A DNA stretch of 64,000 nucleotides from Asparagopsis taxiformis (taxonomy: Eukaryota > Rhodophyta > Florideophyceae > Bonnemaisoniales > Bonnemaisoniaceae): positions 23,994 through 87,993 of the forward strand of contig JALQPE010001693.1 of NCBI GenBank assembly GCA_030407315.1, read 5' to 3'. A model generated the notes under the pieces. It made no database searches, was not told where the DNA came from, and was given only the letters and a program-made list of their open reading frames with translations. Shown here in pieces: positions 1 to 64,000 of this stretch. Made by a program: the position numbers and the translations under genes. How positions within the stretch are numbered: position 1 is the stretch's first letter; each line of letters begins with the position of its first letter.

Positions 1-400
1 CAGAAAATACCAATCACCAATTACTATCAAGGCAGTACTTGCAGGCAGTACAATTCACTGCCGGAGCCAGTATATTTTACTGCCTGATTCTAATGCCAGG
101 TCATTTGCCAGGGCAGTACTGTACGGCAGTACATTCCATTGCAGAAATCATCAAAAATCACTGCATTGCACTACTGCCCTGTGGTACCAGCAAAAATTAC
201 TAGAATTTGCTATCGTACAGTACTGCATTCTGCTACATACCGTACTGCCAGGAAATTTTGTATTTTACTGCCTGCGGCACTAGAACTGAAAAAATTAAAA
301 TAGTAATTTTACTGCCTCAGCCACTACATTGCTCAGGCAGTGATTTTTACTGCCTCAGGCAGTAAATTTACTACATTTTTTGATCTCAAAATCAGTAGTG
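1..400. repeat. Subterminal palindromic repeats of older CACTA-type element A
   Basis: The stretch is filled with CAGGCAGTA and its complement TACTGCCTG, often as short palindromes around an AT core, for example near 310-365. The layout matches the ends of element B (26383-26760 and 51011-51363), but there the core is CAGACAGT. In CACTA elements such arrays are binding sites for transposon-encoded proteins. No CACTA terminus is visible here, so the true end of element A probably lies before base 1. Confidence 0.65.
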
Positions 401-1221
401 ATAGAATAGAACATATTTTCTCACAGGTTTTGGGACAAGGGACTTAAGTATGGCCAATGTCAAGGTGGATGTATGTGACGGAAACGCTACAATATGAGTA
501 AGTTTGTTTACGGGAAGTAATATGGTAGAGAAGCTTATGTACTAGACCCTAGAGTATTATGCAGTCCTTGGCGGATATCCATCTTCTCTTGCAAAGATAG
601 AGAAGGAACCACCATCTATAAACGAAGGACCTCCATGCGTAATTCCTCCATTCGAAGTGCGTTGCTCCACAGAACATAATGAAGGGCTACAATTGTGGAG
701 GAAACCAATCTTACGAACCCCTGAAGTGAGAGGGAGAAACCAGGAGCCGGAATCGGTGTTTGGAGCAAACGTAGTGGGGGAGGACTTCTGCTTGATAACT
801 GGAAGAACAATAGCGTGTGGTAGAGACAGGTTTTCCTGGTGAGATTCGTCTATGCAAACGTTGAAGCAATGTTTCCATCAATAGTCAGGTCAAACACGGT
901 GGTAACAGCCCAAAAAGAAGGCGAACAGGTCTTCTGTAGAATTCTAGAAGACGGGGAAGCTGAGTAGCAAGCTTGTACTACACAGCCAGAAGCTATTTCT
1001 TGTGGCTTTGAAAAGTCCCGAGACGCAGCAGAGGGCGAAGCTGCACAGGCAGGGTGGGCAGAACTGAGACGTGTTCCCTTGGAAGGTTTTCCACGAAGCA
1101 TGACTGCATCCGAATTCTGCCCACAGGAAAAATCCTGCTGTGGTAATGAAGAGGGAATTCCTGTCCACGAGTAATATGAATATGGAGAAGAGAAGAATGG
1201 TAAAGAAGACCTATTCAAATG
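401..1221. other. Spacer downstream of transposase A
   Basis: No supportable gene. It may contain the decayed 3' part of the transposase gene, because the homologue in element B is about 250 residues longer at its C-terminus. I could not align any of the short minus-strand reading frames here to that missing portion. Confidence 0.4.
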
Positions 1222-4200
1222 TTAGAGAAGGGTTTCTTGACAGACTTCATGCAGCGTACTAGCCGGGAGGTTCTCCATGGGTTTACAGTGCGCCCGTCCG
1301 AATAGAACACGAAGGAGAAACCGTTTAGAACGTTTTCTCTCCACAGATGCTGGAGTAGAATTGGAGAAACTTTTCAAAGCAAGATGGAGGCTTCCTTTCC
1401 AATAGTTTCCGAGTGCCGCTAACATAGCATCCAACTGTCTGTCAGCACCTCCGGAATGCTCTAGACCTCGTTTCATTTGTTGATGTGTTGCTTCGAATGA
1501 TAGCTCAGCTACCTGGCGAGCGTGTCCGAGCAGAGGAACAGTGTGTTCAAATGCCTCAATGAGACGGTGCAAGTTTGGCTTATTGTCAAGAATCTTCCTT
1601 GCCCGGAATCCAGCAGTCTTGTTTTCCATCTCAATGTGGTCATTATCATTCGTTACTATACCTTCTGTCTGCATCTTCCGTTTCTTCGAGACCGCTGTGC
1701 TCCGCTGTCTGGTAGGAACAGTCTTGAGTAGTTCATCCACTAGAGTAGCATATTCTTTCGATAGCTGCTGCAGACGACGGAGACCGTTGTGCGCAGAATT
1801 CCCTGTAGCTCTCTGTACTGCCTCAGAACCGTCGATATTTTTTCGTGGTAGGAAGTATGTAGCTGCAGAAATAGAGGACAGGAGACGAACAAGTTCTAGA
1901 GACAGATGACGTTGCTCTTCAGAAGCCTGGAGTGACCTTGAACCGCTACCTTCGGATGACCTTGTAGTCTGCGATTGGAATTTCAGAGAAGACCTGAAGC
2001 AGTGTTCGGCGCCGAGGAGAACTGCAAATCTGTCCGAGATTCCCATTGTATGAGTTTCACCTGCGTTGAAGTTATATATCCTGTTCTGATTTGCGAGGCC
2101 CAATACACGGAGGGCATCCACCATGAACCTGTCGGCCAGCCTTCTCACACCATCATTAGGCAAGCTTGAAAAAGCATTGTCCAGAGCATCCTTTGCCAGT
2201 CCGTGGAGGAGATGGTCAATTCCAACAAACGTCGAACGGTATGGGTCCAGAATAGCAGGCACGACAGGGATTCGTAGACCATCGTTTCCGAGTGGTGTCC
2301 CGGTTGGAACCAGCCCTTTGGACCTAGCTTCATGAAGTAGTCTTTCAATGAGATGCAATGGAGTGTCTGTGATATTTTGCACTGTTCTCAAACCCAGATA
2401 CTTCAAGATGTTTGCAGAACTTTCCGATGACTGAACAGCAGCTGTTCGCTCGGATGTGCGAAAGTGTGTATCAGAGCTCGAATGTAAACGGGTGTCCTAG
2501 CCAAACTGCGAGTTCTTCCCATATTTCCCCCCTCTTACAAAGAAACACAAATGGCATGGGCAGTCTGCGTTGTGCCCCATGACATCCAGCACATGAGAAC
2601 AGGCAGGATAATCCGATACGAAACCAATAAAGTCCAGGAAAATTAGACATTCATTGCCGTCTGGATCGACATCACGAAACCCCGACGTACATCCTTGAAT
2701 AATGTCTCTAGAGATATGTCGAAGGATATGGTTTGCACTAACACCAGGACCTGTGACACCGATAACGCGCACAGCAGAACTGTTCCGGCGACAGTCCAGC
2801 GGAAGACCCATTATCCAGCGGAAGACCCATTGGGAGCGTATAGCATCCTCCAGCACTCCCTTTCTTACCAGAGGCTTCATTGAAGTCATCGCAGTATAAA
2901 AGAAATGGATAGACGTAGTATGTGGTACCGCAGCTGAGAACCCCACGGAGATGTGTAGGATGAAAGGGGCTGGAGCTCGTGCCTGGTTTCAATAACTTGA
3001 CATTATTGATTGCACGAGTTCCGCCGACAACTTTGTAATGCCCTTCAGAGTTGACGAGAAAGAGCAGTTTTTGTGATGGGCCTGGCGGTCCGGGAGAGCT
3101 GACAACAAGCCCAATGAAGAACTGTATACCACAATTTTGAGTAGGGTTGCACTCAGGACTGGGTGATAAAACTGTCAGGTGATCACCCGGCCGAGCATAT
3201 TCCCGGAACGACTCTTTCTGAAGGATGAAGGCGGACCCATATGAATGCGGGGAGACCGAAAGCCTGCTATGAAATGCGGCACCAGAGTTAATCCACGAAG
3301 AAGATGTGAGAGCTTTGAACGACTCATGGCTGGAAGATAGTGATTCCTGTTGGAAAAGGGAACTGAGAGTAGGATCTAGAGAAGAGGCGTGCTGCCCTGA
3401 TGTGACATGCAGTTCCACAATACTACCACCGAAAGGAGAAACGAGAAAGCCGTCTTTTACCGCCTCCGCCCTCATCGTGTAGTTTTGTCCTTTCAAGGAG
3501 TACTCTCTGAATTTTCCTAGCTTCGACTTGCACACGTTACCATGTAAACTTAGTATGTCATCCGAGTCAGAAGCATCCAATTGTGTGTTATCACGCCACG
3601 CAAGGTCGAATATATGTGGTGCAGTAATGTCTGCTCGTGCATATTCGCTTGGTGGAACGATAAGTACAGGTGCTGATTGACTAGCTTTGTTTTGTTCGAC
3701 CTTGCTTCTTCGTAGAATTGCAGAAGAGGCAACACGAGCTGCACTACGCTCTGCGTTTACAGGGAAGTATACGGTTTCCGAACGTAACCATGCGTTGAAG
3801 AACAGCCACGGTCTTACCTTCCGCATAATTGTCGAATAATGGGGTAGACTTCGCTGAACGTGTTTGTTCGTGGAACCTTGTCTAGCGAAATCGAACAACA
3901 CGCGATCTTCCTGAAGGTTTGCTGCGGTGCATTTCGTCGACCCTGTCAGTTTGGCGACAGCGTACAACGTTGTCCATTCTGTCATGTAATTGCGAGCTTT
4001 GTCTGGATTGGACGTGTTCATGATAAAGGGAGAAGAGATTAGGAGCTTCGCTTCTGCCTCCTCCTGTAGAAACAGGTCGTTGTCATCCGAATCGGAGTCG
4101 TTTGTTGCGCTGACGTTCTCATGATGGTCGGAAGCAGCGGGATGGCACAGTTTAGGAACTGTCGCAGCAGAAGTGACGGGGTCTCTGCCGGAGGATAGTA

Positions 4201-4618
4201 CAATATCATCGTCGCTAGGAGTAACACAAGCTTTTTGAACTTCTGGAACAATTGTTCCAGAAGTATACTTGAGTATATTGTTCTGCTGCCCACTATTGGC
4301 GTACGTCAAAGGGAGGGTGGTATCCACAGAATTGCTCCCAGGTCTGAAGATATCCTGTGAAGACGAGGAAGGGAGGACTGGATCTGGATATGGGGTCTGG
4401 GAATTGGTAGCTATGGGAGCATGGGGAGGGTTCGAAGTGCTACCATACTCTGTTGCCGGGCGAGGATGATGGGTCTCTGGTGTATTGCAGTCCATTTCCT
4501 GAACGGCAAAAGGATTTGAGACTGTTCTGGATGTCGAGCGTCTAGTCCGATTGCGGACAGGGGCTACATAGTTGAAACAGAGCCTCGGGCCATTCCTAGA
4601 CTTTCTCGGTCTAGCCAT
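1222..4618 (-). pseudogene. Tnp2/CACTA-like transposase of element A, disrupted
   Basis: This is a homologue of the intact transposase at 45127-48930. Shared blocks include KKGSAGGCYTLP/MGLPLD, VIGVTGPGVSANHILRHI, FLDFIGFVSDYPACSHVLDV, CPCHLC, LDPYRSTFVGIDHLL and the late block ELSFEATHQQMKRG. The D-Y-P-A block with a following CxxC resembles the Tnp2 core of CACTA transposases, which cut and join DNA at the element ends. The start MARPRK at 4618 is preferred because the homologue begins MAPRRTP; an in-frame upstream ATG exists at 4729. Two lesions are visible: a 19-bp tandem duplication (2795-2832) that shifts the frame, and an in-frame TAG at about 2497 just after GKNSQFG. The C-terminus ends about 250 residues earlier than in the homologue. 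It is probably non-functional unless sequencing errors explain the lesions. Confidence 0.8.
2795..2832. repeat. 19-bp tandem duplication that frameshifts transposase A
   Basis: The unit TCCAGCGGAAGACCCATT plus one base occurs twice in direct succession. Nineteen is not a multiple of three, so the duplication accounts for the switch between the two minus-strand frames of transposase A at this point. Confidence 0.85.
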
Positions 4619-5059
4619 ATCTCGATAACCTGGATTGAGGTAGCACCTAGCTGCAAACAGCTGTTTGGAAGGGAGGTAAACGCCGGACGGCTCTATATTA
4701 TGAGGATACAAATCTCTATAGTCTATCAATCTGTAGAAGAACGAAATTGGAAGGGGAGATCTCAGAGCTGACCGTTACAGTCGTTGCAGAGAACATGTTC
4801 TCTATTTCCATGGAAGCCAGGAAATAGGGCAAAGTACTGATGAGTACACATGAAGACTGAAAACTTCAAAGAATGACATAGTTTTTACCAGAATCGTAAT
4901 TCATCCTATAGTGTTGACTTAGCAAGAAACACTGTCAAGTAGTAAAGGAGATGCCTCTCCTTCACTACTCGACAGTGTTTCTTGCAGCTTCGCAACTGCA
5001 GACAGAGCACTCAGTGCATACACTATACTCCATGGAGTGGCACGGAGAAGTTCCAGACT
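4619..5059. other. Upstream spacer of transposase A
   Basis: No gene seen. It separates the transposase start from the palindromic repeat block at 5060 and holds the perfect-loop hairpin at 4922-4985. It presumably contains the transposase promoter, but no motif identifies it. Confidence 0.4.
4922..4985. repeat. 30-bp-arm inverted repeat with 4-nt loop
   Basis: Arms starting GCAAGAAACACTGTC and ending GACAGTGTTTCTTGC pair over 30 bp with two mismatches around a TGCC loop. It lies about 300 bp upstream of transposase A. The size would suit a small-RNA precursor or a tiny foldback element, and nothing decides between them. Confidence 0.75.
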
Positions 5060-5397
5060 AGTCTAAAAATTTGGTAATTTTTGAGCCCAAAAAATTACCA
5101 AATTTTATGCCCCACTCGTAGTGACCGTATGGCTCGTACACCGCCCTGCTTTGTGCTCCCGTCCATATTCCATGAAACACTCACCACCATCAGTCAGCAC
5201 CACGTGGGCAGCACCTTCTATAGTTCCTTTCAAATACGTTTCTGGACTGCTGGTGCACAACAGTCTCAATGTACTACGACGAACACCGTCGGAATATTCA
5301 GAAACATACATCATTAAAGCATCGAATGCGACGACTAGACGAAATGTGGAGCAGGAGCGGTTGTCCAAATCTGGTGCAGACGGTCGCCAGACTAGTC
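5060..5397. repeat. First copy of the AAAATTTGGTAATTTTT repeat unit
   Basis: The unit opens with a near-palindrome AAATTTGGTAATTTTT ... AAAAATTACCAAATTT around GAGCCC and closes with GCAGGAGCGGTTGTCCAAAT. It is a diverged direct copy of the following unit (5377-5914), including the shared GTAGTGACCGTATGGCTCGT near its start. Confidence 0.7.
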
Positions 5398-5914
5398 TAA
5401 AATTTGATAATTTTTAAGCCCAAAAAATTACCAAATTTTATGCCCCACTCGTAGTGACCGTATGGCTCGTACTCCGTCCTACTTTGTACCAGCGACCATA
5501 TGCCATGGAACACACACCACCACGAGTAAGCACCACGTGGGCAGCACCTTCTATAGTTCGGTGCAATTATGTTTATCGACTATTGGTGCACAACTGTCTC
5601 GATGCATCACGATGACTAGATGTTCAGGATTGTATGAGGAGAGAAGTAGACGGACATAGATGCACGTCATGGTAATACCGGTTCGGTTTTGAACAGAGCT
5701 GCAATGCGCCGTCAATTGACGGCGCATTAATGTTCGTCAACGACCACCCAGCGAAGAAGCGTAGCATTTGGAATGTTTAGAAACATCAGTAAAGCATGGA
5801 ATGCATGAACTTGACGTAGCCTGGGGCAGGAGCGGTTGTCCAAATCTGGAACAGGTGGGCGCCGGACGGGTCTAAAATTTGGTAATTTTTTGGGCTCAAA
5901 AATTACCTAATTTC
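5377..5914. repeat. Left ~0.53-kb inverted-repeat arm flanking dioxygenase gene A
   Basis: This arm starts CAGACGGTCGCCAGACTAGT and recurs as its reverse complement at 22879-23402, with the same internal order (TATGGCTCGTACTCCGTCC, ACCACGTGGGCAGCACCTTC, GCAGGAGCGGTTGTCC). The pair encloses only the ParB-2OG gene A plus element C. The arms each carry the AAATTTGGTAATTT palindrome at both ends. They could be transposon termini, a regulatory boundary or a duplicated intergenic spacer. Confidence 0.85.
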
Positions 5915-6371
5915 ACGCCCCTTCTTGTACTCTTTTCACGACTGTTCATTGGGTACTGATTGATTTGAACGCAACCGGTGAGTCTTTTGGCGCATGGGCG
6001 CGAATTTATTCGCACCCCTTCAGTTAACCTTCCAAACGTTACGTCTACACGATTTCCTGTCACTCTCCTCTGCTACTCATCTACTACTCCTTGTAGTACT
6101 CCAGCACCTCAAAGGCAATTCAGATCGTGCATCTCCCTGCTTCAGCCCAACTCCCCCTGCTTTCCAAGCTTCGCTCTTCGCATCTCTCTCTGCTTCTCCC
6201 GCTTTGCATCCATCTGTCTCCCCACAGTGACAGTGTCCCATCCCTCTCTCTCTCTCTTCAATCCTTGCTCTCCCGTGCCCTCTCTTTCTCTTCACTCCCT
6301 GCCCTTTTCGTGCCCACTTCACCTCTATACACCGTTCAGAGTTCAAGAGCTTGTTTATCCCACCCACAAAC
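5915..6371 (+). promoter_or_regulatory. Pyrimidine-rich leader upstream of ParB-2OG gene A
   Basis: From about 6130 to 6345 the plus strand is a long CT-rich tract (CTCTCTCTCTCTTC and similar), ending just before the ATG at 6372. Such a tract is compatible with a core promoter or 5' untranslated region. No TATA box or other defined motif stands out. Confidence 0.35.
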
Positions 6372-9048
6372 ATGTCTCATCGTCAACGCTCTCGTCTCGC
6401 AGCTGCATCTTCCCGCGCTCCAGCTCGGGAGCTGACAGTCCCCGCGATGCCCGGGGCTGGTAGCACGCTTGCGAACTACGAGTTCCGGCAGATGACACTT
6501 CCGATTGCGGACATTCATGTCACGGAAGAAACATCGCGCGAGGTTGATGAGTCGCATGTAGATGTGTTGTTTCAGAAGATGGTTCTTGAAGGCTTTCAGA
6601 CCTCTTCCGTGGGCTCCGTGACTGTCGTTGGTCTAGCCCACGAGTCCGACGAAACACGCTTCTACATCGCGGATGGTCTCCATCGTCGTGGCGCTCTTGT
6701 CCGAGCCAAAGCGGAAAGAGTTTAACGTTTGGCTTCTATTGTGGACAGCGTTCCTGTTCAGGAAGCGTTCAGGCCAGATGGACAAGCCATGACGATGGAA
6801 GACGTGCTCTACCTGAGTCAGCGGCTGAACGAACTGGTGCACACGGTTTTACCGACCACCATCCGCGACCGTATTCATGCTATCATCAGCATATACAACT
6901 GCAACTTGAAGTACACGAAGGAAGGGGAAAGGAAACTCTCCAGTATGACAGCTTCGCAGCTGTGTAACTGGTTCTTCCAGCGTCACTTCAGTGGCATACT
7001 CAGGAAGAGTACGGTGACGTCTATCGTCAATGTGGCTCTGAACATGAGACGTTCACCACGCACGTACGAGGCGTACAAGATGGCCTCTGGTAGGAAGGAA
7101 AATGAGGTTGGAATCAGCCTTCTAGTGCTGAAGGACACCGCGTTCACGAAGGCTGAGGACCGTGCCAGTGAGCTGATGGTAAGGTGCATTCACTACCGCT
7201 CTGTGAAATTGCTCCAGTCCTTTGGTCGCATCCCAGGTCTCCAGCTCAGGGTGTATCTCAATTACATCAGAGATTTCTACCTGGTAATCCGTGAAGTCGC
7301 ACCCAAGGTTGGGATGACTACGGACGAGCTGGCAGACCTGGAGGACCTCGAACCGGATGGAACGGACATGATCCCGACCTGGAAATCCGTGTTCAAGCGC
7401 ATGGTTCAATATGAAGAAGAACCTGTGCCGAAACAGGAGAAGAACCACGAGCGTCGCCGAGAAGATTTCCGAACCGTCATCCTGCAACGTTTCAACATTG
7501 CACCGGATCGTGAGACTCCGCCCCCTCCTCCCGGAGCATCTGGCGATGCAGTGCTTGCCACTGCGGCCAGTCAAGGCGCAAAAGATGTGGGGAAGGAGAG
7601 CGAGAAAGCAGCAGGGAGCGTTCCTGCTCCTGCCCCTGTGGCATCAGCCACTCCTCCGAAGTCACCATCACAGGTGACTCTGCAGGCTCGCTCTCCGACC
7701 CAATTCGGGGAGAATATCATGGAACCTCTCCCCGTTCCCCTTCCCTCACAACCCCTTCCTGAGGACGAAATCAATCCGATGGACATTTCTCCTCCTGACT
7801 CCCAAGCCAAGCCGGACTCAACAGCCCGCGCCCCTTCCCCCTCGAAGCCCAACTCTCCTCCCCCTTCCCCCTCCCCCTCACAACCCGACTCACCCCCCCC
7901 CGCTCCCCCATGGCCGTCTCCCCACCCACGTCTGCTCCTGTTCCCGACTCTGCTATCGCCACGGAACAGCAGAACCCCGAAACCTCGGTTGAAGCTTCTC
8001 AACCGCAGGGGAGTGGTGGGGGGACAGTAGTTTCACGCTCTGTGCGCATTCCGCCCGATGAAACTACGCCACGCCCCTTTCCCTGCTCGCTTGGATCACA
8101 CTGTCGCTTCCCCGGCTATGCCGCTGTGCACAAATGCACAGCGTGCAACATTAAGCCAGTACACAACCTGTGCGACTATCCTCGAGTATATCACCTCATC
8201 CCCATCAAGTACCTCAACAACGGTGAGCGAGACATGGTGTTCGTCTGCTCCCGTGAGTGCTACGATGGCCGTCAACCGGATGACCCCCCTTCTTGGACCC
8301 CTCCTGCAGGGGTCACGTTACAAGAAGCGTGGGAAGGTGATGCGTACAATCCTTTCGAAAAGGGCGCGTCCTCTACCGAGTCTGCTGAAGAAAAGGATAA
8401 GCAGACCGGTGAGGCTCCGCGGAGTACGATGGGAGGGAAGGCGCCCATATCCCGGGAACCAGCCAAGAAAACTGCCTCTGGAACACCGCGGCGGGGAGAA
8501 AAGAGGAGGAGAGAGCCGACCACTCCTCCTCCGACTCGGATGACTCGGTCCAAGACCAGAAGTGCCGCTATCGCAGAGCAACTCATCGCTCTCGGTAGCC
8601 CGTCTTCTCCCCTGTCTCCCTTCCGCTTCCTGCATAGCCACCCTCATCTGGCGAAAAGGAGCGTGAATGTGAGATAGAAGACGGCGAAACCCCTACAAAG
8701 GCGAAGGTGACTTCCAAGGGGTTTCGGGTACACAGGTATGAGGACGAGCAGCCACCGCCACCTTCCTTTCTCACGGAGCAGACCACGCTTGCCCAAGCTG
8801 CTACGTCCGTGCATTTGATTTCGGGTCTGCTCCATCCTGAACACCGCTCTGGGTTCATCATGACAAGTGGGGAGGTGGAGGAGATCAGGGAGGATATCAA
8901 CTCCGCGGCTGGTGGTACATCCGAGGAGAGGATTGTTTATTGGGAGCGGGCAAGGGCTAGTATTGATTTCGATGGATACATCGTCCTCGAAGACATACTA
9001 GGAGCTTCCGATGTACGGTCTGCAATCCACGAACTGCTCTCTGGGTTT
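6372..9048 (+). pseudogene. ParB-like / zinc-cluster / 2OG-dioxygenase protein A, 5' part
   Basis: Order of domains: a ParB/sulfiredoxin-like fold with YIADGLHRRGAL (DGxHR signature) at about residues 93-104, a helical region, a proline/serine-rich linker, a cysteine-histidine cluster (8080-8270: CSLGSHC, CTAC, HNLC, CSREC), a basic segment (PRRGEKRRR) and the start of the dioxygenase region ending AIHELLSGF at 9048. ParB-like folds bind or cut DNA or hydrolyse nucleotides; 2OG enzymes oxidise nucleic acid, protein or small molecules. Lesions: in-frame TAA at 6723-6725, a frameshift in the poly-C run near 7890-7908, another near 8600-8640, then element C. The zinc cluster is absent from the two paralogues in element B. 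The gene continues at 21779. Confidence 0.75.
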
Positions 9049-9310
9049 CGTCTGTGTTTTCGGAAGTGGACGCGGACGTCCAGTCTCTCTAGTACGGGTC
9101 CTAGTCGGCCCCGAGATTTACTAGAACAAATGAACGTCCGCGTCCAAAAAAAATAAAAATTTTTTGGATGCGGACGTCCACTTTCTCTAGTACATACAGC
9201 GGGATCCTAGGGCCCGACATCCACTTTCTCTAGTACATATGGCGGAATACTAGGACCCGACATCCACTTTCTCTAGTACGTTTGGCGGGATACTAGGGCT
9301 CGACATCCAG
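9049..9310. repeat. Left terminus of element C with subterminal repeats
   Basis: After the 34-bp terminal repeat there is an inverted pair around an A/T run (GAACGTCCGCGTCC ... GGATGCGGACGTCC, about 9138-9180). It is followed by three direct copies of a unit of about 46 bp, CGACATCCACTTTCTCTAGT with a GGCGG(G/A)ATACTAGG tail. Confidence 0.8.
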
Positions 9311-9424
9311 TATACAATATATCAGCGAAAACCGGAAGGGAAGAAATTACAGCGGATGGTAAATTCAGGGCCCATATCGGACCGTATTTTATTCTCTCAT
9401 TTTACGAAACTGCTGGTATACAAT

Positions 9425-9597
9425 ACGTCTCTCTAGAATAGGAAATACATATCTGGTCAGAATAGGAAATAAATACCCGGTTAGAATAGGAAATACGTAT
9501 CCAGCCAGAATACGGAATATATATCCAGTCAGAATACGGAATATGTATCCAGCCAGAATATGAAATACGTATCCAGCCAGAATACAAAATACCTGTC
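9425..9597. repeat. Minisatellite, about 25-bp unit
   Basis: About seven diverged tandem copies of a unit close to GTATCCAGCCAGAATACGAAAT. It gives rise to a repetitive minus-strand reading frame that is not a gene. Confidence 0.8.
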
Positions 9598-9937
9598 AGC
9601 ATATCGTCGATCACCCATCTCCCTCACTATCGCGTTCTCCCTACCATCCGAACGCCATGCACCACCATTCGCACATACTTCAAGAACCCTCACGACCTTG
9701 ATTACAAAAAATCCGCTCCTTCCTAATTCCATCCCGCTTTCCTCGACACCACCCCAGCCCATTAAATCATCAAGACATCAAACACGAACATGGTCAGCAA
9801 AATCTTACACCACTTGAAACCCACTCTCACTTCTATCGTATGCCCGAAAATATACACATACCAGAAACGCCTCACAGCTTCATTCCCCATCTTCCTAGAT
9901 CCCTTCTTCACTCTCCTGGAGTCCTGCCGTTCCTGTT

Positions 9938-11400
9938 TCACCACTCCTGCATCACATACAAAACATCAACCTCAACAGTCAGATTGAAAAGCAACGCTTA
10001 CCACGCCAGATATCCTAGGAAACTCCCTTACTTACCTCTCATCCATCCTACACACAATAAAAACCATGATCCAAAAACCTTGCAATGAATAATCATAGTC
10101 AGCAGTCCATATCTTCGCAAAACACATCCTGGCGCTCAATGAAACTTACCTTCTGTCATCACCATTCCTGCATCACCTGCACAAAATCGAAATCAACAAC
10201 AACAGTCGGACTCAAAACCCACATGTCCCTCTCAGCATACTCTCAAAACTTCCGCACTTTCCTTCGCTCGACACAATACGCACCATGACTGGATAAGCTT
10301 CCAATGAATAAATATCGCATCAACTGCAATAGTCAGATTCGAAACAAACACTTCCCTCGATGCATACCCTCAGAACTCACTTACCCTCGTTTCATTCTAC
10401 ACACAATACAGACCAAAAGTCAAAAATCTCACAACCAACAAATGAAGTCAACATTCCGCATCTTCGCACCACCGGACTGCGCGCTAAATGCAACTTACCT
10501 TCCGTCATCACCATTCCTGCATCACCTACAAAAATCGAAATCAACAACAACAGTCGGACTGAAAACCCATGCTTCCCTCGCTGCATACCCTCAGAACTCA
10601 CTTACCCTCGTTGTATCCTGCACACAATAGAAACCATAAGTCAAAAATTGTACAAAAAAATGTAGTCAGCATTCCATATCTTCGCGCGACTTAACTAGGC
10701 GCTCAATGTAACTTACCTTCCGTCATCACCATTCCAGAATCACCTACACAAAATCAACATCAACCACAGCAGTCAGACTCAAAACCCACATTCCACTCAC
10801 TGCACCCCTCAAATGCTCGCCTACCTCCCTTCCACCCTTCAGCAAATATGCACCATGAATCACTAAGCTCCCAATAAATAAATATTGCATAAAAGACGAC
10901 AGTCAAATTCAAAACAAACACTTCCCTCGCTTCATACCCTCAGGACGCACTTAACCTCTTCATCTCGTTGCATCATACAAACAATACAACCAATAAGTCA
11001 CAAATCGTGCAACGAAAAAATGTAGTCAGCATTCCATTTCATCGCGAAACCCGTCTTTAACCTCAATGAAACTTACCTTACTTCATCACTATTCCTGCAC
11101 CACCTATACAACATCAAAATGAACCGGAACAGTCAGACTAAAAACCCATGCATCCCTTATTGCACACCCGCGAGACTCACTTACTTACCTGCCTCCCATC
11201 GTTCACAACATGCAAACCATGACTCACGAAGCTTCTAATGAATCAATATCGCATCAACGACAACAGTACGACTCAAAACACACGCTTCCCTCGCTGCATA
11301 CTCTCCAAACTGCCATACTCACCGTCGTTCTATCCTCTACACCAAAGAAAGGAAACACGACCAAAGAACCTCAGCCAGTGACGGCGGAGAAGTGGAATTC
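9938..11400. repeat. Satellite-like tandem repeat block
   Basis: Two alternating diverged segments recur. One begins CATCACCATTCCTGCATCAC (near 9938, 10159, 10506, 10725, 11085). The other is an AATAAATATCGCATCAAC type (near 10303, 10870, 11230). Each is followed by CTTCCCTCGCTGCATACC-like sequence. The spacing is irregular (about 145-360 bp), suggesting a higher-order array that has partly decayed. No gene. Confidence 0.75.
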
Positions 11401-11847
11401 CACAGGTTAACCTGCGGCGTCCACTGGACAGCTTTCAACGTCAGCTTAAGTCCTGCTGTGCATACTCCATATCATCGCCGGTATTGAGATTAATAATGGC
11501 CCAAGCCATGGTCTCTGAACTCCCGAATGATGAGATCCGGATCGAGAACATCGAAATGGTATAATCATATATATCACAATCCATTTGCTTCCCTTAAATG
11601 ATCCCTGTAATATCCACTGTAAAGCACAAACTTATTCCATGAAGTTCGCAATTAATATAATTTTATTATTTCAAATGAATTAATTGAAAATCCATCTCCC
11701 ACGGCGGTCATTCGTCCTTCCAAGCACACGTTTCCAGCAAAATGTGTGACCTAGCAGTAGGTGATGATTGATCGCTCAGGCACATTCCACCATTGGGCTG
11801 CCAGAAGTGAGCACAAAACTGATACCCACAAAACCACGACAACATTA
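11401..11847. other. Spacer inside element C
   Basis: Unique-looking, AT-rich sequence between the satellite and the left inverted arm. No gene or motif seen. Confidence 0.35.
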
Positions 11848-12629
11848 CAAACGAGGTCTCGAACGCACATTTAGAATACAATATAAATACTATACAACAA
11901 ACTCTACTCGCTATCTCAGACGACGCGGCTCACAAGTGGCGTAGTCCCAATTTTCCGTAACGCCTTTCCTGATGCTTAAAAGTAAAAACATGTCAAAACG
12001 TATATCAGAAATGAGTGCGAGAGTTTTCTGCACGGGAGATGATGGGCCACCAAATTGACTTTTTGGAAATTTTAGAATTTCTGGGCTGGCCAGCAATGCA
12101 ATTGAGCCGGACATCCACCAGACGTCTATTCTGGGTTGTTCGTGTGCTGCTCACATCCACGCATTACAGCAACCACGCAGGCGGGCCCACTGCTCATACG
12201 AAGTGCACGTAGTATGTGCAGCACGATGGATGAGTAGTGTTTGTCGTGAGAAAGTGGGGTGGGAGCATGTCGAAACAAGGACCAAAACTTCGCCCTGGCG
12301 TATTGAGCCTGAGCCTGGAATCGATCCTTCGTGAGATGTGGCTTTGCTTACAGTTGATGCTTACAGAAGCCAGCGATGGCCCCGCTCGGGGCGTCGGATG
12401 GCTTCTTCTGGGGCCGTTGTGGCCAGATTAGACACCTTGATTTGAATTGAATTTTGAGCCATTCTCAAAAACATGCACATGTGAACATGTTTTTGAGATA
12501 GGGGTGTGCCGTACGGCACTTTCGACCGCCCAAATCGATATAATTTTGCAATTTTTTTTCTGACTGAAATTTTAGAATTTCTGGGCTCGCCAGCAATACA
12601 ATTGCGCTGGTCATTCACCGGACGTCCAT
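11848..12629. repeat. Left long inverted arm inside element C
   Basis: This arm pairs with 19585-20770 in inverted orientation. Shared landmarks include GCTGGCCAGCAATGCAATTG, a dyad AACATGCACATGTGAACATG..., GTGCCGTACGGCAC and CACCGGACGTCC. The homology starts near CTATACAACAAAC in the left arm. The arm probably bounds another nested foldback or TIR element. Confidence 0.8.
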
Positions 12630-14400
12630 TTCCATTTTAGATCTACTGGTTGCACTAGGCCTGAAAGTGTTTCTGGATATGGCCGAATAACGACCTGGGC
12701 AGCACGCACTGCGTAAGATGATCTGTGGGATGCAGACTGCAAGGATTGCTATGTTGATTCTGGCTGGGGAATGTGGTAAGCTTGATTGTTGCGTAGCTTT
12801 GTATCTCCTTGCCTGCCATTTTGCTTGGATATCATATCATATCATAAATGATTTACACGAGCGATCAAACCGAAGACGCCGACTCGGCACAACTACCAAC
12901 TCTCCTAGCTTCGAGCTAGCGCCATCTAATAGCAACTTGTGACACTCAAGACGAATACGTTGTGCTGATCTCTGCAATGAAAATTGAGTTAGTGCTGCAG
13001 TTCTTTTGGTCGATGCCAATATGCAGGGATACTGTTTACACCATTTGGGAGTCAAGAAGTTCTCGGATTGCAAATCAAATCAGATTATGGTAGAATATCT
13101 GACTGTTCTCTCTTCCCTTCACCACATCTGCATCCGGAGCTGAGCTAAGCTGAGCTGGAGAGAACCCGGCCGCTGACCCCTGTCATTCTCATAAAAATCT
13201 TAATGCAATACTATTCGTGTTTGGTAATGTAATTGCTAATGAAAATGTATACAAGTCTGGAATAAACGTTGCAGTGGTTTTTTGTAGCTATCGATACTTG
13301 CTAAAAATCTGTAGCTTTTGCTTCTCGCATGGACGAGTTGCAGTAGGGGGGTTACAAAACGTATTGTTTCATATTTAGCACCGTGGCTCCGAGCTCCAGG
13401 CCGCATACGACCGCCTTCAATTCAGATTACCTGGTGCTGCGCATCGGGGTTTGATAGGTGTCGGAACAAGACAAATCCTCCCACTTTGTGTTTGTTTGAT
13501 TTCTGCCACAAACGAGAGGCAATCAGGGTCTCTGTTCACATAGAGAAGGATTTAATATATGCGCTCATTGCCGTCGTAGATACTTTTAACAATGGCCAGT
13601 ACGTTACTCTCGGCCGCCGCCGGGTACGGTCGGACTGAAAGATCGGGGAGATGTGTGGAGAGTGGTGTTTGGATAGAGACGCACGTTGCGATGGATGGAA
13701 GGTGATGATTTCATGCTGAAGCGATGGGAGATGGATGGATATGGTTCAATGAAATCTAGTACTCCGAAGGAGGCCTTTTCTCGAGGAAGAGGCATTATAT
13801 TCTCACAAAGCATGCAGATACTGGTTTCCAGTTTGGTATGCTATTGTAGCTCAATTCATATCTTATCTACACGTACGTATGGAGAGAGATCCAAGTGTGC
13901 GTGGCACAAGTCCAATGGTGAAACAACGCAGTATGAAACTACCACAGATAAGGCGGCGTACAAAAGCCTCGACTCAAGGCAGCTCTCAGGCTTTCGTGAG
14001 CACCGACTTCGTTCCACCAAGATGTTGCGGAAATATGTGCTGGTCTAACTTGATACGACCATTGGACAGTTTTGCTCTCTAAGCAATGAGCGAAAAATCA
14101 ATGATTGCGCGTGTCGTCGGTACGGTCTTGTAATGTTGGCTCAACCAATAACATCTAACGTTGAGTTATCCACCCTCTGCCGTGTCGCGTCGTAAATTTG
14201 CACAGAAAATTTGTTTCAAATCTTTGCTCCAATTATCAGCTCAAATACGGCATTGATCTCCAGCTTCATCTGGACAGAAACACCGATCGCGCGATGTCTG
14301 TCTCAGATAAACCGCCGTCAGACGCCATGCGGAAAGTTTCATCGCTTCCCGTTGCGACTGAATCTGCAAACGCCACACAACAATTTGCCCTTTCCGCGTC
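12630..14400. other. Core between inverted arms, left of the copia insertion
   Basis: No supportable gene. The short reading frames overlap on both strands and show no domain. It is continuous with 18579-19584 once the copia element is removed. Confidence 0.4.
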
Positions 14401-14405
14401 CGGAA

Positions 14406-14615
14406 TGTTGAAGCGATGAGGATCTCTTGCCTCTTTTACTTTGATGTTTGCTGTACAATATTTATGCTGTTGGGTAAGTTTGGTTCTTGTAAATTATTTG
14501 TTGCGTGTCGTCTTTTGCCGACACTGTTGGTTGCAATTATTTCGTGGCATGAGTTAGCATCCTGGCTATCTGGCGAGCTGGCGCTTGGCGACTTTGATGA
14601 GTTAGCATCCTGACA
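14406..14615 (-). repeat. Copia 3' LTR, 210 bp
   Basis: Nearly identical to the other LTR except for a 48-bp internal tandem duplication around GTTAGCATCCTGGCTATCTG, which the 5' copy lacks. This extra copy must have arisen after insertion or in a heterogeneous template. Confidence 0.88.
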
Positions 14616-17600
14616 GCCCCCCTGTCGCCAAGGGTCGGTGAGTGCAATTTGTTGTGGTTGGGTTGGTGCTGGCATGATTCGTAGTAGAGCAGTCAGTTTG
14701 TCAAAGGGACGTTTTGTGAGAGGCTTAGTGAAGATGTCGGCTAGCATATCTTCCGATGGGAGATATTGAAGGTCGATTCGCTGTGTTTTGATGTTGTCTA
14801 GGACATGATGGTGGCGAATATCAATGAACTTGCGTCTTTTGGTTGGGCCAATGCTGTTGATATTTGGAGGGTAGCTTGAGAGTCCGTGTAGGTTAATATA
14901 CGTTTGTTGGGAGGAAGGATACCAAGCTCTTTTAGCATGTCACCTAACCAGTTTGTTTGTCTGGTTGCTTCGCTGGCTGCAATTGTTTCTGCTTCGCAAG
15001 TGCTAACTGCAACTAACGATTGGCGTTGAGATGTCCAGTATATTGGTGCACCGTGGAGTGTGTGGACAGAGCCAGAAATTGATTTGCGAGTTTCTTTGTC
15101 GTTTGCAAAGTCGGCATCTGTATGTTATTAGTGCTTCTTTTGTTGGCTTGTTCGAATATGATATGCCATGATTGGGTGTGGCTTTGATGAATCTTATAAG
15201 CCTTTTTAGAAGCTTCCAGTGACGAGTGGTTGGTTTGTGGTTGGCACGTGCTAGGCAATTAGTGTAAAACTGTATATCGGGGCGTGTGGAATCTGTGAGG
15301 TATCGGAGCTCACCTAATACTTCGCGGTAAGTGGAGGCAATTGTGTTGTCGATCTGTTCGGAGTTGGATGGTGGTGATAGGTCAATGCCATCAGAGTGAG
15401 GAGTGTTGAGCGGTTTGGCGGTTTCCATTTTCGTTTTGGTGATCACGGATTTGACGATGTGGGGTTGGGATAGGTGAGTGCCGGATTCATCATATGATAA
15501 GTGCCAATTGAGGTATTTGGTAGGGCGTCCAAGTCGTTTGATTTTGTACTTGGTTGCGAGCGTGGTATAAAGTGAGGTGATGAGTTGAGTATTAGAAGCG
15601 CACACGAAGAAGTCATCTATAGTGATGGCCATTATAATGTGCTGATGAGGTTTTGATTTGTAGAATAGACAGGGGTCTGATTTCGCTTGGCTGTATCCAT
15701 GAGATTCCAGAAAGTGACGTGTTCCATCACAGAATATCTTTCCTGCTTGTCTGGTACCGTATAGATTGCCTTGTAATTGCCCAACTGATTCAGGGTGGAT
15801 GTATGAGCCGTCGAAGAGTGGGTATTGTTTGATATAAACCGGTTGGGTATGGTCGAATTGTTCGTGTAAGAATGCGGATGATATATCAAGGTGTTCGGTA
15901 GCCAGGTTGTTGGCAGTTGCATGTGCTATGAGCATGCGAATTGTAGTTTTATCAGCTGCAAAAGTGGCAGTCTCAGATGGGTTGTAATGGGTGGTGGGAA
16001 TCATAAGGTCTCCGCGAACGGCGCACCGTGCTTTTCGTTCCTCGATTGTACCGTCTGGATTGCGTTTATAGCGGTAAGTCATGGTGAGTGGGAGTGGTTT
16101 GGTATTGTTGGGAATTTTTTCCGGTTCAAGCCAGTGGATGGCTTTCATATGGTCGAGTTTGTGGAGTTCCGTATTATGTGCCTTTGCCCATAAGTGCGCG
16201 TCGGGGTATTTTCTAGCTTGCCGGTGGTTTTTCGGTGCTGGTGTGGTTTCTGTTATAGTGCAGGGTGGTGGAAGTGTGAATCTTTGCTTGGTTCGGGCCT
16301 GGAATACCATGTTCGTTGTTGCTGTAGGGTCAGAGCAGGTGGTGTAAGGATGAAAGTCGATTGTTGGTATTTTTATGTATTGTTGAGTAAGAGTGTTCTG
16401 GACCATGATGGTGTCTTGGTCTATGCCATGCATGTAGCGGTATAATGTTCCCCGAGGTTCAAGTTTTGTTTTCGGAGCGAATCGCGGTGCGTATCCAAGT
16501 TGTGCGAATGCGAATAGCTTTTTGACTTTTGCAGGAGAGTTATACCATTGGGTGTGTGGAATGGCATTGGTGGATGAATGGAGTGTGATGTTCTTTTTGA
16601 AAACAGCGTCTAGAAGTGCGTCTTGCCAGTGGGAGGCGTCAAGTCCACTGTGATGGAGTGTGGCACGTACCATATCCATGAGTGTTTGGTTAATGCGTTC
16701 CGCAATGCTATTTTGCTGAGGATGATAAGGGGCGGTGGTGATGTGCTGAATACCTCTGCTTTTGAGCTGTTCAATTGTTGCACGGGAAGTATATTCCTTG
16801 GCATTGTCTGACCTAAGGAAACGTGGATATTGGCCGAGGGTTGTATGGACATATTCCATGTAGTGCGCTACAATTTGCGGTATCGTGGTGCGGTCGGGGG
16901 TGCAGTAGACTGTAATGTACCGTGTGTTAGTGTCAATAAAGGTTGTGAAGTAGCGGTTTCCTTGTTTGGATGTGGGTGAGATTGGACCACATATATCGGA
17001 GGAGATGTGGTGTCCAATTGGGTGGCGATGGATTGTGGGTTTGTGGGTTGCTGCTTTCAGTTTTCCGGTTGCACATGAGCTACATGTCATGTGACTGGCC
17101 GGTAGTGCGTTATATGGTTCTAGGGCAGGCAATGATTTTGTCTTGCACATGCGACGGATTGTTCTCGGGTTGGCATGACCAAGTTGGAGGTGCAGATTGT
17201 GCTGCGCAGAAGGGTAGATGGGGTTTTCTGGGATAGTGAGCGGGTGTCTTTTGTTGGATTTGATATTGGTGGTGGCTTGTATCTGCGGGATTGTGCTTGT
17301 CTGCTTTGCCGTTTTGCGTCTGAATAGTGCGGGTAATGGGCGCATATATGACGATTGGTGCGCGGATAATGGTCGAGTTCCATGGTGTGGCGTGTTAAGA
17401 TGAGAAGGGTTAGCACCAGAGTCGAGGATAAAGTACTTACGTTCTTCTGCAGTCTGGTCAGTGGAGTTGTGCACATTGGTGTTGTCATACAATGTAGTGT
17501 ATGGATCTCTGGAGTTGTTATCCGGGTACGTTATTTCGTTCATTTGGTGCCTGTTATTGTTTTGGACTCTGCATTCTTGATTGTTGTGAGTGTTTGAATG

Positions 17601-18338
17601 ATGATAGGAGCACCATTTTGTCTGAAGATTATGGCTGCGGTTCGGGCTGCGTTGCATTTTTGGGTTCCAATTATTATATGGATGTCTGCGGTTTGACGTG
17701 TTCCGGCGTGAGGGGTACTGGATTCGGTATGGTGGTGGGTTAAATCGTGTTGGTGTAGTTTTTGTTCTAGACTGTATGTAGTTGGCTGCTCTGTGAAGTC
17801 TGGTTGAGAATTCATTGATGGTTTGTGGCGGCGTTTGAATCATTATTTCATGTGTCGTTTGAAGAGCGTCTATATGTTGAATGCCTTGGATCATTAGTTG
17901 GACTGTTAGGATTTCATTCTCGATTCCGGGGAATTTTGCATTTTGCATTTTGATTCGCATTTGTTCATGTTTGGATATGTATTCCTCGATGTCTTCTGTA
18001 GATTCCAGTGAGATGTTTCGTGCAGTTTGTTCCAGTAAGCTGTGGTCAATCGTTGTTAGTTCTTGCACTGTGTTCAAGATATGATTCGTCATGAGGTAGG
18101 GTGGGAGCTGGAGGTTGTCTGGAGTGAGGCGGGATGAAATGTTTTTTGGAAGACTGGACAAGATGAGGAGAGTTAAGCGTTCTTGTTTTCGTTTGTGTTC
18201 CGCGAAAGCGGCAGGTTCGTTGGGTGCGGTAGTTGCTGCGTCCAGGAGATGCTCGAGTTGCATGTCATGAGCTGTTGCGATGAGCGTCCGGTGCCAGAAT
18301 GATGCATTATCAAGTTCCAAAGTTGGTAGGGAGGACAT
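14616..18338 (-). pseudogene. Copia gag-pol polyprotein with frameshifts
   Basis: The start MSSLPTLELDN at 18338 is preferred over an upstream ATG that overlaps the primer-binding site. The order is gag with a CX2HX4HX4C zinc-knuckle variant (WCSYHHSNTHNNQECR), protease (FILDSGA), an integrase zinc motif (LGHANPRTIRRM ... CSSCATGK), an integrase core (SDICGPI, FLRSDNAKEY, NSIAERINQ), reverse transcriptase (SSAFLHEQ; ITIDDFF where YVDDM is usual) and RNase H (DADFANDKETRKSISG, CEAETIAA, ADIFTKPL). The long frame runs to about 15003. RNase H then lies in other minus frames, with breaks near 15125 and near 14860. The copy is therefore probably inactive. Confidence 0.88.
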
Positions 18339-18411
18339 TTTGTGAGTTTTGCAGTATGTGAGGAGATGTTTGTTTTGGAGAGCGCAGTGAAGCATATGAG
18401 GGCCGATAACC

Positions 18412-18573
18412 TATTGAAGCGATGAGGATCTCTTGCCTCTTTTACTTTGATGTTTGCTGTACACTATTTATACTGTTGGGTAAGTTTGGTTCTTGTAAAT
18501 TATTTGTTGCGTGTCGTCTTTTGCCGACACTGTTGGTTGCAATTATTTCGTGGCATGAGCTAGCATCCTGACA
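18412..18573 (-). repeat. Copia 5' LTR, 162 bp
   Basis: Reads TGTCAGGATGCTAGCTCATG at its 5' end on the minus strand and ends ...CATCGCTTCAATA next to the primer-binding site. Very short for an LTR. Few differences from the 3' LTR outside the 48-bp duplication suggest a relatively young insertion. Confidence 0.9.
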
Positions 18574-18578
18574 CGGAA

Positions 18579-19584
18579 CGAACGCCGAGTACATGTCGCC
18601 AGGTTCCTGATCAACTGGATCGATGGAGCTTGCTCTGCAGGAGAGCAGGACAGGCGGTTTGTTATGCCTGGACAATTTCCATACCGATCTCCCTTCTTGA
18701 GTGCAAAATTATGAGTCTAGAAATTGACCTGCATCGGCTGCTGTATCACATCTGTGCTAAGGATTGATGATACCCGTACCGCCCTGAAATTGCAGCTCTG
18801 GTAACGTGGGGATGATGTGCTGAACACGCAGAACGCTGATCCATAACGGGACTGCTTCATAGGCATAGTACGGAATGTATTGAGACAGCCCAAGCGAATT
18901 CAGGAGGGAGCACCAGGGCAGTGCGCGGTGACTCAGCAGATACCAGTGGTGAGTGGTCTAAATGGGGCTACACACGAGTTTGTCAATGAACAGTCTAGTT
19001 TAGTTTGGAAATGTGTCGAATGGATGGTATGTTGTAAATGTCGACAGATTTGAGGAAGCGATAGAAGCAATCAGCATCGTGTAGTTGCATCAAGGCTTTA
19101 GTGGCCATTGCTAGAGAACTTTCTCCAATGCCATTATTGCAGGATAGGCAGAAAACCCGGCCGGCTTCGAGATTGAAGAATTCATTGCGCAGATTGAATG
19201 AATGCAATTGACGGAGAATGCAGAAGTATACAATGGTATCGTTTTGCAGGGTGACGTAGGGGAAACGTGTTGGGCTTGTTGGAAATGCTGAGAGCGATGA
19301 TGAGATCCAGTCGTTTCCATCGTAGATGGCGGTGCTTATTTTCTGCACGGCTAGCTTGTCTGCTGGGCGACTGGGGGGTATTGGCGTACGATGAAGCGGA
19401 ACTAGTGGTGTTTAAATGACATTTTTTGCTTGAAGATGGATGTATGTGTGCGACTAGAATGTAGTAAGAGGATGAAATTGTTTATGTTTGATGGGCGTCG
19501 CATGTTGGGGGACTTTATGTCGTGTGGGGCAATAATGTCTCAGGTATTTGAAGCAGACAGCAATCGCTTGAGCGCATATAGACG
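18579..19584. other. Core between inverted arms, right of the copia insertion
   Basis: No supportable gene; continuation of 12630-14400. Short reading frames on both strands show no recognisable domain. Confidence 0.4.
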
Positions 19585-20770
19585 TCCGGTGAATGACCAG
19601 CGCAATTGCATTGCTGGCGAGCCCAGAAATTCTAAAATTTCAGTCAGAAAAAAATGCAAAAATACATCGATTTGGGCGGTCGAAAGTGCCGTACGGCACA
19701 CCCTCATCTCAAAAACATGTTCACATGTGCATGTTTTTGAGAATGGCTCAAAATTCAATTCAAATCAAGGTGTCTAATCTGGCCACAACGGCCCCAGAAG
19801 AAGCCATCCGACGCCCCGAGCGGGGCCATCGCTGGCTTCTGTAAGCATCAACTGTAAGCAAAGCCACATCTCACGAAGGATCGATTCCAGGCTCAGGCTC
19901 AATACGCCAGGGCGAAGTTTTGGTCCTTGTTTCGACATGCTCCCACCCACTTTCTCACGACAAACACTACTCATCCATCGTGCTGCACATACTACGTGCA
20001 CTTCGTATGAGCAGTGGGCCCGCCTGCGTGGTTGCTGTAATGCGTGGATGTGAGCAGCACACGAACAACCCAGAATAGACGTCTGGTGGATGTCCGGCTC
20101 AATTGCATTGCTGGCTAGCCCAGAAATTCTAAAATTTCGGTCAGAAAAAAATTGTGAAAAATCATCGATTTGGGCCGGTCGATTGTGCCGTACGGCAGAC
20201 CCCCATCTCAAAAACATGTTCACATGTGCATGTTTTTGAGAATAGCCCAAATTTCAATTCAAATCAGGGTGTCTAATTTGGCCACAACGGCCCCGGGAAC
20301 CGGCCGCCGCCCCGATCGGGGCTATCACTGGCTTCTATAAGCACCAACTGTAAGCCAAAATCGCGTCTTACGAAGGGTCGATTTCAGGCTCAATACGTCA
20401 GGGACAGGTCTTGGTTCTTGGTTCATCATGGTCCCGCCCCACTCTCGCAAGATCAACCTGAAATGGACGTCCGGTGGATGTCCAGTTCGATTGCATTGCT
20501 GGCCAGCCCAGAAATTCTAAAATTTCCGAAAAATCAATTTGGTGGCCCAGCATCTCCTGTGCCGAAAATTCCCGCACTCACTTCTGATATACTATATCGT
20601 AGTAGTAGTAGTAGTCTAGACGTGTTTCGCACTTGTACGCATCAGGGAAGGCGTCACGGAAGGTTGAGACTACGCTACTTGTGTACCGCGTCATCTGAAA
20701 TAGCGAGTAGTGTTTGTTGTATAGTTGTGGAGTATGCGTCTAGTGGTTTGTAAAGCTTGCAGAACGGGAT
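19585..20770. repeat. Right long inverted arm inside element C, with tandem units
   Basis: Reverse complement of the left arm 11848-12629, but longer because a unit of about 400-500 bp is present twice (starting near 19585 and near 20095). Each unit begins with the GACGTCYGGTGRATG / GCCCAGAAATTCTAAAATTT landmark. The distal part matches the left arm out to CAACTATACAACAAAC near 20720. Confidence 0.8.
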
Positions 20771-21470
20771 AGGGATGTGGGTGGCCCTATTTTATGAATA
20801 CATGAGTACCAATGTTCAGGGTTGACAAAGCGGAAAGGCATACGCTCATACATGTTTGAGATTGCATAGTGGAGAAAATATTTACATCGAAATTTACATG
20901 GAGCTGATGGAGGTTTTAAGGATGAGGTATGAGAGGAAGAAAATTCTTCTGTGGTGTGAGGATGTGTTCTGTGGGGGAATGGAATCTTGGGATGGTACAA
21001 GGGGAGGTGGAAATGTACGGAGTGCGGGTTTAGATTGGAGTGTTATTCGGAGAGGAGTGCCGACAAGCATATTATGGGGATTGCGGAGACGCTGCGGGGT
21101 GTTGGGGTAGTGAGGGCGGAGGAGGTGTTTAGGTGGGACCGTAGGAGGGTGCGGTTGAAGGCGCCGAGAGGAGGGGGTTTAGGAAAGTGAGGAGAAAGAG
21201 GGGGAGGGGGTGGCGTCTGTTCTGGCTGTGGTGAGTGGGGATGTGATGGAGAAGAAGGGGGTTATTGTATTTGGGGAGGGAGGGGAGTGGGAGGATGGGT
21301 GTGCACCGTGGAAGCGGGGATAGATAGCTGAAAATGCGTACTAGAGTGGTATTGGGGGTGTTTGAGGTACAGTACGGGGGAGGTGAGCACCAACTGGAAG
21401 GGGGTGTGAGCGAGAGGATGAAAAAATTAAAGACGAAATTGGAGTCGACCGACAAGGAAAAATAGAGTGG
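20771..21470. other. Purine/GT-rich spacer of element C
   Basis: A G-rich plus strand (GGAGGGAGGGGAGTGGGAGG-like tracts, 21180-21310) gives long but low-complexity minus-strand frames. No convincing gene. Confidence 0.4.
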
Positions 21471-21778
21471 TCGCCGTGATGGATGCGGACATCCATGTCG
21501 AGCACGGCGGCAGAAATTTCTGGGGTCGAAATTTTTGAATTTCTGAACCGGCGCCCGTCCTAGGTGGACATAGACATGGTGGAAGTCCATCCCGAGGGGG
21601 ACATCCGTGGTACTAGAAACAATGAATGTCGCCCTAGTAATACTAGACGTACTAGACCGCATGGACGTCCGGTTCTAGGCGGACATCCAAAAATACTGGA
21701 GAGCATGGACGTCCGCCTAGTAATACTAAGTGTACTAGAGGTTGTGGACGTCCGCGTCCATTTCCGAAAACACAGACG
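21471..21778. repeat. Right terminus of element C
   Basis: Multiple TGGACGTCC/GGACATCC motifs alternate with CTAGTAATACTA and GTACTAGA segments. It ends in the 34-bp terminal inverted repeat TGGACGTCCGCGTCCA...CACAGACG. It mirrors the GGACGTCC/CTCTAGTAC composition of the left end. Confidence 0.8.
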
Positions 21779-22614
21779 TTGCCCAAAAGTTCGATGACAA
21801 TGTGGAAGGGGCGTGGGGCACGATTCTGAACTCCGGTTCAGCTGCCGAGGATGCCCGGGGTGGCGCGTCTCGCCAGCGGTACATGACCCCCAGCTCGGCT
21901 GTCATTGAAGACCTCGACGGGGAGCAATCCATGTCGCTGGCTCATGACAAGGTTTCCGTGGATGTCATCCTCGCAATTATAGCGGAAATGTTGCACTTGG
22001 AGGATTCCGTTTCATCTTTGAACGGATTCAAGAAAGGCTCCAAGTTGCGCTTTGGGAGGACAGGACTTCGAATGCTCCTGACGGGTTCCAACTGTACTCG
22101 TCAGATCCCGCATCTCGACTTCACGTACCCAGGACCGCCACGCGAGGAACCGAACCGCTATTGTGGGACCCCTGCACCAGACCCAGACTATTCTTTCATA
22201 GCTACTGGTGCAGTTGGGTCCCCAATTCTGGTACGACCGCGGAGTCATTCCTTCCTCAACGCCCCTCGTGATGCCTTCCTGGCCGTCTGGCCCCATCTCC
22301 ATCCAAAATTGGTTTGGATTCCACCCTTCTCTGTTCTCGTGACTCGTGGTGACGTAGAGCACGCTGGTGTGGGATGGCAGGATTACGACTTCGTGAAGGA
22401 CAAAATTTCTAAGACTGGAGTACAATACGGTCATCACATTCGAGTCCATAGCATGGCTGTACGTGATTCTTCCGAGCTAGTCAATGATCTCGTCTACGCA
22501 CCGGTGCAGAGTGACGACCCCAATCGTCTGCCGAAACCTTACGAGTTCGCACACGACTTTGAGTCGGACGATGAGGTACCAGATAGTAGTGAAGATTACA
22601 TCACAGTTGAGTAG
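21779..22614 (+). pseudogene. 2OG-Fe(II) dioxygenase domain of protein A, 3' part
   Basis: This is the continuation of the gene at 6372-9048 after element C. It contains TGLRMLLTGS, the iron-binding HxD (IPHLDF), the SHSFL core, the distal histidine (GDVEHAGVGW) and a candidate 2-oxoglutarate-binding arginine (HHIRVHSM). These align with the two paralogues at 35643-36674 and 40814-44008, and the three catalytic positions are kept. The frame is open to the stop at 22614. Because its 5' half is broken, the domain cannot be expressed as the original fusion. Whether the substrate is DNA is unknown; the fold is not diagnostic. Confidence 0.75.
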
Positions 22615-22878
22615 GTAGGATTTCACCTATAGGTTGCTCTCAACTAAAGTTTCTATTGTTTTCTTAATGTTCCTCCATTGCTTCACCTGTAGCATAGTAT
22701 ACTATATACTAACAATATACTCTTCCCCATTGCTTACTGACAACTTGTGACATTCTGTGATCTACGATATTGTTTTCCTCTCAGCCCAAACTAACGAGTG
22801 CGTATCCATGAGCTAAGAGCGCTCCCGACCTCAGCAGTACCTCTACTTTGTCTTTTCCAGCAGCTGCTATTCAGGTCC

Positions 22879-23402
22879 TAAAATTTGGTAATTTTTGAGC
22901 CCAAAAAATTACCAAATTTTAGACCCATCCGGCGCCCACCTATTCCAGATTTGGACAACCGCTCCTGCCCCAGGTTACGTCAAGTTCGTGCATTCCATGC
23001 TTTACTGATGTTTCTAAACATTCCAAATGCTACGCTTCTTCGCTGGATGGTCGTTGACGAACATTGACGGCGCATTGCAGCTCTGTTCAAAACCGAACCG
23101 GTATTACCATGACGTGCATCTATGTCCGTCTACTTCTCTCCTCATACAATCCTGAACATCTAGTCATCGTGATGCATCGAGACAGTTGTGCACCAATAGT
23201 CGATAAACATAATTGCACCGAACTATAGAAGGTGCTGCCCACGTGGTGCTTACTCGTGGTGGTGTGTGTTCCATGGCATATGGTCGCTGGTACAAAGTAG
23301 GACGGAGTACGAGCCATACGGTCACTACGAGTGGGGCATAAAATTTGGTAATTTTTGAGCCCAAAAAATTACCAAATTTTAGACTAGTCTGGCGACCGTC
23401 TG
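22879..23402. repeat. Right inverted-repeat arm flanking dioxygenase gene A
   Basis: Reverse complement of 5377-5914, with the AAATTTGGTAATTTTT palindrome at both ends and the outer sequence GGCGACCGTCTG. A small deletion relative to the left arm lies near TTGACGGCGCATT. The 265 bp between the gene stop and this arm hold nothing else recognisable. Confidence 0.85.
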
Positions 23403-23758
23403 TAGCTAATGGGGCTTGAATTTAGGTGCAGTGTCTCTGTATTATTAGTGAAGCTGGCTCAAGGTTGTGGAGATTTTGTTTAATGCACTGTCATGATACA
23501 GAATGCGCCCAAGCTGCATACCCGTTCAAAACATTGCACCCCTTCACCAATCTTCAACAACAAAACTCCAAACTCTTTCATCATCCCGCGACCCCTCGTC
23601 AGAAATTGAGCCTTCCATAAATTCCAATTTCAAATTTTGCGGGCGCGCGGAAAAATCTCCTTGCCGTCCTGTCAGGCACATGTGCCAGATTGCATTGCAA
23701 TCTTCTCTACCAATCTATCGCATTCTCTCTTCTCCCTCGTTCCCGAGCATCCCCTGAA
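23403..23758 (+). promoter_or_regulatory. Presumed promoter/leader of ParB-MTase gene A
   Basis: Short non-coding interval before the ATG at 23759, becoming CT-rich (TTCTCTCTTCTCCCTCGTTC) immediately upstream of the start. No defined motif. Confidence 0.3.
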
Positions 23759-26382
23759 ATGGCGCAGCCACAACCCCGGCACGGGCTTGTCGAAACGTAC
23801 AGCGAAGATGGGCCGATGCATCCATCTGACAAGTACGGAAACGGAACCATTCTATGGGTTGATCCCGCTCGCGTTGTTTCAATTCCTGCTATCGCAGGGG
23901 CTAGCACCCCAGCCTCCGATGTCACATCCGTAGTGCATCTGGATTTCGAACGTCTCTATCTGTACGGTAGCATTGCGGACAATGGTGACGTAACCTTGGT
24001 GGGAGGCATGGACGTGTGCGAGGAGGTATGGTCGCGCCCCCGACGGAACACATCGAGATATTTACTTCGCATGAGCTACGAATCTATTACTACCAAACCA
24101 CATACGCTTGCCTCTATTCTCTTTCATCTCCTGGAGAGGGAAAGGATTATTCCGTTCTACGAAAGTGTAGCAATAGTCCCTCACATGCGAGACTGTTGGC
24201 ATGAAGCTGAGAAGAAAGAGGATCATGTGCCCCTTGCAGAACGTTCGCTCACAGCGTTTCGAAAGGCTGTGAGCAGTATGTACAAGTTTGACCTGCCAGC
24301 GAATGCTTCAATCGTTCTGGATAAATGGTTCTCGTATGCCTACCATCGTCACACCTTTAACATTGTGCAAGCAGTCCGAAACTTCACCATTTCTGCTGGT
24401 GAAGATGGTAGTGTAGATATAGACACACGGGTATGGGATCTATTCCTCACGAGCTGTGGGTTGCTGGATTTATCCGTATCCTTCTTTATTCCCGTGTTTG
24501 TCCATGAGCGTGATGAGCAATCAGCAGAGGATCCACTCAAAACCTCTCAGAGTCCTGGACCACCACTTCCAGTTCAGAAAGAGTTCTACACCGAGCATAA
24601 CTTCTCCCAGTCCGCGATTGGTCGAGATGCCTTCTCAAGACAATCACTAGCATGCCAATTCTTCGTTTCACAGACCCAGGAGCGCGCTTCGCATCAAAAT
24701 AGCTGGACAACTCCGAGACTTACCACAACTTTCGAGAGGGTTGTATTTCTCATGGCATTGATACAAATGGACCGAGACTGGAAGTTGCAGGCAGAATCCC
24801 GGCCACGCTCACGTACAAGAACGAGGTCTTCGAATAGACCCACGCCGCTTCTCAAGAAGGATAGTCCGTGGACTGCCCAGCGTCTTGGATATGGTATTCA
24901 TGTGATTCTGAAGTCATGGGATGTATTGGCAAAGTCGCTAGGGGCTACCAATACCGAGGAGCTCTTGCAACCGTACCTTCTGTACGACCAGAGAGTATTC
25001 ACGTACCACGTCCTGGACTCGGAAAATAGGGGCTTCGCACCGCTTCGAGAGCTGAAGACTTTGTTGCACGGCAGAGGAGCTGTTCGAAGAGTGCAGCACT
25101 CGGCAAGCATCTCGAGTGCGGCTGTCCATCGTACGCTGCTGCAAGATGCTCAGATGCGCCTCTGCGCAACGTCCTTCTGGGAGCACATAATGACGATCTG
25201 TCGGCACAAAGAATTGTTCGACCAAACCGTTTCTTCACCGCGAGCAATACCTTTCCTACAGGGCTTCCAGGCGTCGACGGGTTCCCCGGATGCTGGGAGG
25301 TTTACGACTATTCGGGCTCTGGGTATGGTTGAAAGGCAACTCACGGCATTCAGCCTCACAGAAGAGCCACAATCAACGCCCGACCCTAATGAGGAGCTGT
25401 TCGGAGACACTGAGAGAACAGCTTCTCCAGTACGGGATTCTCCGCCCGGCGGGAACGGAACAAGCCCGAATGCTAAACGCAGACGACTAGATGAAAGCCC
25501 TTCTGGTGCAGGAAGCTCGAGCAGGAATAGCGGTAACAGCGGTACCGCCGAAGCGGCCAGAGCTGATATAAAATCCATGCGTGCAGAAGATGAAGTGTTG
25601 ATTCCTCCAGAAATGGACAACATGAAAGGATCTGTCCTGCATACTTTCAACTGCAGCTTCAGAGACCTTTTGAAGAACTATGACGCTGTTGACAATCCTC
25701 GGAAGCCGCAAATCCGGGAAGGTGCTCAGTTGGTACTCACTGACCCGCCGTACAATACTAGGCGTATGTCCGGCAGAGGAAACTCTGGTTACGATGTCCT
25801 CCGTCAGGAAGAAATCGAAGACACGGTAGCTGAAATTTCCAAGGTGACGCGCAAGGGTGGTCATGTTCTCATATTCACATCTGCTGCTCTGTTCTACAAT
25901 TGGGTATACGAGCTTCGCAAAGTGAAATACTCTACGGGTAGTCCTATGTTCGCGGTTGATTCGCAGCCTATCGTCTGTACTCGGAGCCCCACCCATTTTA
26001 CTTCGCCTCCGTATAGGATTACGACCAGTTTGTTAAATATGGTCGAGCTGGTTGTACATGCTACGAAGCTGGGTAAGGGTAAACAAGGCTGGGGGATGGT
26101 GAACTACCGAAATGCAGGATACATCCCTTCTAGGTTCAAGGCTTGGACAAATGTCATCGACAACATCCCGCGCATCACAGCATCGGAGACAGTGGAATAT
26201 TTGGACAAGGACAAGAAAAAGGTTACGTTGCGCCCCGAGCAGAGGACCGTAGCTCTCATGCAAGAGCTCATTGGATGTTTCTCAAACCAGGGAGACTTGG
26301 TCGTGGACATGTTTGCTGGCACTTTCTCTACTGCAGTTGCATGCCTTACTATGCACCACGGTCAGTACAGGAGGTTTGTGGG
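23759..26382 (+). pseudogene. ParB-like/DNA methyltransferase protein A, 5' part (split by element B)
   Basis: The start MAQPQPRHGL is chosen because the upstream part of the open frame is CT-rich leader. The first ~100 residues align to the ParB-like domain of the protein at 30966-34433, but the DGxHR signature is degenerate (LVGGMDVCEEVW). The methyltransferase has catalytic DPPYNTRR at about residue 661, GGHVLIF after it, and the SAM-binding motif DMFAGTFSTAVAC at about residue 848. Motif IV precedes motif I, the permuted order of beta-class amino-methyltransferases (N6-adenine or N4-cytosine). The frame is open without a lesion until element B at 26383, and the sequence resumes in frame at 51366. 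A second interruption by the gypsy element at 51627 removes any SET domain from view. Confidence 0.85.
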
Positions 26383-26760
26383 CACTACGGTGTTGGGAAT
26401 GAAAAAAGACAGTAAATTTACTGTCTGAGACAGTAAAAATTACTGTCTGGCCAAGACAGTGCGCGGAGACAGTAAAATTTACTGTCTGGAAATTTCAGAA
26501 TACTGCTGCAGCAGTAAACTGGCACGAAATCTGGACAGTACCAAAAACAGTAAAATTTACTATCCAGAACAGTAAATTTTACTGTCTGGAAGTGTTGCCG
26601 CCAGACAGTATGTGCAGACAGTACATTTTACTGTCTGAGGCAGTACATTGTATTGTATTACTGCACTGTCTGGGGAAATCTGTAGACAGTAGTGTAGATA
26701 GCAAATTGTATTGTCTGCGGGTAGTACCGTGCATTGGTTGACAGCACTGTCTGGTGGAGT
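26383..26760. repeat. Left CACTA terminus and subterminal repeats of element B
   Basis: The 13-bp terminal repeat is followed by many copies of CAGACAGTAAA and TTTACTGTCTG, often as complete palindromes such as GACAGTAAATTTACTGTC at 26411. The spacing and density match transposase or TnpA binding arrays in CACTA elements. Confidence 0.9.
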
Positions 26761-27288
26761 GGACTTAGAGGAAATATGGAGCATAGTGTTAGTGTGAAGG
26801 TAAATATTGGAATGGTGTGTGGAATACGACTATAGTAATTGTGATGGTGCTTTACAGATAGTTGGGTGCGGGGAAGCTAGATGCTGAATAGGACGTTGTA
26901 GAAAGAAAGATAGGGAAGATTGAACATATCTCGTTTGTCTCACCGTAAGGAGAGAATGTACAGAGTAGCTATATTATGTTGAGTTTAGCATTTCAAATTA
27001 TACCTATCTATCTTTGCATTGAAAGTGTCGAGTAGGAGACGTCAGTCTGGTAGCGAGGTGTGGTATTCACAGGACGTGGGTGGTAGCAAAGGAAAGAATA
27101 CGCACCATCCACCACTAAATTATGAAAAATAACCGTTACGGAGCACCGAGAAGCATTATTATTATGTAGAGTAGAACAGGATGGATGCATCCACTGGAAT
27201 GATATTTGCTACAACACTGCTGTACTAAGCGTGACACCCTTCCTTCAAAGCACTTCTCCTTTTAGCAAACTCCAATTGCAAGTTCAAC
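26761..27288. other. Spacer before the coiled-coil gene
   Basis: AT-rich, no gene. It must contain the promoter of the gene starting at 27289; no motif recognised. Confidence 0.35.
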
Positions 27289-28815
27289 ATGAATCCCGAA
27301 ACCTCCGTGAGCATCGCTGCATTTTCCGAAATAACGCGTGAGGGCTTTTCGAACATCACTGCAGAGCTGAAAGCCCTGAGTGATAAAATGGATGCCGTCG
27401 AGAAGAGCACCATTCAATTACGCGAGACTCTCGGAAATGTCGCCAAGACTGTCTCCATGCTAAACACCGATATGCAGGAGGTCAAGGGCATCGTCGATGG
27501 GCTTCTGAGCCAGGGACAAGGACATCCGAAGAAGATCGCCTCTGAGAAGGACAGGGAACGTCTCCGCATTGCGCAGGATGCGGAGAAATCGTTCACGTTC
27601 GAAATGGTGTGTGCTGTGCTGTGTGCTGTTGTTCCAACGTACACGAAGGCAATGGTGGATAAGAGGGATAGGCATTTCAACGGATGCGAGCTAATCAATA
27701 CGCTGATGTTCGCCAGGCAGAGCAATGAGCGAAAGGATGTGTTCAATAGGACGCTTGCCGGCCGGAACCACATTGAATTGCGCTGCCAAGTTGTGACCTC
27801 TTTAATCAAGAATACGTGTCAAAACAATTCTTTCAGACAGGGAGGAGACCGTTCCAGCTCCAATGGAACGTCGGAAGGTATCGAACGGTGGAGGGCGCGG
27901 GGGTATGTGACTACCGGGACCATTGAGGAGACAATTCGCGGAACGGACTCTGCTCGCATGGATGGAATGCATGGGACGTCCGAGGCAAGTGATGGGGCCG
28001 CTCGAAAGCAGAAGCGAAGAAAGGTTGGTGACAATGGGCCGTTGCACAGAAAGGAGGTAGGCATCACTGTGACGAAATCGGCACTCACGGCAGTGACCGG
28101 GTTTATGAACAAGTCCAGAGATCATGTGCGAAACCGGTTCATCCGAGATCTTGGATTCGTTCTATACAGTGGGTTTCAAGGTTCAGTCCGCATGGAGCAT
28201 CATTTGCACGACGGTGGGCTGGACATTGAGTCAGTTCCAAGTCTGTACTCGGCGCAGAGGAAAATGAATGCAGCGGAGCGCGCAGCAATGGATGACAAGA
28301 ATATGAAGATTCTTCGCGACTTCATTGCTGTGCGAAAAGAAATGGTATTCAAAGTCGAGTACGAAGTTCAAATAATTGGAGAACCGGACAAGAGGTTTGT
28401 GACTAGGAGGATCAATTTAGTAGAGGTTGCACTGAACTTTGCAGTCGCCTACACGCAATGTTCTGATAAGAACATGTTCCTGCGACGTTCAGAATACTCC
28501 TTGCAATTCATCTACATACTTGCATACGGGTTCCGAACGATTTTGAAATTTCAAAGTGGAGCAGAGGTGGGAGGAGCGCAAATCCGGGAAATCAATGAAG
28601 CAGTGAAACTGCTTCTTCCCGGGGAGCGGGTGAGTAGTCGTTTTATGAATGAGGAGGTTTTGACTATATCGCGTGATAGATATGAAGAACTGAATGTAGA
28701 CGATGGAGGGGACTCAGTGCTGGAGGAGAGCTTCAGGTCTATGGAAGAGGACGGAGGAGATGAAGAATATGTGAAGGTATTTGTCGATGATGAAATCGAG
28801 AATGAAGGGGAGTAG
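27289..28815 (+). CDS. Coiled-coil nuclear-type protein of unknown function
   Basis: 508 residues from the ATG at 27289, no interruption. The N-terminal ~80 residues have a heptad pattern (ITREGFSNITAELKALSDKM ... AKTVSMLNTDMQEVKGIVDG) typical of a coiled coil. A basic cluster (KQKRRK) near residue 243 could be a nuclear signal. The C-terminus is strongly acidic (DDGGDS ... FVDDEIENEGE). I recognise no catalytic motif or named family. It is the left-most gene of element B, reads inward from the terminus, and has no copy visible in element A. By position it could be an accessory transposition or DNA-binding factor comparable to TnpA, but this is inference only. Confidence 0.7.
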   Translation: MNPETSVSIAAFSEITREGFSNITAELKALSDKMDAVEKSTIQLRETLGNVAKTVSMLNTDMQEVKGIVDGLLSQGQGHPKKIASEKDRERLRIAQDAEKSFTFEMVCAVLCAVVPTYTKAMVDKRDRHFNGCELINTLMFARQSNERKDVFNRTLAGRNHIELRCQVVTSLIKNTCQNNSFRQGGDRSSSNGTSEGIERWRARGYVTTGTIEETIRGTDSARMDGMHGTSEASDGAARKQKRRKVGDNGPLHRKEVGITVTKSALTAVTGFMNKSRDHVRNRFIRDLGFVLYSGFQGSVRMEHHLHDGGLDIESVPSLYSAQRKMNAAERAAMDDKNMKILRDFIAVRKEMVFKVEYEVQIIGEPDKRFVTRRINLVEVALNFAVAYTQCSDKNMFLRRSEYSLQFIYILAYGFRTILKFQSGAEVGGAQIREINEAVKLLLPGERVSSRFMNEEVLTISRDRYEELNVDDGGDSVLEESFRSMEEDGGDEEYVKVFVDDEIENEGE

Positions 28816-29090
28816 TATCGGATGAAACCGGTTTCGGTATAGTAGACGAAGAATGAAGAAATAAAATTTCTGTTGAGTTGAATTTTGTAATAGATGGAAG
28901 GAGATAGATACGAGACATCAGGAAACCAGTCAGACGATAGTGTCAAGTCGAAGGAATAGCGCAGAGACAGGTAGTGGAATAGTCGAAGTAGGAAGGGGCG
29001 AGGGTATCCGTCTTTACTAGAAATTGATGGCCACAGGAGCTCTAGAATGAAATACCCAGGAACAGGATAACTACGGATAGATGTACTTTA

Positions 29091-30452
29091 TTATTTTTGC
29101 TCAGGACTGCAGTTGGCAGGTGGAGGAGAGGGAGGGTGGTTAGTGGCTGAATCCGCATTGAAGCCAAGACGAGAGATAGCCTCATAGCCAATGTCTTCAA
29201 GCTCCTGGCATGTAGTAGTACCACTGAAAATACAGCAAGGTAAGCGTAGATGTAGTGTACCAAACGTCTCTGCGGTTGATAGAGGCTGGAAAGTGCTGTA
29301 ACAAGCTCGGCGCTGAATACGTCTCCACAGTAACGAAAACGTTGCTCCATAGGTAACAGTAGCCTTATCACGTAGGTGGAAAGAGTCCACGATGCTAGAC
29401 TGTGATAGTTGGCTAAGACATAGGGGATGTAAAAATGTATTGTTGACATGGTCAAACTCGTAGGAGTCTCTGCAAAGAACTGTCATACGTTGGTCTGGGC
29501 TGGACAGGACGTAAGCAGATGAGCCGACGAGAAATGCGGAAGAAGGAGCACCATGAGAGCAATCAACGTCGACTAGATTTCCTAAAATTCGGACAATCGA
29601 TGAGCTGCCTCCATCGCGTTCCGCCCTGCTCTTCACCAATATTTTCTGGAACCCGTGTTGCGAGGTACCTATGGAGTCACATAGTGCCTGAAAGGTGGGG
29701 AAAATGATGGAAAGATCCGACTCATTTCCAGAGGGAAAGGTGATGTCCTCAAAGGACGGCTGGAAGAGAACGTCACGATTCTCTTTCGCCTTGCATTGAA
29801 TGGCAATAGTGCGGAATTGAGCAAGGGAGCAGTCAGCCTGTACTCTGATTTCTTCTTGCGATGTTTGTCGCATTCCCCTGGAGTGCTCGGATTTTGTCAT
29901 CCGGAGGGAGAGGGGCTTGTCCGTGTACACACCAAGCTTCTGAAACAGAATGCTACATACAGTCAGAGCAGAGGAGGTCATGGAGCTGTTGGAATCGAAT
30001 GGAGGGGGAAGAGGATGTTTGGCAGCTGACTCCAGCTTTTCCAATCTTGCCAGCATTTCTGCTATGGTCTTCTTCATTTGATCCGCAGTGCAATCTTGAA
30101 GGATGCCGCGGTGGCGGTGGCGAGTGTGGTCAATGCCGTAGTCCGGGTCTCTCTCTGCTGGGGATGCAGGTGAGTCCATACTGCGAAGCTCACCACTTCG
30201 CCACGGGAGAACCCTTCCGGAATCCTTGTCGACGAGCTCGTTACGATCTGAAATCTTGACTTGAGAAAGGGTAGAGTCGAAACCATATTCAGCTTTGTAT
30301 TCGAGCAATGCATGGAGGAATGGGTCTGTTTCAGTCTTGACCTGAGTAATTTCCTTGACGATTGCAGACCACCACACAATTTTTCGTTTCCTCCCAAACG
30401 GCCGAAGTTCCCATTGAACTTCTATAACGTCGTTTGGAGCGAGAGGAAGCAT
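29091..30452 (-). CDS. Protein with N-terminal SH3/Tudor-like barrel
   Basis: 453 residues, start ATG at 30452. Residues about 8-75 (DVIEVQWELRPFGRKRKIVW, WSAIVKEI, LLEYKAEYGF) have the spaced tryptophans and alternating hydrophobic pattern of a Tudor/Agenet/PWWP-type beta barrel, a fold that commonly reads methylated histones or binds nucleic acid. A short coiled coil follows (MKKTIAEMLARLEKLESAAK, near residues 124-143). The C-terminal two thirds has no recognised motif and ends proline-rich. It is divergently arranged with the ParB-MTase-SET gene, 513 bp apart, suggesting a shared promoter and linked function. The reader role is a weak structural inference. Confidence 0.65.
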   Translation of the reverse strand: MLPLAPNDVIEVQWELRPFGRKRKIVWWSAIVKEITQVKTETDPFLHALLEYKAEYGFDSTLSQVKISDRNELVDKDSGRVLPWRSGELRSMDSPASPAERDPDYGIDHTRHRHRGILQDCTADQMKKTIAEMLARLEKLESAAKHPLPPPFDSNSSMTSSALTVCSILFQKLGVYTDKPLSLRMTKSEHSRGMRQTSQEEIRVQADCSLAQFRTIAIQCKAKENRDVLFQPSFEDITFPSGNESDLSIIFPTFQALCDSIGTSQHGFQKILVKSRAERDGGSSSIVRILGNLVDVDCSHGAPSSAFLVGSSAYVLSSPDQRMTVLCRDSYEFDHVNNTFLHPLCLSQLSQSSIVDSFHLRDKATVTYGATFSLLWRRIQRRACYSTFQPLSTAETFGTLHLRLPCCIFSGTTTCQELEDIGYEAISRLGFNADSATNHPPSPPPANCSPEQK

Positions 30453-30965
30453 GTTGGGATAGCTATGGGATAGAATTGTTGTATTAGTGAAAGCCTAACC
30501 GTTACCTTCTGCTAAAGAGTAGTATATACTAGGAGGATTGGAAAGGTCGAGAAGAGATGTTTAGGTGGTGTAGAAATAGAATGGACAATTGACAAAATTG
30601 ACACGTCAGTGTGGATGATGTCTGCCATGAACTGATTGCAGCATAAAATTTGATGTGAATAATCGTTCTAGAAGTGAATGTCGGATGCATACGATTGGAC
30701 TACAAAGATACGTTTAGAGATGTTACGGGGCCCAATAAATTGCATGGAAAAATATTTTGAGTATTACTTTAGTATTACATTGATTATTGAGCTAACAGTC
30801 GATGTAGTTATCTTGTAAAGGTTCGGACAGGGGTGGAAAGGAAACAGCCACCGAAGTGCTACCACTCGCTGACACTTTGTTTTAAACAACCAACTTCTGC
30901 TTTGCGCCACCCTGGTCAAGCAGCAACCAACTATCCCTTTCTTAAAAACTCTACCTTTGTTCGCC
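30453..30965. promoter_or_regulatory. Divergent intergenic region between SH3-like and MTase-SET genes
   Basis: 513 bp between two start codons on opposite strands, so promoters for both genes must lie here. It is AT-rich in the middle and pyrimidine-rich (CAACTATCCCTTTC) just before the plus-strand start. No specific element identified. Confidence 0.45.
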
Positions 30966-33900
30966 ATGGAAGGAACGTTCCACAATCACGGTGAAAAGCA
31001 CGACGGATGGGTGTTCATCGACCCCAATCAAGTCAGCAAATTCGTATCGATTCGCGATGTTGATGCAAGTCATGTGGAAGCGCTCATGGAGAGCATTCGC
31101 AACAGCGGTTATGACACAGCTCATCCCGTGACTGGCAGGTTTCGAGAAGGCGTTCTGGAGATATTGGATGGAGCGCACCGCTGCATGGCAATTGTACGTG
31201 GAATGGAGAAGGGCGTCTTTCCTCCTGGCGTTACGATTCCTATGCGAGAAGAGTCTATCGTGGCGGACACCAACAGCAGTACTGCTGTTGTGCTGGACCG
31301 TGTGAGAGCGACGACATCCAACGACATTGCAGGCCTGCAAAGGCGCATGATGTTTGTTGAGTATCTGATGATCGCCGTTGATCTCAGAGACGAGTACTGG
31401 GTCCAAAACGGAAAGGACAAGTACGCTCACATTTCGTCTGTGAGGATGGCTGATGTGTTGGGCTGGATCAAATCCTGCGATCCAAGCGGCCAAATTGCTT
31501 CAAGCCTGAGTGGTAAACCGCAGTACAGCTCATGCATGTCTATCCTGGCTGTGCTTCGGCCGTATCACCGAGCAGAAGATTCGAGTGCGATTGATTTGCG
31601 TCTGTGGCAAATGTTTTGTCATGCATGGGGACTCAATGCAGAGATGGGTGATTCTCCGAGGATGGTTGAGTTTCCGAAACAGGTGGGGGTGACTAGTTCT
31701 CGTGCCGTCGAAATGTTTGGCAAGACACCCCGCGGAGAATTGTCCTCTCCACTGAACCGCGAACTGCTTTCGAGCAGGTACTTTCTGGACGGCGCTACAT
31801 CCGACATGCAAGATTCTTTGCAGGCTAGCCAGAAGCGGTTCAGGAGGCTGATGGTTATGATGTGCCAGTGTATCTTGGCTATTCGCAGTAAGGAGATGGG
31901 CAGTGTGCCATCTAGGCGGGCCAGAGCCACATCCGGGGCCATTGGTGGTGGTGGAATGGTTGGAATTGCAACATCCAGTGCGCAAGCCAACCAGCTTGGA
32001 TTTGTTGTCGACCGTGTGTTAGCTGCATGGGATACCGGGGCAAGAGTGTTGGGGTATGAGGATGTTGAATCGATGTGCTGGCCGTTCATGGTATTCGATC
32101 CCGCGAGCCTTTGCTTCAGGTCACTCCCGAATCGGTCTGATGGCTGTGCGGTCGAGGAGCATCGGAAAAACCTGACCATTGTCCCGAAAACTGTAGACAG
32201 TGAAAACGGGTTCTGTGCCGACCTTCCAGTGGCTGTGGATGCAAGGCTGCGATCATTGACAAGCGCCTTCCTGCTGTCGATACGCCAATGTGTCACTGAG
32301 GTGAATGTGTTCGCCGAGCGTGGTCAGCTGATGCAGAGACTTCGAGCCTTGCTTTTCGACACTCCTGACAAGTTCGGATTGAACTCGTTCATGCGAGCCA
32401 AGTTGAACACGTCTCATGCCCTGGATGGTCAGAGGAGGCTGAAGGCTTGGTTATTGCGAACCCGAGAGCAACGAAAGCTTCCTCTGACCATGGATGAGTT
32501 GCACAGTCTTGAGGATACGCCCGAGCCTGGCATCCTTGAAGGTGCACCTGCGCAGATGGAAATATCCGCAGCAGTGCCAAACAATGGCAGCGAGGATATA
32601 GAAGAGGATAGTCTGGAGCCACAGAGGAAGAAGGCTAGGCTGGAGCGCGGTGGTGGAGAGGACGATAATGCGGCGGTTGCTAGCGAAACAGCAACAAGAG
32701 AAGGTGCGGCCGAGGATGACGCTATGGAGGTTGACACTGTATCGCCTACAGAAGCACCGCTCGTTGACGTCGGAAAGGAAACCAAGCCAGAATATGTCAC
32801 CAAGCTGGAAGCTGTGATGGGGCGTTACATTCACACTGTGAATTGTGACGCCACTGATGTAGCCAAAGAGGTGGAGGACAAAATTAGTTTCCTGGAAGAT
32901 GGCGTGTTGGAGGACAGTGTTCAGCTTGTGCTCACTGATCCTCCATTCAACACGAGGCGGGAAGGCGGCAGAGAAAACTCGGAGTACGATATTCTGGAGC
33001 CGGAAGAGTTGGCGAGTGTTGCGTGTGAAATAGTTCGAGTTCTTCGGCCTGGCGGTCATGCTCTAATCTATTCCAGCGTGCGCCAACTCGTGGCATGGAT
33101 GGATGCAATCAGAAATGCCGAGCCTGGCAAGATGATTGTGGACAGTGTTCCAGTCGTGCTATCTCGCCGACCACACAGCTTTACGTCCAATCCATCGACG
33201 AAAACGTGCACACTGCATAATATGCACGATTTCGTTATCCATGCGTATAAGCGGGGGAAGGGTATGGCTGCATACGATATGGTGGATTACAGGTTGCACA
33301 ATCCGGACATATCGAGGCACCCTGGGTTCACCAACGCGATTGACAACGTTCCGAGGTTGTCGGCTGGTGAAGCTCAATACGATGGGCAGAACAACCGACT
33401 GCGCCATGAGCAGAAGGCGTTGACCACTCTTCGTGAGCTTCTGGAACGATTTTCGAAGCAGAACGATATCGTGATGGATTTCTTCTCGGGAACATACAGC
33501 ACAGCCATAGCGTGTATGACGTTGAGGGATGGTACGTATCGTCGGTTCATTGGGTGTGAGAAGGAAAAAAGGTGCCACGATGCATCGCAGGAGTGGATAC
33601 TGCATGCTTTCGTCAGTGAGGTGAAAGCCGGGCGATATGGGGGGATCTTGCAGCGTGAGGTGGAGAGTATTCTTGGGGACGAGTCGGTACCGGTCACAGG
33701 AAAAGCTCCAAGGCTTCGTCAGAAGCACATCTCAGATGCACCAGAAGGTTTACCTGCTGTGACAGCATTGCCGAACCATCTGCTTGTGTTCGTTGCGTCA
33801 ATGAAGAAGGACGGGTCTATGCTTCACAGATTGAGCGGGGTGCCTATGGACCAGTGGCCGGCCGAGGACATGCACTCGTTTTGGAGCATAGACCCGGACG

Positions 33901-34433
33901 CGATTCTGGCTGCTGATGCCGCATTCTACGGTGTCTATGTTTCGCAATCGGAGGTAAGAGGTGGTGGGTTTGGCGTATTCGCGGCGAAGAAACTGAAGAA
34001 GGGGACGGTCATTGGCTGGTACAACGGGACGATTTTCTATGCGAAGATTCGAGACTCGGAACCGCAGAGATCAGTGATGTACGGCCCGGAAGGATTTGGG
34101 TGCACAGGAGAGAGGTTCCAGGACTACAACATGGAATTGGAAACCACGTACATAGGGAGGGGTGCACCTGTTCGGAAGGTTTGGCTCGTTCCAGCGGTCT
34201 ATAATTGTACCAGCTACCTCAATGATTGTCGGGTCATTGACGGAACGGAGAAAGCGACCGAGGTGAGTCGAACACAGTCAGCCGAGTTTCGACAAGGCGA
34301 TGCCATAGACAAACCGGACTTTGCTTCAAATATCAAGAATCCCCATGCTGTCAAGGTCGTTCTGACCAGAGACGTTGAAGCTGATGAGGAGATATTTGCT
34401 GACTATGGTAGAAAATATTGGCCAGCTAACTGA
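30966..34433 (+). CDS. ParB-like / beta-class DNA methyltransferase / SET tridomain protein
   Basis: About 1,155 residues, uninterrupted; the ATG at 30966 (MEGTFHNHG) is preferred over an in-frame TTG. Domain 1 (about 15-75) is ParB/Srx-like with ILDGAHRCMAI. A long helical region follows, then an acidic/basic linker. Domain 2 is an amino-methyltransferase: DPPFNTRR near residue 658, GGHALIY, and the SAM motif DFFSGTYSTAIAC near 837. This permuted order is typical of beta-class N6A/N4C enzymes. Domain 3 (about 989-1155) is a SET domain: GGGFGVFAAKKLKKGTVIGW, TSYLNDCR in the substrate/SAM pocket, and AVKVVLTRDVEADEEIFADY followed by GRKYW. The protein could methylate both DNA and a protein lysine. 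A homologue lies in element A. I do not know this combination as a described family. Confidence 0.9.
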   Translation: MEGTFHNHGEKHDGWVFIDPNQVSKFVSIRDVDASHVEALMESIRNSGYDTAHPVTGRFREGVLEILDGAHRCMAIVRGMEKGVFPPGVTIPMREESIVADTNSSTAVVLDRVRATTSNDIAGLQRRMMFVEYLMIAVDLRDEYWVQNGKDKYAHISSVRMADVLGWIKSCDPSGQIASSLSGKPQYSSCMSILAVLRPYHRAEDSSAIDLRLWQMFCHAWGLNAEMGDSPRMVEFPKQVGVTSSRAVEMFGKTPRGELSSPLNRELLSSRYFLDGATSDMQDSLQASQKRFRRLMVMMCQCILAIRSKEMGSVPSRRARATSGAIGGGGMVGIATSSAQANQLGFVVDRVLAAWDTGARVLGYEDVESMCWPFMVFDPASLCFRSLPNRSDGCAVEEHRKNLTIVPKTVDSENGFCADLPVAVDARLRSLTSAFLLSIRQCVTEVNVFAERGQLMQRLRALLFDTPDKFGLNSFMRAKLNTSHALDGQRRLKAWLLRTREQRKLPLTMDELHSLEDTPEPGILEGAPAQMEISAAVPNNGSEDIEEDSLEPQRKKARLERGGGEDDNAAVASETATREGAAEDDAMEVDTVSPTEAPLVDVGKETKPEYVTKLEAVMGRYIHTVNCDATDVAKEVEDKISFLEDGVLEDSVQLVLTDPPFNTRREGGRENSEYDILEPEELASVACEIVRVLRPGGHALIYSSVRQLVAWMDAIRNAEPGKMIVDSVPVVLSRRPHSFTSNPSTKTCTLHNMHDFVIHAYKRGKGMAAYDMVDYRLHNPDISRHPGFTNAIDNVPRLSAGEAQYDGQNNRLRHEQKALTTLRELLERFSKQNDIVMDFFSGTYSTAIACMTLRDGTYRRFIGCEKEKRCHDASQEWILHAFVSEVKAGRYGGILQREVESILGDESVPVTGKAPRLRQKHISDAPEGLPAVTALPNHLLVFVASMKKDGSMLHRLSGVPMDQWPAEDMHSFWSIDPDAILAADAAFYGVYVSQSEVRGGGFGVFAAKKLKKGTVIGWYNGTIFYAKIRDSEPQRSVMYGPEGFGCTGERFQDYNMELETTYIGRGAPVRKVWLVPAVYNCTSYLNDCRVIDGTEKATEVSRTQSAEFRQGDAIDKPDFASNIKNPHAVKVVLTRDVEADEEIFADYGRKYWPAN

Positions 34434-34709
34434 GCTACTTTGATAGATTTGAGTAAACACGCATTGGCAGAGACAATAGACTGTGCATCATCTTGCAAGA
34501 GCGCTAGATATTATAGACTAGACTACAACAATCGTGACATGACTGCAGGAAGGCATCTGCGGCCTGGAGTGCAAACTATCCACTTTTCTACTGCTTTACC
34601 TATGGATACGAAAAGGAGAGAAACTAGAAAGATGTGAGTGAGAAATTGTGTAGCAACGCAGCATGTAGAACACCAGTAAGAGAGCGATGTAGGAGAAGCA
34701 GTCACCCCA
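34434..34709. other. 3' flank of the MTase-SET gene
   Basis: Short AT-rich interval before the first foldback; presumably holds the polyadenylation signal. Nothing specific seen. Confidence 0.3.
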
Positions 34710-35168
34710 TTACAGTGCGGGCCGTTTACCGGGGATGCTGACAGCAAAGTCATCGTTACGATGACTTTGCTGTAAGAAAACAAATCATTACAGCAGCCAC
34801 GATTTCTTTACCGGGTAAAAAAATTGTGGCCGCTGTAATGAAACGTTTTCTTACAGCAAAGTCATCGTTACGATGACTTTGCTGTAAGAAAGCAAATCAT
34901 TACAGCGGCCACAATTTTTTACCCGGTAAAAATTCTTGCTGATTTTTTACCCGGTAAAAAATTCTTTGGCCACTGCAAGGAAACGGTTCCTTACAGCAAA
35001 GTCATCGTTACGATGACTTTGCTGTAAGAAAGCTTATCATTACAGCGGCCACAATTTTTTACCCGGTAAAGAAATCGTGGCTGCTGTAATGTTTTCTTTT
35101 CTTACAGCAAAGTCATCGTAACGATGACTTTGCTGTAAGGAACCCTGGTAAACGGCTTCGGCTGTAAG
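34710..35168. repeat. Foldback repeat F1 (four palindromes)
   Basis: Outer ends are TTACAG ... CTGTAA. Inside are four copies of a 33-37 bp palindrome with core AAAGTCATCGTTACGATGAC. The first three have GTTAC at the centre and the last GTAAC, so the block as a whole is itself inverted. Between them lies a second dyad TTTTTACCCGGTAAAAA with GTGGCCGCTGTAATG. It separates the MTase-SET gene from the ParB-2OG gene. Confidence 0.9.
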
Positions 35169-35642
35169 CAGCAGGGAGTTTCGTCGTTCTCCCATCTTAG
35201 TAAAGGTGAGAAGCGAAGTGTGAAGTCGGGAAAATTGCTCAGCAAAGGTCTGTACGGCTGTGAGCAGCTCTCAGGAGTATTTTACCTCACGTGGTCTCTG
35301 TTCAGGTTATACCCTGTATATATATAGGTAGCCTAGTGTAGGTGGGAAGATAGACGAAAATTCTACCAATAATTTATCACAGTGACGGCTCTCGTAGTCG
35401 AAATGTGCGCGTTGTCAAGGGTTGAAACTAGTCTCCCCCTACGGCCTAGCTAGTAAAATCATACAACGTTGTCGACTAATATTAAAAAGTAGCAAGCAAT
35501 CTGCTGAGTAGCACTAAACTATGAGATGAAGGCCAGATGTATAGATGAAAACCGAAAAGTGGGCTAAGATAACAATGTTGAGATGAGAAAGACAGAACTT
35601 TTAGCAGGGAACAGTAGTATAGGTTTTAATACTTCTGGTATG
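35169..35642. other. Spacer between F1 and the 3' end of ParB-2OG gene B1
   Basis: No gene. Contains a short TATATATATAGG tract. Probably the 3' flank of the minus-strand gene. Confidence 0.3.
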
Positions 35643-38600
35643 CTATCTATTGCTCCTATCGTACTTGTAATATTCGACGGTGTGGATGTGGTCCGTGAGG
35701 ACGTCCTTCTCCGTCTTCAAGTAGATGTGGCCGCGCGTGGGCAGGCCATAGACTAACTTCTCGCCTGCAGGAAGATCTCCTCGGCTGAAGCCGACCCCGT
35801 AATGGTAAAGGTCACCGCGACCAACCAATACGGAATAGGGTGGCACCCAAAAGGTGAGAGGGGGAACCTTCCACATATCGGCGTCCGGATTGACCAGGCA
35901 TACATGACTATAAGGGGCAACTACTATAAAGAACCCATCGGCTCCGCTCGACATCATGAAATATGATGGAGACTTGGTAGGACTTCCAACACTATTCGTC
36001 GATACCTTGAAGTCCGTGTGCCCATCCTGGTCCGCAGCCCCATCTGCTGTAAGAAGCAGCCGCAATCCTGTCTTCGGGAAGAAGACAGGATCCTCACCCT
36101 CCATTCCCAGCTTCAAGAACTCCGCACAAACACCAAGAGCAAGCTCTGCCACCAACTTGTTCTTATACATCTCCAAATTCCCCTCCTCCAACTTGTCGCA
36201 CAACTCACGCCGCGGCAGAGAGAGGCGCCCACGACCACCATCCATGCGGTCCTTCGCATCACCCACGTTGTGGATGAACTGCCACGGCGAAGGATCGAAG
36301 CCGGGCTTTGCGAAAGCTGGCGGCTCGTCCTGTGGCTCCCTGTCGTCATCGTTAGAATCAGACTGCTGGGAGGGTTTTTCAACCTCCTCAACCAGCGGGA
36401 ACTGCCTAGCGAAGTGACCGAACAACTCATGCGTCGCATTACCAGCCGTGGACGATGCCAACAGGCCTTCCATAACAATAACCCCCAAGTTTTCCAACAA
36501 TGCCTTCTTCACCGCAAAGTACCTGTCCACCACCGTATCCTCAGCACCCGGCGATGCAGCTGCCTGGAATGCTGCCGCCCTCATTTCCGCCCGAACCGTC
36601 TCCACCGTCGTACTTTCCATATAGTACTTCATCCGGCTGCCAGACGCAATTGCGCTGGGGAGAACGGCGGCCACATTCTCATCGACGATACTGTCGGGAA
36701 TGGGATTCTCCTGGGCGTCGTCGAACTGGAGAACCGGCTCCCGAGAGCGACCTCGGGAAGCCGACTTGGATTTCTTTGACGACGACTTTGATGAAGTCTC
36801 ACCGAGCCTTCTCTTTTTGGTAGAAGGCTCGGGCGTCGCAGAAGCGCTTCCAAGTTACGCTTCCCGAGGATGGAGTTTTCACCCGCATCCTCGGGGGCGC
36901 TCTCCAGCTCGACGACCTCCACAGCACCACCCGCCGTTCCACCACGACCGGAACGACTCGCTTGCAGGCGGGTACTCCTTCTGGGCATCACTTTCCTCCC
37001 AGAAGTTTCCACTCCGGGCGGTGCAGAATCACTGACTTCAATGACATCTTCGTCAGGATCTGCACCGCCCTTCGCACTGCTGCCCTCGACCACATTCTCG
37101 GGAGTAGGGCCCTCCGTCGAAATCCTCGCAACCGTCTTCTGTCCAACCCCACCGGATGGTGAAGGGACGAAACTGTCATCGCTGGAGCTTCCCGAACTGC
37201 TAGCAGATGCAGAACGGGAAGCTTCGACAGCGGGGGCCGGAGCAGCAGGGTGCTGCTCGGCAGCCGGAGTCGCAGGCTCAGGCTGCGAAGCCGGTGAGAC
37301 CTGCTCCTGCGCGGCTTGGACAGGACGGTTGGGGGTACCAGTCCCGGCGTGGGAAACTGGACCAGAGCGTTCGCTGCCATCCTGGGGACCACGCGCAGTC
37401 GGCTTGACCGGGGTCACCGCAGGGGAGGATGCCGACACGGCAGGGGTAGAGACAGGAACAGGGGCAACCTCGGAATCGCTGGAAGATTCCAGTTGAGGTG
37501 GTGGGGGCAAAGGAATGGAGGATGAAGGGATGGGCAAGGAATTGGAAGAGGAAGGGATGGGGGCATCATCACCACATGTGGCTGGGAGCGCAGCATGTGG
37601 GATGTCTGGGTACATCGCGTGAAAGCGTTTCCGCATAATCATGTCGCGGTACCCAGTGACGCGCAGGAGCATTTTCCTGGCGTCCTTCCCGAAGACAGAC
37701 TTCTTACGGGGAAAAATGTTCTCCGACTTGTAACCATCGGGGGGGCCTTCCTTGGGACGGAAGTCTGCCCAGCACCCCTTCTTGGGGACCATCTGAGCAA
37801 GAACTTCGACAACGCGCGAGCGAATGTCGAAGCTCTTGCTCGGGTCACCCACGCTGGGAATTGAGCCATCCAGCATCCTCATCACATCCGACACGTTCCA
37901 GTACTCGGCCACCTCCTTCACGTACCCGAAGATTTCCAACAAACCAGCAATCCATTCCTGCCCAATGGTACCAACCGAGTACGGTTTCAGCCCGGCCGAC
38001 CGACGGCTACAAGTGTAGCGCGCCGTCATCTCCAGGATGAAACACTTCTGTACATCCGGAGCACTCCTGAACGACCCATTGAACAACAAGTTCACCGTAC
38101 ACCCAGCCAGATCCTCTGTGGAAGAGAACTGCACGAACTCCGGCCTGTTCGGGATGCTCGACCAGTATTTGAAAGCAGGGCTTTCAATGGTCTTGAACCC
38201 TCGCGCGATCGAGACGTAGCGCATGAGCTGTCTCGGACGAATCCAGCTCAGCGCTTTCCGTTCTTTAATGTATTGAACGGTCGGCTCGATCTTCTTCTTT
38301 CCCAGGCGGTGGATATTGATGAACTCCATCACAGAGCACACATTGTCAGCAACTGTTACCTCGCTGACATTGTGGGTGTGGAAGTTCATCAGCCGTGAAA
38401 GCGGGAGTACTTCTTCGGAGCAGAAGACATCCCGGCCAAGCCGAGTCGGTGGGAGGAGAAAGTCGACTGGAATAGTTCCAAAGCGACGGTAGATGTCAGA
38501 CTTGACAAACTCCTCCCACTCTGGACTGTCCTTCGCAGGAGCAGGTCCAGCCGACTCGAGAATGGCCTTCAACGCGGTCACTCGGTGAGATCCATCGACG

Positions 38601-39287
38601 TATTGCAGTCGTACTTTGGCATTGGAATCAATCACCTCGCAGACGGACACGCGTGAAGCAATCACGGAAAATCCCTGAGTGAGAAACGTTTTCTTCAACT
38701 CATCAACGCGATGCGGCCTGACCACCCTGGACACGACTGCCGGAGGAGAAACATCCAGGGGGAAATGAAGACTGGAATGTTTCGGCAGCTCTCCGGACTT
38801 ATGTCGTAGTCCACATCCACCGGGATGGGCACTGTGCCAGGGTAGGCCAGCCTGGTGCTGCGGAGAGGCTTGTTCGGTACGATGTCACGAGCGTTGTGAT
38901 CATCGACCTTCTCCGCATCCTCTGCCAAGTCGCTGCCGGACGCGATGATCATGTCCGGAGCAGGCGAGCTAGGCAGAGGAGCACCAGATCCCTCGACGGC
39001 TGGCGCCGCTTCGGCAGATTGAGCCGGAAGCGGAGTTGCGGGAACGCCAGCGTCGATTGTCGGGACAACCGCGGGATCGGAAGCGGAAGGGGGGGAGGGG
39101 ACGGGCTTAGGTGCTGGGCTGAGCTGGGTCAGCGCTGCAGCAGCTTCGCAAACGTCCATGGGGACAGGGGGGGCAGAGAAGGAGAAGGAGAGGGAGAAGG
39201 AGAGGGAGAAGGAGTGGGAGAATCGTTGTCACGGCGGCTGGCAGAGCGCACCTGGCGGTCGAAAGCGTTGGGGGATTGTTGAGCCAT
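35643..39287 (-). pseudogene. ParB-like/2OG-dioxygenase fusion B1, frameshifted
   Basis: This paralogue of the intact gene at 40814-44008 now lies in separate frames. The N-terminus MAQQSPNAFDRQ starts at 39287, changes frame in a CT/C-rich tract near 39165, and again near 38760 just before the ParB domain (SRVVRPHRVDEL, YVDGSHRVTAL). The linker runs to about 36840, where one more frameshift separates it from the dioxygenase half (GSRMKYYM, TGLRLLLTADG, iron ligands GHTDF and DLYHYGVGF, candidate arginine in TRGHIYLK). In the downstream frame the linker reads PEPSTKKRRLGE, a plausible nuclear signal, as in the intact copy. The catalytic residues are kept. No clear splice sites fit, so I call frameshifts; assembly errors in low-complexity tracts are the main alternative. 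Confidence 0.75.
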
Positions 39288-39492
39288 TGCTTTGATGAGT
39301 GATTGACAAACGAAGAGTGAAAGATTGAGAAAGAGAGAAGAAGATCTGAACGACAAGCTGTTTTGCTGCGTAAGCTGAGTAAGATAGGCGAAACTCAGAG
39401 AACTGACATATTCCTATTAGTATACACCCTGGTAATGATATTCAGCGGTTGACCAATCCGAACCTTCCACATCACTTTTCGTTGTACGACAA

Positions 39493-39814
39493 TTACAGCT
39501 CAGGCAGTTTACCAAGGATCCTTACAGCAAAGCCATCGTTACGATGACTTTGCTGTAAGGAAACGTTTCATTACAGAGGCCAGGAATTTTTTTACCGGGT
39601 AAAGAAATCATGGCTACTGTAATGTTTTGTTTCCTGACAGCAAAGTCATCGTTACGATGACTTTGCTGTAAGAAAACGTTTTCATTACAGCGGCCAGGAA
39701 TTTTTTTACCGGGTAAAGAAATCATGGCCACTGTAATGAAACCTTTCCTTACAGCAAAGTCATCGTAACGATGACTTTGCTGTAAGCATCCCTGGTAAAC
39801 TGCTCCATCTGTAA
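39493..39814. repeat. Foldback repeat F2 (three palindromes)
   Basis: Same family as F1: TTACAG ends, three copies of the AAAGTCATCGTTACGATGAC palindrome (the first with GCCATCG), and two TTTTTTACCGGGTAAAGAAA dyads. It lies directly upstream of ParB-2OG gene B1. The 205 bp between the gene start and F2 hold no other feature. Confidence 0.9.
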
Positions 39815-40357
39815 GCCGTTGGTCTCAACCCTCGCTCTCATTTCTGTTGTCCTCCTTCATCATCTCCACCTACCTTCCCCCTACACACCACCTCTCTAAT
39901 GTCACTCTGCCCACCCTTTGGTGCATGAAATATTTTCTTACCACTGCCATAGTCTACACATACTGCTGCCTTCATACTTCTGCATGCCTACCCTTCAATC
40001 TTTCTTCCATCTTTCTCTACCGTGCTAGGCTTAGACCATGCTCTGTGCACATCTGACTTACTTAATATCATTGTATAGTTAGAAACTAGAATAATAATTA
40101 CATCACTAGAGTACACTGCAAATGTTAGTAACTATGGTTGGTGTGGTACACAACACCCTACCTCCTTCATGAGTAAACTTTGCGCACAGAACCGTTCAAT
40201 ACCAGGTAGTGCAGCCAGCGCAAACCAGGCTTGCACGACGCAGAGTGCTCCCCAGAGCCGTCAACAGCCGTCCAAACCATCGTTGTACGATGTTCCCGGC
40301 TCCACACTTCCCTTCTCACCCTTCCCAGGGTGGGAGACGGACGAAACTCCCAACCGC
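39815..40357. other. Spacer between foldbacks F2 and F3
   Basis: 543 bp with no supportable gene, CT-rich at its left. It lies between the start of gene B1 and the end of gene B2. Confidence 0.4.
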
Positions 40358-40591
40358 TTACAGCCGAAGCCGTTTACCCGGGATGCTTACAGCAAAGTCA
40401 TCGTTACGATGACTTTGCTGTAAGGAAAGGTTTGATTACAGTGGTGAGAAAATTTTACCGGGTAAAAAATCAGCAAGAATTTTTTACCCGGTAAAAAATT
40501 GTGGCCGCTGTAATGATTTGATTTCTTACAGCAAAGTCATCGTAACGATGACTTTGCTGTCAGCACCCCAGCGAAACTGCATCATCTGTAA
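40358..40591. repeat. Foldback repeat F3 (two palindromes)
   Basis: Shortest complete member: TTACAGCCGAAGCCGTTTAC at the left, one GTTAC-type and one GTAAC-type AAAGTCATCG palindrome, with the TTTTTACCCGGTAAAAA dyad between. It ends CATCATCTGTAA. It sits 220 bp downstream of the ParB-2OG gene B2. Confidence 0.9.
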
Positions 40592-40813
40592 GCCTTCCTC
40601 ACCTCAATGTTGCAACCAAAGACGACTGCGATATTACCTTGTTCTATTCTAGTAGTGCCCACCATAGTTTCCTCCCCTTCTCATATTAAATTGAGTATTG
40701 TATATCTCCTGACCCGTCTACATACGCAAACGTCATGTACTAGCCTAACTTTCATCGTTTACTTGAAGGCGGCCTTGATGCCTGCCATAGAATGCTATTA
40801 AGAACTAATTTCA

Positions 40814-43800
40814 TCAGATATCTAAACGCTCCCAGTAGTTGACATTGAAGGGAGGCTGTAGCAACTTCTCCCTGGAAGTTCGCAGTGATAGATGGGACCG
40901 GATAGGATGCTGGTACCTCACCGAAGAACGACCCTCCGCGAATCCCATTCCTCCGTGATACACGTCCGTTCGGCATACAAGCAGGGAATACGGTGGGATG
41001 CGCACGTTCGTCACTGGCACGCGGTACTTGTCTTTCGCTGGATGACTTAGGCACACATGGCTGAACTTGGCGATACGAATGATGAACCCATCCGCACCAG
41101 CAGCCATCATGAAATATGATGGCGAGTTGAGAGGACCAGTTCCAGTTCCCTCACGGACGGGAACATCGGTATGCATAAGTTGCTCCTGACTACCTTCTGC
41201 GGTCAAAATCAGACGAAGACCCGTTTCTGGAAAGACCACCGCTTCTTCTCTTCCAAACCCGAGCTTCAGGTTCTCCGCACAAATCGCCTTACCTAGCTCC
41301 AGAATCAGCTTGTTCCTGTACTGCCGCGCGCTTTCTTGCTCAAGGTCATCGCAGATGCTTTTCCGGTCCGTCTTGAATACACCAGTGCTGTCTTTCGGTC
41401 GAAGTGGTTTCCACGGGTTCTTCTGACTTGCACTTGAGCCACTTGTAGTACCTTGGAATGTGCTGGCCATCTGTGTGAATAACTCGTGCGTAGCTGCTCC
41501 CACTGTAGTAGAAGAGAAAATGTCTTGCAACACCACGTAACCAAGCTCGTCGATCATTCTTCTCTGGTAGCTGAAGTATTGTTGGCTTTCACAAGAACCG
41601 AGGGGACATACCAAAGTAGAGTAGCCTGCAGCTGCTTCCATTATCTCCGTCCGGATTGTATCAATGTCTTCTTCTGTGATATAATACTTCATTCTCGAGT
41701 TGGAAGGAACGCATAAAGGCAGCTTCTCAGGTATCTCCTCTGCGAATGTGCGGTCTGGAAGGGAGTTTTCTTGCTCGTCAGTGATGAGTGGTGCTTCTTC
41801 TCCAGTCGTTCGTTTCCTTGCATTGACTCTACTCTTCTTTTCCCGGGGAGGCCCAATCTCAATGTTGTCATCCGGCGTATTGGGCTCAGAAAACTTCGCG
41901 CTAGTATCTTCCCTTCTTCGCTTCTTATCCAACCTGGACTCGTTTTCATCGCCGCTTCCACCAGAACTCCCGCTTCTTCCCGAATTCTCCTTGTCCACTT
42001 CGGCCGGGCTAGTGCTGTTAGTTTCTGGTGTCCTGATTCGAAGTTTCAATATCACAGAGCGGTTCTGCGCATCTCCAGCTTGTTGTCCAGGCGTGTCTAT
42101 GTCCATGCGACCACTATTGTCCAAGTTGATATCCAGACTTTGCGTATCGCCGCTTTGTTTCCTTCCCTGAGGAAGATCTTCTCTGACAATCCTTCCCGGC
42201 GAATTATCCCTGGCACGACTTTCCCGCTCTGCCCTTGAAGCTGAAAGACGTTCCTGTTCTTTTTGGAGAACAGCAAGACGTTCTGCTTCCCTCTTCTCAG
42301 CTGCTGCAAGACGCGTGGCAGGACGTTCCTGTCCTCCCTCTTTTGCTGCGGCAGGACGGTCTTCTGCTTCTTTCGGGGTGCTCAGAGGTGCCTCTTCTAT
42401 TGCTTTCGTCGCGACAGCAGGAATCACTTCTTCAGCCACCACATTTGGAGTAATTTCCTGTTCTTCCTCCACAACAGCAGAAACTTCCTGCTCTACTTGG
42501 GCTTCGGCAGATACTCCTTCTTCTGCTTGAACAGGACCAGGAGTTTCCACCGTTTCCTTCTCTGTAGAATTATTTCCCTGTTCTGCGGCAGTAGGTGCTT
42601 CTTCCTCTTCTGCTTTGGCGCCAGCAACAAGTGCTTTTTCTATTTCTCCGGGGGTCATGCGATTCCGTTCCCTCTCCTCCTCCGCTTTCGTCTCCTGCAT
42701 TGCCTTTGTCCCGGTAGCATATTCCAGTTTGTCGTAAAAACTGTTTGTAAACATCCCGTTCTTGGTTCTCAGACTGCTTCTGTCTACCACGTCGTCATGA
42801 AAGTCGACAAGGACGAATACAATGCGCTCTCCAATGCGATGATCATTATCCCCGACCTCCTTCGCGTTTTCTGCTGCCAAATCCGTTCGCACGAATTCCT
42901 CCATCGTTGCAGAGTTCAACCACTTGCGGACGACCTCTGCCATATCATAGATGGCCAACAGAGCCAGTAGCCAAGTGCGCATCGTGAACGGACTTCCGCT
43001 TCCGATATTTCTGACAAGTCCTCTCTTCCTCCTCATCCTTGTCCACGACGCTGTCATCTCGAGCACAAACCACTGGAACCACTCCTTATCGCGCGTCCCG
43101 CGTCCGTCCGTGCCATTGCGGAATATTGCGTTATTGACAAGATCGAGCACGCACCCGTACATATCGGCAGAGTCAATTCGAGAAAAGTCCGGATCTCTTC
43201 CCTCGGTTCTTGCATCCTCGATTTCTCTGTTCCTATCCAAAGCATTGTAAACGCTAGGGATAGAGCTCCAGTACACGAAAGCAACGCTGTCTGTGCGATT
43301 GAACCCCTTCGCAATGTTGATGTACTGCCTATACGAGTTCTCCGAACGGTTCCTGTCGGACGGCAGAATATAGCTCACTTCTTTCAGAATAGGAATAAGC
43401 CGGACAACAGGAAGATCCATCTGGTTGGAAAACCTGAGAAACTCTATGACCGCACAGACATTGTCGGCAATGCTCACAGAAGCGACATCGTGAGTTTGTA
43501 TATTGGCTTCGAGAGACAGTTTCAGAACCTCCAGCGCATCGAAAATTAGACGCCCGTTCGGCGCAATCAACTGTTGTACCCAAACCAATTCCAAGGAATC
43601 CCTGTTCTTTCCTGAGTACTTCTCCAGGCATAGTTGCAGAGCAGCTATGCGATGAGAGCCATCGATGCAGTAAAACTCGTCTCCTTCGTTATCTTCCATT
43701 TTGCAGACTGTAATCATAGTTCCAGTGGTAGAGAAACCTCTATCCATGAAAATGCTGGCCAGTTCGTTTACACGACCCGGTCGCACCAAACGGGAGGTCA

Positions 43801-44008
43801 CTGTCGGAAACTTCACTTTGCGAGGATCAACTTGCACTTTAGAAGAGCTGTACTGAGCAATAGTGATGCTTTTCTCTTCAGCAGAAGGAGAATTGCTCTT
43901 CTCCGCTGTAGTATTCATGATACTATTGTCTCCCATTGTAATCCCTGCAATCTCAGTTCGTTCAATCGGTTCTCTGTTCAAATGTTGTGTAGACGATGAA
44001 ATCCACAA
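40814..44008 (-). CDS. Intact ParB-like/2OG-Fe(II) dioxygenase fusion protein B2
   Basis: 1,064 residues in one open frame; ATG at 44008, with MGDNSIMNT at 43936 as an alternative start. Residues about 65-125 form a ParB/Srx-like domain (TSRLVRPGRVNELASIFMDR, CIDGSHRIAAL). A helical region follows to about 430, then a Glu/Ala-rich linker with basic clusters (DKKRRRED, REKKSRVNARKR) suited to nuclear import. The C-terminal dioxygenase starts near 790 (NSRMKYYI) and has TGLRLILTAEG, iron ligands HTD (LMHTDV, about 946) and H (DVYHGGMGF, about 1019), and a candidate 2-oxoglutarate arginine (IRSHLSLR, about 1040). Relation to TET/JBP or AlkB enzymes is possible but cannot be settled by eye. It is the reference copy for the two broken paralogues in this window. 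Confidence 0.87.
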   Translation of the reverse strand: MWISSSTQHLNREPIERTEIAGITMGDNSIMNTTAEKSNSPSAEEKSITIAQYSSSKVQVDPRKVKFPTVTSRLVRPGRVNELASIFMDRGFSTTGTMITVCKMEDNEGDEFYCIDGSHRIAALQLCLEKYSGKNRDSLELVWVQQLIAPNGRLIFDALEVLKLSLEANIQTHDVASVSIADNVCAVIEFLRFSNQMDLPVVRLIPILKEVSYILPSDRNRSENSYRQYINIAKGFNRTDSVAFVYWSSIPSVYNALDRNREIEDARTEGRDPDFSRIDSADMYGCVLDLVNNAIFRNGTDGRGTRDKEWFQWFVLEMTASWTRMRRKRGLVRNIGSGSPFTMRTWLLALLAIYDMAEVVRKWLNSATMEEFVRTDLAAENAKEVGDNDHRIGERIVFVLVDFHDDVVDRSSLRTKNGMFTNSFYDKLEYATGTKAMQETKAEEERERNRMTPGEIEKALVAGAKAEEEEAPTAAEQGNNSTEKETVETPGPVQAEEGVSAEAQVEQEVSAVVEEEQEITPNVVAEEVIPAVATKAIEEAPLSTPKEAEDRPAAAKEGGQERPATRLAAAEKREAERLAVLQKEQERLSASRAERESRARDNSPGRIVREDLPQGRKQSGDTQSLDINLDNSGRMDIDTPGQQAGDAQNRSVILKLRIRTPETNSTSPAEVDKENSGRSGSSGGSGDENESRLDKKRRREDTSAKFSEPNTPDDNIEIGPPREKKSRVNARKRTTGEEAPLITDEQENSLPDRTFAEEIPEKLPLCVPSNSRMKYYITEEDIDTIRTEIMEAAAGYSTLVCPLGSCESQQYFSYQRRMIDELGYVVLQDIFSSTTVGAATHELFTQMASTFQGTTSGSSASQKNPWKPLRPKDSTGVFKTDRKSICDDLEQESARQYRNKLILELGKAICAENLKLGFGREEAVVFPETGLRLILTAEGSQEQLMHTDVPVREGTGTGPLNSPSYFMMAAGADGFIIRIAKFSHVCLSHPAKDKYRVPVTNVRIPPYSLLVCRTDVYHGGMGFAEGRSSVRYQHPIRSHLSLRTSREKLLQPPFNVNYWERLDI

Positions 44009-44744
44009 TTGTGGTACCTCCGAGTGCGCTTCCCGTCTCTCAGCTTCCTCTCATATACTGTCCGGACAAGACATCCCCTACCTACCTTCAGTCCTGATGA
44101 ACCTTACGCTGCACCCGCTCAGCACCTCTGACTCTACCTGATCCTGATACCTCCACAAAGCGTTTAGCCCTTTCCATCAATCTACACCTAATAGTATGTA
44201 CCTCTAGCGCATATAATGCAATCGAACCCGTTTACCTCACCACGTCAATTATCATTCATATTCCAACAACCTATTTCATCCACACTCTCCACCTCGCTTC
44301 TTCTTCCGTACCATTGATTCCTATCAATCGATTCTACGTGAGTTTTATACATTTACTACGATCCACCTCTCCTACAAGTCTGAAAAATTCATTTCTACAC
44401 TAACTTTTGCTACTCACAAATAAACGGTTCCCGTGCAGGCCACTGCTTGAATTTCTTCCTATTGGCGTACTCGGCTGCAAAGGATTCATAGACTATTTAA
44501 ACGGTGATCATATAAATGGTTTTCAATGTGCTCCAATGGACAATACACCAAAGAACATCAATATGAATTCATTTCAACTACCTATTCACTACTGCGATTC
44601 AGTTTTCTTGCATACCAAATCTCATTGCGTTCCTACCCTAGTCGATTCAAAATGCTTCCTCCTCGTCAGTTGATCAATATTCCTTACAACGAGCAGGTCC
44701 TCTGGACATCCTAAAGTTGGTTACTTAACCTTAACTATCGATGA
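44009..44744. other. Upstream region of ParB-2OG gene B2
   Basis: 736 bp, AT-rich, no gene. It must include the minus-strand promoter of gene B2. Short reading frames here have no domain. Confidence 0.4.
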
Positions 44745-45008
44745 ATTTGCTGTAATGAAACGTTTTCTTACAGCAGCCACGATTTCTTTACCGGGTAAAA
44801 AATTGTGGCCGCTGTAATGAAACGTTTTCTTACAGCAAAGTCATCGTTACGATGACTTTGCTGTAAGAAAAGAAAACATTACAGCGGCCACAATTTTTTA
44901 CCCGGTAAAAATTCTTGCTGATTTTTACCCGGTAAAAAATTCTTGGCCACTGTAATGGAAACGTTTTCTTACAGCAAAGTCATCGTAACGATGACTTTGC
45001 TGTAAGCA
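44745..45008. repeat. Foldback repeat F4 (two palindromes, left end truncated)
   Basis: Contains one GTTAC-type and one GTAAC-type AAAGTCATCG palindrome plus ACCCGGTAAAAA dyads. The right end is TTGCTGTAAGCATACC but the left lacks the outer TTACAG...GTTTACC sequence. It separates gene B2 from the transposase gene. Confidence 0.88.
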
Positions 45009-45126
45009 TACCTCCCTCCATCCTCTCAGATCCTCTCCCCACTACTTCGCACCAATCCACCAACGCCCTAGAGTGTACAATTCATATGTGATGCATCTGG
45101 TTATTCATTTTATTCTTCCCTAAAAA

Positions 45127-48100
45127 TCATGCAGCCCTCGGTGGAAATCCGTCTCGCCTACATAGTGCATATATCTCTCCACCCTCCAGCAGTCCGGGTC
45201 CGTGCCTTACCTCCCTCATGTTCTCATCATATTCGCATACACTCCCATTGCAATAGTGCATACCAAACACCTCAGTGACTCCCTCACTCATCTCCACAAT
45301 TACTGTTCGTCGCCTCTCTTCGACCTTGAACACTCCTTCATCAGTTTTTTGCAAACCCAGGCAAACTCCATAAGCTGTACCTTGCTCATCTCTCGCACTC
45401 TCGTTCCTCAGGATAAAGAACGCTAGAACAATAAAAAACCGCGGTTCATAATTAATTCTTCCCCGCATTATCTCTGATGTGAGACGAGACGCCGGGTACA
45501 GAATCGCTTGTGAAGTTGCACCATCCTCACATGTCCTCTGTTCAGGGCAAACAGCATGGATGATAGCTCCTGATTCTAGAGAGCCAGACCTCTGCACTGT
45601 TTTCCTTCCCCACTCTGTCGTAGTGCTTCTAGAAACTCTTCTCACCCATTCGGCATACTTTCCACACCCGCTTGTTCCGCTTCCGTACCTTTCGGTAAAG
45701 AACCGTTTGAAAACACCTACAGCACCCTCTGCCATATCACATTTTCCATTCATGTACTCCTTGACCTCGTCAATAGATATACCTCCATGCCCTCTCCACG
45801 TCACAATTTCACCATCCGCCGACAATATCTTTCCTCGACGCTGGGAGAGAAGCTGGAGAACCGGTTCCTGGAAGCAGTTTTTCACTACCTCGTCTTCCAC
45901 ATCTATTTCTCTCCCTAGCTCCTGTGAAAGAACGTTGACCATTTGAGAGCATTCGGACGAGGACCAATGTTGTGGCTCCATGCCGATTTCGCGCAAAACA
46001 ATGGCCACTCTCGTCTGCCAGTCATCCGCAAGAACTAATTCCAGCGCTGAAAGCTGTTCGCTTTGGTGATTGGACATTCTCACACCTTTCTTCAGCGGCT
46101 GATGCATCCGTTCGAATATAAGCTCCTGCACGTGCTTCACAGAGCCGTAGGCAGGAAGCGTATGAACACAAAACTCGACAAGACGATGAACATTAGGCTT
46201 GTCCAAATGTGCTCCTGCTCCCTTCACTTTCCGACAATACTCATTCAACGTCTCCACGTAGTCTACAGTTCTTCCCAGAATGTATTCATTCCTGCCACCT
46301 TCTCCGTCAGCCGTCTCTACTTCATGTGGACCGTCTTTCCACCATACGGGCATGAAACTAATACACGAAACCAGCTTCTGAAACATCACTACTAGTTTGA
46401 CGGCCCCATCAAATTTTTCACGATGACCTTCCCCTTTCCCATCCATCATTCGAGCTGCGTTTTCGAATGCCATAGGTGCTATCAGCAGCACACTGAATAT
46501 GTCACTCATGTTCATGGAAAGCAGATTGTTGGTTCCAAATAAACGGTTCTGCCTTCCCATCCTGAACTTCTTCAGAGCGCCCAGAATTTGCAATTCAGCT
46601 ACCTCTCGAATTCGTGGGCTGGCAGCTGAAATACAAGCGTTCAGTACATCTTGTGCCAGTCCAGACAATAGATGGTCAGGTGCTATCACTGCGGAACGGT
46701 ACGGGTCAAAAATTGCTGGGACAACTGAAACTCCGTTTTCCGTCTTCGGTACTTCTTCCTGCACTGCTTCCAAGGAAGTGCTCAGGACATGAAATGGTAA
46801 ATCTTCCCCTTCTTCTGCAGCCAGTCCGAGAGTGCGAAGCTGGGTTTCTGTGGCATCCTTACGTGTCGATGCATTCCGATACTTGCTCCTGGCATGCGTC
46901 GATGTTTGCCCGTTCACTACCGAAGTGTATGCATTCTTCGTGCCACCAGTACTGCTCAGGTCATATTTGCGGAAACTGCAGATGTGGCACGGAGAGTTTG
47001 ATGTGTGTCCAAGAACATCCAGGGTATGTGAAACTGCAGGATAGTCTCCAATGCTCCCCACTGGGTCTAGAAATACCACAACATCTTCTCCCTCTGCATT
47101 TTTCGTTGGGAAACCCTCTGTGCTTCCCCGCACTATATCTTGAACGATATATCGCAATACACAATTTGTGGACACTCCCGGAGGTGGCAAACCAATCACT
47201 CGAACCGCTTGGTAGCTTCCCCTTTTCCGAGGCGGTAGATTGAGAGGTAACATATAGCATCCACCAAAACTTCCCTTCCTGCTTGTGAATGGTTCAAAGT
47301 CATCCGTGTAAAGGAGAAATCGGTAAACAAAGTAGTTTCGACCATCCTCCAGCTTTCCCCAACATGGTGCATCTTCTCGCGGAGACGCTGGGTGCCATTG
47401 CGACCTGTGGTCTCCGAAACCATCCGAGAACACCCCTGAAACACGAATTTCTTCATAGTTGGGGCTTCCTAGTCTATCGGGCGGGTTTCTGGCTTCAGCA
47501 AAGCTCGCGCCCGGTGAAAAGCAAAGTAACATGGTGGATGCTTCTCCGACCTGCTCTTTCAAATACCTGTTCACCAATACGACGTGTGGAACAATATCAC
47601 CCTCTTCCATTCCAATTGGTAATAGAACGGTTATCACGTCCCCAGCTCGTGTTCCTTTTCCCTTGGCTCCTGCTCCGATTACACATTGCGATATCGCTCG
47701 CAGAGCATGCTGCCTCTCCCATTCCAATAGATGTGACATTCGCGGCTGCAGATATTTTTCGACATGCACATCATGCTCACCGTCGTGTCGAGCCTCATAG
47801 GTAACTATGGTCCTAGCATGAAGTTCCCACAACGACGTAACCGCCACTCTTCTCCTCTTCGGTTTCCCACCATCTCTGTCATTCTTCCTAAACCCTTTTG
47901 CTCTTTCGATGACGGCAACCTGACGAGCTCCTGGATGACATCGGATTCGAATTGCTGTTCCATCAGGTACATAAATGTGCTTCAAACCCTTTTTCCCATC
48001 GCTGTCAATGGGAACAACTGCTGTGCGAACGAATGGGTCGCTCAAAACACCCCTCCTGCACTTTGCAATGAACGAATCTTCAATGCTGCACTCTGCGGTT

Positions 48101-48930
48101 GATTTTTCTCCTTCCGAGCTTCGATTGTTCGCATCACTGCGGAATGCTTTAAAGATTGGTCGAGTCTGGACATCTTTCAGAGCCCATGTGCTTGGGAGTA
48201 CAATACGAACTTTCGCCATTCCTCCACAATTGTCTCTGTCATCTGTTGTTCCACGGGTTCCTACTGCACCTCGATGCTGTGCAGCTCTTGCTCCGCTCTT
48301 TCGAAGGTCTATCGGAAACTCGATGTCACAGCTCTTTGCATAGCAGTGTTTCCTCAAGAATGGTAGTATCTTCTGTCGCATCACAGAGTCCGACGGGACG
48401 TGCTCACTTGGATCTCTGCGGAAATTCATTCCGAACAGGGTACCTTCATAGTGGGCTCTTGTCATTCTTTGAGTTCCACTCAGCTGAAGAGCCCCATACA
48501 TTGCAGGCCATTGTAGTAATGCCTTGAAATCACCACATGCTTCATCCCCAGCATTTCGGTCTATCGGGCCTCCAGTTGAAATGGAATCAGAACCTCGTCC
48601 GGTTGCTTCTTCCGATTCCATTAGCGTGCTCGATGCTACGTAGATGTCACTTCCAGCTTCATCGTTGTTGCTGTACACATCAATACAACCTTCTATTGTG
48701 TCACCCATAGGGATTGGGGACTCCAATAGGTCATCTGTGGTACACTCACGTCGTAGCTCATTACCTCTCGGGATTTCTTTGTTCATGCAGGCTGCATCAC
48801 TGCTGCGGATTTCTCCCTGCAGTTTCCCAGGAAGCTGTTTACTGGGACTGGCCACATTGAGTGAATCGAATCTCGCCTTTGTCCTACGACTTGTGGTTTT
48901 CTTTCGAATAGGAGTCCGTCTCGGAGCCAT
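45127..48930 (-). CDS. Tnp2/CACTA-like DDE transposase of element B
   Basis: 1,267 residues, uninterrupted, from MAPRRTPIRKKTTSRRTKAR (basic N-terminus). The central block around residues 535-655 contains RFLLYTDDF, KGSFGGCYMLPLNLPP, VIGLPPPGVSTNCVLRYI, VFLDPVGSIGDYPAVSHTLD and SPCHICSF. This resembles the Tnp2 core, where acidic residues coordinate metal for cut-and-paste transposition. A later block near 935-950 (QELIFERMHQPLKKG) resembles the region following Tnp2 in CACTA proteins and is a candidate site for the last acidic residue. The assignment is supported independently by the CACTACGG termini and the 2-bp duplication. The C-terminus extends about 250 residues beyond the element A copy. 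The gene starts 2.4 kb from the right terminus and reads inward. Confidence 0.88.
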   Translation of the reverse strand: MAPRRTPIRKKTTSRRTKARFDSLNVASPSKQLPGKLQGEIRSSDAACMNKEIPRGNELRRECTTDDLLESPIPMGDTIEGCIDVYSNNDEAGSDIYVASSTLMESEEATGRGSDSISTGGPIDRNAGDEACGDFKALLQWPAMYGALQLSGTQRMTRAHYEGTLFGMNFRRDPSEHVPSDSVMRQKILPFLRKHCYAKSCDIEFPIDLRKSGARAAQHRGAVGTRGTTDDRDNCGGMAKVRIVLPSTWALKDVQTRPIFKAFRSDANNRSSEGEKSTAECSIEDSFIAKCRRGVLSDPFVRTAVVPIDSDGKKGLKHIYVPDGTAIRIRCHPGARQVAVIERAKGFRKNDRDGGKPKRRRVAVTSLWELHARTIVTYEARHDGEHDVHVEKYLQPRMSHLLEWERQHALRAISQCVIGAGAKGKGTRAGDVITVLLPIGMEEGDIVPHVVLVNRYLKEQVGEASTMLLCFSPGASFAEARNPPDRLGSPNYEEIRVSGVFSDGFGDHRSQWHPASPREDAPCWGKLEDGRNYFVYRFLLYTDDFEPFTSRKGSFGGCYMLPLNLPPRKRGSYQAVRVIGLPPPGVSTNCVLRYIVQDIVRGSTEGFPTKNAEGEDVVVFLDPVGSIGDYPAVSHTLDVLGHTSNSPCHICSFRKYDLSSTGGTKNAYTSVVNGQTSTHARSKYRNASTRKDATETQLRTLGLAAEEGEDLPFHVLSTSLEAVQEEVPKTENGVSVVPAIFDPYRSAVIAPDHLLSGLAQDVLNACISAASPRIREVAELQILGALKKFRMGRQNRLFGTNNLLSMNMSDIFSVLLIAPMAFENAARMMDGKGEGHREKFDGAVKLVVMFQKLVSCISFMPVWWKDGPHEVETADGEGGRNEYILGRTVDYVETLNEYCRKVKGAGAHLDKPNVHRLVEFCVHTLPAYGSVKHVQELIFERMHQPLKKGVRMSNHQSEQLSALELVLADDWQTRVAIVLREIGMEPQHWSSSECSQMVNVLSQELGREIDVEDEVVKNCFQEPVLQLLSQRRGKILSADGEIVTWRGHGGISIDEVKEYMNGKCDMAEGAVGVFKRFFTERYGSGTSGCGKYAEWVRRVSRSTTTEWGRKTVQRSGSLESGAIIHAVCPEQRTCEDGATSQAILYPASRLTSEIMRGRINYEPRFFIVLAFFILRNESARDEQGTAYGVCLGLQKTDEGVFKVEERRRTVIVEMSEGVTEVFGMHYCNGSVCEYDENMREVRHGPGLLEGGEIYALCRRDGFPPRAA

Positions 48931-49889
48931 CTTGATGTTTTTGTTCTTTTCTTCTTCGCTCAGTTTTGTTGCATAGAATACAACTCTAAACTTCTACGAC
49001 ATGACTACTATCTCAATACAGTATTACTTTTAACCGTTACGAAACCTTTCCAGGCTTTCATTCGATCCAATGAACTGGTTCACCACAATGCTTTGCCCTA
49101 TGCTCATTTCTTTATGCACATTGATTGCTATTTCATCCGGACTCAACATCGTTTTGCTATCTTGTATCGCATTCCCTAACCACAAACCCAGCCAAGATGT
49201 ATCCATTTCCGGAAAACGGCCGTTTATTTCGCAGTGATGCTCTAGGCACTAATACTGAATCTGATTTTCTCATACACGTACTTCCTACTCGTATACTCTA
49301 CCACATTTTCGGCCCTATTTACAAGTTGAAAGCACAATCTCTCGTTGAATCGTACTCGGTGTGATATCTTAAATTAGCATAAATTTATATATTGCAATGC
49401 AGATTCACTGCTCGCTTGCAACATGAAAATTATAAAATTTCTCCCACACTGCTGTTTCCTAGCCGCCCACATCCACGTGGCCCGCTTTGACTGCCTGCCA
49501 AGTGTGCTCAGAGCATGCAATGACGTCATCGATATATACCGTCCAAATCATCACTGGAAGCGCGGACTCCTCGTCCAGGAAAGTGCGCCATTTTTCCTAC
49601 TCCTCGCCTCACCCTTTTCTGTAGGCCCCATATGCTAGTGTTTTTCCTATATTTCTGTAGTGATGACGTCATTATAGACTAGAGAAGGCGGTAGAAGATA
49701 CAATAATTTTGCGCCTGTTCTGCCAGGTCATGTGCTTCAAAGCGTAATTCGCACCCTAGGTATCGTTTTTCTGGGCCTCCCATCGCACCGCTCCGTTTCA
49801 AATTCATCCCTCTATTGTTCTCCTACACGTCATTTCCGCCCGCAGAGTGCTACTTAAACAACAGATTCTGGAAATCCCTGTTTCCATCT
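48931..49889. other. Upstream region of transposase B
   Basis: 959 bp without a supportable gene. The promoter of the transposase is expected here. No defined motif seen. Confidence 0.4.
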
Positions 49890-50028
49890 TCATATCCGTC
49901 GGAAACAAAGCAACAACCCTGGCCGTGGAAGCCGTATAGATCATCTAAACTGCTTCCAAAGCGTAAGTTTTAGATCATCAATACGGCTTCCAAGGCCAAA
50001 GTTGTTGCTTTGTCTCCGACGGATATGA
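49890..50028. repeat. 139-bp imperfect hairpin with ~60-bp arms
   Basis: The left arm begins TCATATCCGTCGG and the right arm ends CCGACGGATATGA. The arms pair over about 60 bp with scattered mismatches (for example GGAAAC/GGAGAC and CCCTGGCCGTGG/CTTTGGCCTTGG) around a loop CTTCCAAAGCG. Arm length and mismatch pattern would suit a microRNA-like precursor; a small MITE is the alternative. Confidence 0.8.
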
Positions 50029-50730
50029 ACCATGATGGTACGTTTCCACAACTCACGCCACTAACCCAGTTTTCTATTTGTTTTCTCTTTCTCAGGTTTC
50101 CAGTCGGTGAGTGTTCCACTTCTACTTTCATTTATCTTTCTCTCTTACCACTTCTCCACTACTTTTCTTTTCTGCCTGTGAGTACATATCTCAATTTGGG
50201 ATGCAATGGTATTTGTTAAGGTACGTTAGTCTCCTAATCACCATCAATTTCCCTCTCCAATTCAACGTCACTAACTTGTTTCCTTTCTCTACATCATTTT
50301 TTCTTCTTCTCTTCATTTCCTAGCTTATTCATGCAGCTCAATCAGTTGATAGATTTCTAGACTTTTCTAGTAGTTTTAGTTTTACTCGTCGGAATAGTGT
50401 TAGTTGTAGTAGCATTTTTAACATAGGGATTGTTTATTCTCAATGTAGCCTGCGCAAATAAACAAATCCAGAGTGAAGCTTCCCATATCGCACCCTCTTA
50501 GATTGCTACCTATCCTACCGCGTATACCTCTCGCTAGCTCATAGTCACTACGAAATAAAAATTCCTAGCCGTACTATTCTGTCCATTCCCATATGAATAC
50601 CGTCCATGCCCCATCCTCATAGCGCTAGAACTGCCTTCCTCTACCCCAGAAAGATGCCCACGACAGCGTGACGCTCCATCTCATCCACCACTCCCAGACA
50701 CCGAATTTTACTATATCAGGACACTACTTT
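50029..50730. other. AT/CT-rich spacer near right end of element B
   Basis: No supportable gene; T/C-rich runs produce short plus-strand frames without domains. Confidence 0.4.
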
Positions 50731-51010
50731 TACTGTCTCCAGGTGCTGCCCAGGGCAGCACGAAATACTGTCTCCAGGTGCTGCCCAGGGCAGCACAAAG
50801 TACTGTCTACAGGTGCTGCCCAGGGCAGCACAAAGTACTGTCTACAGGTGCTGCCCAGGGCAGCACGAAATATTGTCTACAGGTGCTGCCCAGGACAGTG
50901 AAAATCACTGTCTCCAGGTACTGCCCAGGACAGTGAAAATCACTGTCTCCAGGTACTGCCCAGGACAGTGAAAATCACTGTCTCCAGGTACTGCCCAGGA
51001 CAGTGCACCG
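50731..51010. repeat. 35-bp tandem repeat, about eight copies
   Basis: The unit is close to TACTGTCTCCAGGTGCTGCC followed by CAGGGCAGCACGAAA. It changes midway to a CAGGACAGTGAAAATCACTG version. Each unit contains the TACTGTCT/GACAGT subterminal motif. There are no unique spacers, so it is not a CRISPR array. It is present only at the right end of element B. Confidence 0.88.
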
Positions 51011-51363
51011 TGTTGGTTCCATCTATTGTCCCAGGCAGCGTATTTCACTATCCGGCCATGTTGCCTTGGCCAATACAAAACACTATCCGCCAACACTGCC
51101 CAGTACAGTAAATTACATCATATCCAACTATTGAATAAATCATTAATTTTTACTGTCTCCATTCACTGCCTCAGACAGTACTGTGAGACAGTGTTTTTTA
51201 CTGTCTGCAGACAGTGTTCCGTACTGTCTGCCAGACAGTGCAAATCACTGTCTCCAAGTGTGGCATTAATTTTCATTTGCCGCATAGTGATTTTTACTGT
51301 CTCAGACAGTAAAAATCACCGTCTCGCAGTACTGTCTGAGGCCCCCTTTTCAACACCGTAGTG
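51011..51363. repeat. Right CACTA terminus and subterminal repeats of element B
   Basis: Dense CAGACAGT/ACTGTCTG motifs, including TTTTTACTGTCTCAGACAGT, end in the terminal sequence CAACACCGTAGTG. The inner TTTACTGTCTGAGACAGTAA arrangement also occurs at the left end. Confidence 0.9.
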
Positions 51364-51626
51364 GGGTGTGAGAAGCTCACGGACTGCTTTGAACTATCCC
51401 TTCCTAGAGTCAATCTTGCATTTCTGCAGCAGGTCTCCATTGGGAACTTTGCTCAACAGTCCACGCCCGCCCTGCAGCAGCTGGCCACTTCTCAACTCGG
51501 AACTTCCGATGACGATTCCCACTCGAAGAACCCCTCCAGTTTACCAAGTTCGACACAACTTCCACCCCACCTCATCAGCTTTCTGACCGCCATTTGGTGC
51601 ATCCCAGACCAGCACAATGACTTGAT
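51364..51626 (+). pseudogene. ParB-like/DNA methyltransferase protein A, continuation after element B
   Basis: Translation from 51366 reads (G)CEKLTDCFELSLPRV..., continuing RRFVG at 26382. The intact homologue has RRFIGCEKEKRCHDASQEWI. A later segment LPPHLISFLTAIW corresponds to LPNHLLVFVASMK in the homologue, just before its SET domain. The frame stays open until the gypsy LTR begins at 51627, which cuts the gene a second time. Any SET domain would lie beyond the window. Confidence 0.85.
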
Positions 51627-53005
51627 TGTGGTACAATTTATTCGGTCGACGCGTGCGCGCTCGTAACGACTGCGTCTGGCTGAGTCCGCATGCATCCGCG
51701 AATTAGTTAGTTAGTAAGCGAGCGTACGCGTAGCGATCCGATTACGTGTCACGGCGCGCCTGAGCGAGCGCGTGCGCGCGAACGAACCTGCGAGCTTGGC
51801 GCCACGTGTAGCGCCTTTTGCGAATTTCCCTTTATTTCCCCTTTTTGGGTTTTTTATGACGAAAGTCTTTTTCCCAAATATTTCCCTTTTTTGCGTGCGT
51901 GCGAGCGGCCGCCGGCCGGCCGCGCAATGACAACCTGTCCTAGGTAGTTAGTTACTAATGGTTGTCCAGCTTCGCACCTTACCAATAAACAGCCAGCATC
52001 TTCGCAGCTACGAGTTAAGCGTTTAGCGAATCGCGAGGACCGATTGCGTTGAAACGTTGCGTGCGGGTTGCTCACGATCGCCGACGTTCGCGTGCGCGCT
52101 GCGCATAAACCGATCGTCGAATCGCGTCGCACCGCGATAGCGCGCGTTGCGTCGCACGCCACTAGGCCAGGGATTTACGACCCCTGTGTGGATCGCGTTG
52201 TGCTCGAGTTCACTCGGTGATCTCCCCCTGAGATCACGGCTTGCGCCGGCCCGCGAATCCCGTGTTGCGATCGTTCCCTACGCGTTCCGCCGTTGTACCA
52301 CCCGTTCGCCAGCGCGACCGAGCGACGCGCGAACGCAAGTTCAACCAGCGCGTTACGGTTCACCTCGCCCTGACACGGCTGCAATTCTAGAACTCCCTTA
52401 GCGATCGCCACTCCGGCTGGTCCTACAACTGGTCTCTCGACCTAGAATTGCGCGAACCGACGTGCGAACTCAGCGAAGCACAGAAACTCCGCTTGGGGAA
52501 AACACGGGACGCCAAAACCTATCGCTTACTCTAATTCTTCTTTTATCCGTTCGTCGTGCGCGACAGCGAGGGCGATTGACGCGTGCGCGCGTATCGCTAT
52601 CCCGGAAGCGGTGCTATAGCCTCTGTGGTTTGTATAACTACCCTACCCCTACTACGACGATTCGCCGCGCGGAACGACGCGATCGAAGACGCAGCGCGTG
52701 CACGCGCTAGTTCGCAAACCTAACGCGGGTTCGGCGGTGCCGAAAATATTGGGTTCGCGGACGATCGAGACCCGTCTTTGCGCGTTCCGAGCGAGGAAGA
52801 AGCCCTCCTGCGAGCGAACTCGTCCCCCTCACCCTTACTACGCGCGCCCGATACACAGACAATTTTCGGGAAGCGCTTCCCTTTTTACTTGCCAATTTTT
52901 CGACGCGCCGACGCGAGATTTTGACGCGCGCCGAATTCCCCTTTCTCCTTCCCCATCATCCCTTTTTCCCTTTTCCCTAGGCGACGATCGAACGCAACCG
53001 CGCCG
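51627..53005. other. Gypsy 5' LTR and leader
   Basis: The LTR starts at 51627, but its end cannot be placed because only 22 bases of the second LTR lie in the window. I could not identify the primer-binding site with confidence. No gene; the short frames are composition artefacts. Confidence 0.6.
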
Positions 53006-54951
53006 ATGGACTCATCCGCGCCCGAGCGATCGAACGCGCCGACCGAACCGCCGCCAGTCGCGTCGCAAACGCACGCAGTCGACGCGCTGGTCGCTTCACA
53101 TATCCCTGACCCCACCGCTTCCCCGTGGCCGCCGTTACCGACGCAAGCGCTCGCGAGCATCGACGACGACGCGCAAACGTCCGACGATGGCGCCGCAACG
53201 AAGCGCGAAGCCGACTTCCGCGTTTCTGACGTGCACGCTACGCCGTCCGCAACGCTTCCGAGCTTGGTTCGACAAGTAGTGGACGACCCTACGTTCCAAT
53301 GCATGCTCCAGGCTGAAGTACGAGCTGCGGTGGACCGCGCCATCGAGGGCCAATCGCGTGGACTAACGGCTCAGATGAGGGCGCAAGTCCACAACCTAAT
53401 CGTCACTACGATGGACTCCCGCGAGGAGCACAATATTGAACGCGCGAACGTCGCTGCGCGCGAAAACCGAACGCGAACCGCAGCGCGCGCGACCCCCACG
53501 GACTACGCGCGCAACGCGGACCCCGAAGGATGGCTGGAACTGGTGCGCCAGGACCTGTCATTCGACGACCACCCGCGTTCGGATTGCGACGATGGACCCG
53601 CACATCCCGGGCTGGTAGAGATCCAGCCGTTGAACGAGCTGTTCACGCGCGCGCTTTCGTATCGCACGTACCGCTTGCGTAATACGGACCCCGCGTTTAA
53701 CCGAGCAATTGCGAGCGAATTGGCTAACACCGCGAAAATGGTGCGCCATTCGATGCAAGGAGAGAATTTCACGGGCGCTGACGGAATCGCCGTGCTATCG
53801 TTCCTGAAGTATTTCAAGAGCGCATGCGACGACACCGGCGTATCCGAAAGCGCAGCGCTTCCGATTCTCAAGTATTTCCTCGCCGACGAGGCGCGCGACA
53901 CGTTCCAAACGTACGTGGGACGAACGTTCCGAGGCTCGCGCGCGGGCGTCGATTCGATTACGTGCTACGCGGAAGCCGTTCAGTGGCTCTTACTAACCTA
54001 CGCGCGCGAAGGCGACGTTGCGCAAGCGTATCGTGACGTGGCGCAACAAACGCAAGACCCGAAGGAAACCGAAACGCAATTCGCTACGAGACTACGACGC
54101 CGCGCGCTGCGCTGCGGCGATGCGTTTAGCGAGCGAACGCTTGTTTCTATTTTCGTCGATGGTCTACGACCCTATGCGCAACACCTCGTGCGGGACGCGC
54201 TGTCTCGCGACCCGCGTCGATACACCTTTCGAGAGCTAGTCTCTATGGCGCAGAGCCACGGGGACACGCACCGAGCGATGACGCCGACGACGAGCGCGCG
54301 ACCGCTACTGCGACGAACGCCTGCGCTCTACGTGGAAGAGGAGGAGACACCAACGGTGCAAGCGCTGACCGTGGGGCATACCCCGCCATCGGGCTTCTCA
54401 TCGCCAAACGTCTCAACCTCCGCCGCGACGCCGCACGCTCCGCGCGAACGGAAGTTCTCGACCCCGAGCCCCATGCGAAGTCCAACCTCGCTTGGCACCC
54501 CTTCGTCGAATTATCGCCCGCCGACCGCTCGCGACGCTTTGCGCATAACGACGACCGAGAACGCGAACGCGCGGGACCGTACACGGCGCACATACCGCGC
54601 GCAACTTACCCACCGCCTATCGTGAGACAGACGGCACCGGCCGACACGTCTCGCACAGCGGCGTTCCGCTGTCTGATATGCCGGAAGTTTGGGCACCCCA
54701 TGGTAAGCTGCCCGCTGCTCTCATCCGAGCAGCAGGCCGCGATTCGCGAGATGCATAGCCACGCGCGCCTAACGCCCGAAGAACTGAACCTGCAGCGTAA
54801 CGTTCAGGTTTTCGAAGTTTCCGCGGACGATGACGCACGCGAGCGCGAAAGCGAACGCACGCGCGAAGACGACGCGCACGACGGCGAGCAGCTCACGCCC
54901 CACTCGGTTCGCTTCGCAGAAGACCCGGGAAACGCCTACGAGGAGTCGTAG
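53006..54951 (+). CDS. gag: Gypsy gag with zinc knuckle, apparent frameshift
   Basis: The start MDSSAPERSNAP at 53006 opens 539 residues of capsid-like helical sequence, with a Ty3-gag-type core around residues 180-420. The CCHC knuckle CLICRKFGHPMVSC lies in the next frame (54622-54951), so the frame changes somewhere near 54500-54610. This could be a mutation, an assembly error or, less likely, programmed frameshifting. The product forms the particle that packages the element RNA. Confidence 0.8.
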
Positions 54952-54995
54952 CGGGTGGGCCGACTCCTCTCCATCCAACGGATACGCGACGCGCG

Positions 54996-57900
54996 ATGAC
55001 GCAACCGCCGCGCGAAAAACCGCCTCCGTTACCACCCGAAACAGTGGTCCTGTTTCAGACCCCTACCGCGAACTACAAACTCGAGATACGCGTCGGATAT
55101 AATCTACGCACGGCCACCGCGGTGACCGCTGTGCTTGATACCGGCGCGGGCCCGAGCCTCATTCGCGAGAACGTATTAGGCGCTGATTGGAAGCGCCACG
55201 CTACGCCGCCAACGCTGCGCTGCGCGATTATCGACGCGAATGGACGACGCCTCGCGCCGAACGCGTCGTTGCGACTTAGCGTTCTTCTAGGTGCTCGCGC
55301 GCACCTTCAAAATTTCCTGGTGATGCCGCGCTTATCCGTCCCTTGCATTCTGGGAGCAGACTTCATCGACTGTGTGGTTCGGATGATCTATACTGGGCCG
55401 CAGCGCGCGTTGCGAACCCGCTATGGGGACCACGTTCCAATGCTCCGACGCACGCCGACGAAACCGCGCCGCGCACCGACCCCCAAGACTACCCGACCGA
55501 CAGAATTCGCACCAATCCGCGTTGCGCGCCGCACGTCGATTCCGCCGCACGCGACGCAGGCTATCGAAGTCACCACGGGCGCTCACGGACGCTGCATCAC
55601 GATACCTGCGACTGACCTCTACGGGCAGAAGTTGCTTCGTCTAGCCAACGGTGAAACGCTGGTTAAAAGGAACGTGCCCTTCAGCGTGCACGTGCACAAC
55701 GCCGGCACCCGCCTCCAGGTATTGCCCAAAGGCATGAAGCTGGGCGCCGCAGTACCCAACCCCGTAGGTTGCCTACAAGTGGCGCAAGAGGCACCGACTC
55801 CGCAAGACCGACCGCCCGACGATGCGACGCCACGCGAAGCGACGAACCCGCCGGACCCGCGCGAAGCCGACGGAATTGCGAACGCGATGCCGCATTGGGA
55901 AGATCTCTTACGCACGACGCTACGCGATGAGCGAGTAGACGACGACCTACATGCGCGAATTATCGAGATGCTGCGAAAGCACGAGCGAATGTGGAATGGC
56001 ACACTTGGAGCCATCCACGCGACAGAACACCGCATCGAACTGGTTCCGGGGGCGACCCCCGTCAACCAACCACCGTACCGCGCCGGACACGCGTCGCGCG
56101 AAATTATCCGTACGCAAGTGGATAAGATGCTCCGCGCTGGAGTGATCGAACCTGCTACATCGGAATGGGCAAGCCCGGTCGTAGTCGTACCCAAGAAGGA
56201 CGGGACTTCCCGCTTCTGCATCGACTATCGCCGTCTAAACGCCGCTACCGTGAAGGACGCGTATCCGATTCCGCGCATGGACGATTGCGTCGATTCGCTC
56301 GGTAACGCGACGGTTTTCACTACGCTGGACTGCAATTCGGGATACTGGCAAATCCCGGTAGCGCACGCCGACCGCGATAAGACTACGTTTACGTCGCATG
56401 TTGGTACGTATCGCTTCCGCCGTATGCCCTTTGGACTATCGAACGCGCCTGCGACGTTTCAGCGCGCGCTCGATATCCTGCTCGCGAACGTGAAATGGCA
56501 GCACTGCCTTGTCTACCTGGATGACGTAATCATCTTCTCCGCCGACGTAAACGCGCACGTGCATCACGTCGACGAGATACTGGGAATCCTCGGACGCGCT
56601 GGCGTTTCGCTTAAATTCGCGAAGACCGAGTTCTTCAAACGCTCAGTGGACTACCTGGGACATACTATTTCGCCGGGGAAGCTATCCGTACCGACGACGA
56701 AATGCGACGCGCTACGCGATGCGACGTACCCGACGACGAAAACGCAACTGCGCAGCTTCCTGGGGACGTGCAACGTATACCGCCGATTCGTTGAAAAATT
56801 CGCGTTCGTAGCAGCGCCGCTTACGCAGCTGCTGAAGAAGGACCAAGGAGATAACCTACCCGCGCCGACGCCAGAGCAAACGCGCGCGTTCGAATCATTG
56901 CGACGAGCGATGCTATCTCCGCCTATTCTTCGCCTGCCGCGCGAGGGACACCCATACGTGCTCGATACCGACGCGTCGCAAGGACAAATCGGATGTGCAT
57001 TATTACAGCTAGACGCGGACGAAGACACATTACATCCAGTCGGATACTGGTCGCGCACGCTTAACGACGCGGAGCGAAATTATTCGACGACGGAACGCGA
57101 ATGCCTCGCGGTGGTATGGGCATTGTTACTACTACGTGCGTATCTAGAAGGACGGAAGTTCACGGTTCGCACGGACCACAATTCGCTGCGCTGGATTCTA
57201 AATAGGACGACTCGCGCTGGCGATTGCGACTCGCCGAGTTCGAGTTCGACGTCGAGTATAAAAAGGGTAAACTCCATGTTATCGCCGACGCGCTCTCGCG
57301 AATGGCCACGCGAAGCGGCGACGAGACGGAAATACCGTACGAGATACCCTGCTTCGGCGCCGCGAACATCGTCGAACCGCACGCGGACGCTTACGTTCGA
57401 GCCGACGCCGCGCTACTATGCGACTACGCCGAATATTATCCTAGCCTGGATTGTCTGCTGACATCTCGAGCATGTATCGAACCACCCGTATCCGCTGACG
57501 AGTGGATACGCGAGCAGGCTACGGACGAGTTCTGCCAGAACGCAAAACGCGACGTCGAAACCGCGCCGCGATCGCGTTTTCACCTATCCCCCGATGGGAT
57601 TCTCATGAGGACCGCTCCGCTCGACAACGCCACGCAGATAGTCGTTCCCGAAGCGATTAAGGGGCGTATTCTGCGAGCTAACCACTACGCGGTAACTGCA
57701 GGACACCCGGGCGCGCGACGCATGTACGACGCAATTCGACGTGCATACTACTGGCCGATGATGAGCGTAGACGTCTACACTACAGTGAGACAGTGCGACG
57801 CGTGCGCACGTAATCGCGTTACGCAGTATCGCCACACGAACGCCCTGAAGCGCTTTCCCGCAACGCGCCCGCTCGAAGACGTCGCCATCGATATTCTGGG

Positions 57901-59207
57901 TCCGCTATCCGAGACTCCGCGCCAACGCCGCTTCGTACTCGTAATCGCCGATCGCTATAGCAAGCTTTGCCGACTCATCGCGCTCGGACGCGTATCCGCG
58001 CTCGCCGTCGCAAAGGCCTTTTGCAGAGACTGGGTCTTTGTATACGGACCGCCGCGCACGCTGCTTTCTGACAACGGACCGCAGTTTCGCTCGAAGTTAT
58101 TTCAGGAAACGTGCGCGCTTATGGGAACGCGGAACATATTCATGACGACGTATCATCCGCAATCGAACGGACAAGTCGAGCGAATGAATCGTACCATCGT
58201 CGCGACGCTGCGCCATTACGTCGACGAAGAGCGAAAGGACTGGGATGAGCATTTGGATGCACTAGCGTACGCCTACAATCGCGCGATACACCGCTCGACG
58301 AATACGTCGCCGTTCGAGCTTACGCTCACGCGCTACCCTGTGTCGCTGGGTACGGAACAAGTGGACACGACTCGCAGTACGCCATTCCTTCGTATGGAAT
58401 TCCTAGCGCGGCTATCAGACGCCTACGCGCGCGGCGAGCGCGTTGAAGAAGGCGCAAGCGCGATACAAACGGGACTTCGACCGCAGTGTACGCGCGGTGA
58501 ATAAGGATATTAAGGTGGGTGACCAAGTGTACTTGGATACCCGCGCGGGAGCGACGACGCAAGCGCAGCGAAGTGAAGAGACGCGGGCATCGAAACTGGA
58601 TTACCCCGTCTCTGGCCCTTTCCCCGTAATAGGTTGTCATGGCCATACTTACGAAATCGTAATAGACGGCGTACCCGAACTCGTTAGCTCCGATCGTATC
58701 CGCTTCGCGCCGCGTGATGCGACAAGCGCGCCTGATTCGCCCGGCGGCGAGGAAGATACCAACGACGCGGAGAACGCCGACGACGCGACACGGCGGGACG
58801 AACGCGACTTCGATAACACGCGCAAGGTCAACCCGGAGTCAGAGTACGGGGCGCGCGAATTTATGATCGACAAACTAACGGCCGAAGGCATCGATGACGC
58901 TGGCGCGTCCGTCTTTCGCGTAAGGTGGAAAGGATATTCGCCGCGCGACGATACGTGGGAGCCCGAGAGCTCGCTGCCCGCGCCGTTGGTCGCACGTTTC
59001 CGAAAGGACCTGAACCGACGCACGCCTAGGGCCCCCGCGCGCGATATCGCGAGCCAGCCTGCAACGCCGCACAACCGTCGAAAGAACCCGCCGAAGGTAC
59101 CCGCCCGCAGGGAGAAGCGCGATGACGCGCAGCGAACCGCACCGCCCAGCCGCGCGAGCGCGCGACTCAGGAACCGTAGGATGCAATCCCGCACGCCACG
59201 CAATTGA
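54996..59207 (+). CDS. pol: Gypsy pol: protease, RT, RNase H, integrase, chromodomain (frameshifted)
   Basis: The start MTQPPREKP is at 54996. Aspartic protease VLDTGAGPSLI lies near residue 45. RT has FCIDYRRLN, MPFGLSNAPATF and the active site YLDDVIIF near residue 507. RNase H has LDTDASQGQIG and TERECLAVVWAL. The frame changes near 57215 (then RLRLAEFEFDVEYKKGKLHV), where integrase follows: HYAVTAGHPGARRMYDAIRR and CDACAR (H2C2 zinc), core DILGPL, LLSDNGPQF, QSNGQVERMN. A second shift near 58435 precedes the tail with a chromodomain at about 58848-59012 (FRVRWKGYSPRDDTWEPESS), expected to guide integration to marked chromatin. The two shifts make this copy doubtful as an active element. 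Confidence 0.88.
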
Positions 59208-60978
59208 CGCCCGACAGGGCTTGACCAGAGACGCGCTCCGACAAATCACCGCCAGCCGCGGGCTCCGTAAGAGCTGCTGCCGACAGGTGAACCACGGCAA
59301 AAGTGATGACGCGATCAAGCGCACTCCTGCGCGCACGCGGGGCCACACATCACGAACTAAAAACGTGGCGACGCACCGGAAGAACAAGCGAGACGCCAAG
59401 CGGATGCCGCTGCGCCCCGCATAACTGGCCATCGCCGCTGCATACTCTATACCCCCGCAGTGCAGGGCGAATCGATGTCGCTCATGGCGCGACGTTTATT
59501 GGAATGACACGCGCGCATCTGTACAATGGGTCGCCCTAGGTTTAACTTAGGCACTGAGCGCCAGCGCCACGCGTCACGGGATACGCGAACTACCGCGCTC
59601 GATTTGACGGCCGTCTACATTTGTATTTGCACACGCGTCTGAGTCGCCCCACGAGCGCTCGCAACGCCTGCCGCGTAAGTGTTTTTGGTGCGCCTTCATG
59701 GCATCCTACCCCCGCTCACGTTTGGGCCGCCACTTATTGCGCCACGCAAGAATCGTCGCTATCGCGCCACGCAAGTTTTTGTTTCCGTTTCGCCACGCAA
59801 TACTCGACGTCCGCGCCCGGTTATTTTTCGCCGCTATCGCGCCACGCGCCGCCACGTCGTCGCCCACGCAGTATCGTCGCACGCGCAGGTCAATGCAGGC
59901 CTCCCGAAGTTCGAGAAGGGTCTGGCCTAGCGCAATGGAGCGCTGCCTATCTGGCTTTCGACTACCTCTGGGACCGCGGAATGCGTTAGAACCAGCGACA
60001 TATTTTCGCGCGAAAAAAGGGGAGCGACGCTGGCATCGCGAAGGCGGGCTGGCCCGGCTAGCTAGCAATTCGGCCGTCCCACGGAAACTGCCCCTCAGAA
60101 AGGCACCATGGAATGGGACACCTGTATCGCGCCGCCGCCAAGCTGAGCCCTCGCGCCGTGACGGGTTGTACCTCGCTGTCGTCACCTGATTGGTCGATCA
60201 CACGCCCGGCTTGGCAGCGGAACGTATGGACTTGGTGGAAGGACGCCAGCCCCTGGAAGGACGCGGGTCTCTACTGGGAATGAAATGCTACCTACGCGCA
60301 TGCCTCCCCCTCTAGCGAAAGGACGAAGACGAAAGACGGAGGCATGCTACTAAAAACGTAGCCCCCGCATAAACCCCCAAATAGAACCCCGCCGACCCGC
60401 GCTAGTCACAAGAAGCGCACGACGATTCCGCCCAGCGAAGCGACGAGCGCTGTAATGCGAAGCGAATAGGCGACGAAATTAGCGAGCGACGAAGGGAATC
60501 ACGCACGGCGAGCTGACGGCGCGAGCGAACGGCGACGAACCTCCCCTCACAGCTCACCGCACTCCCTCCTTTGTCCCGCGCCCCTTCTCATCGGACGAAA
60601 GATGCACGTTGCGATTCCTCCCTTTCGCCAACCTTCCTTGTCAAAAACGCACGAGCGCTGCGCTGCCGCCGCAAGAGACCGCCCGCCGTCTCATGCGCCC
60701 CGACTCCGCACGCGTACAATAGGCGCGTCGTACATGTGTCCCCCGAACGGCGACGCAGACATCTGGCAAGTACGGTTTCAAGCCGCGGCCCGCGCGCCCT
60801 TACTGTGACGTGGTAGCGCACCAGCCGTACGCAACGATGCTTCGGCCGCGCCGCCGCGCGAAGGATTCGCGATTCGAGGAAAGCGACAAGGGTAAAGGAG
60901 CGAAAGGCGAACACAAAGCAAGACAAGTTTATTCTAAGAAGGAGGTGCAGCGAAGCAGCCGACGAAGCGGAACGAGAA
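59208..60978. other. Gypsy region between pol and the antisense gene
   Basis: 1.8 kb of CG-rich sequence with no supportable gene. Frames on both strands overlap and lack domains. Confidence 0.45.
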
Positions 60979-63536
60979 CTAAGACGGTGGTGCGCGCGTG
61001 TCGCCGTCCCGACGCGTGCGACGGCTCGACGAACTACCCGCAGTACCGCGCGAACGAGCACGGCTTGAAGCCGTATCTGCCTGGTGACCGCGTCGCCGCT
61101 CGGGATTCAACACCCGAACGACGCGCCCATCATGTACGCCAATTCGAAGTGGAGGGATGCTTGCCCGACCCGCCGAGGCTGCAGCCGCACGCGAACGCGT
61201 CGTAGGGCGAGCGCCGCCGCGCCCCACGCCAACGCCCTCGGAGGCGCCACGCACCGATGCTTCCGCGCGCAGCCCACTCACAGACTGCGTTTCACCGGCC
61301 GATTCTTGTTCGTCAACCGACCCCGCGGGGGACCGCTGCAGGTAACCCACGACGTTATTCAACGCCGTACCCAAACGGTGCGCGCGCTCGATAGTATCTT
61401 GGACTTGTCGTACGGTTTCCCGCTCGCGCGCTTGATATTCATCGCGCACCGCGGTAAGGCGACTAGCCGCTCGCTCCCTTTCGGCCCCAAGGTTAGTTTC
61501 GACTTCGACAAGCGCCCGTTCCGCCGTTTCGCGCGCCACCGAAGCCGCGTCGCAGCGAGTTTGGAGTTCCGTCACCTTAGCGCGAAGTTCTTCTTCGCTT
61601 CTCCTGTGCGCGCCCGCCCGACCCATCATCGTATTGATGTCCGTCTGCATGCGTTCGATACGCACCGCATCTTCGTCGACTTTGCGTTTTAACGCCACCT
61701 CGCGGACCTCGGTCTTTGTAAGCGCCTCCCTCGCCCCTTGCAAGAGCGACAGAGCCTCGTCTCGCGTCTTGTGCGCGGCGTCGCGCGCCCGATTCGCTTC
61801 GTCGAGGCGGACTAAGGCGTCGTCGCGAGCTTGCGCAATGGACGTCACGCGCGACAACGCTTCTTCGCCGGCTCGTTCGGCCTCAGCCAGTCGAGTTCGC
61901 AGTTCAGCCGCATCCGGTGCAATTGATGCCACGCCTTCAGCGACCGCGGCCGCACTTGCTATCGCGTCGTCAACCACGGCCGAAACTACGTTGGCTGCAG
62001 CACCCGCCGCGGCCCCACTAGCGCTCGCTTCGCCCGACGCCGCCGCAGTACTTTGACCCTGAGTGGCCTTCTTCAGTTCCTGCAGTTCGTTGTATACCTT
62101 GACGTACTCCGCCCGCAGCGCTGCGTCAAGCTGAGTAACGTCGATCGGAGCTCGAGGTGCCTCCGAAAATAGCGAATACCGACCGTCTCGAAAGCGACGA
62201 CGCTCTACGGCAAGCAACGCCGCCATGCCGAGGTATTGCGCGTACTCTCGCGAGTTGGTCGCACGCATCACGTGTAGCTCGTTGGTTGATAACGCGGACA
62301 ATACGGCATCCACGGTCACGACGTCATGGGCTTCTAGATGCGCGAACGCGCTGCGCGACGGGTTTCGCGGCGATTTTAACAGAAGATGCGGAATCTCTGT
62401 GTGACGATGGACACCGAGCGAACCGTGCGCCCAGTCCACACTGCCGCGTTCCGCGTTCCACGGCAACCATTGGCCGCCTTCGTTGAAATCGATACCCGGC
62501 GCGACGTCGAAGACGGGCGTTTCGTCCCATGCGCAAGCGCGATGTTCCGATAGAAGACTTTCCAAGTGTGCCGTAGAATACGAACCGCCGCGCACGACCG
62601 CGACGCGCCGACGCGCTCGATCCCAGCGATAAGTTTATCGCTTAAACGCACTATGCGACGCTCGACGTAAGCGATATGGAGCCACGCACAGGCTATCATC
62701 ACGACCCATTCGCTTAAAGCAACGGCCCAGAAGTACGAGCGCGTTTCGACGGGGACATTAAGACCAAGGAGGACAGACGGCGCGTAATGGAAAACGCAAG
62801 GCAAAGGAACCGACAAGGATTCGGGCGCTTCAGGCCAGTCGCGCGCGTCGTAACGAGGGAAGAAAGCGCCGATACGATCTTCGGGGAATTCACGGAACTC
62901 GACGTCGCGGTGCGTGACGAAGTATCCGGACGTGCGACGCAAGCGTAATTCGCGGCGCGCCTCGGGGCGCATACTCGCGTCGAGAAACCAAGGTTCGCTC
63001 GTTGCCCCCTCGTGTTCCACGTCGTTCCACGGAACGCCCCCGTCTAATAAGAAGCCAGCGCTTGGCGCTGCCGCCCACGGATCGAGATGCGCGAATTCGT
63101 CGCGACGCATTGTACGGAGCCTCGCCAAGTGGCGTACGAGCCGTTCGTCAGCAGCGTCTTCGAGGAAATAGGCGTCGCATGGCAGGTTCGCGGGTACGGC
63201 CAAATCGCACAACGCCGATTCACGTCGCGCGTCCCATACCGTTTGCGCGTTGCGATGACCGGGCAGGACGGCGTAGCGATTAACGTCGGCGATGCGGTCC
63301 CATTGAAAGCGGCGCGGATAATACTGTAGCCGACTTAGCTCCGACCACGTTGGTAGCGTACGCGGCAGAAAGCGAAACGCGGACGGATCTTCGTAACGAG
63401 CGCGCGGCGTCGGGATGGGAGCGTTTTGCGCGGCCGACGGAAGGGATACGGAGGAAGGAGCGGGTATGGAGCGGAGAGGAACGCCGATAGAAGAATGACC
63501 GCCAGTCACCGACGCCGGCGTACCCGTGACGTCCAC
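60979..63536 (-). CDS. Antisense coiled-coil protein inside the gypsy element
   Basis: Two overlapping minus-strand frames (63536-62376 and 62595-60979) join by one frameshift near 62595 and together give about 850 residues. The first part (FRFLPRTLPTWSELSRLQYY, DPWAAAPSAGFLLDGGVPW) has no family I recognise; it includes one moderately hydrophobic stretch (FWAVALSEWVVMIACAWLHI). The second part contains a long coiled coil (about residues 165-420, many RLAEAERAGEEAL-type heptads) and a basic Arg/Ser-rich tail. Length and sustained protein-like composition argue that it is a real gene rather than a shadow, although CG-rich DNA inflates reading frames. Its position between pol and the 3' LTR, on the opposite strand, is unusual. 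Confidence 0.6.
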
Positions 63537-63978
63537 GGTCTCGACGACGTTTGGTGTCGCATCGACGCTGTTCGCATCGGAACCGCTCGCGACCGCGCCG
63601 GAACAGGCGCATTGATGGACGATGCCTGGGCTAAGGGAAGGTAGAACGGGCTCTCAGGACTTGCCGGCAAAGGAGTTGCGAAGCGCGGAGCGGCAGTCGG
63701 CGTGCGTGAGTAGGCGTCGTCATTTCGTCGCCAGGAGCGACGCCGGCACGGAGCCAGCCAGGAAGAGATTCGTCGTCGTGCGCCATCGCGACGAAGGAGC
63801 GGGCGACGATGGCGAAACGGAGAACGTGAGTAGAGAAGAGAGAACGAAAGAGGAAGGAAAGTGACAGCGAAGGAGAAAGGAACGAGGAAAGAGAAAAGCA
63901 GACGCGAGAAGAAGCAGCGGTAAGGTGATGCGTGAGAAGATGACGCGCGAGGACGCGTGTGGAGTTAGTCGGGGGGAG
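63537..63978. other. Gypsy 3' non-coding end with polypurine tract
   Basis: Purine-rich sequence (AGAGAAGAGAGAACGAAAGA and similar) ends with GTCGGGGGGAG directly before the LTR, fitting the plus-strand primer site. The antisense gene's promoter would also have to lie here. Confidence 0.65.
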
Positions 63979-64000
63979 TGTGGTACAATTTATTCGGTCG
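63979..64000 (+). repeat. Start of gypsy 3' LTR
   Basis: The 22 bases to the window end match the LTR start at 51627 exactly. Confidence 0.92.

Follow-up and report, generated by a model that had tools for sequence, protein, structure and literature searches.

Structure and boundaries of the element

A complete CACTA-type element of 24,981 bp (positions 26383..51363) lies in the 64,000-nt stretch of DNA from the red alga Asparagopsis taxiformis that was analyzed here (the window). Between its inverted termini and subterminal repeat arrays, it carries genes for a Tnp2-like transposase, a ParB-like/MTase/SET protein, ParB-2OG proteins, an SH3/Tudor-like protein and a coiled-coil protein, together with clusters of a 37-bp palindrome (Table 1).

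Table 1. Features of the A. taxiformis element, in window coordinates
Feature	Position	Strand	Basis
GG target duplication	26381..26382 (left copy), 51364-51365 (right copy)		flanks, older-gene frame
Left terminal inverted repeat CACTACGGTGTTG	26383..26395	+	exact 13-bp match, genome counts
Left subterminal array, ACTGTC/GACAGT inverted repeats	26407..26760		repeat counts
Coiled-coil gene, 508 aa	27289..28815	+	open frame
SH3/Tudor-like gene, about 453 aa	29091..30452	-	label of the earlier note
ParB-like/MTase/SET gene, 1155 aa	30966..34433	+	Pfam, PDB profile search, ParB motif
MTase domain	about 32919-33590	+	Pfam PF01555
SET domain	about 33966-34409	+	Pfam PF00856
37-bp palindrome cluster TTACAGCAAAGTCATCGTWACGATGACTTTGCTGTAA, between two convergent genes	34710..35167		repeat search
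First ParB-2OG gene, apparently decayed	35643..38884	-	overlapping ParB (36629-38884) and 2OG (35643-36854) frames
Palindrome cluster	39493..39814		repeat search
Palindrome cluster	40356..40593		repeat search
Second ParB-2OG gene, 1040 aa	40814..43936	-	single open frame, 2OG and ParB motifs
Palindrome cluster	44736..45011		repeat search
Tnp2-like transposase gene, 1267 aa	45127..48930	-	conserved residues, profile alignment
Right subterminal repeat array	50716..51340		repeat counts
Right terminal inverted repeat	51351..51363	-	exact 13-bp match

The 13-bp inverted termini, GG duplication and subterminal arrays described in an earlier note on this DNA were all borne out. The terminal repeat is exact at both ends and occurs exactly 1866 times (922 + 944) in the 141.5-Mb assembly, compared to once for the reversed control. 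Within the window, 16 matches to it were found against 14.0 expected by chance, and all 14 besides the two termini had 3 mismatches. Between its two termini, the element holds no match to this repeat closer than 3 mismatches, which speaks against separate smaller elements for the cargo genes. The flanks read TTTGTGGG before the element and GGGTGTGAG after it. When one GG is deleted, an MTase gene that predates the insertion reads across the site in frame as RRFVGCEKL, which identifies GG as the target duplication. A 2-bp duplication was present at 6 of 10 assessable end pairs, including the window, and absent from the other 4 (chance of at least 6 of 10, 1.0e-5); this count leaves out the C10, C59, C78 and C101 pairs, in which the inner terminal repeat adjoins one fixed sequence, and C1772, whose right end lacks 2 bp. 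The usual CACTA target duplication is 3 bp long. As for the arrays, ACTGTC/GACAGT occurs 15 times within the first 500 bp, 22 times within the last 981 bp and 11 times between. Inverted CACTA termini, a short duplication of fixed length (2-3 bp) and subterminal arrays are features of EnSpm/CACTA (CMC) elements, and the present element has all three. Petroll et al. 2025 reportedly describe giant Plavaka elements. The ends of the present element, CACTACGG..CCGTAGTG, do not match the termini of the Plavaka clade, which in fungi are TGT..ACA or CATCA..TGATG (PMC12730594).

The 37-bp palindrome is conserved above its flanks and is also found in a mostly non-coding derivative. These palindromes may equally be transcript ends. 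A search of the window against Rfam gave no match at the gathering threshold.

Transposase and copies in the genome

The transposase had no direct Pfam match at E values up to 1 and no match in a sequence search of the PDB, and no relatives were found among viral contigs. Its profile aligned with that of a PF02992-matching protein from the same genome (hhalign E 1.5e-6, probability 90%) and weakly with that of a second one (E 0.0018, probability 15%), the D, D and CxxC blocks being aligned between the transposase and the PF02992 proteins. Residues D544, D630, C649, C652, E937 and E941 are invariant across 12 aligned sequences and are putatively catalytic.

To the earlier note, the locus was a single transposon with the whole set of genes, and the copies agree. 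Three more copies, all of nearly full length, run colinear with the cargo, although the right end of one lacks 2 bp, and they rule out that the cargo genes belong to separate smaller elements. Genome-wide marker counts for cargo and transposase were nearly equal (transposase, 486; MTase-SET, 427; second 2OG, 434; coiled-coil, 471), with none for the control patterns, and all four markers occurred together in at least 16 elements (places listed on contigs up to C507). In the fetched loci, the window and C390 included, an exact 32-mer of the second ParB-2OG gene adjoined 10 of 10 transposase copies, while 32-mers of the SH3-like and first ParB-2OG genes lay near 10 of 10 and 9 of 10 MTase-SET copies, respectively. 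One element almost certainly carries the entire gene set, and it is apparently a recently amplified, autonomous EnSpm/CACTA-type transposon of the red alga.

Many copies of the family are nevertheless incomplete deletion derivatives. The MTase marker stood at the expected distance for only 5 of the 15 plus-strand transposase markers with enough room, and the transposase accompanied 13 of 20 MTase markers. Right ends (1065) outnumber transposase markers in the genome, and there must therefore be many derivatives without genes; the one read closely, C4, retains a single decayed gene piece. Counted as full length throughout, the marker copies would occupy 7.5-8.6% of the assembly, which is a rough estimate because incomplete copies are common and diverged ones are left uncounted. 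Two other possibilities were set aside. For composite 14.6-kb units (an 8.1-kb element plus a 6.5-kb derivative), neither of the two studied (C10 and C101) had a common target duplication, which gives no support for their moving as one. Bacterial contamination is ruled out by phycobilisome genes, for which 11 of the 13 matches fall on a single plastid-like contig, by the 141-Mb size of the assembly and by the many sites occupied by the element.

The ParB-MTase-SET gene and its companions

As the earlier note had proposed, MTase (PF01555, 2.4e-16) and SET (PF00856, 4.3e-6) domains are encoded by the same ORF. The ParB-like region had no Pfam match and is recognized by a conserved DG.HR..A motif and, in PHROG, by a weak match to a ParB-like partition protein (E 0.0013) that ranks behind one of unknown function (E 1.1e-6), the best obtained. 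A PDB profile search places the MTase in the DpnA/CcrM/MboIIA class, and these relatives, along with a DPP[FY] motif, favor N6-adenine over N4-cytosine as the predicted target. The matches from NCBIfam, and those listed from PADLOC (25 of 38 families), were all to DNA MTases apart from one weak NCBIfam match in the SET region, and viral contigs gave 5 remote MTase matches. The SET motif of the protein is NDCR, compared to the usual NHSC, and histone activity is for this reason only predicted. That weak NCBIfam match, to an effector model (E 0.00033), spans 26 residues. Precomputed Pfam annotation showed MTase and SET domains in one protein for 10 of 19 matches; one of the 10 is the protein of the element, and the rest, one of them from Chondrus crispus, are 30-51% identical to it. 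A rescan of six of the matches raised the count to 13 of 19. Five copies of the MTase-SET gene had 6 nonsynonymous and 14 synonymous unique variants (expected nonsynonymous fraction 0.746, p 3.6e-5), and the gene looks constrained on this count. C74, one of only two copies not picked by protein score, carries a 1-bp deletion.

The coiled-coil gene also looks constrained, though more weakly (10 nonsynonymous to 13 synonymous variants in 3 copies, p 0.0013). No significant profile matches support the coiled-coil and SH3-like labels of the earlier note. Of the two ParB-2OG genes that it listed, only the second is one uninterrupted open frame. In the window the first takes up two frames that overlap, and none of the 4 copies read has it complete in one frame; it is apparently decayed, although an intron may interrupt it instead. 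Over its full length, the second 2OG gene had 11 nonsynonymous to 4 synonymous variants (p 0.55), giving no clear sign of purifying selection, while its ParB part had 0 to 2 beside 7 transposase loci. The 2OG domains are recognized by the HxD...H...R motif only, with no match to any Pfam family, Tet_JBP included, at E values up to 10, or to the PDB by sequence search. At the sensitivity used, the second ParB-2OG protein had one homologue, at 99%, which is itself or nearly so.

Comparison with known systems and possible roles of the cargo

The earlier note knew of no described CACTA family with this combination, which is too strong. Giant EnSpm elements with accessory genes have been reported in red algae, as have ParB-MTase proteins from red algal transposons (PMC12477816, citing Petroll et al. 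2025 on Bostrychia for the former), and the novelty of the element is accordingly limited. By description, the Bostrychia elements resemble it in host group, EnSpm type, giant size and several accessory genes. Sola1-1_Ec32 of Ectocarpus, a 21.5-kb DNA transposon for which self-modification was proposed, encodes a 1104-aa ParB and N4/N6-MTase protein on the strand opposite to its transposase, yet it belongs to the Sola superfamily and a brown alga, and the passages of PMC12477816 consulted mention no SET domain or 2OG genes. Like such giant algal DNA transposons, ours combines a ParB-like domain, weak by profile, with an N4/N6 MTase. What may be new is the MTase-SET fusion, the ParB-2OG genes and the palindrome clusters.

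More distant parallels differ in the enzyme or its carrier. Fungal elements with TET/JBP genes are likewise DNA transposons that carry a DNA-modifying gene of the 2OG type, whereas here the 2OG domains lack a Tet_JBP match and the writer is an MTase-SET protein (PMC12730594). Some retrotransposons carry a DNA methyltransferase under purifying selection, but a C5-cytosine enzyme (PMC5890265). In bdelloids, which lack C5-MTases, the bacterial-type amino-MTase N4CMT is coupled to the SET histone methyltransferase SETDB1; N4CMT is a host gene and the proteins are separate, whereas in the red algal element the domains are fused and transposon carried (PMC8885841).

Taken as a whole, the locus is best explained as an apparently autonomous CACTA transposon with a self-marking ParB-MTase-SET protein, to which we give about an even chance. 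The transposase would cut and paste at the subterminal arrays, and the ParB-like domain would bring the ParB-MTase-SET protein to these arrays or to the palindrome clusters. There, the MTase would write 6mA, and the SET domain would methylate a lysine of histones on that copy; this self-mark would regulate how the element is expressed or when it transposes. The 2OG proteins would be optional in the current expansion. Self-marking itself, with an effect that may go in either direction, is plausible and fits the constraint on the gene, at a little below even odds.

The protein might instead silence the element, repressive DNA and histone marks limiting copy number and sparing the host. Copy-number restraint is one option offered for retrotransposon DNMTs (PMC5890265), H3K27me3 is reported over repeats of a unicellular red alga (PMC8566409) and in bdelloids a captured bacterial N4-MTase acts with SETDB1 in marking transposons (PMC8885841), but the marker counts speak against a tight limit, and we consider this unlikely. 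Dam hemimethylation gates IS10/Tn10 in bacteria. By analogy, adenine methylation of the ends might gate the transposase and time transposition to replication, as the class of the MTase and the density of short inverted repeats at the ends would allow; this is similarly unlikely, as it leaves the SET fusion unexplained and the methylation would have no known motif here. That the cargo genes are passengers without a role in transposition, spread by lying between active ends, fits the variation in the second 2OG gene, the state of the first and the gene-poor derivatives. We nonetheless regard it as rather improbable given the constraint on the MTase-SET and coiled-coil genes, the variants in the ParB region of the second ParB-2OG gene and the conservation of MTase-SET among relatives.

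No C5-cytosine methyltransferase (PF00145) was matched in the assembly, in a search that matched 10 of 14 control genomes, and three copies showed no excess of CpG transitions (46/178 compared to 24.4% expected, p 0.36). 5mC is therefore an unlikely target here, and the premise that the element fights 5mC silencing, as read from the earlier note, is unsupported, with no CpG decay to indicate such silencing. Of its write-and-erase model, writing by MTase-SET remains plausible and fits the constraint on that gene, but erasure is unsupported, with the first 2OG gene disrupted in all copies read, no clear purifying selection on the second and a known dioxygenase profile matched by neither. In its usual form, control of 5-methylcytosine, the model is very improbable, even though a number of DNA transposons in fungi, including EnSpm and Plavaka elements, carry TET/JBP dioxygenases (PMC12730594), and cytosine methylation is reported from other red seaweeds. 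A bolder proposal, which we rate as quite doubtful, is that the transposon brings the alga its only DNA-methylation system, with ParB-MTase-SET binding parS-like 37-bp palindromes and writing 6mA and histone methylation on its own copies, such that epigenetic identity would be transposon encoded and not host encoded.

The family bears on the expansion of giant transposons in red algal genomes. With no C5-DNMT detected, the alga would be a clean background for the question of self-marking, and the number of marker copies gives ample power for testing by long reads whether 6mA follows the element, the palindromes or neither. Should the MTase-SET protein mark the element that encodes it, a single polypeptide would couple a bacterial-type DNA mark with histone methylation on mobile DNA. 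With an enzyme predicted to mark both DNA and histones, this transposon is well suited to testing whether transposons write epigenetic marks for themselves.

Insertion site, termini and proteins of the 25-kb element

The window lies within contig C1573 of an assembly of 141.5 Mb in 3156 contigs (C plus a number denotes a contig throughout). The assembly contains 13 phycobilisome-family matches, 11 of them on a single plastid-like contig, where one matches allophycocyanin chains along its length; for a genome this large, these matches strongly favour a red alga as the host. The termini, subterminal arrays and reading-frame blocks described for the CACTA element in an earlier note are borne out by the sequence. 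The insertion point of the element is within an older MTase gene, the frame of which is restored once one GG, a copy of the target duplication, is taken out. Two-bp duplications were found in 6 of the 10 end pairs assessed (probability of at least 6 of 10 at a chance of 1/16, 1.0e-5), i.e., GG at the window element, GC on C74, AG on C19, TC and GA on C104, and AT at one element on C64; the duplication was absent at C44, a second C64 element, C390, and C2567.

The methyltransferase and SET assignments made previously for the MTase-SET protein held in a profile search, in which N6_N4_Mtase and SET both exceeded the Pfam cut-offs, with profile matches to DpnA, CcrM, and MboIIA (MTase) and to EZH2 and SETD8 (SET). 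One relative of MTase-SET is named as Chondrus crispus. An alignment of 18 sequences shows no variation in the F.GT motif or in the DPP of the DPP[FY] motif. The D, G, H, R, and A of the ParB-like motif are invariant in six family proteins plus both ParB-2OG proteins, and the ParB-like part weakly matched the PHROG "ParB-like partition protein" (E 0.0013). The 2OG residues H232, D234, H304, and R323 are common to three aligned proteins. The transposase has 11 relatives (22-44% identity) with D544, D630, C649, C652, E937, and E941 invariant, and a Transposase_21 protein from the same genome aligns with it in the D, D, and CxxC blocks. A separate EnSpm-type lineage in this genome carries canonical Transposase_21 proteins (loci L052-L057; 36 matches).

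No description of an MTase-SET transposon protein was found in the titles and abstracts searched, and Petroll et al. 2025 may describe the set. PMC12477816 refers to previous reports, in red algae, of ParB-MTase proteins and of giant EnSpm elements carrying accessory genes, which limits the novelty of the element.

Complete and incomplete copies

Near-whole-length matches to the window element are present on C390, C2567, and C1772, with large segments mostly 97-99.8% identical; they vary against it in the palindrome clusters, and the C1772 copy has a right TIR without the last 2 bp. Genome-wide counts of one 32-mer marker per gene (up to 3 mismatches, control patterns alongside) gave 486 for the transposase, 427 for MTase-SET, 434 for the second 2OG gene, 471 for the coiled-coil gene, and 0 for each control. 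Among the matches listed (contigs up to C507), all four markers occurred together in at least 16 elements, and the coiled-coil-to-MTase spacing was 4891-4910 bp in most pairs. The marker for the ParB part of the second 2OG gene adjoined all 10 fetched transposase copies, while fetched MTase-SET copies had the SH3 marker adjacent in 10/10 and that of the first ParB-2OG gene in 9/10.

Among the matches listed, for markers with room for the partner, linkage was short of perfect in every pairing: from transposase to second 2OG in 28 of 34 and to MTase in 5 of 15; from MTase to second 2OG in 21 of 27, to coiled-coil in 26 of 37, and to transposase in 13 of 20; from second 2OG to MTase in 14 of 28; and from coiled-coil to MTase in 35 of 45. 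Right ends (1065 genome-wide) outnumber transposase markers. A recurrent deletion subfamily with a 2OG-transposase spacing of 727 bp (at least 8 pairs among the matches listed) has a coiled-coil-MTase spacing of about 3598 bp in 6 of 7 complete marker sets, and a smaller derivative at C4:8141-14645 retains the right end and a decayed fragment of the first 2OG gene. The copies thus form a single family of complete elements plus many incomplete offspring, and the earlier proposal of one transposon with cargo stands.

At C4:1-16145 (loci L002/L040/L003/L041/L004), an 8.1-kb mostly non-coding element adjoins a 6.5-kb deletion derivative. This composite is recurrent, with the junction sequence TATAAGGGCTGGAG found on C4, C10, C59, C78, and C101.

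Selection among copies

Nonsynonymous (N) and synonymous (S) changes were counted as unique variants relative to the window copy, and since the copies have common ancestry, the p values are only rough. MTase-SET showed 6N:14S (p 3.6e-5, 5 copies), the coiled-coil gene 10N:13S (p 0.0013, 3 copies), and the transposase 4N:5S (p 0.055, 3 copies) or, with 11 copies of which 8 were picked by protein score alone, 5N:9S (p 0.0027). The C390, C1772, and C2567 copies were likewise picked as top hits of protein searches, which skews the counts for MTase-SET and the transposase towards few nonsynonymous changes. In C74 and C44, the two copies not chosen by score, MTase-SET has 8N:20S differences, and one carries a 1-bp deletion. 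The SH3 gene gave 7N:5S (p 0.18, 3 copies) and 9N:11S (p 0.005, 10 copies).

The second 2OG gene gave 11N:4S (p 0.55, 5 copies); indels interrupt its frame in C1772 and C2567, and there are none in the window, C390, C74, or C44. Its ParB part at 7 transposase loci showed 0N:2S over 810 codons, which counts against decay of the gene. The first ParB-2OG gene forms a complete single frame in none of the four copies read, possibly because of an intron or of indels misassembled in these copies, and is closest to complete in C2567 (998-aa frame, stop within the 2OG part).

Palindromes, methylation and an older relative

A near-invariant 37-bp palindrome, TTACAGCAAAGTCATCGTWACGATGACTTTGCTGTAA, is clustered 3' of the MTase-SET, second 2OG, and transposase genes. 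The window element holds 7 exact palindromes, and the 39 kb of the window outside it hold none. The three further copies have 5, 6, and 5, the 8.1-kb C4 element has 6, and the neighbour of the latter has 4. At 23 sites selected via a 15-bp core, conservation is 99% in the arms versus 63% in the adjoining 11 bp, a flank figure depressed by mixed orientation. The palindromes are possible ParB binding (parS-like) sites, or they may mark transcript ends/terminators or reflect hairpin-driven gene conversion.

Features of the window outside the element's genes
Feature	Position	Strand	Remark
Older transposase-like gene	560-2983	-	30% identity, left of insertion
Older 2OG gene	21739-22614	+	32% identity, left of insertion
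Older MTase gene	23621-26382, resuming after 51363	+	~31% identity, interrupted by element
Palindrome cluster	34710-35167		
Palindrome cluster	39493-39814		
Palindrome cluster	40356-40593		
Palindrome cluster	44736-45011		

The earlier premise of silencing by methylation, tested as 5mC, was not upheld. A six-frame search of the assembly, which may be incomplete and in which introns may conceal exons, gave zero matches to the C5-cytosine DNA methyltransferase profile PF00145, and CpG transitions among three element copies were at background level, with no excess. The same search found matches in 10 of 14 control genomes. Cytosine methylation is reported for Gracilariopsis (PMC8566409, PMC9861306) and a DNMT3-like gene for Cyanidioschyzon (PMC9861306); set against the result here, this means that red algae differ.

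Composition contrasts sharply within the locus: the retroelements at 52925-59207 and 15003-18410, labelled Ty3-type and Ty1-type by eye from ORFs, have CpG o/e of 1.68 and 0.94 and GC of 0.61 and 0.46, respectively.

The older transposase-like, 2OG, and MTase genes are remnants of an older relative. A much older lineage thus also has these three kinds of gene close together, possibly as parts of one element.
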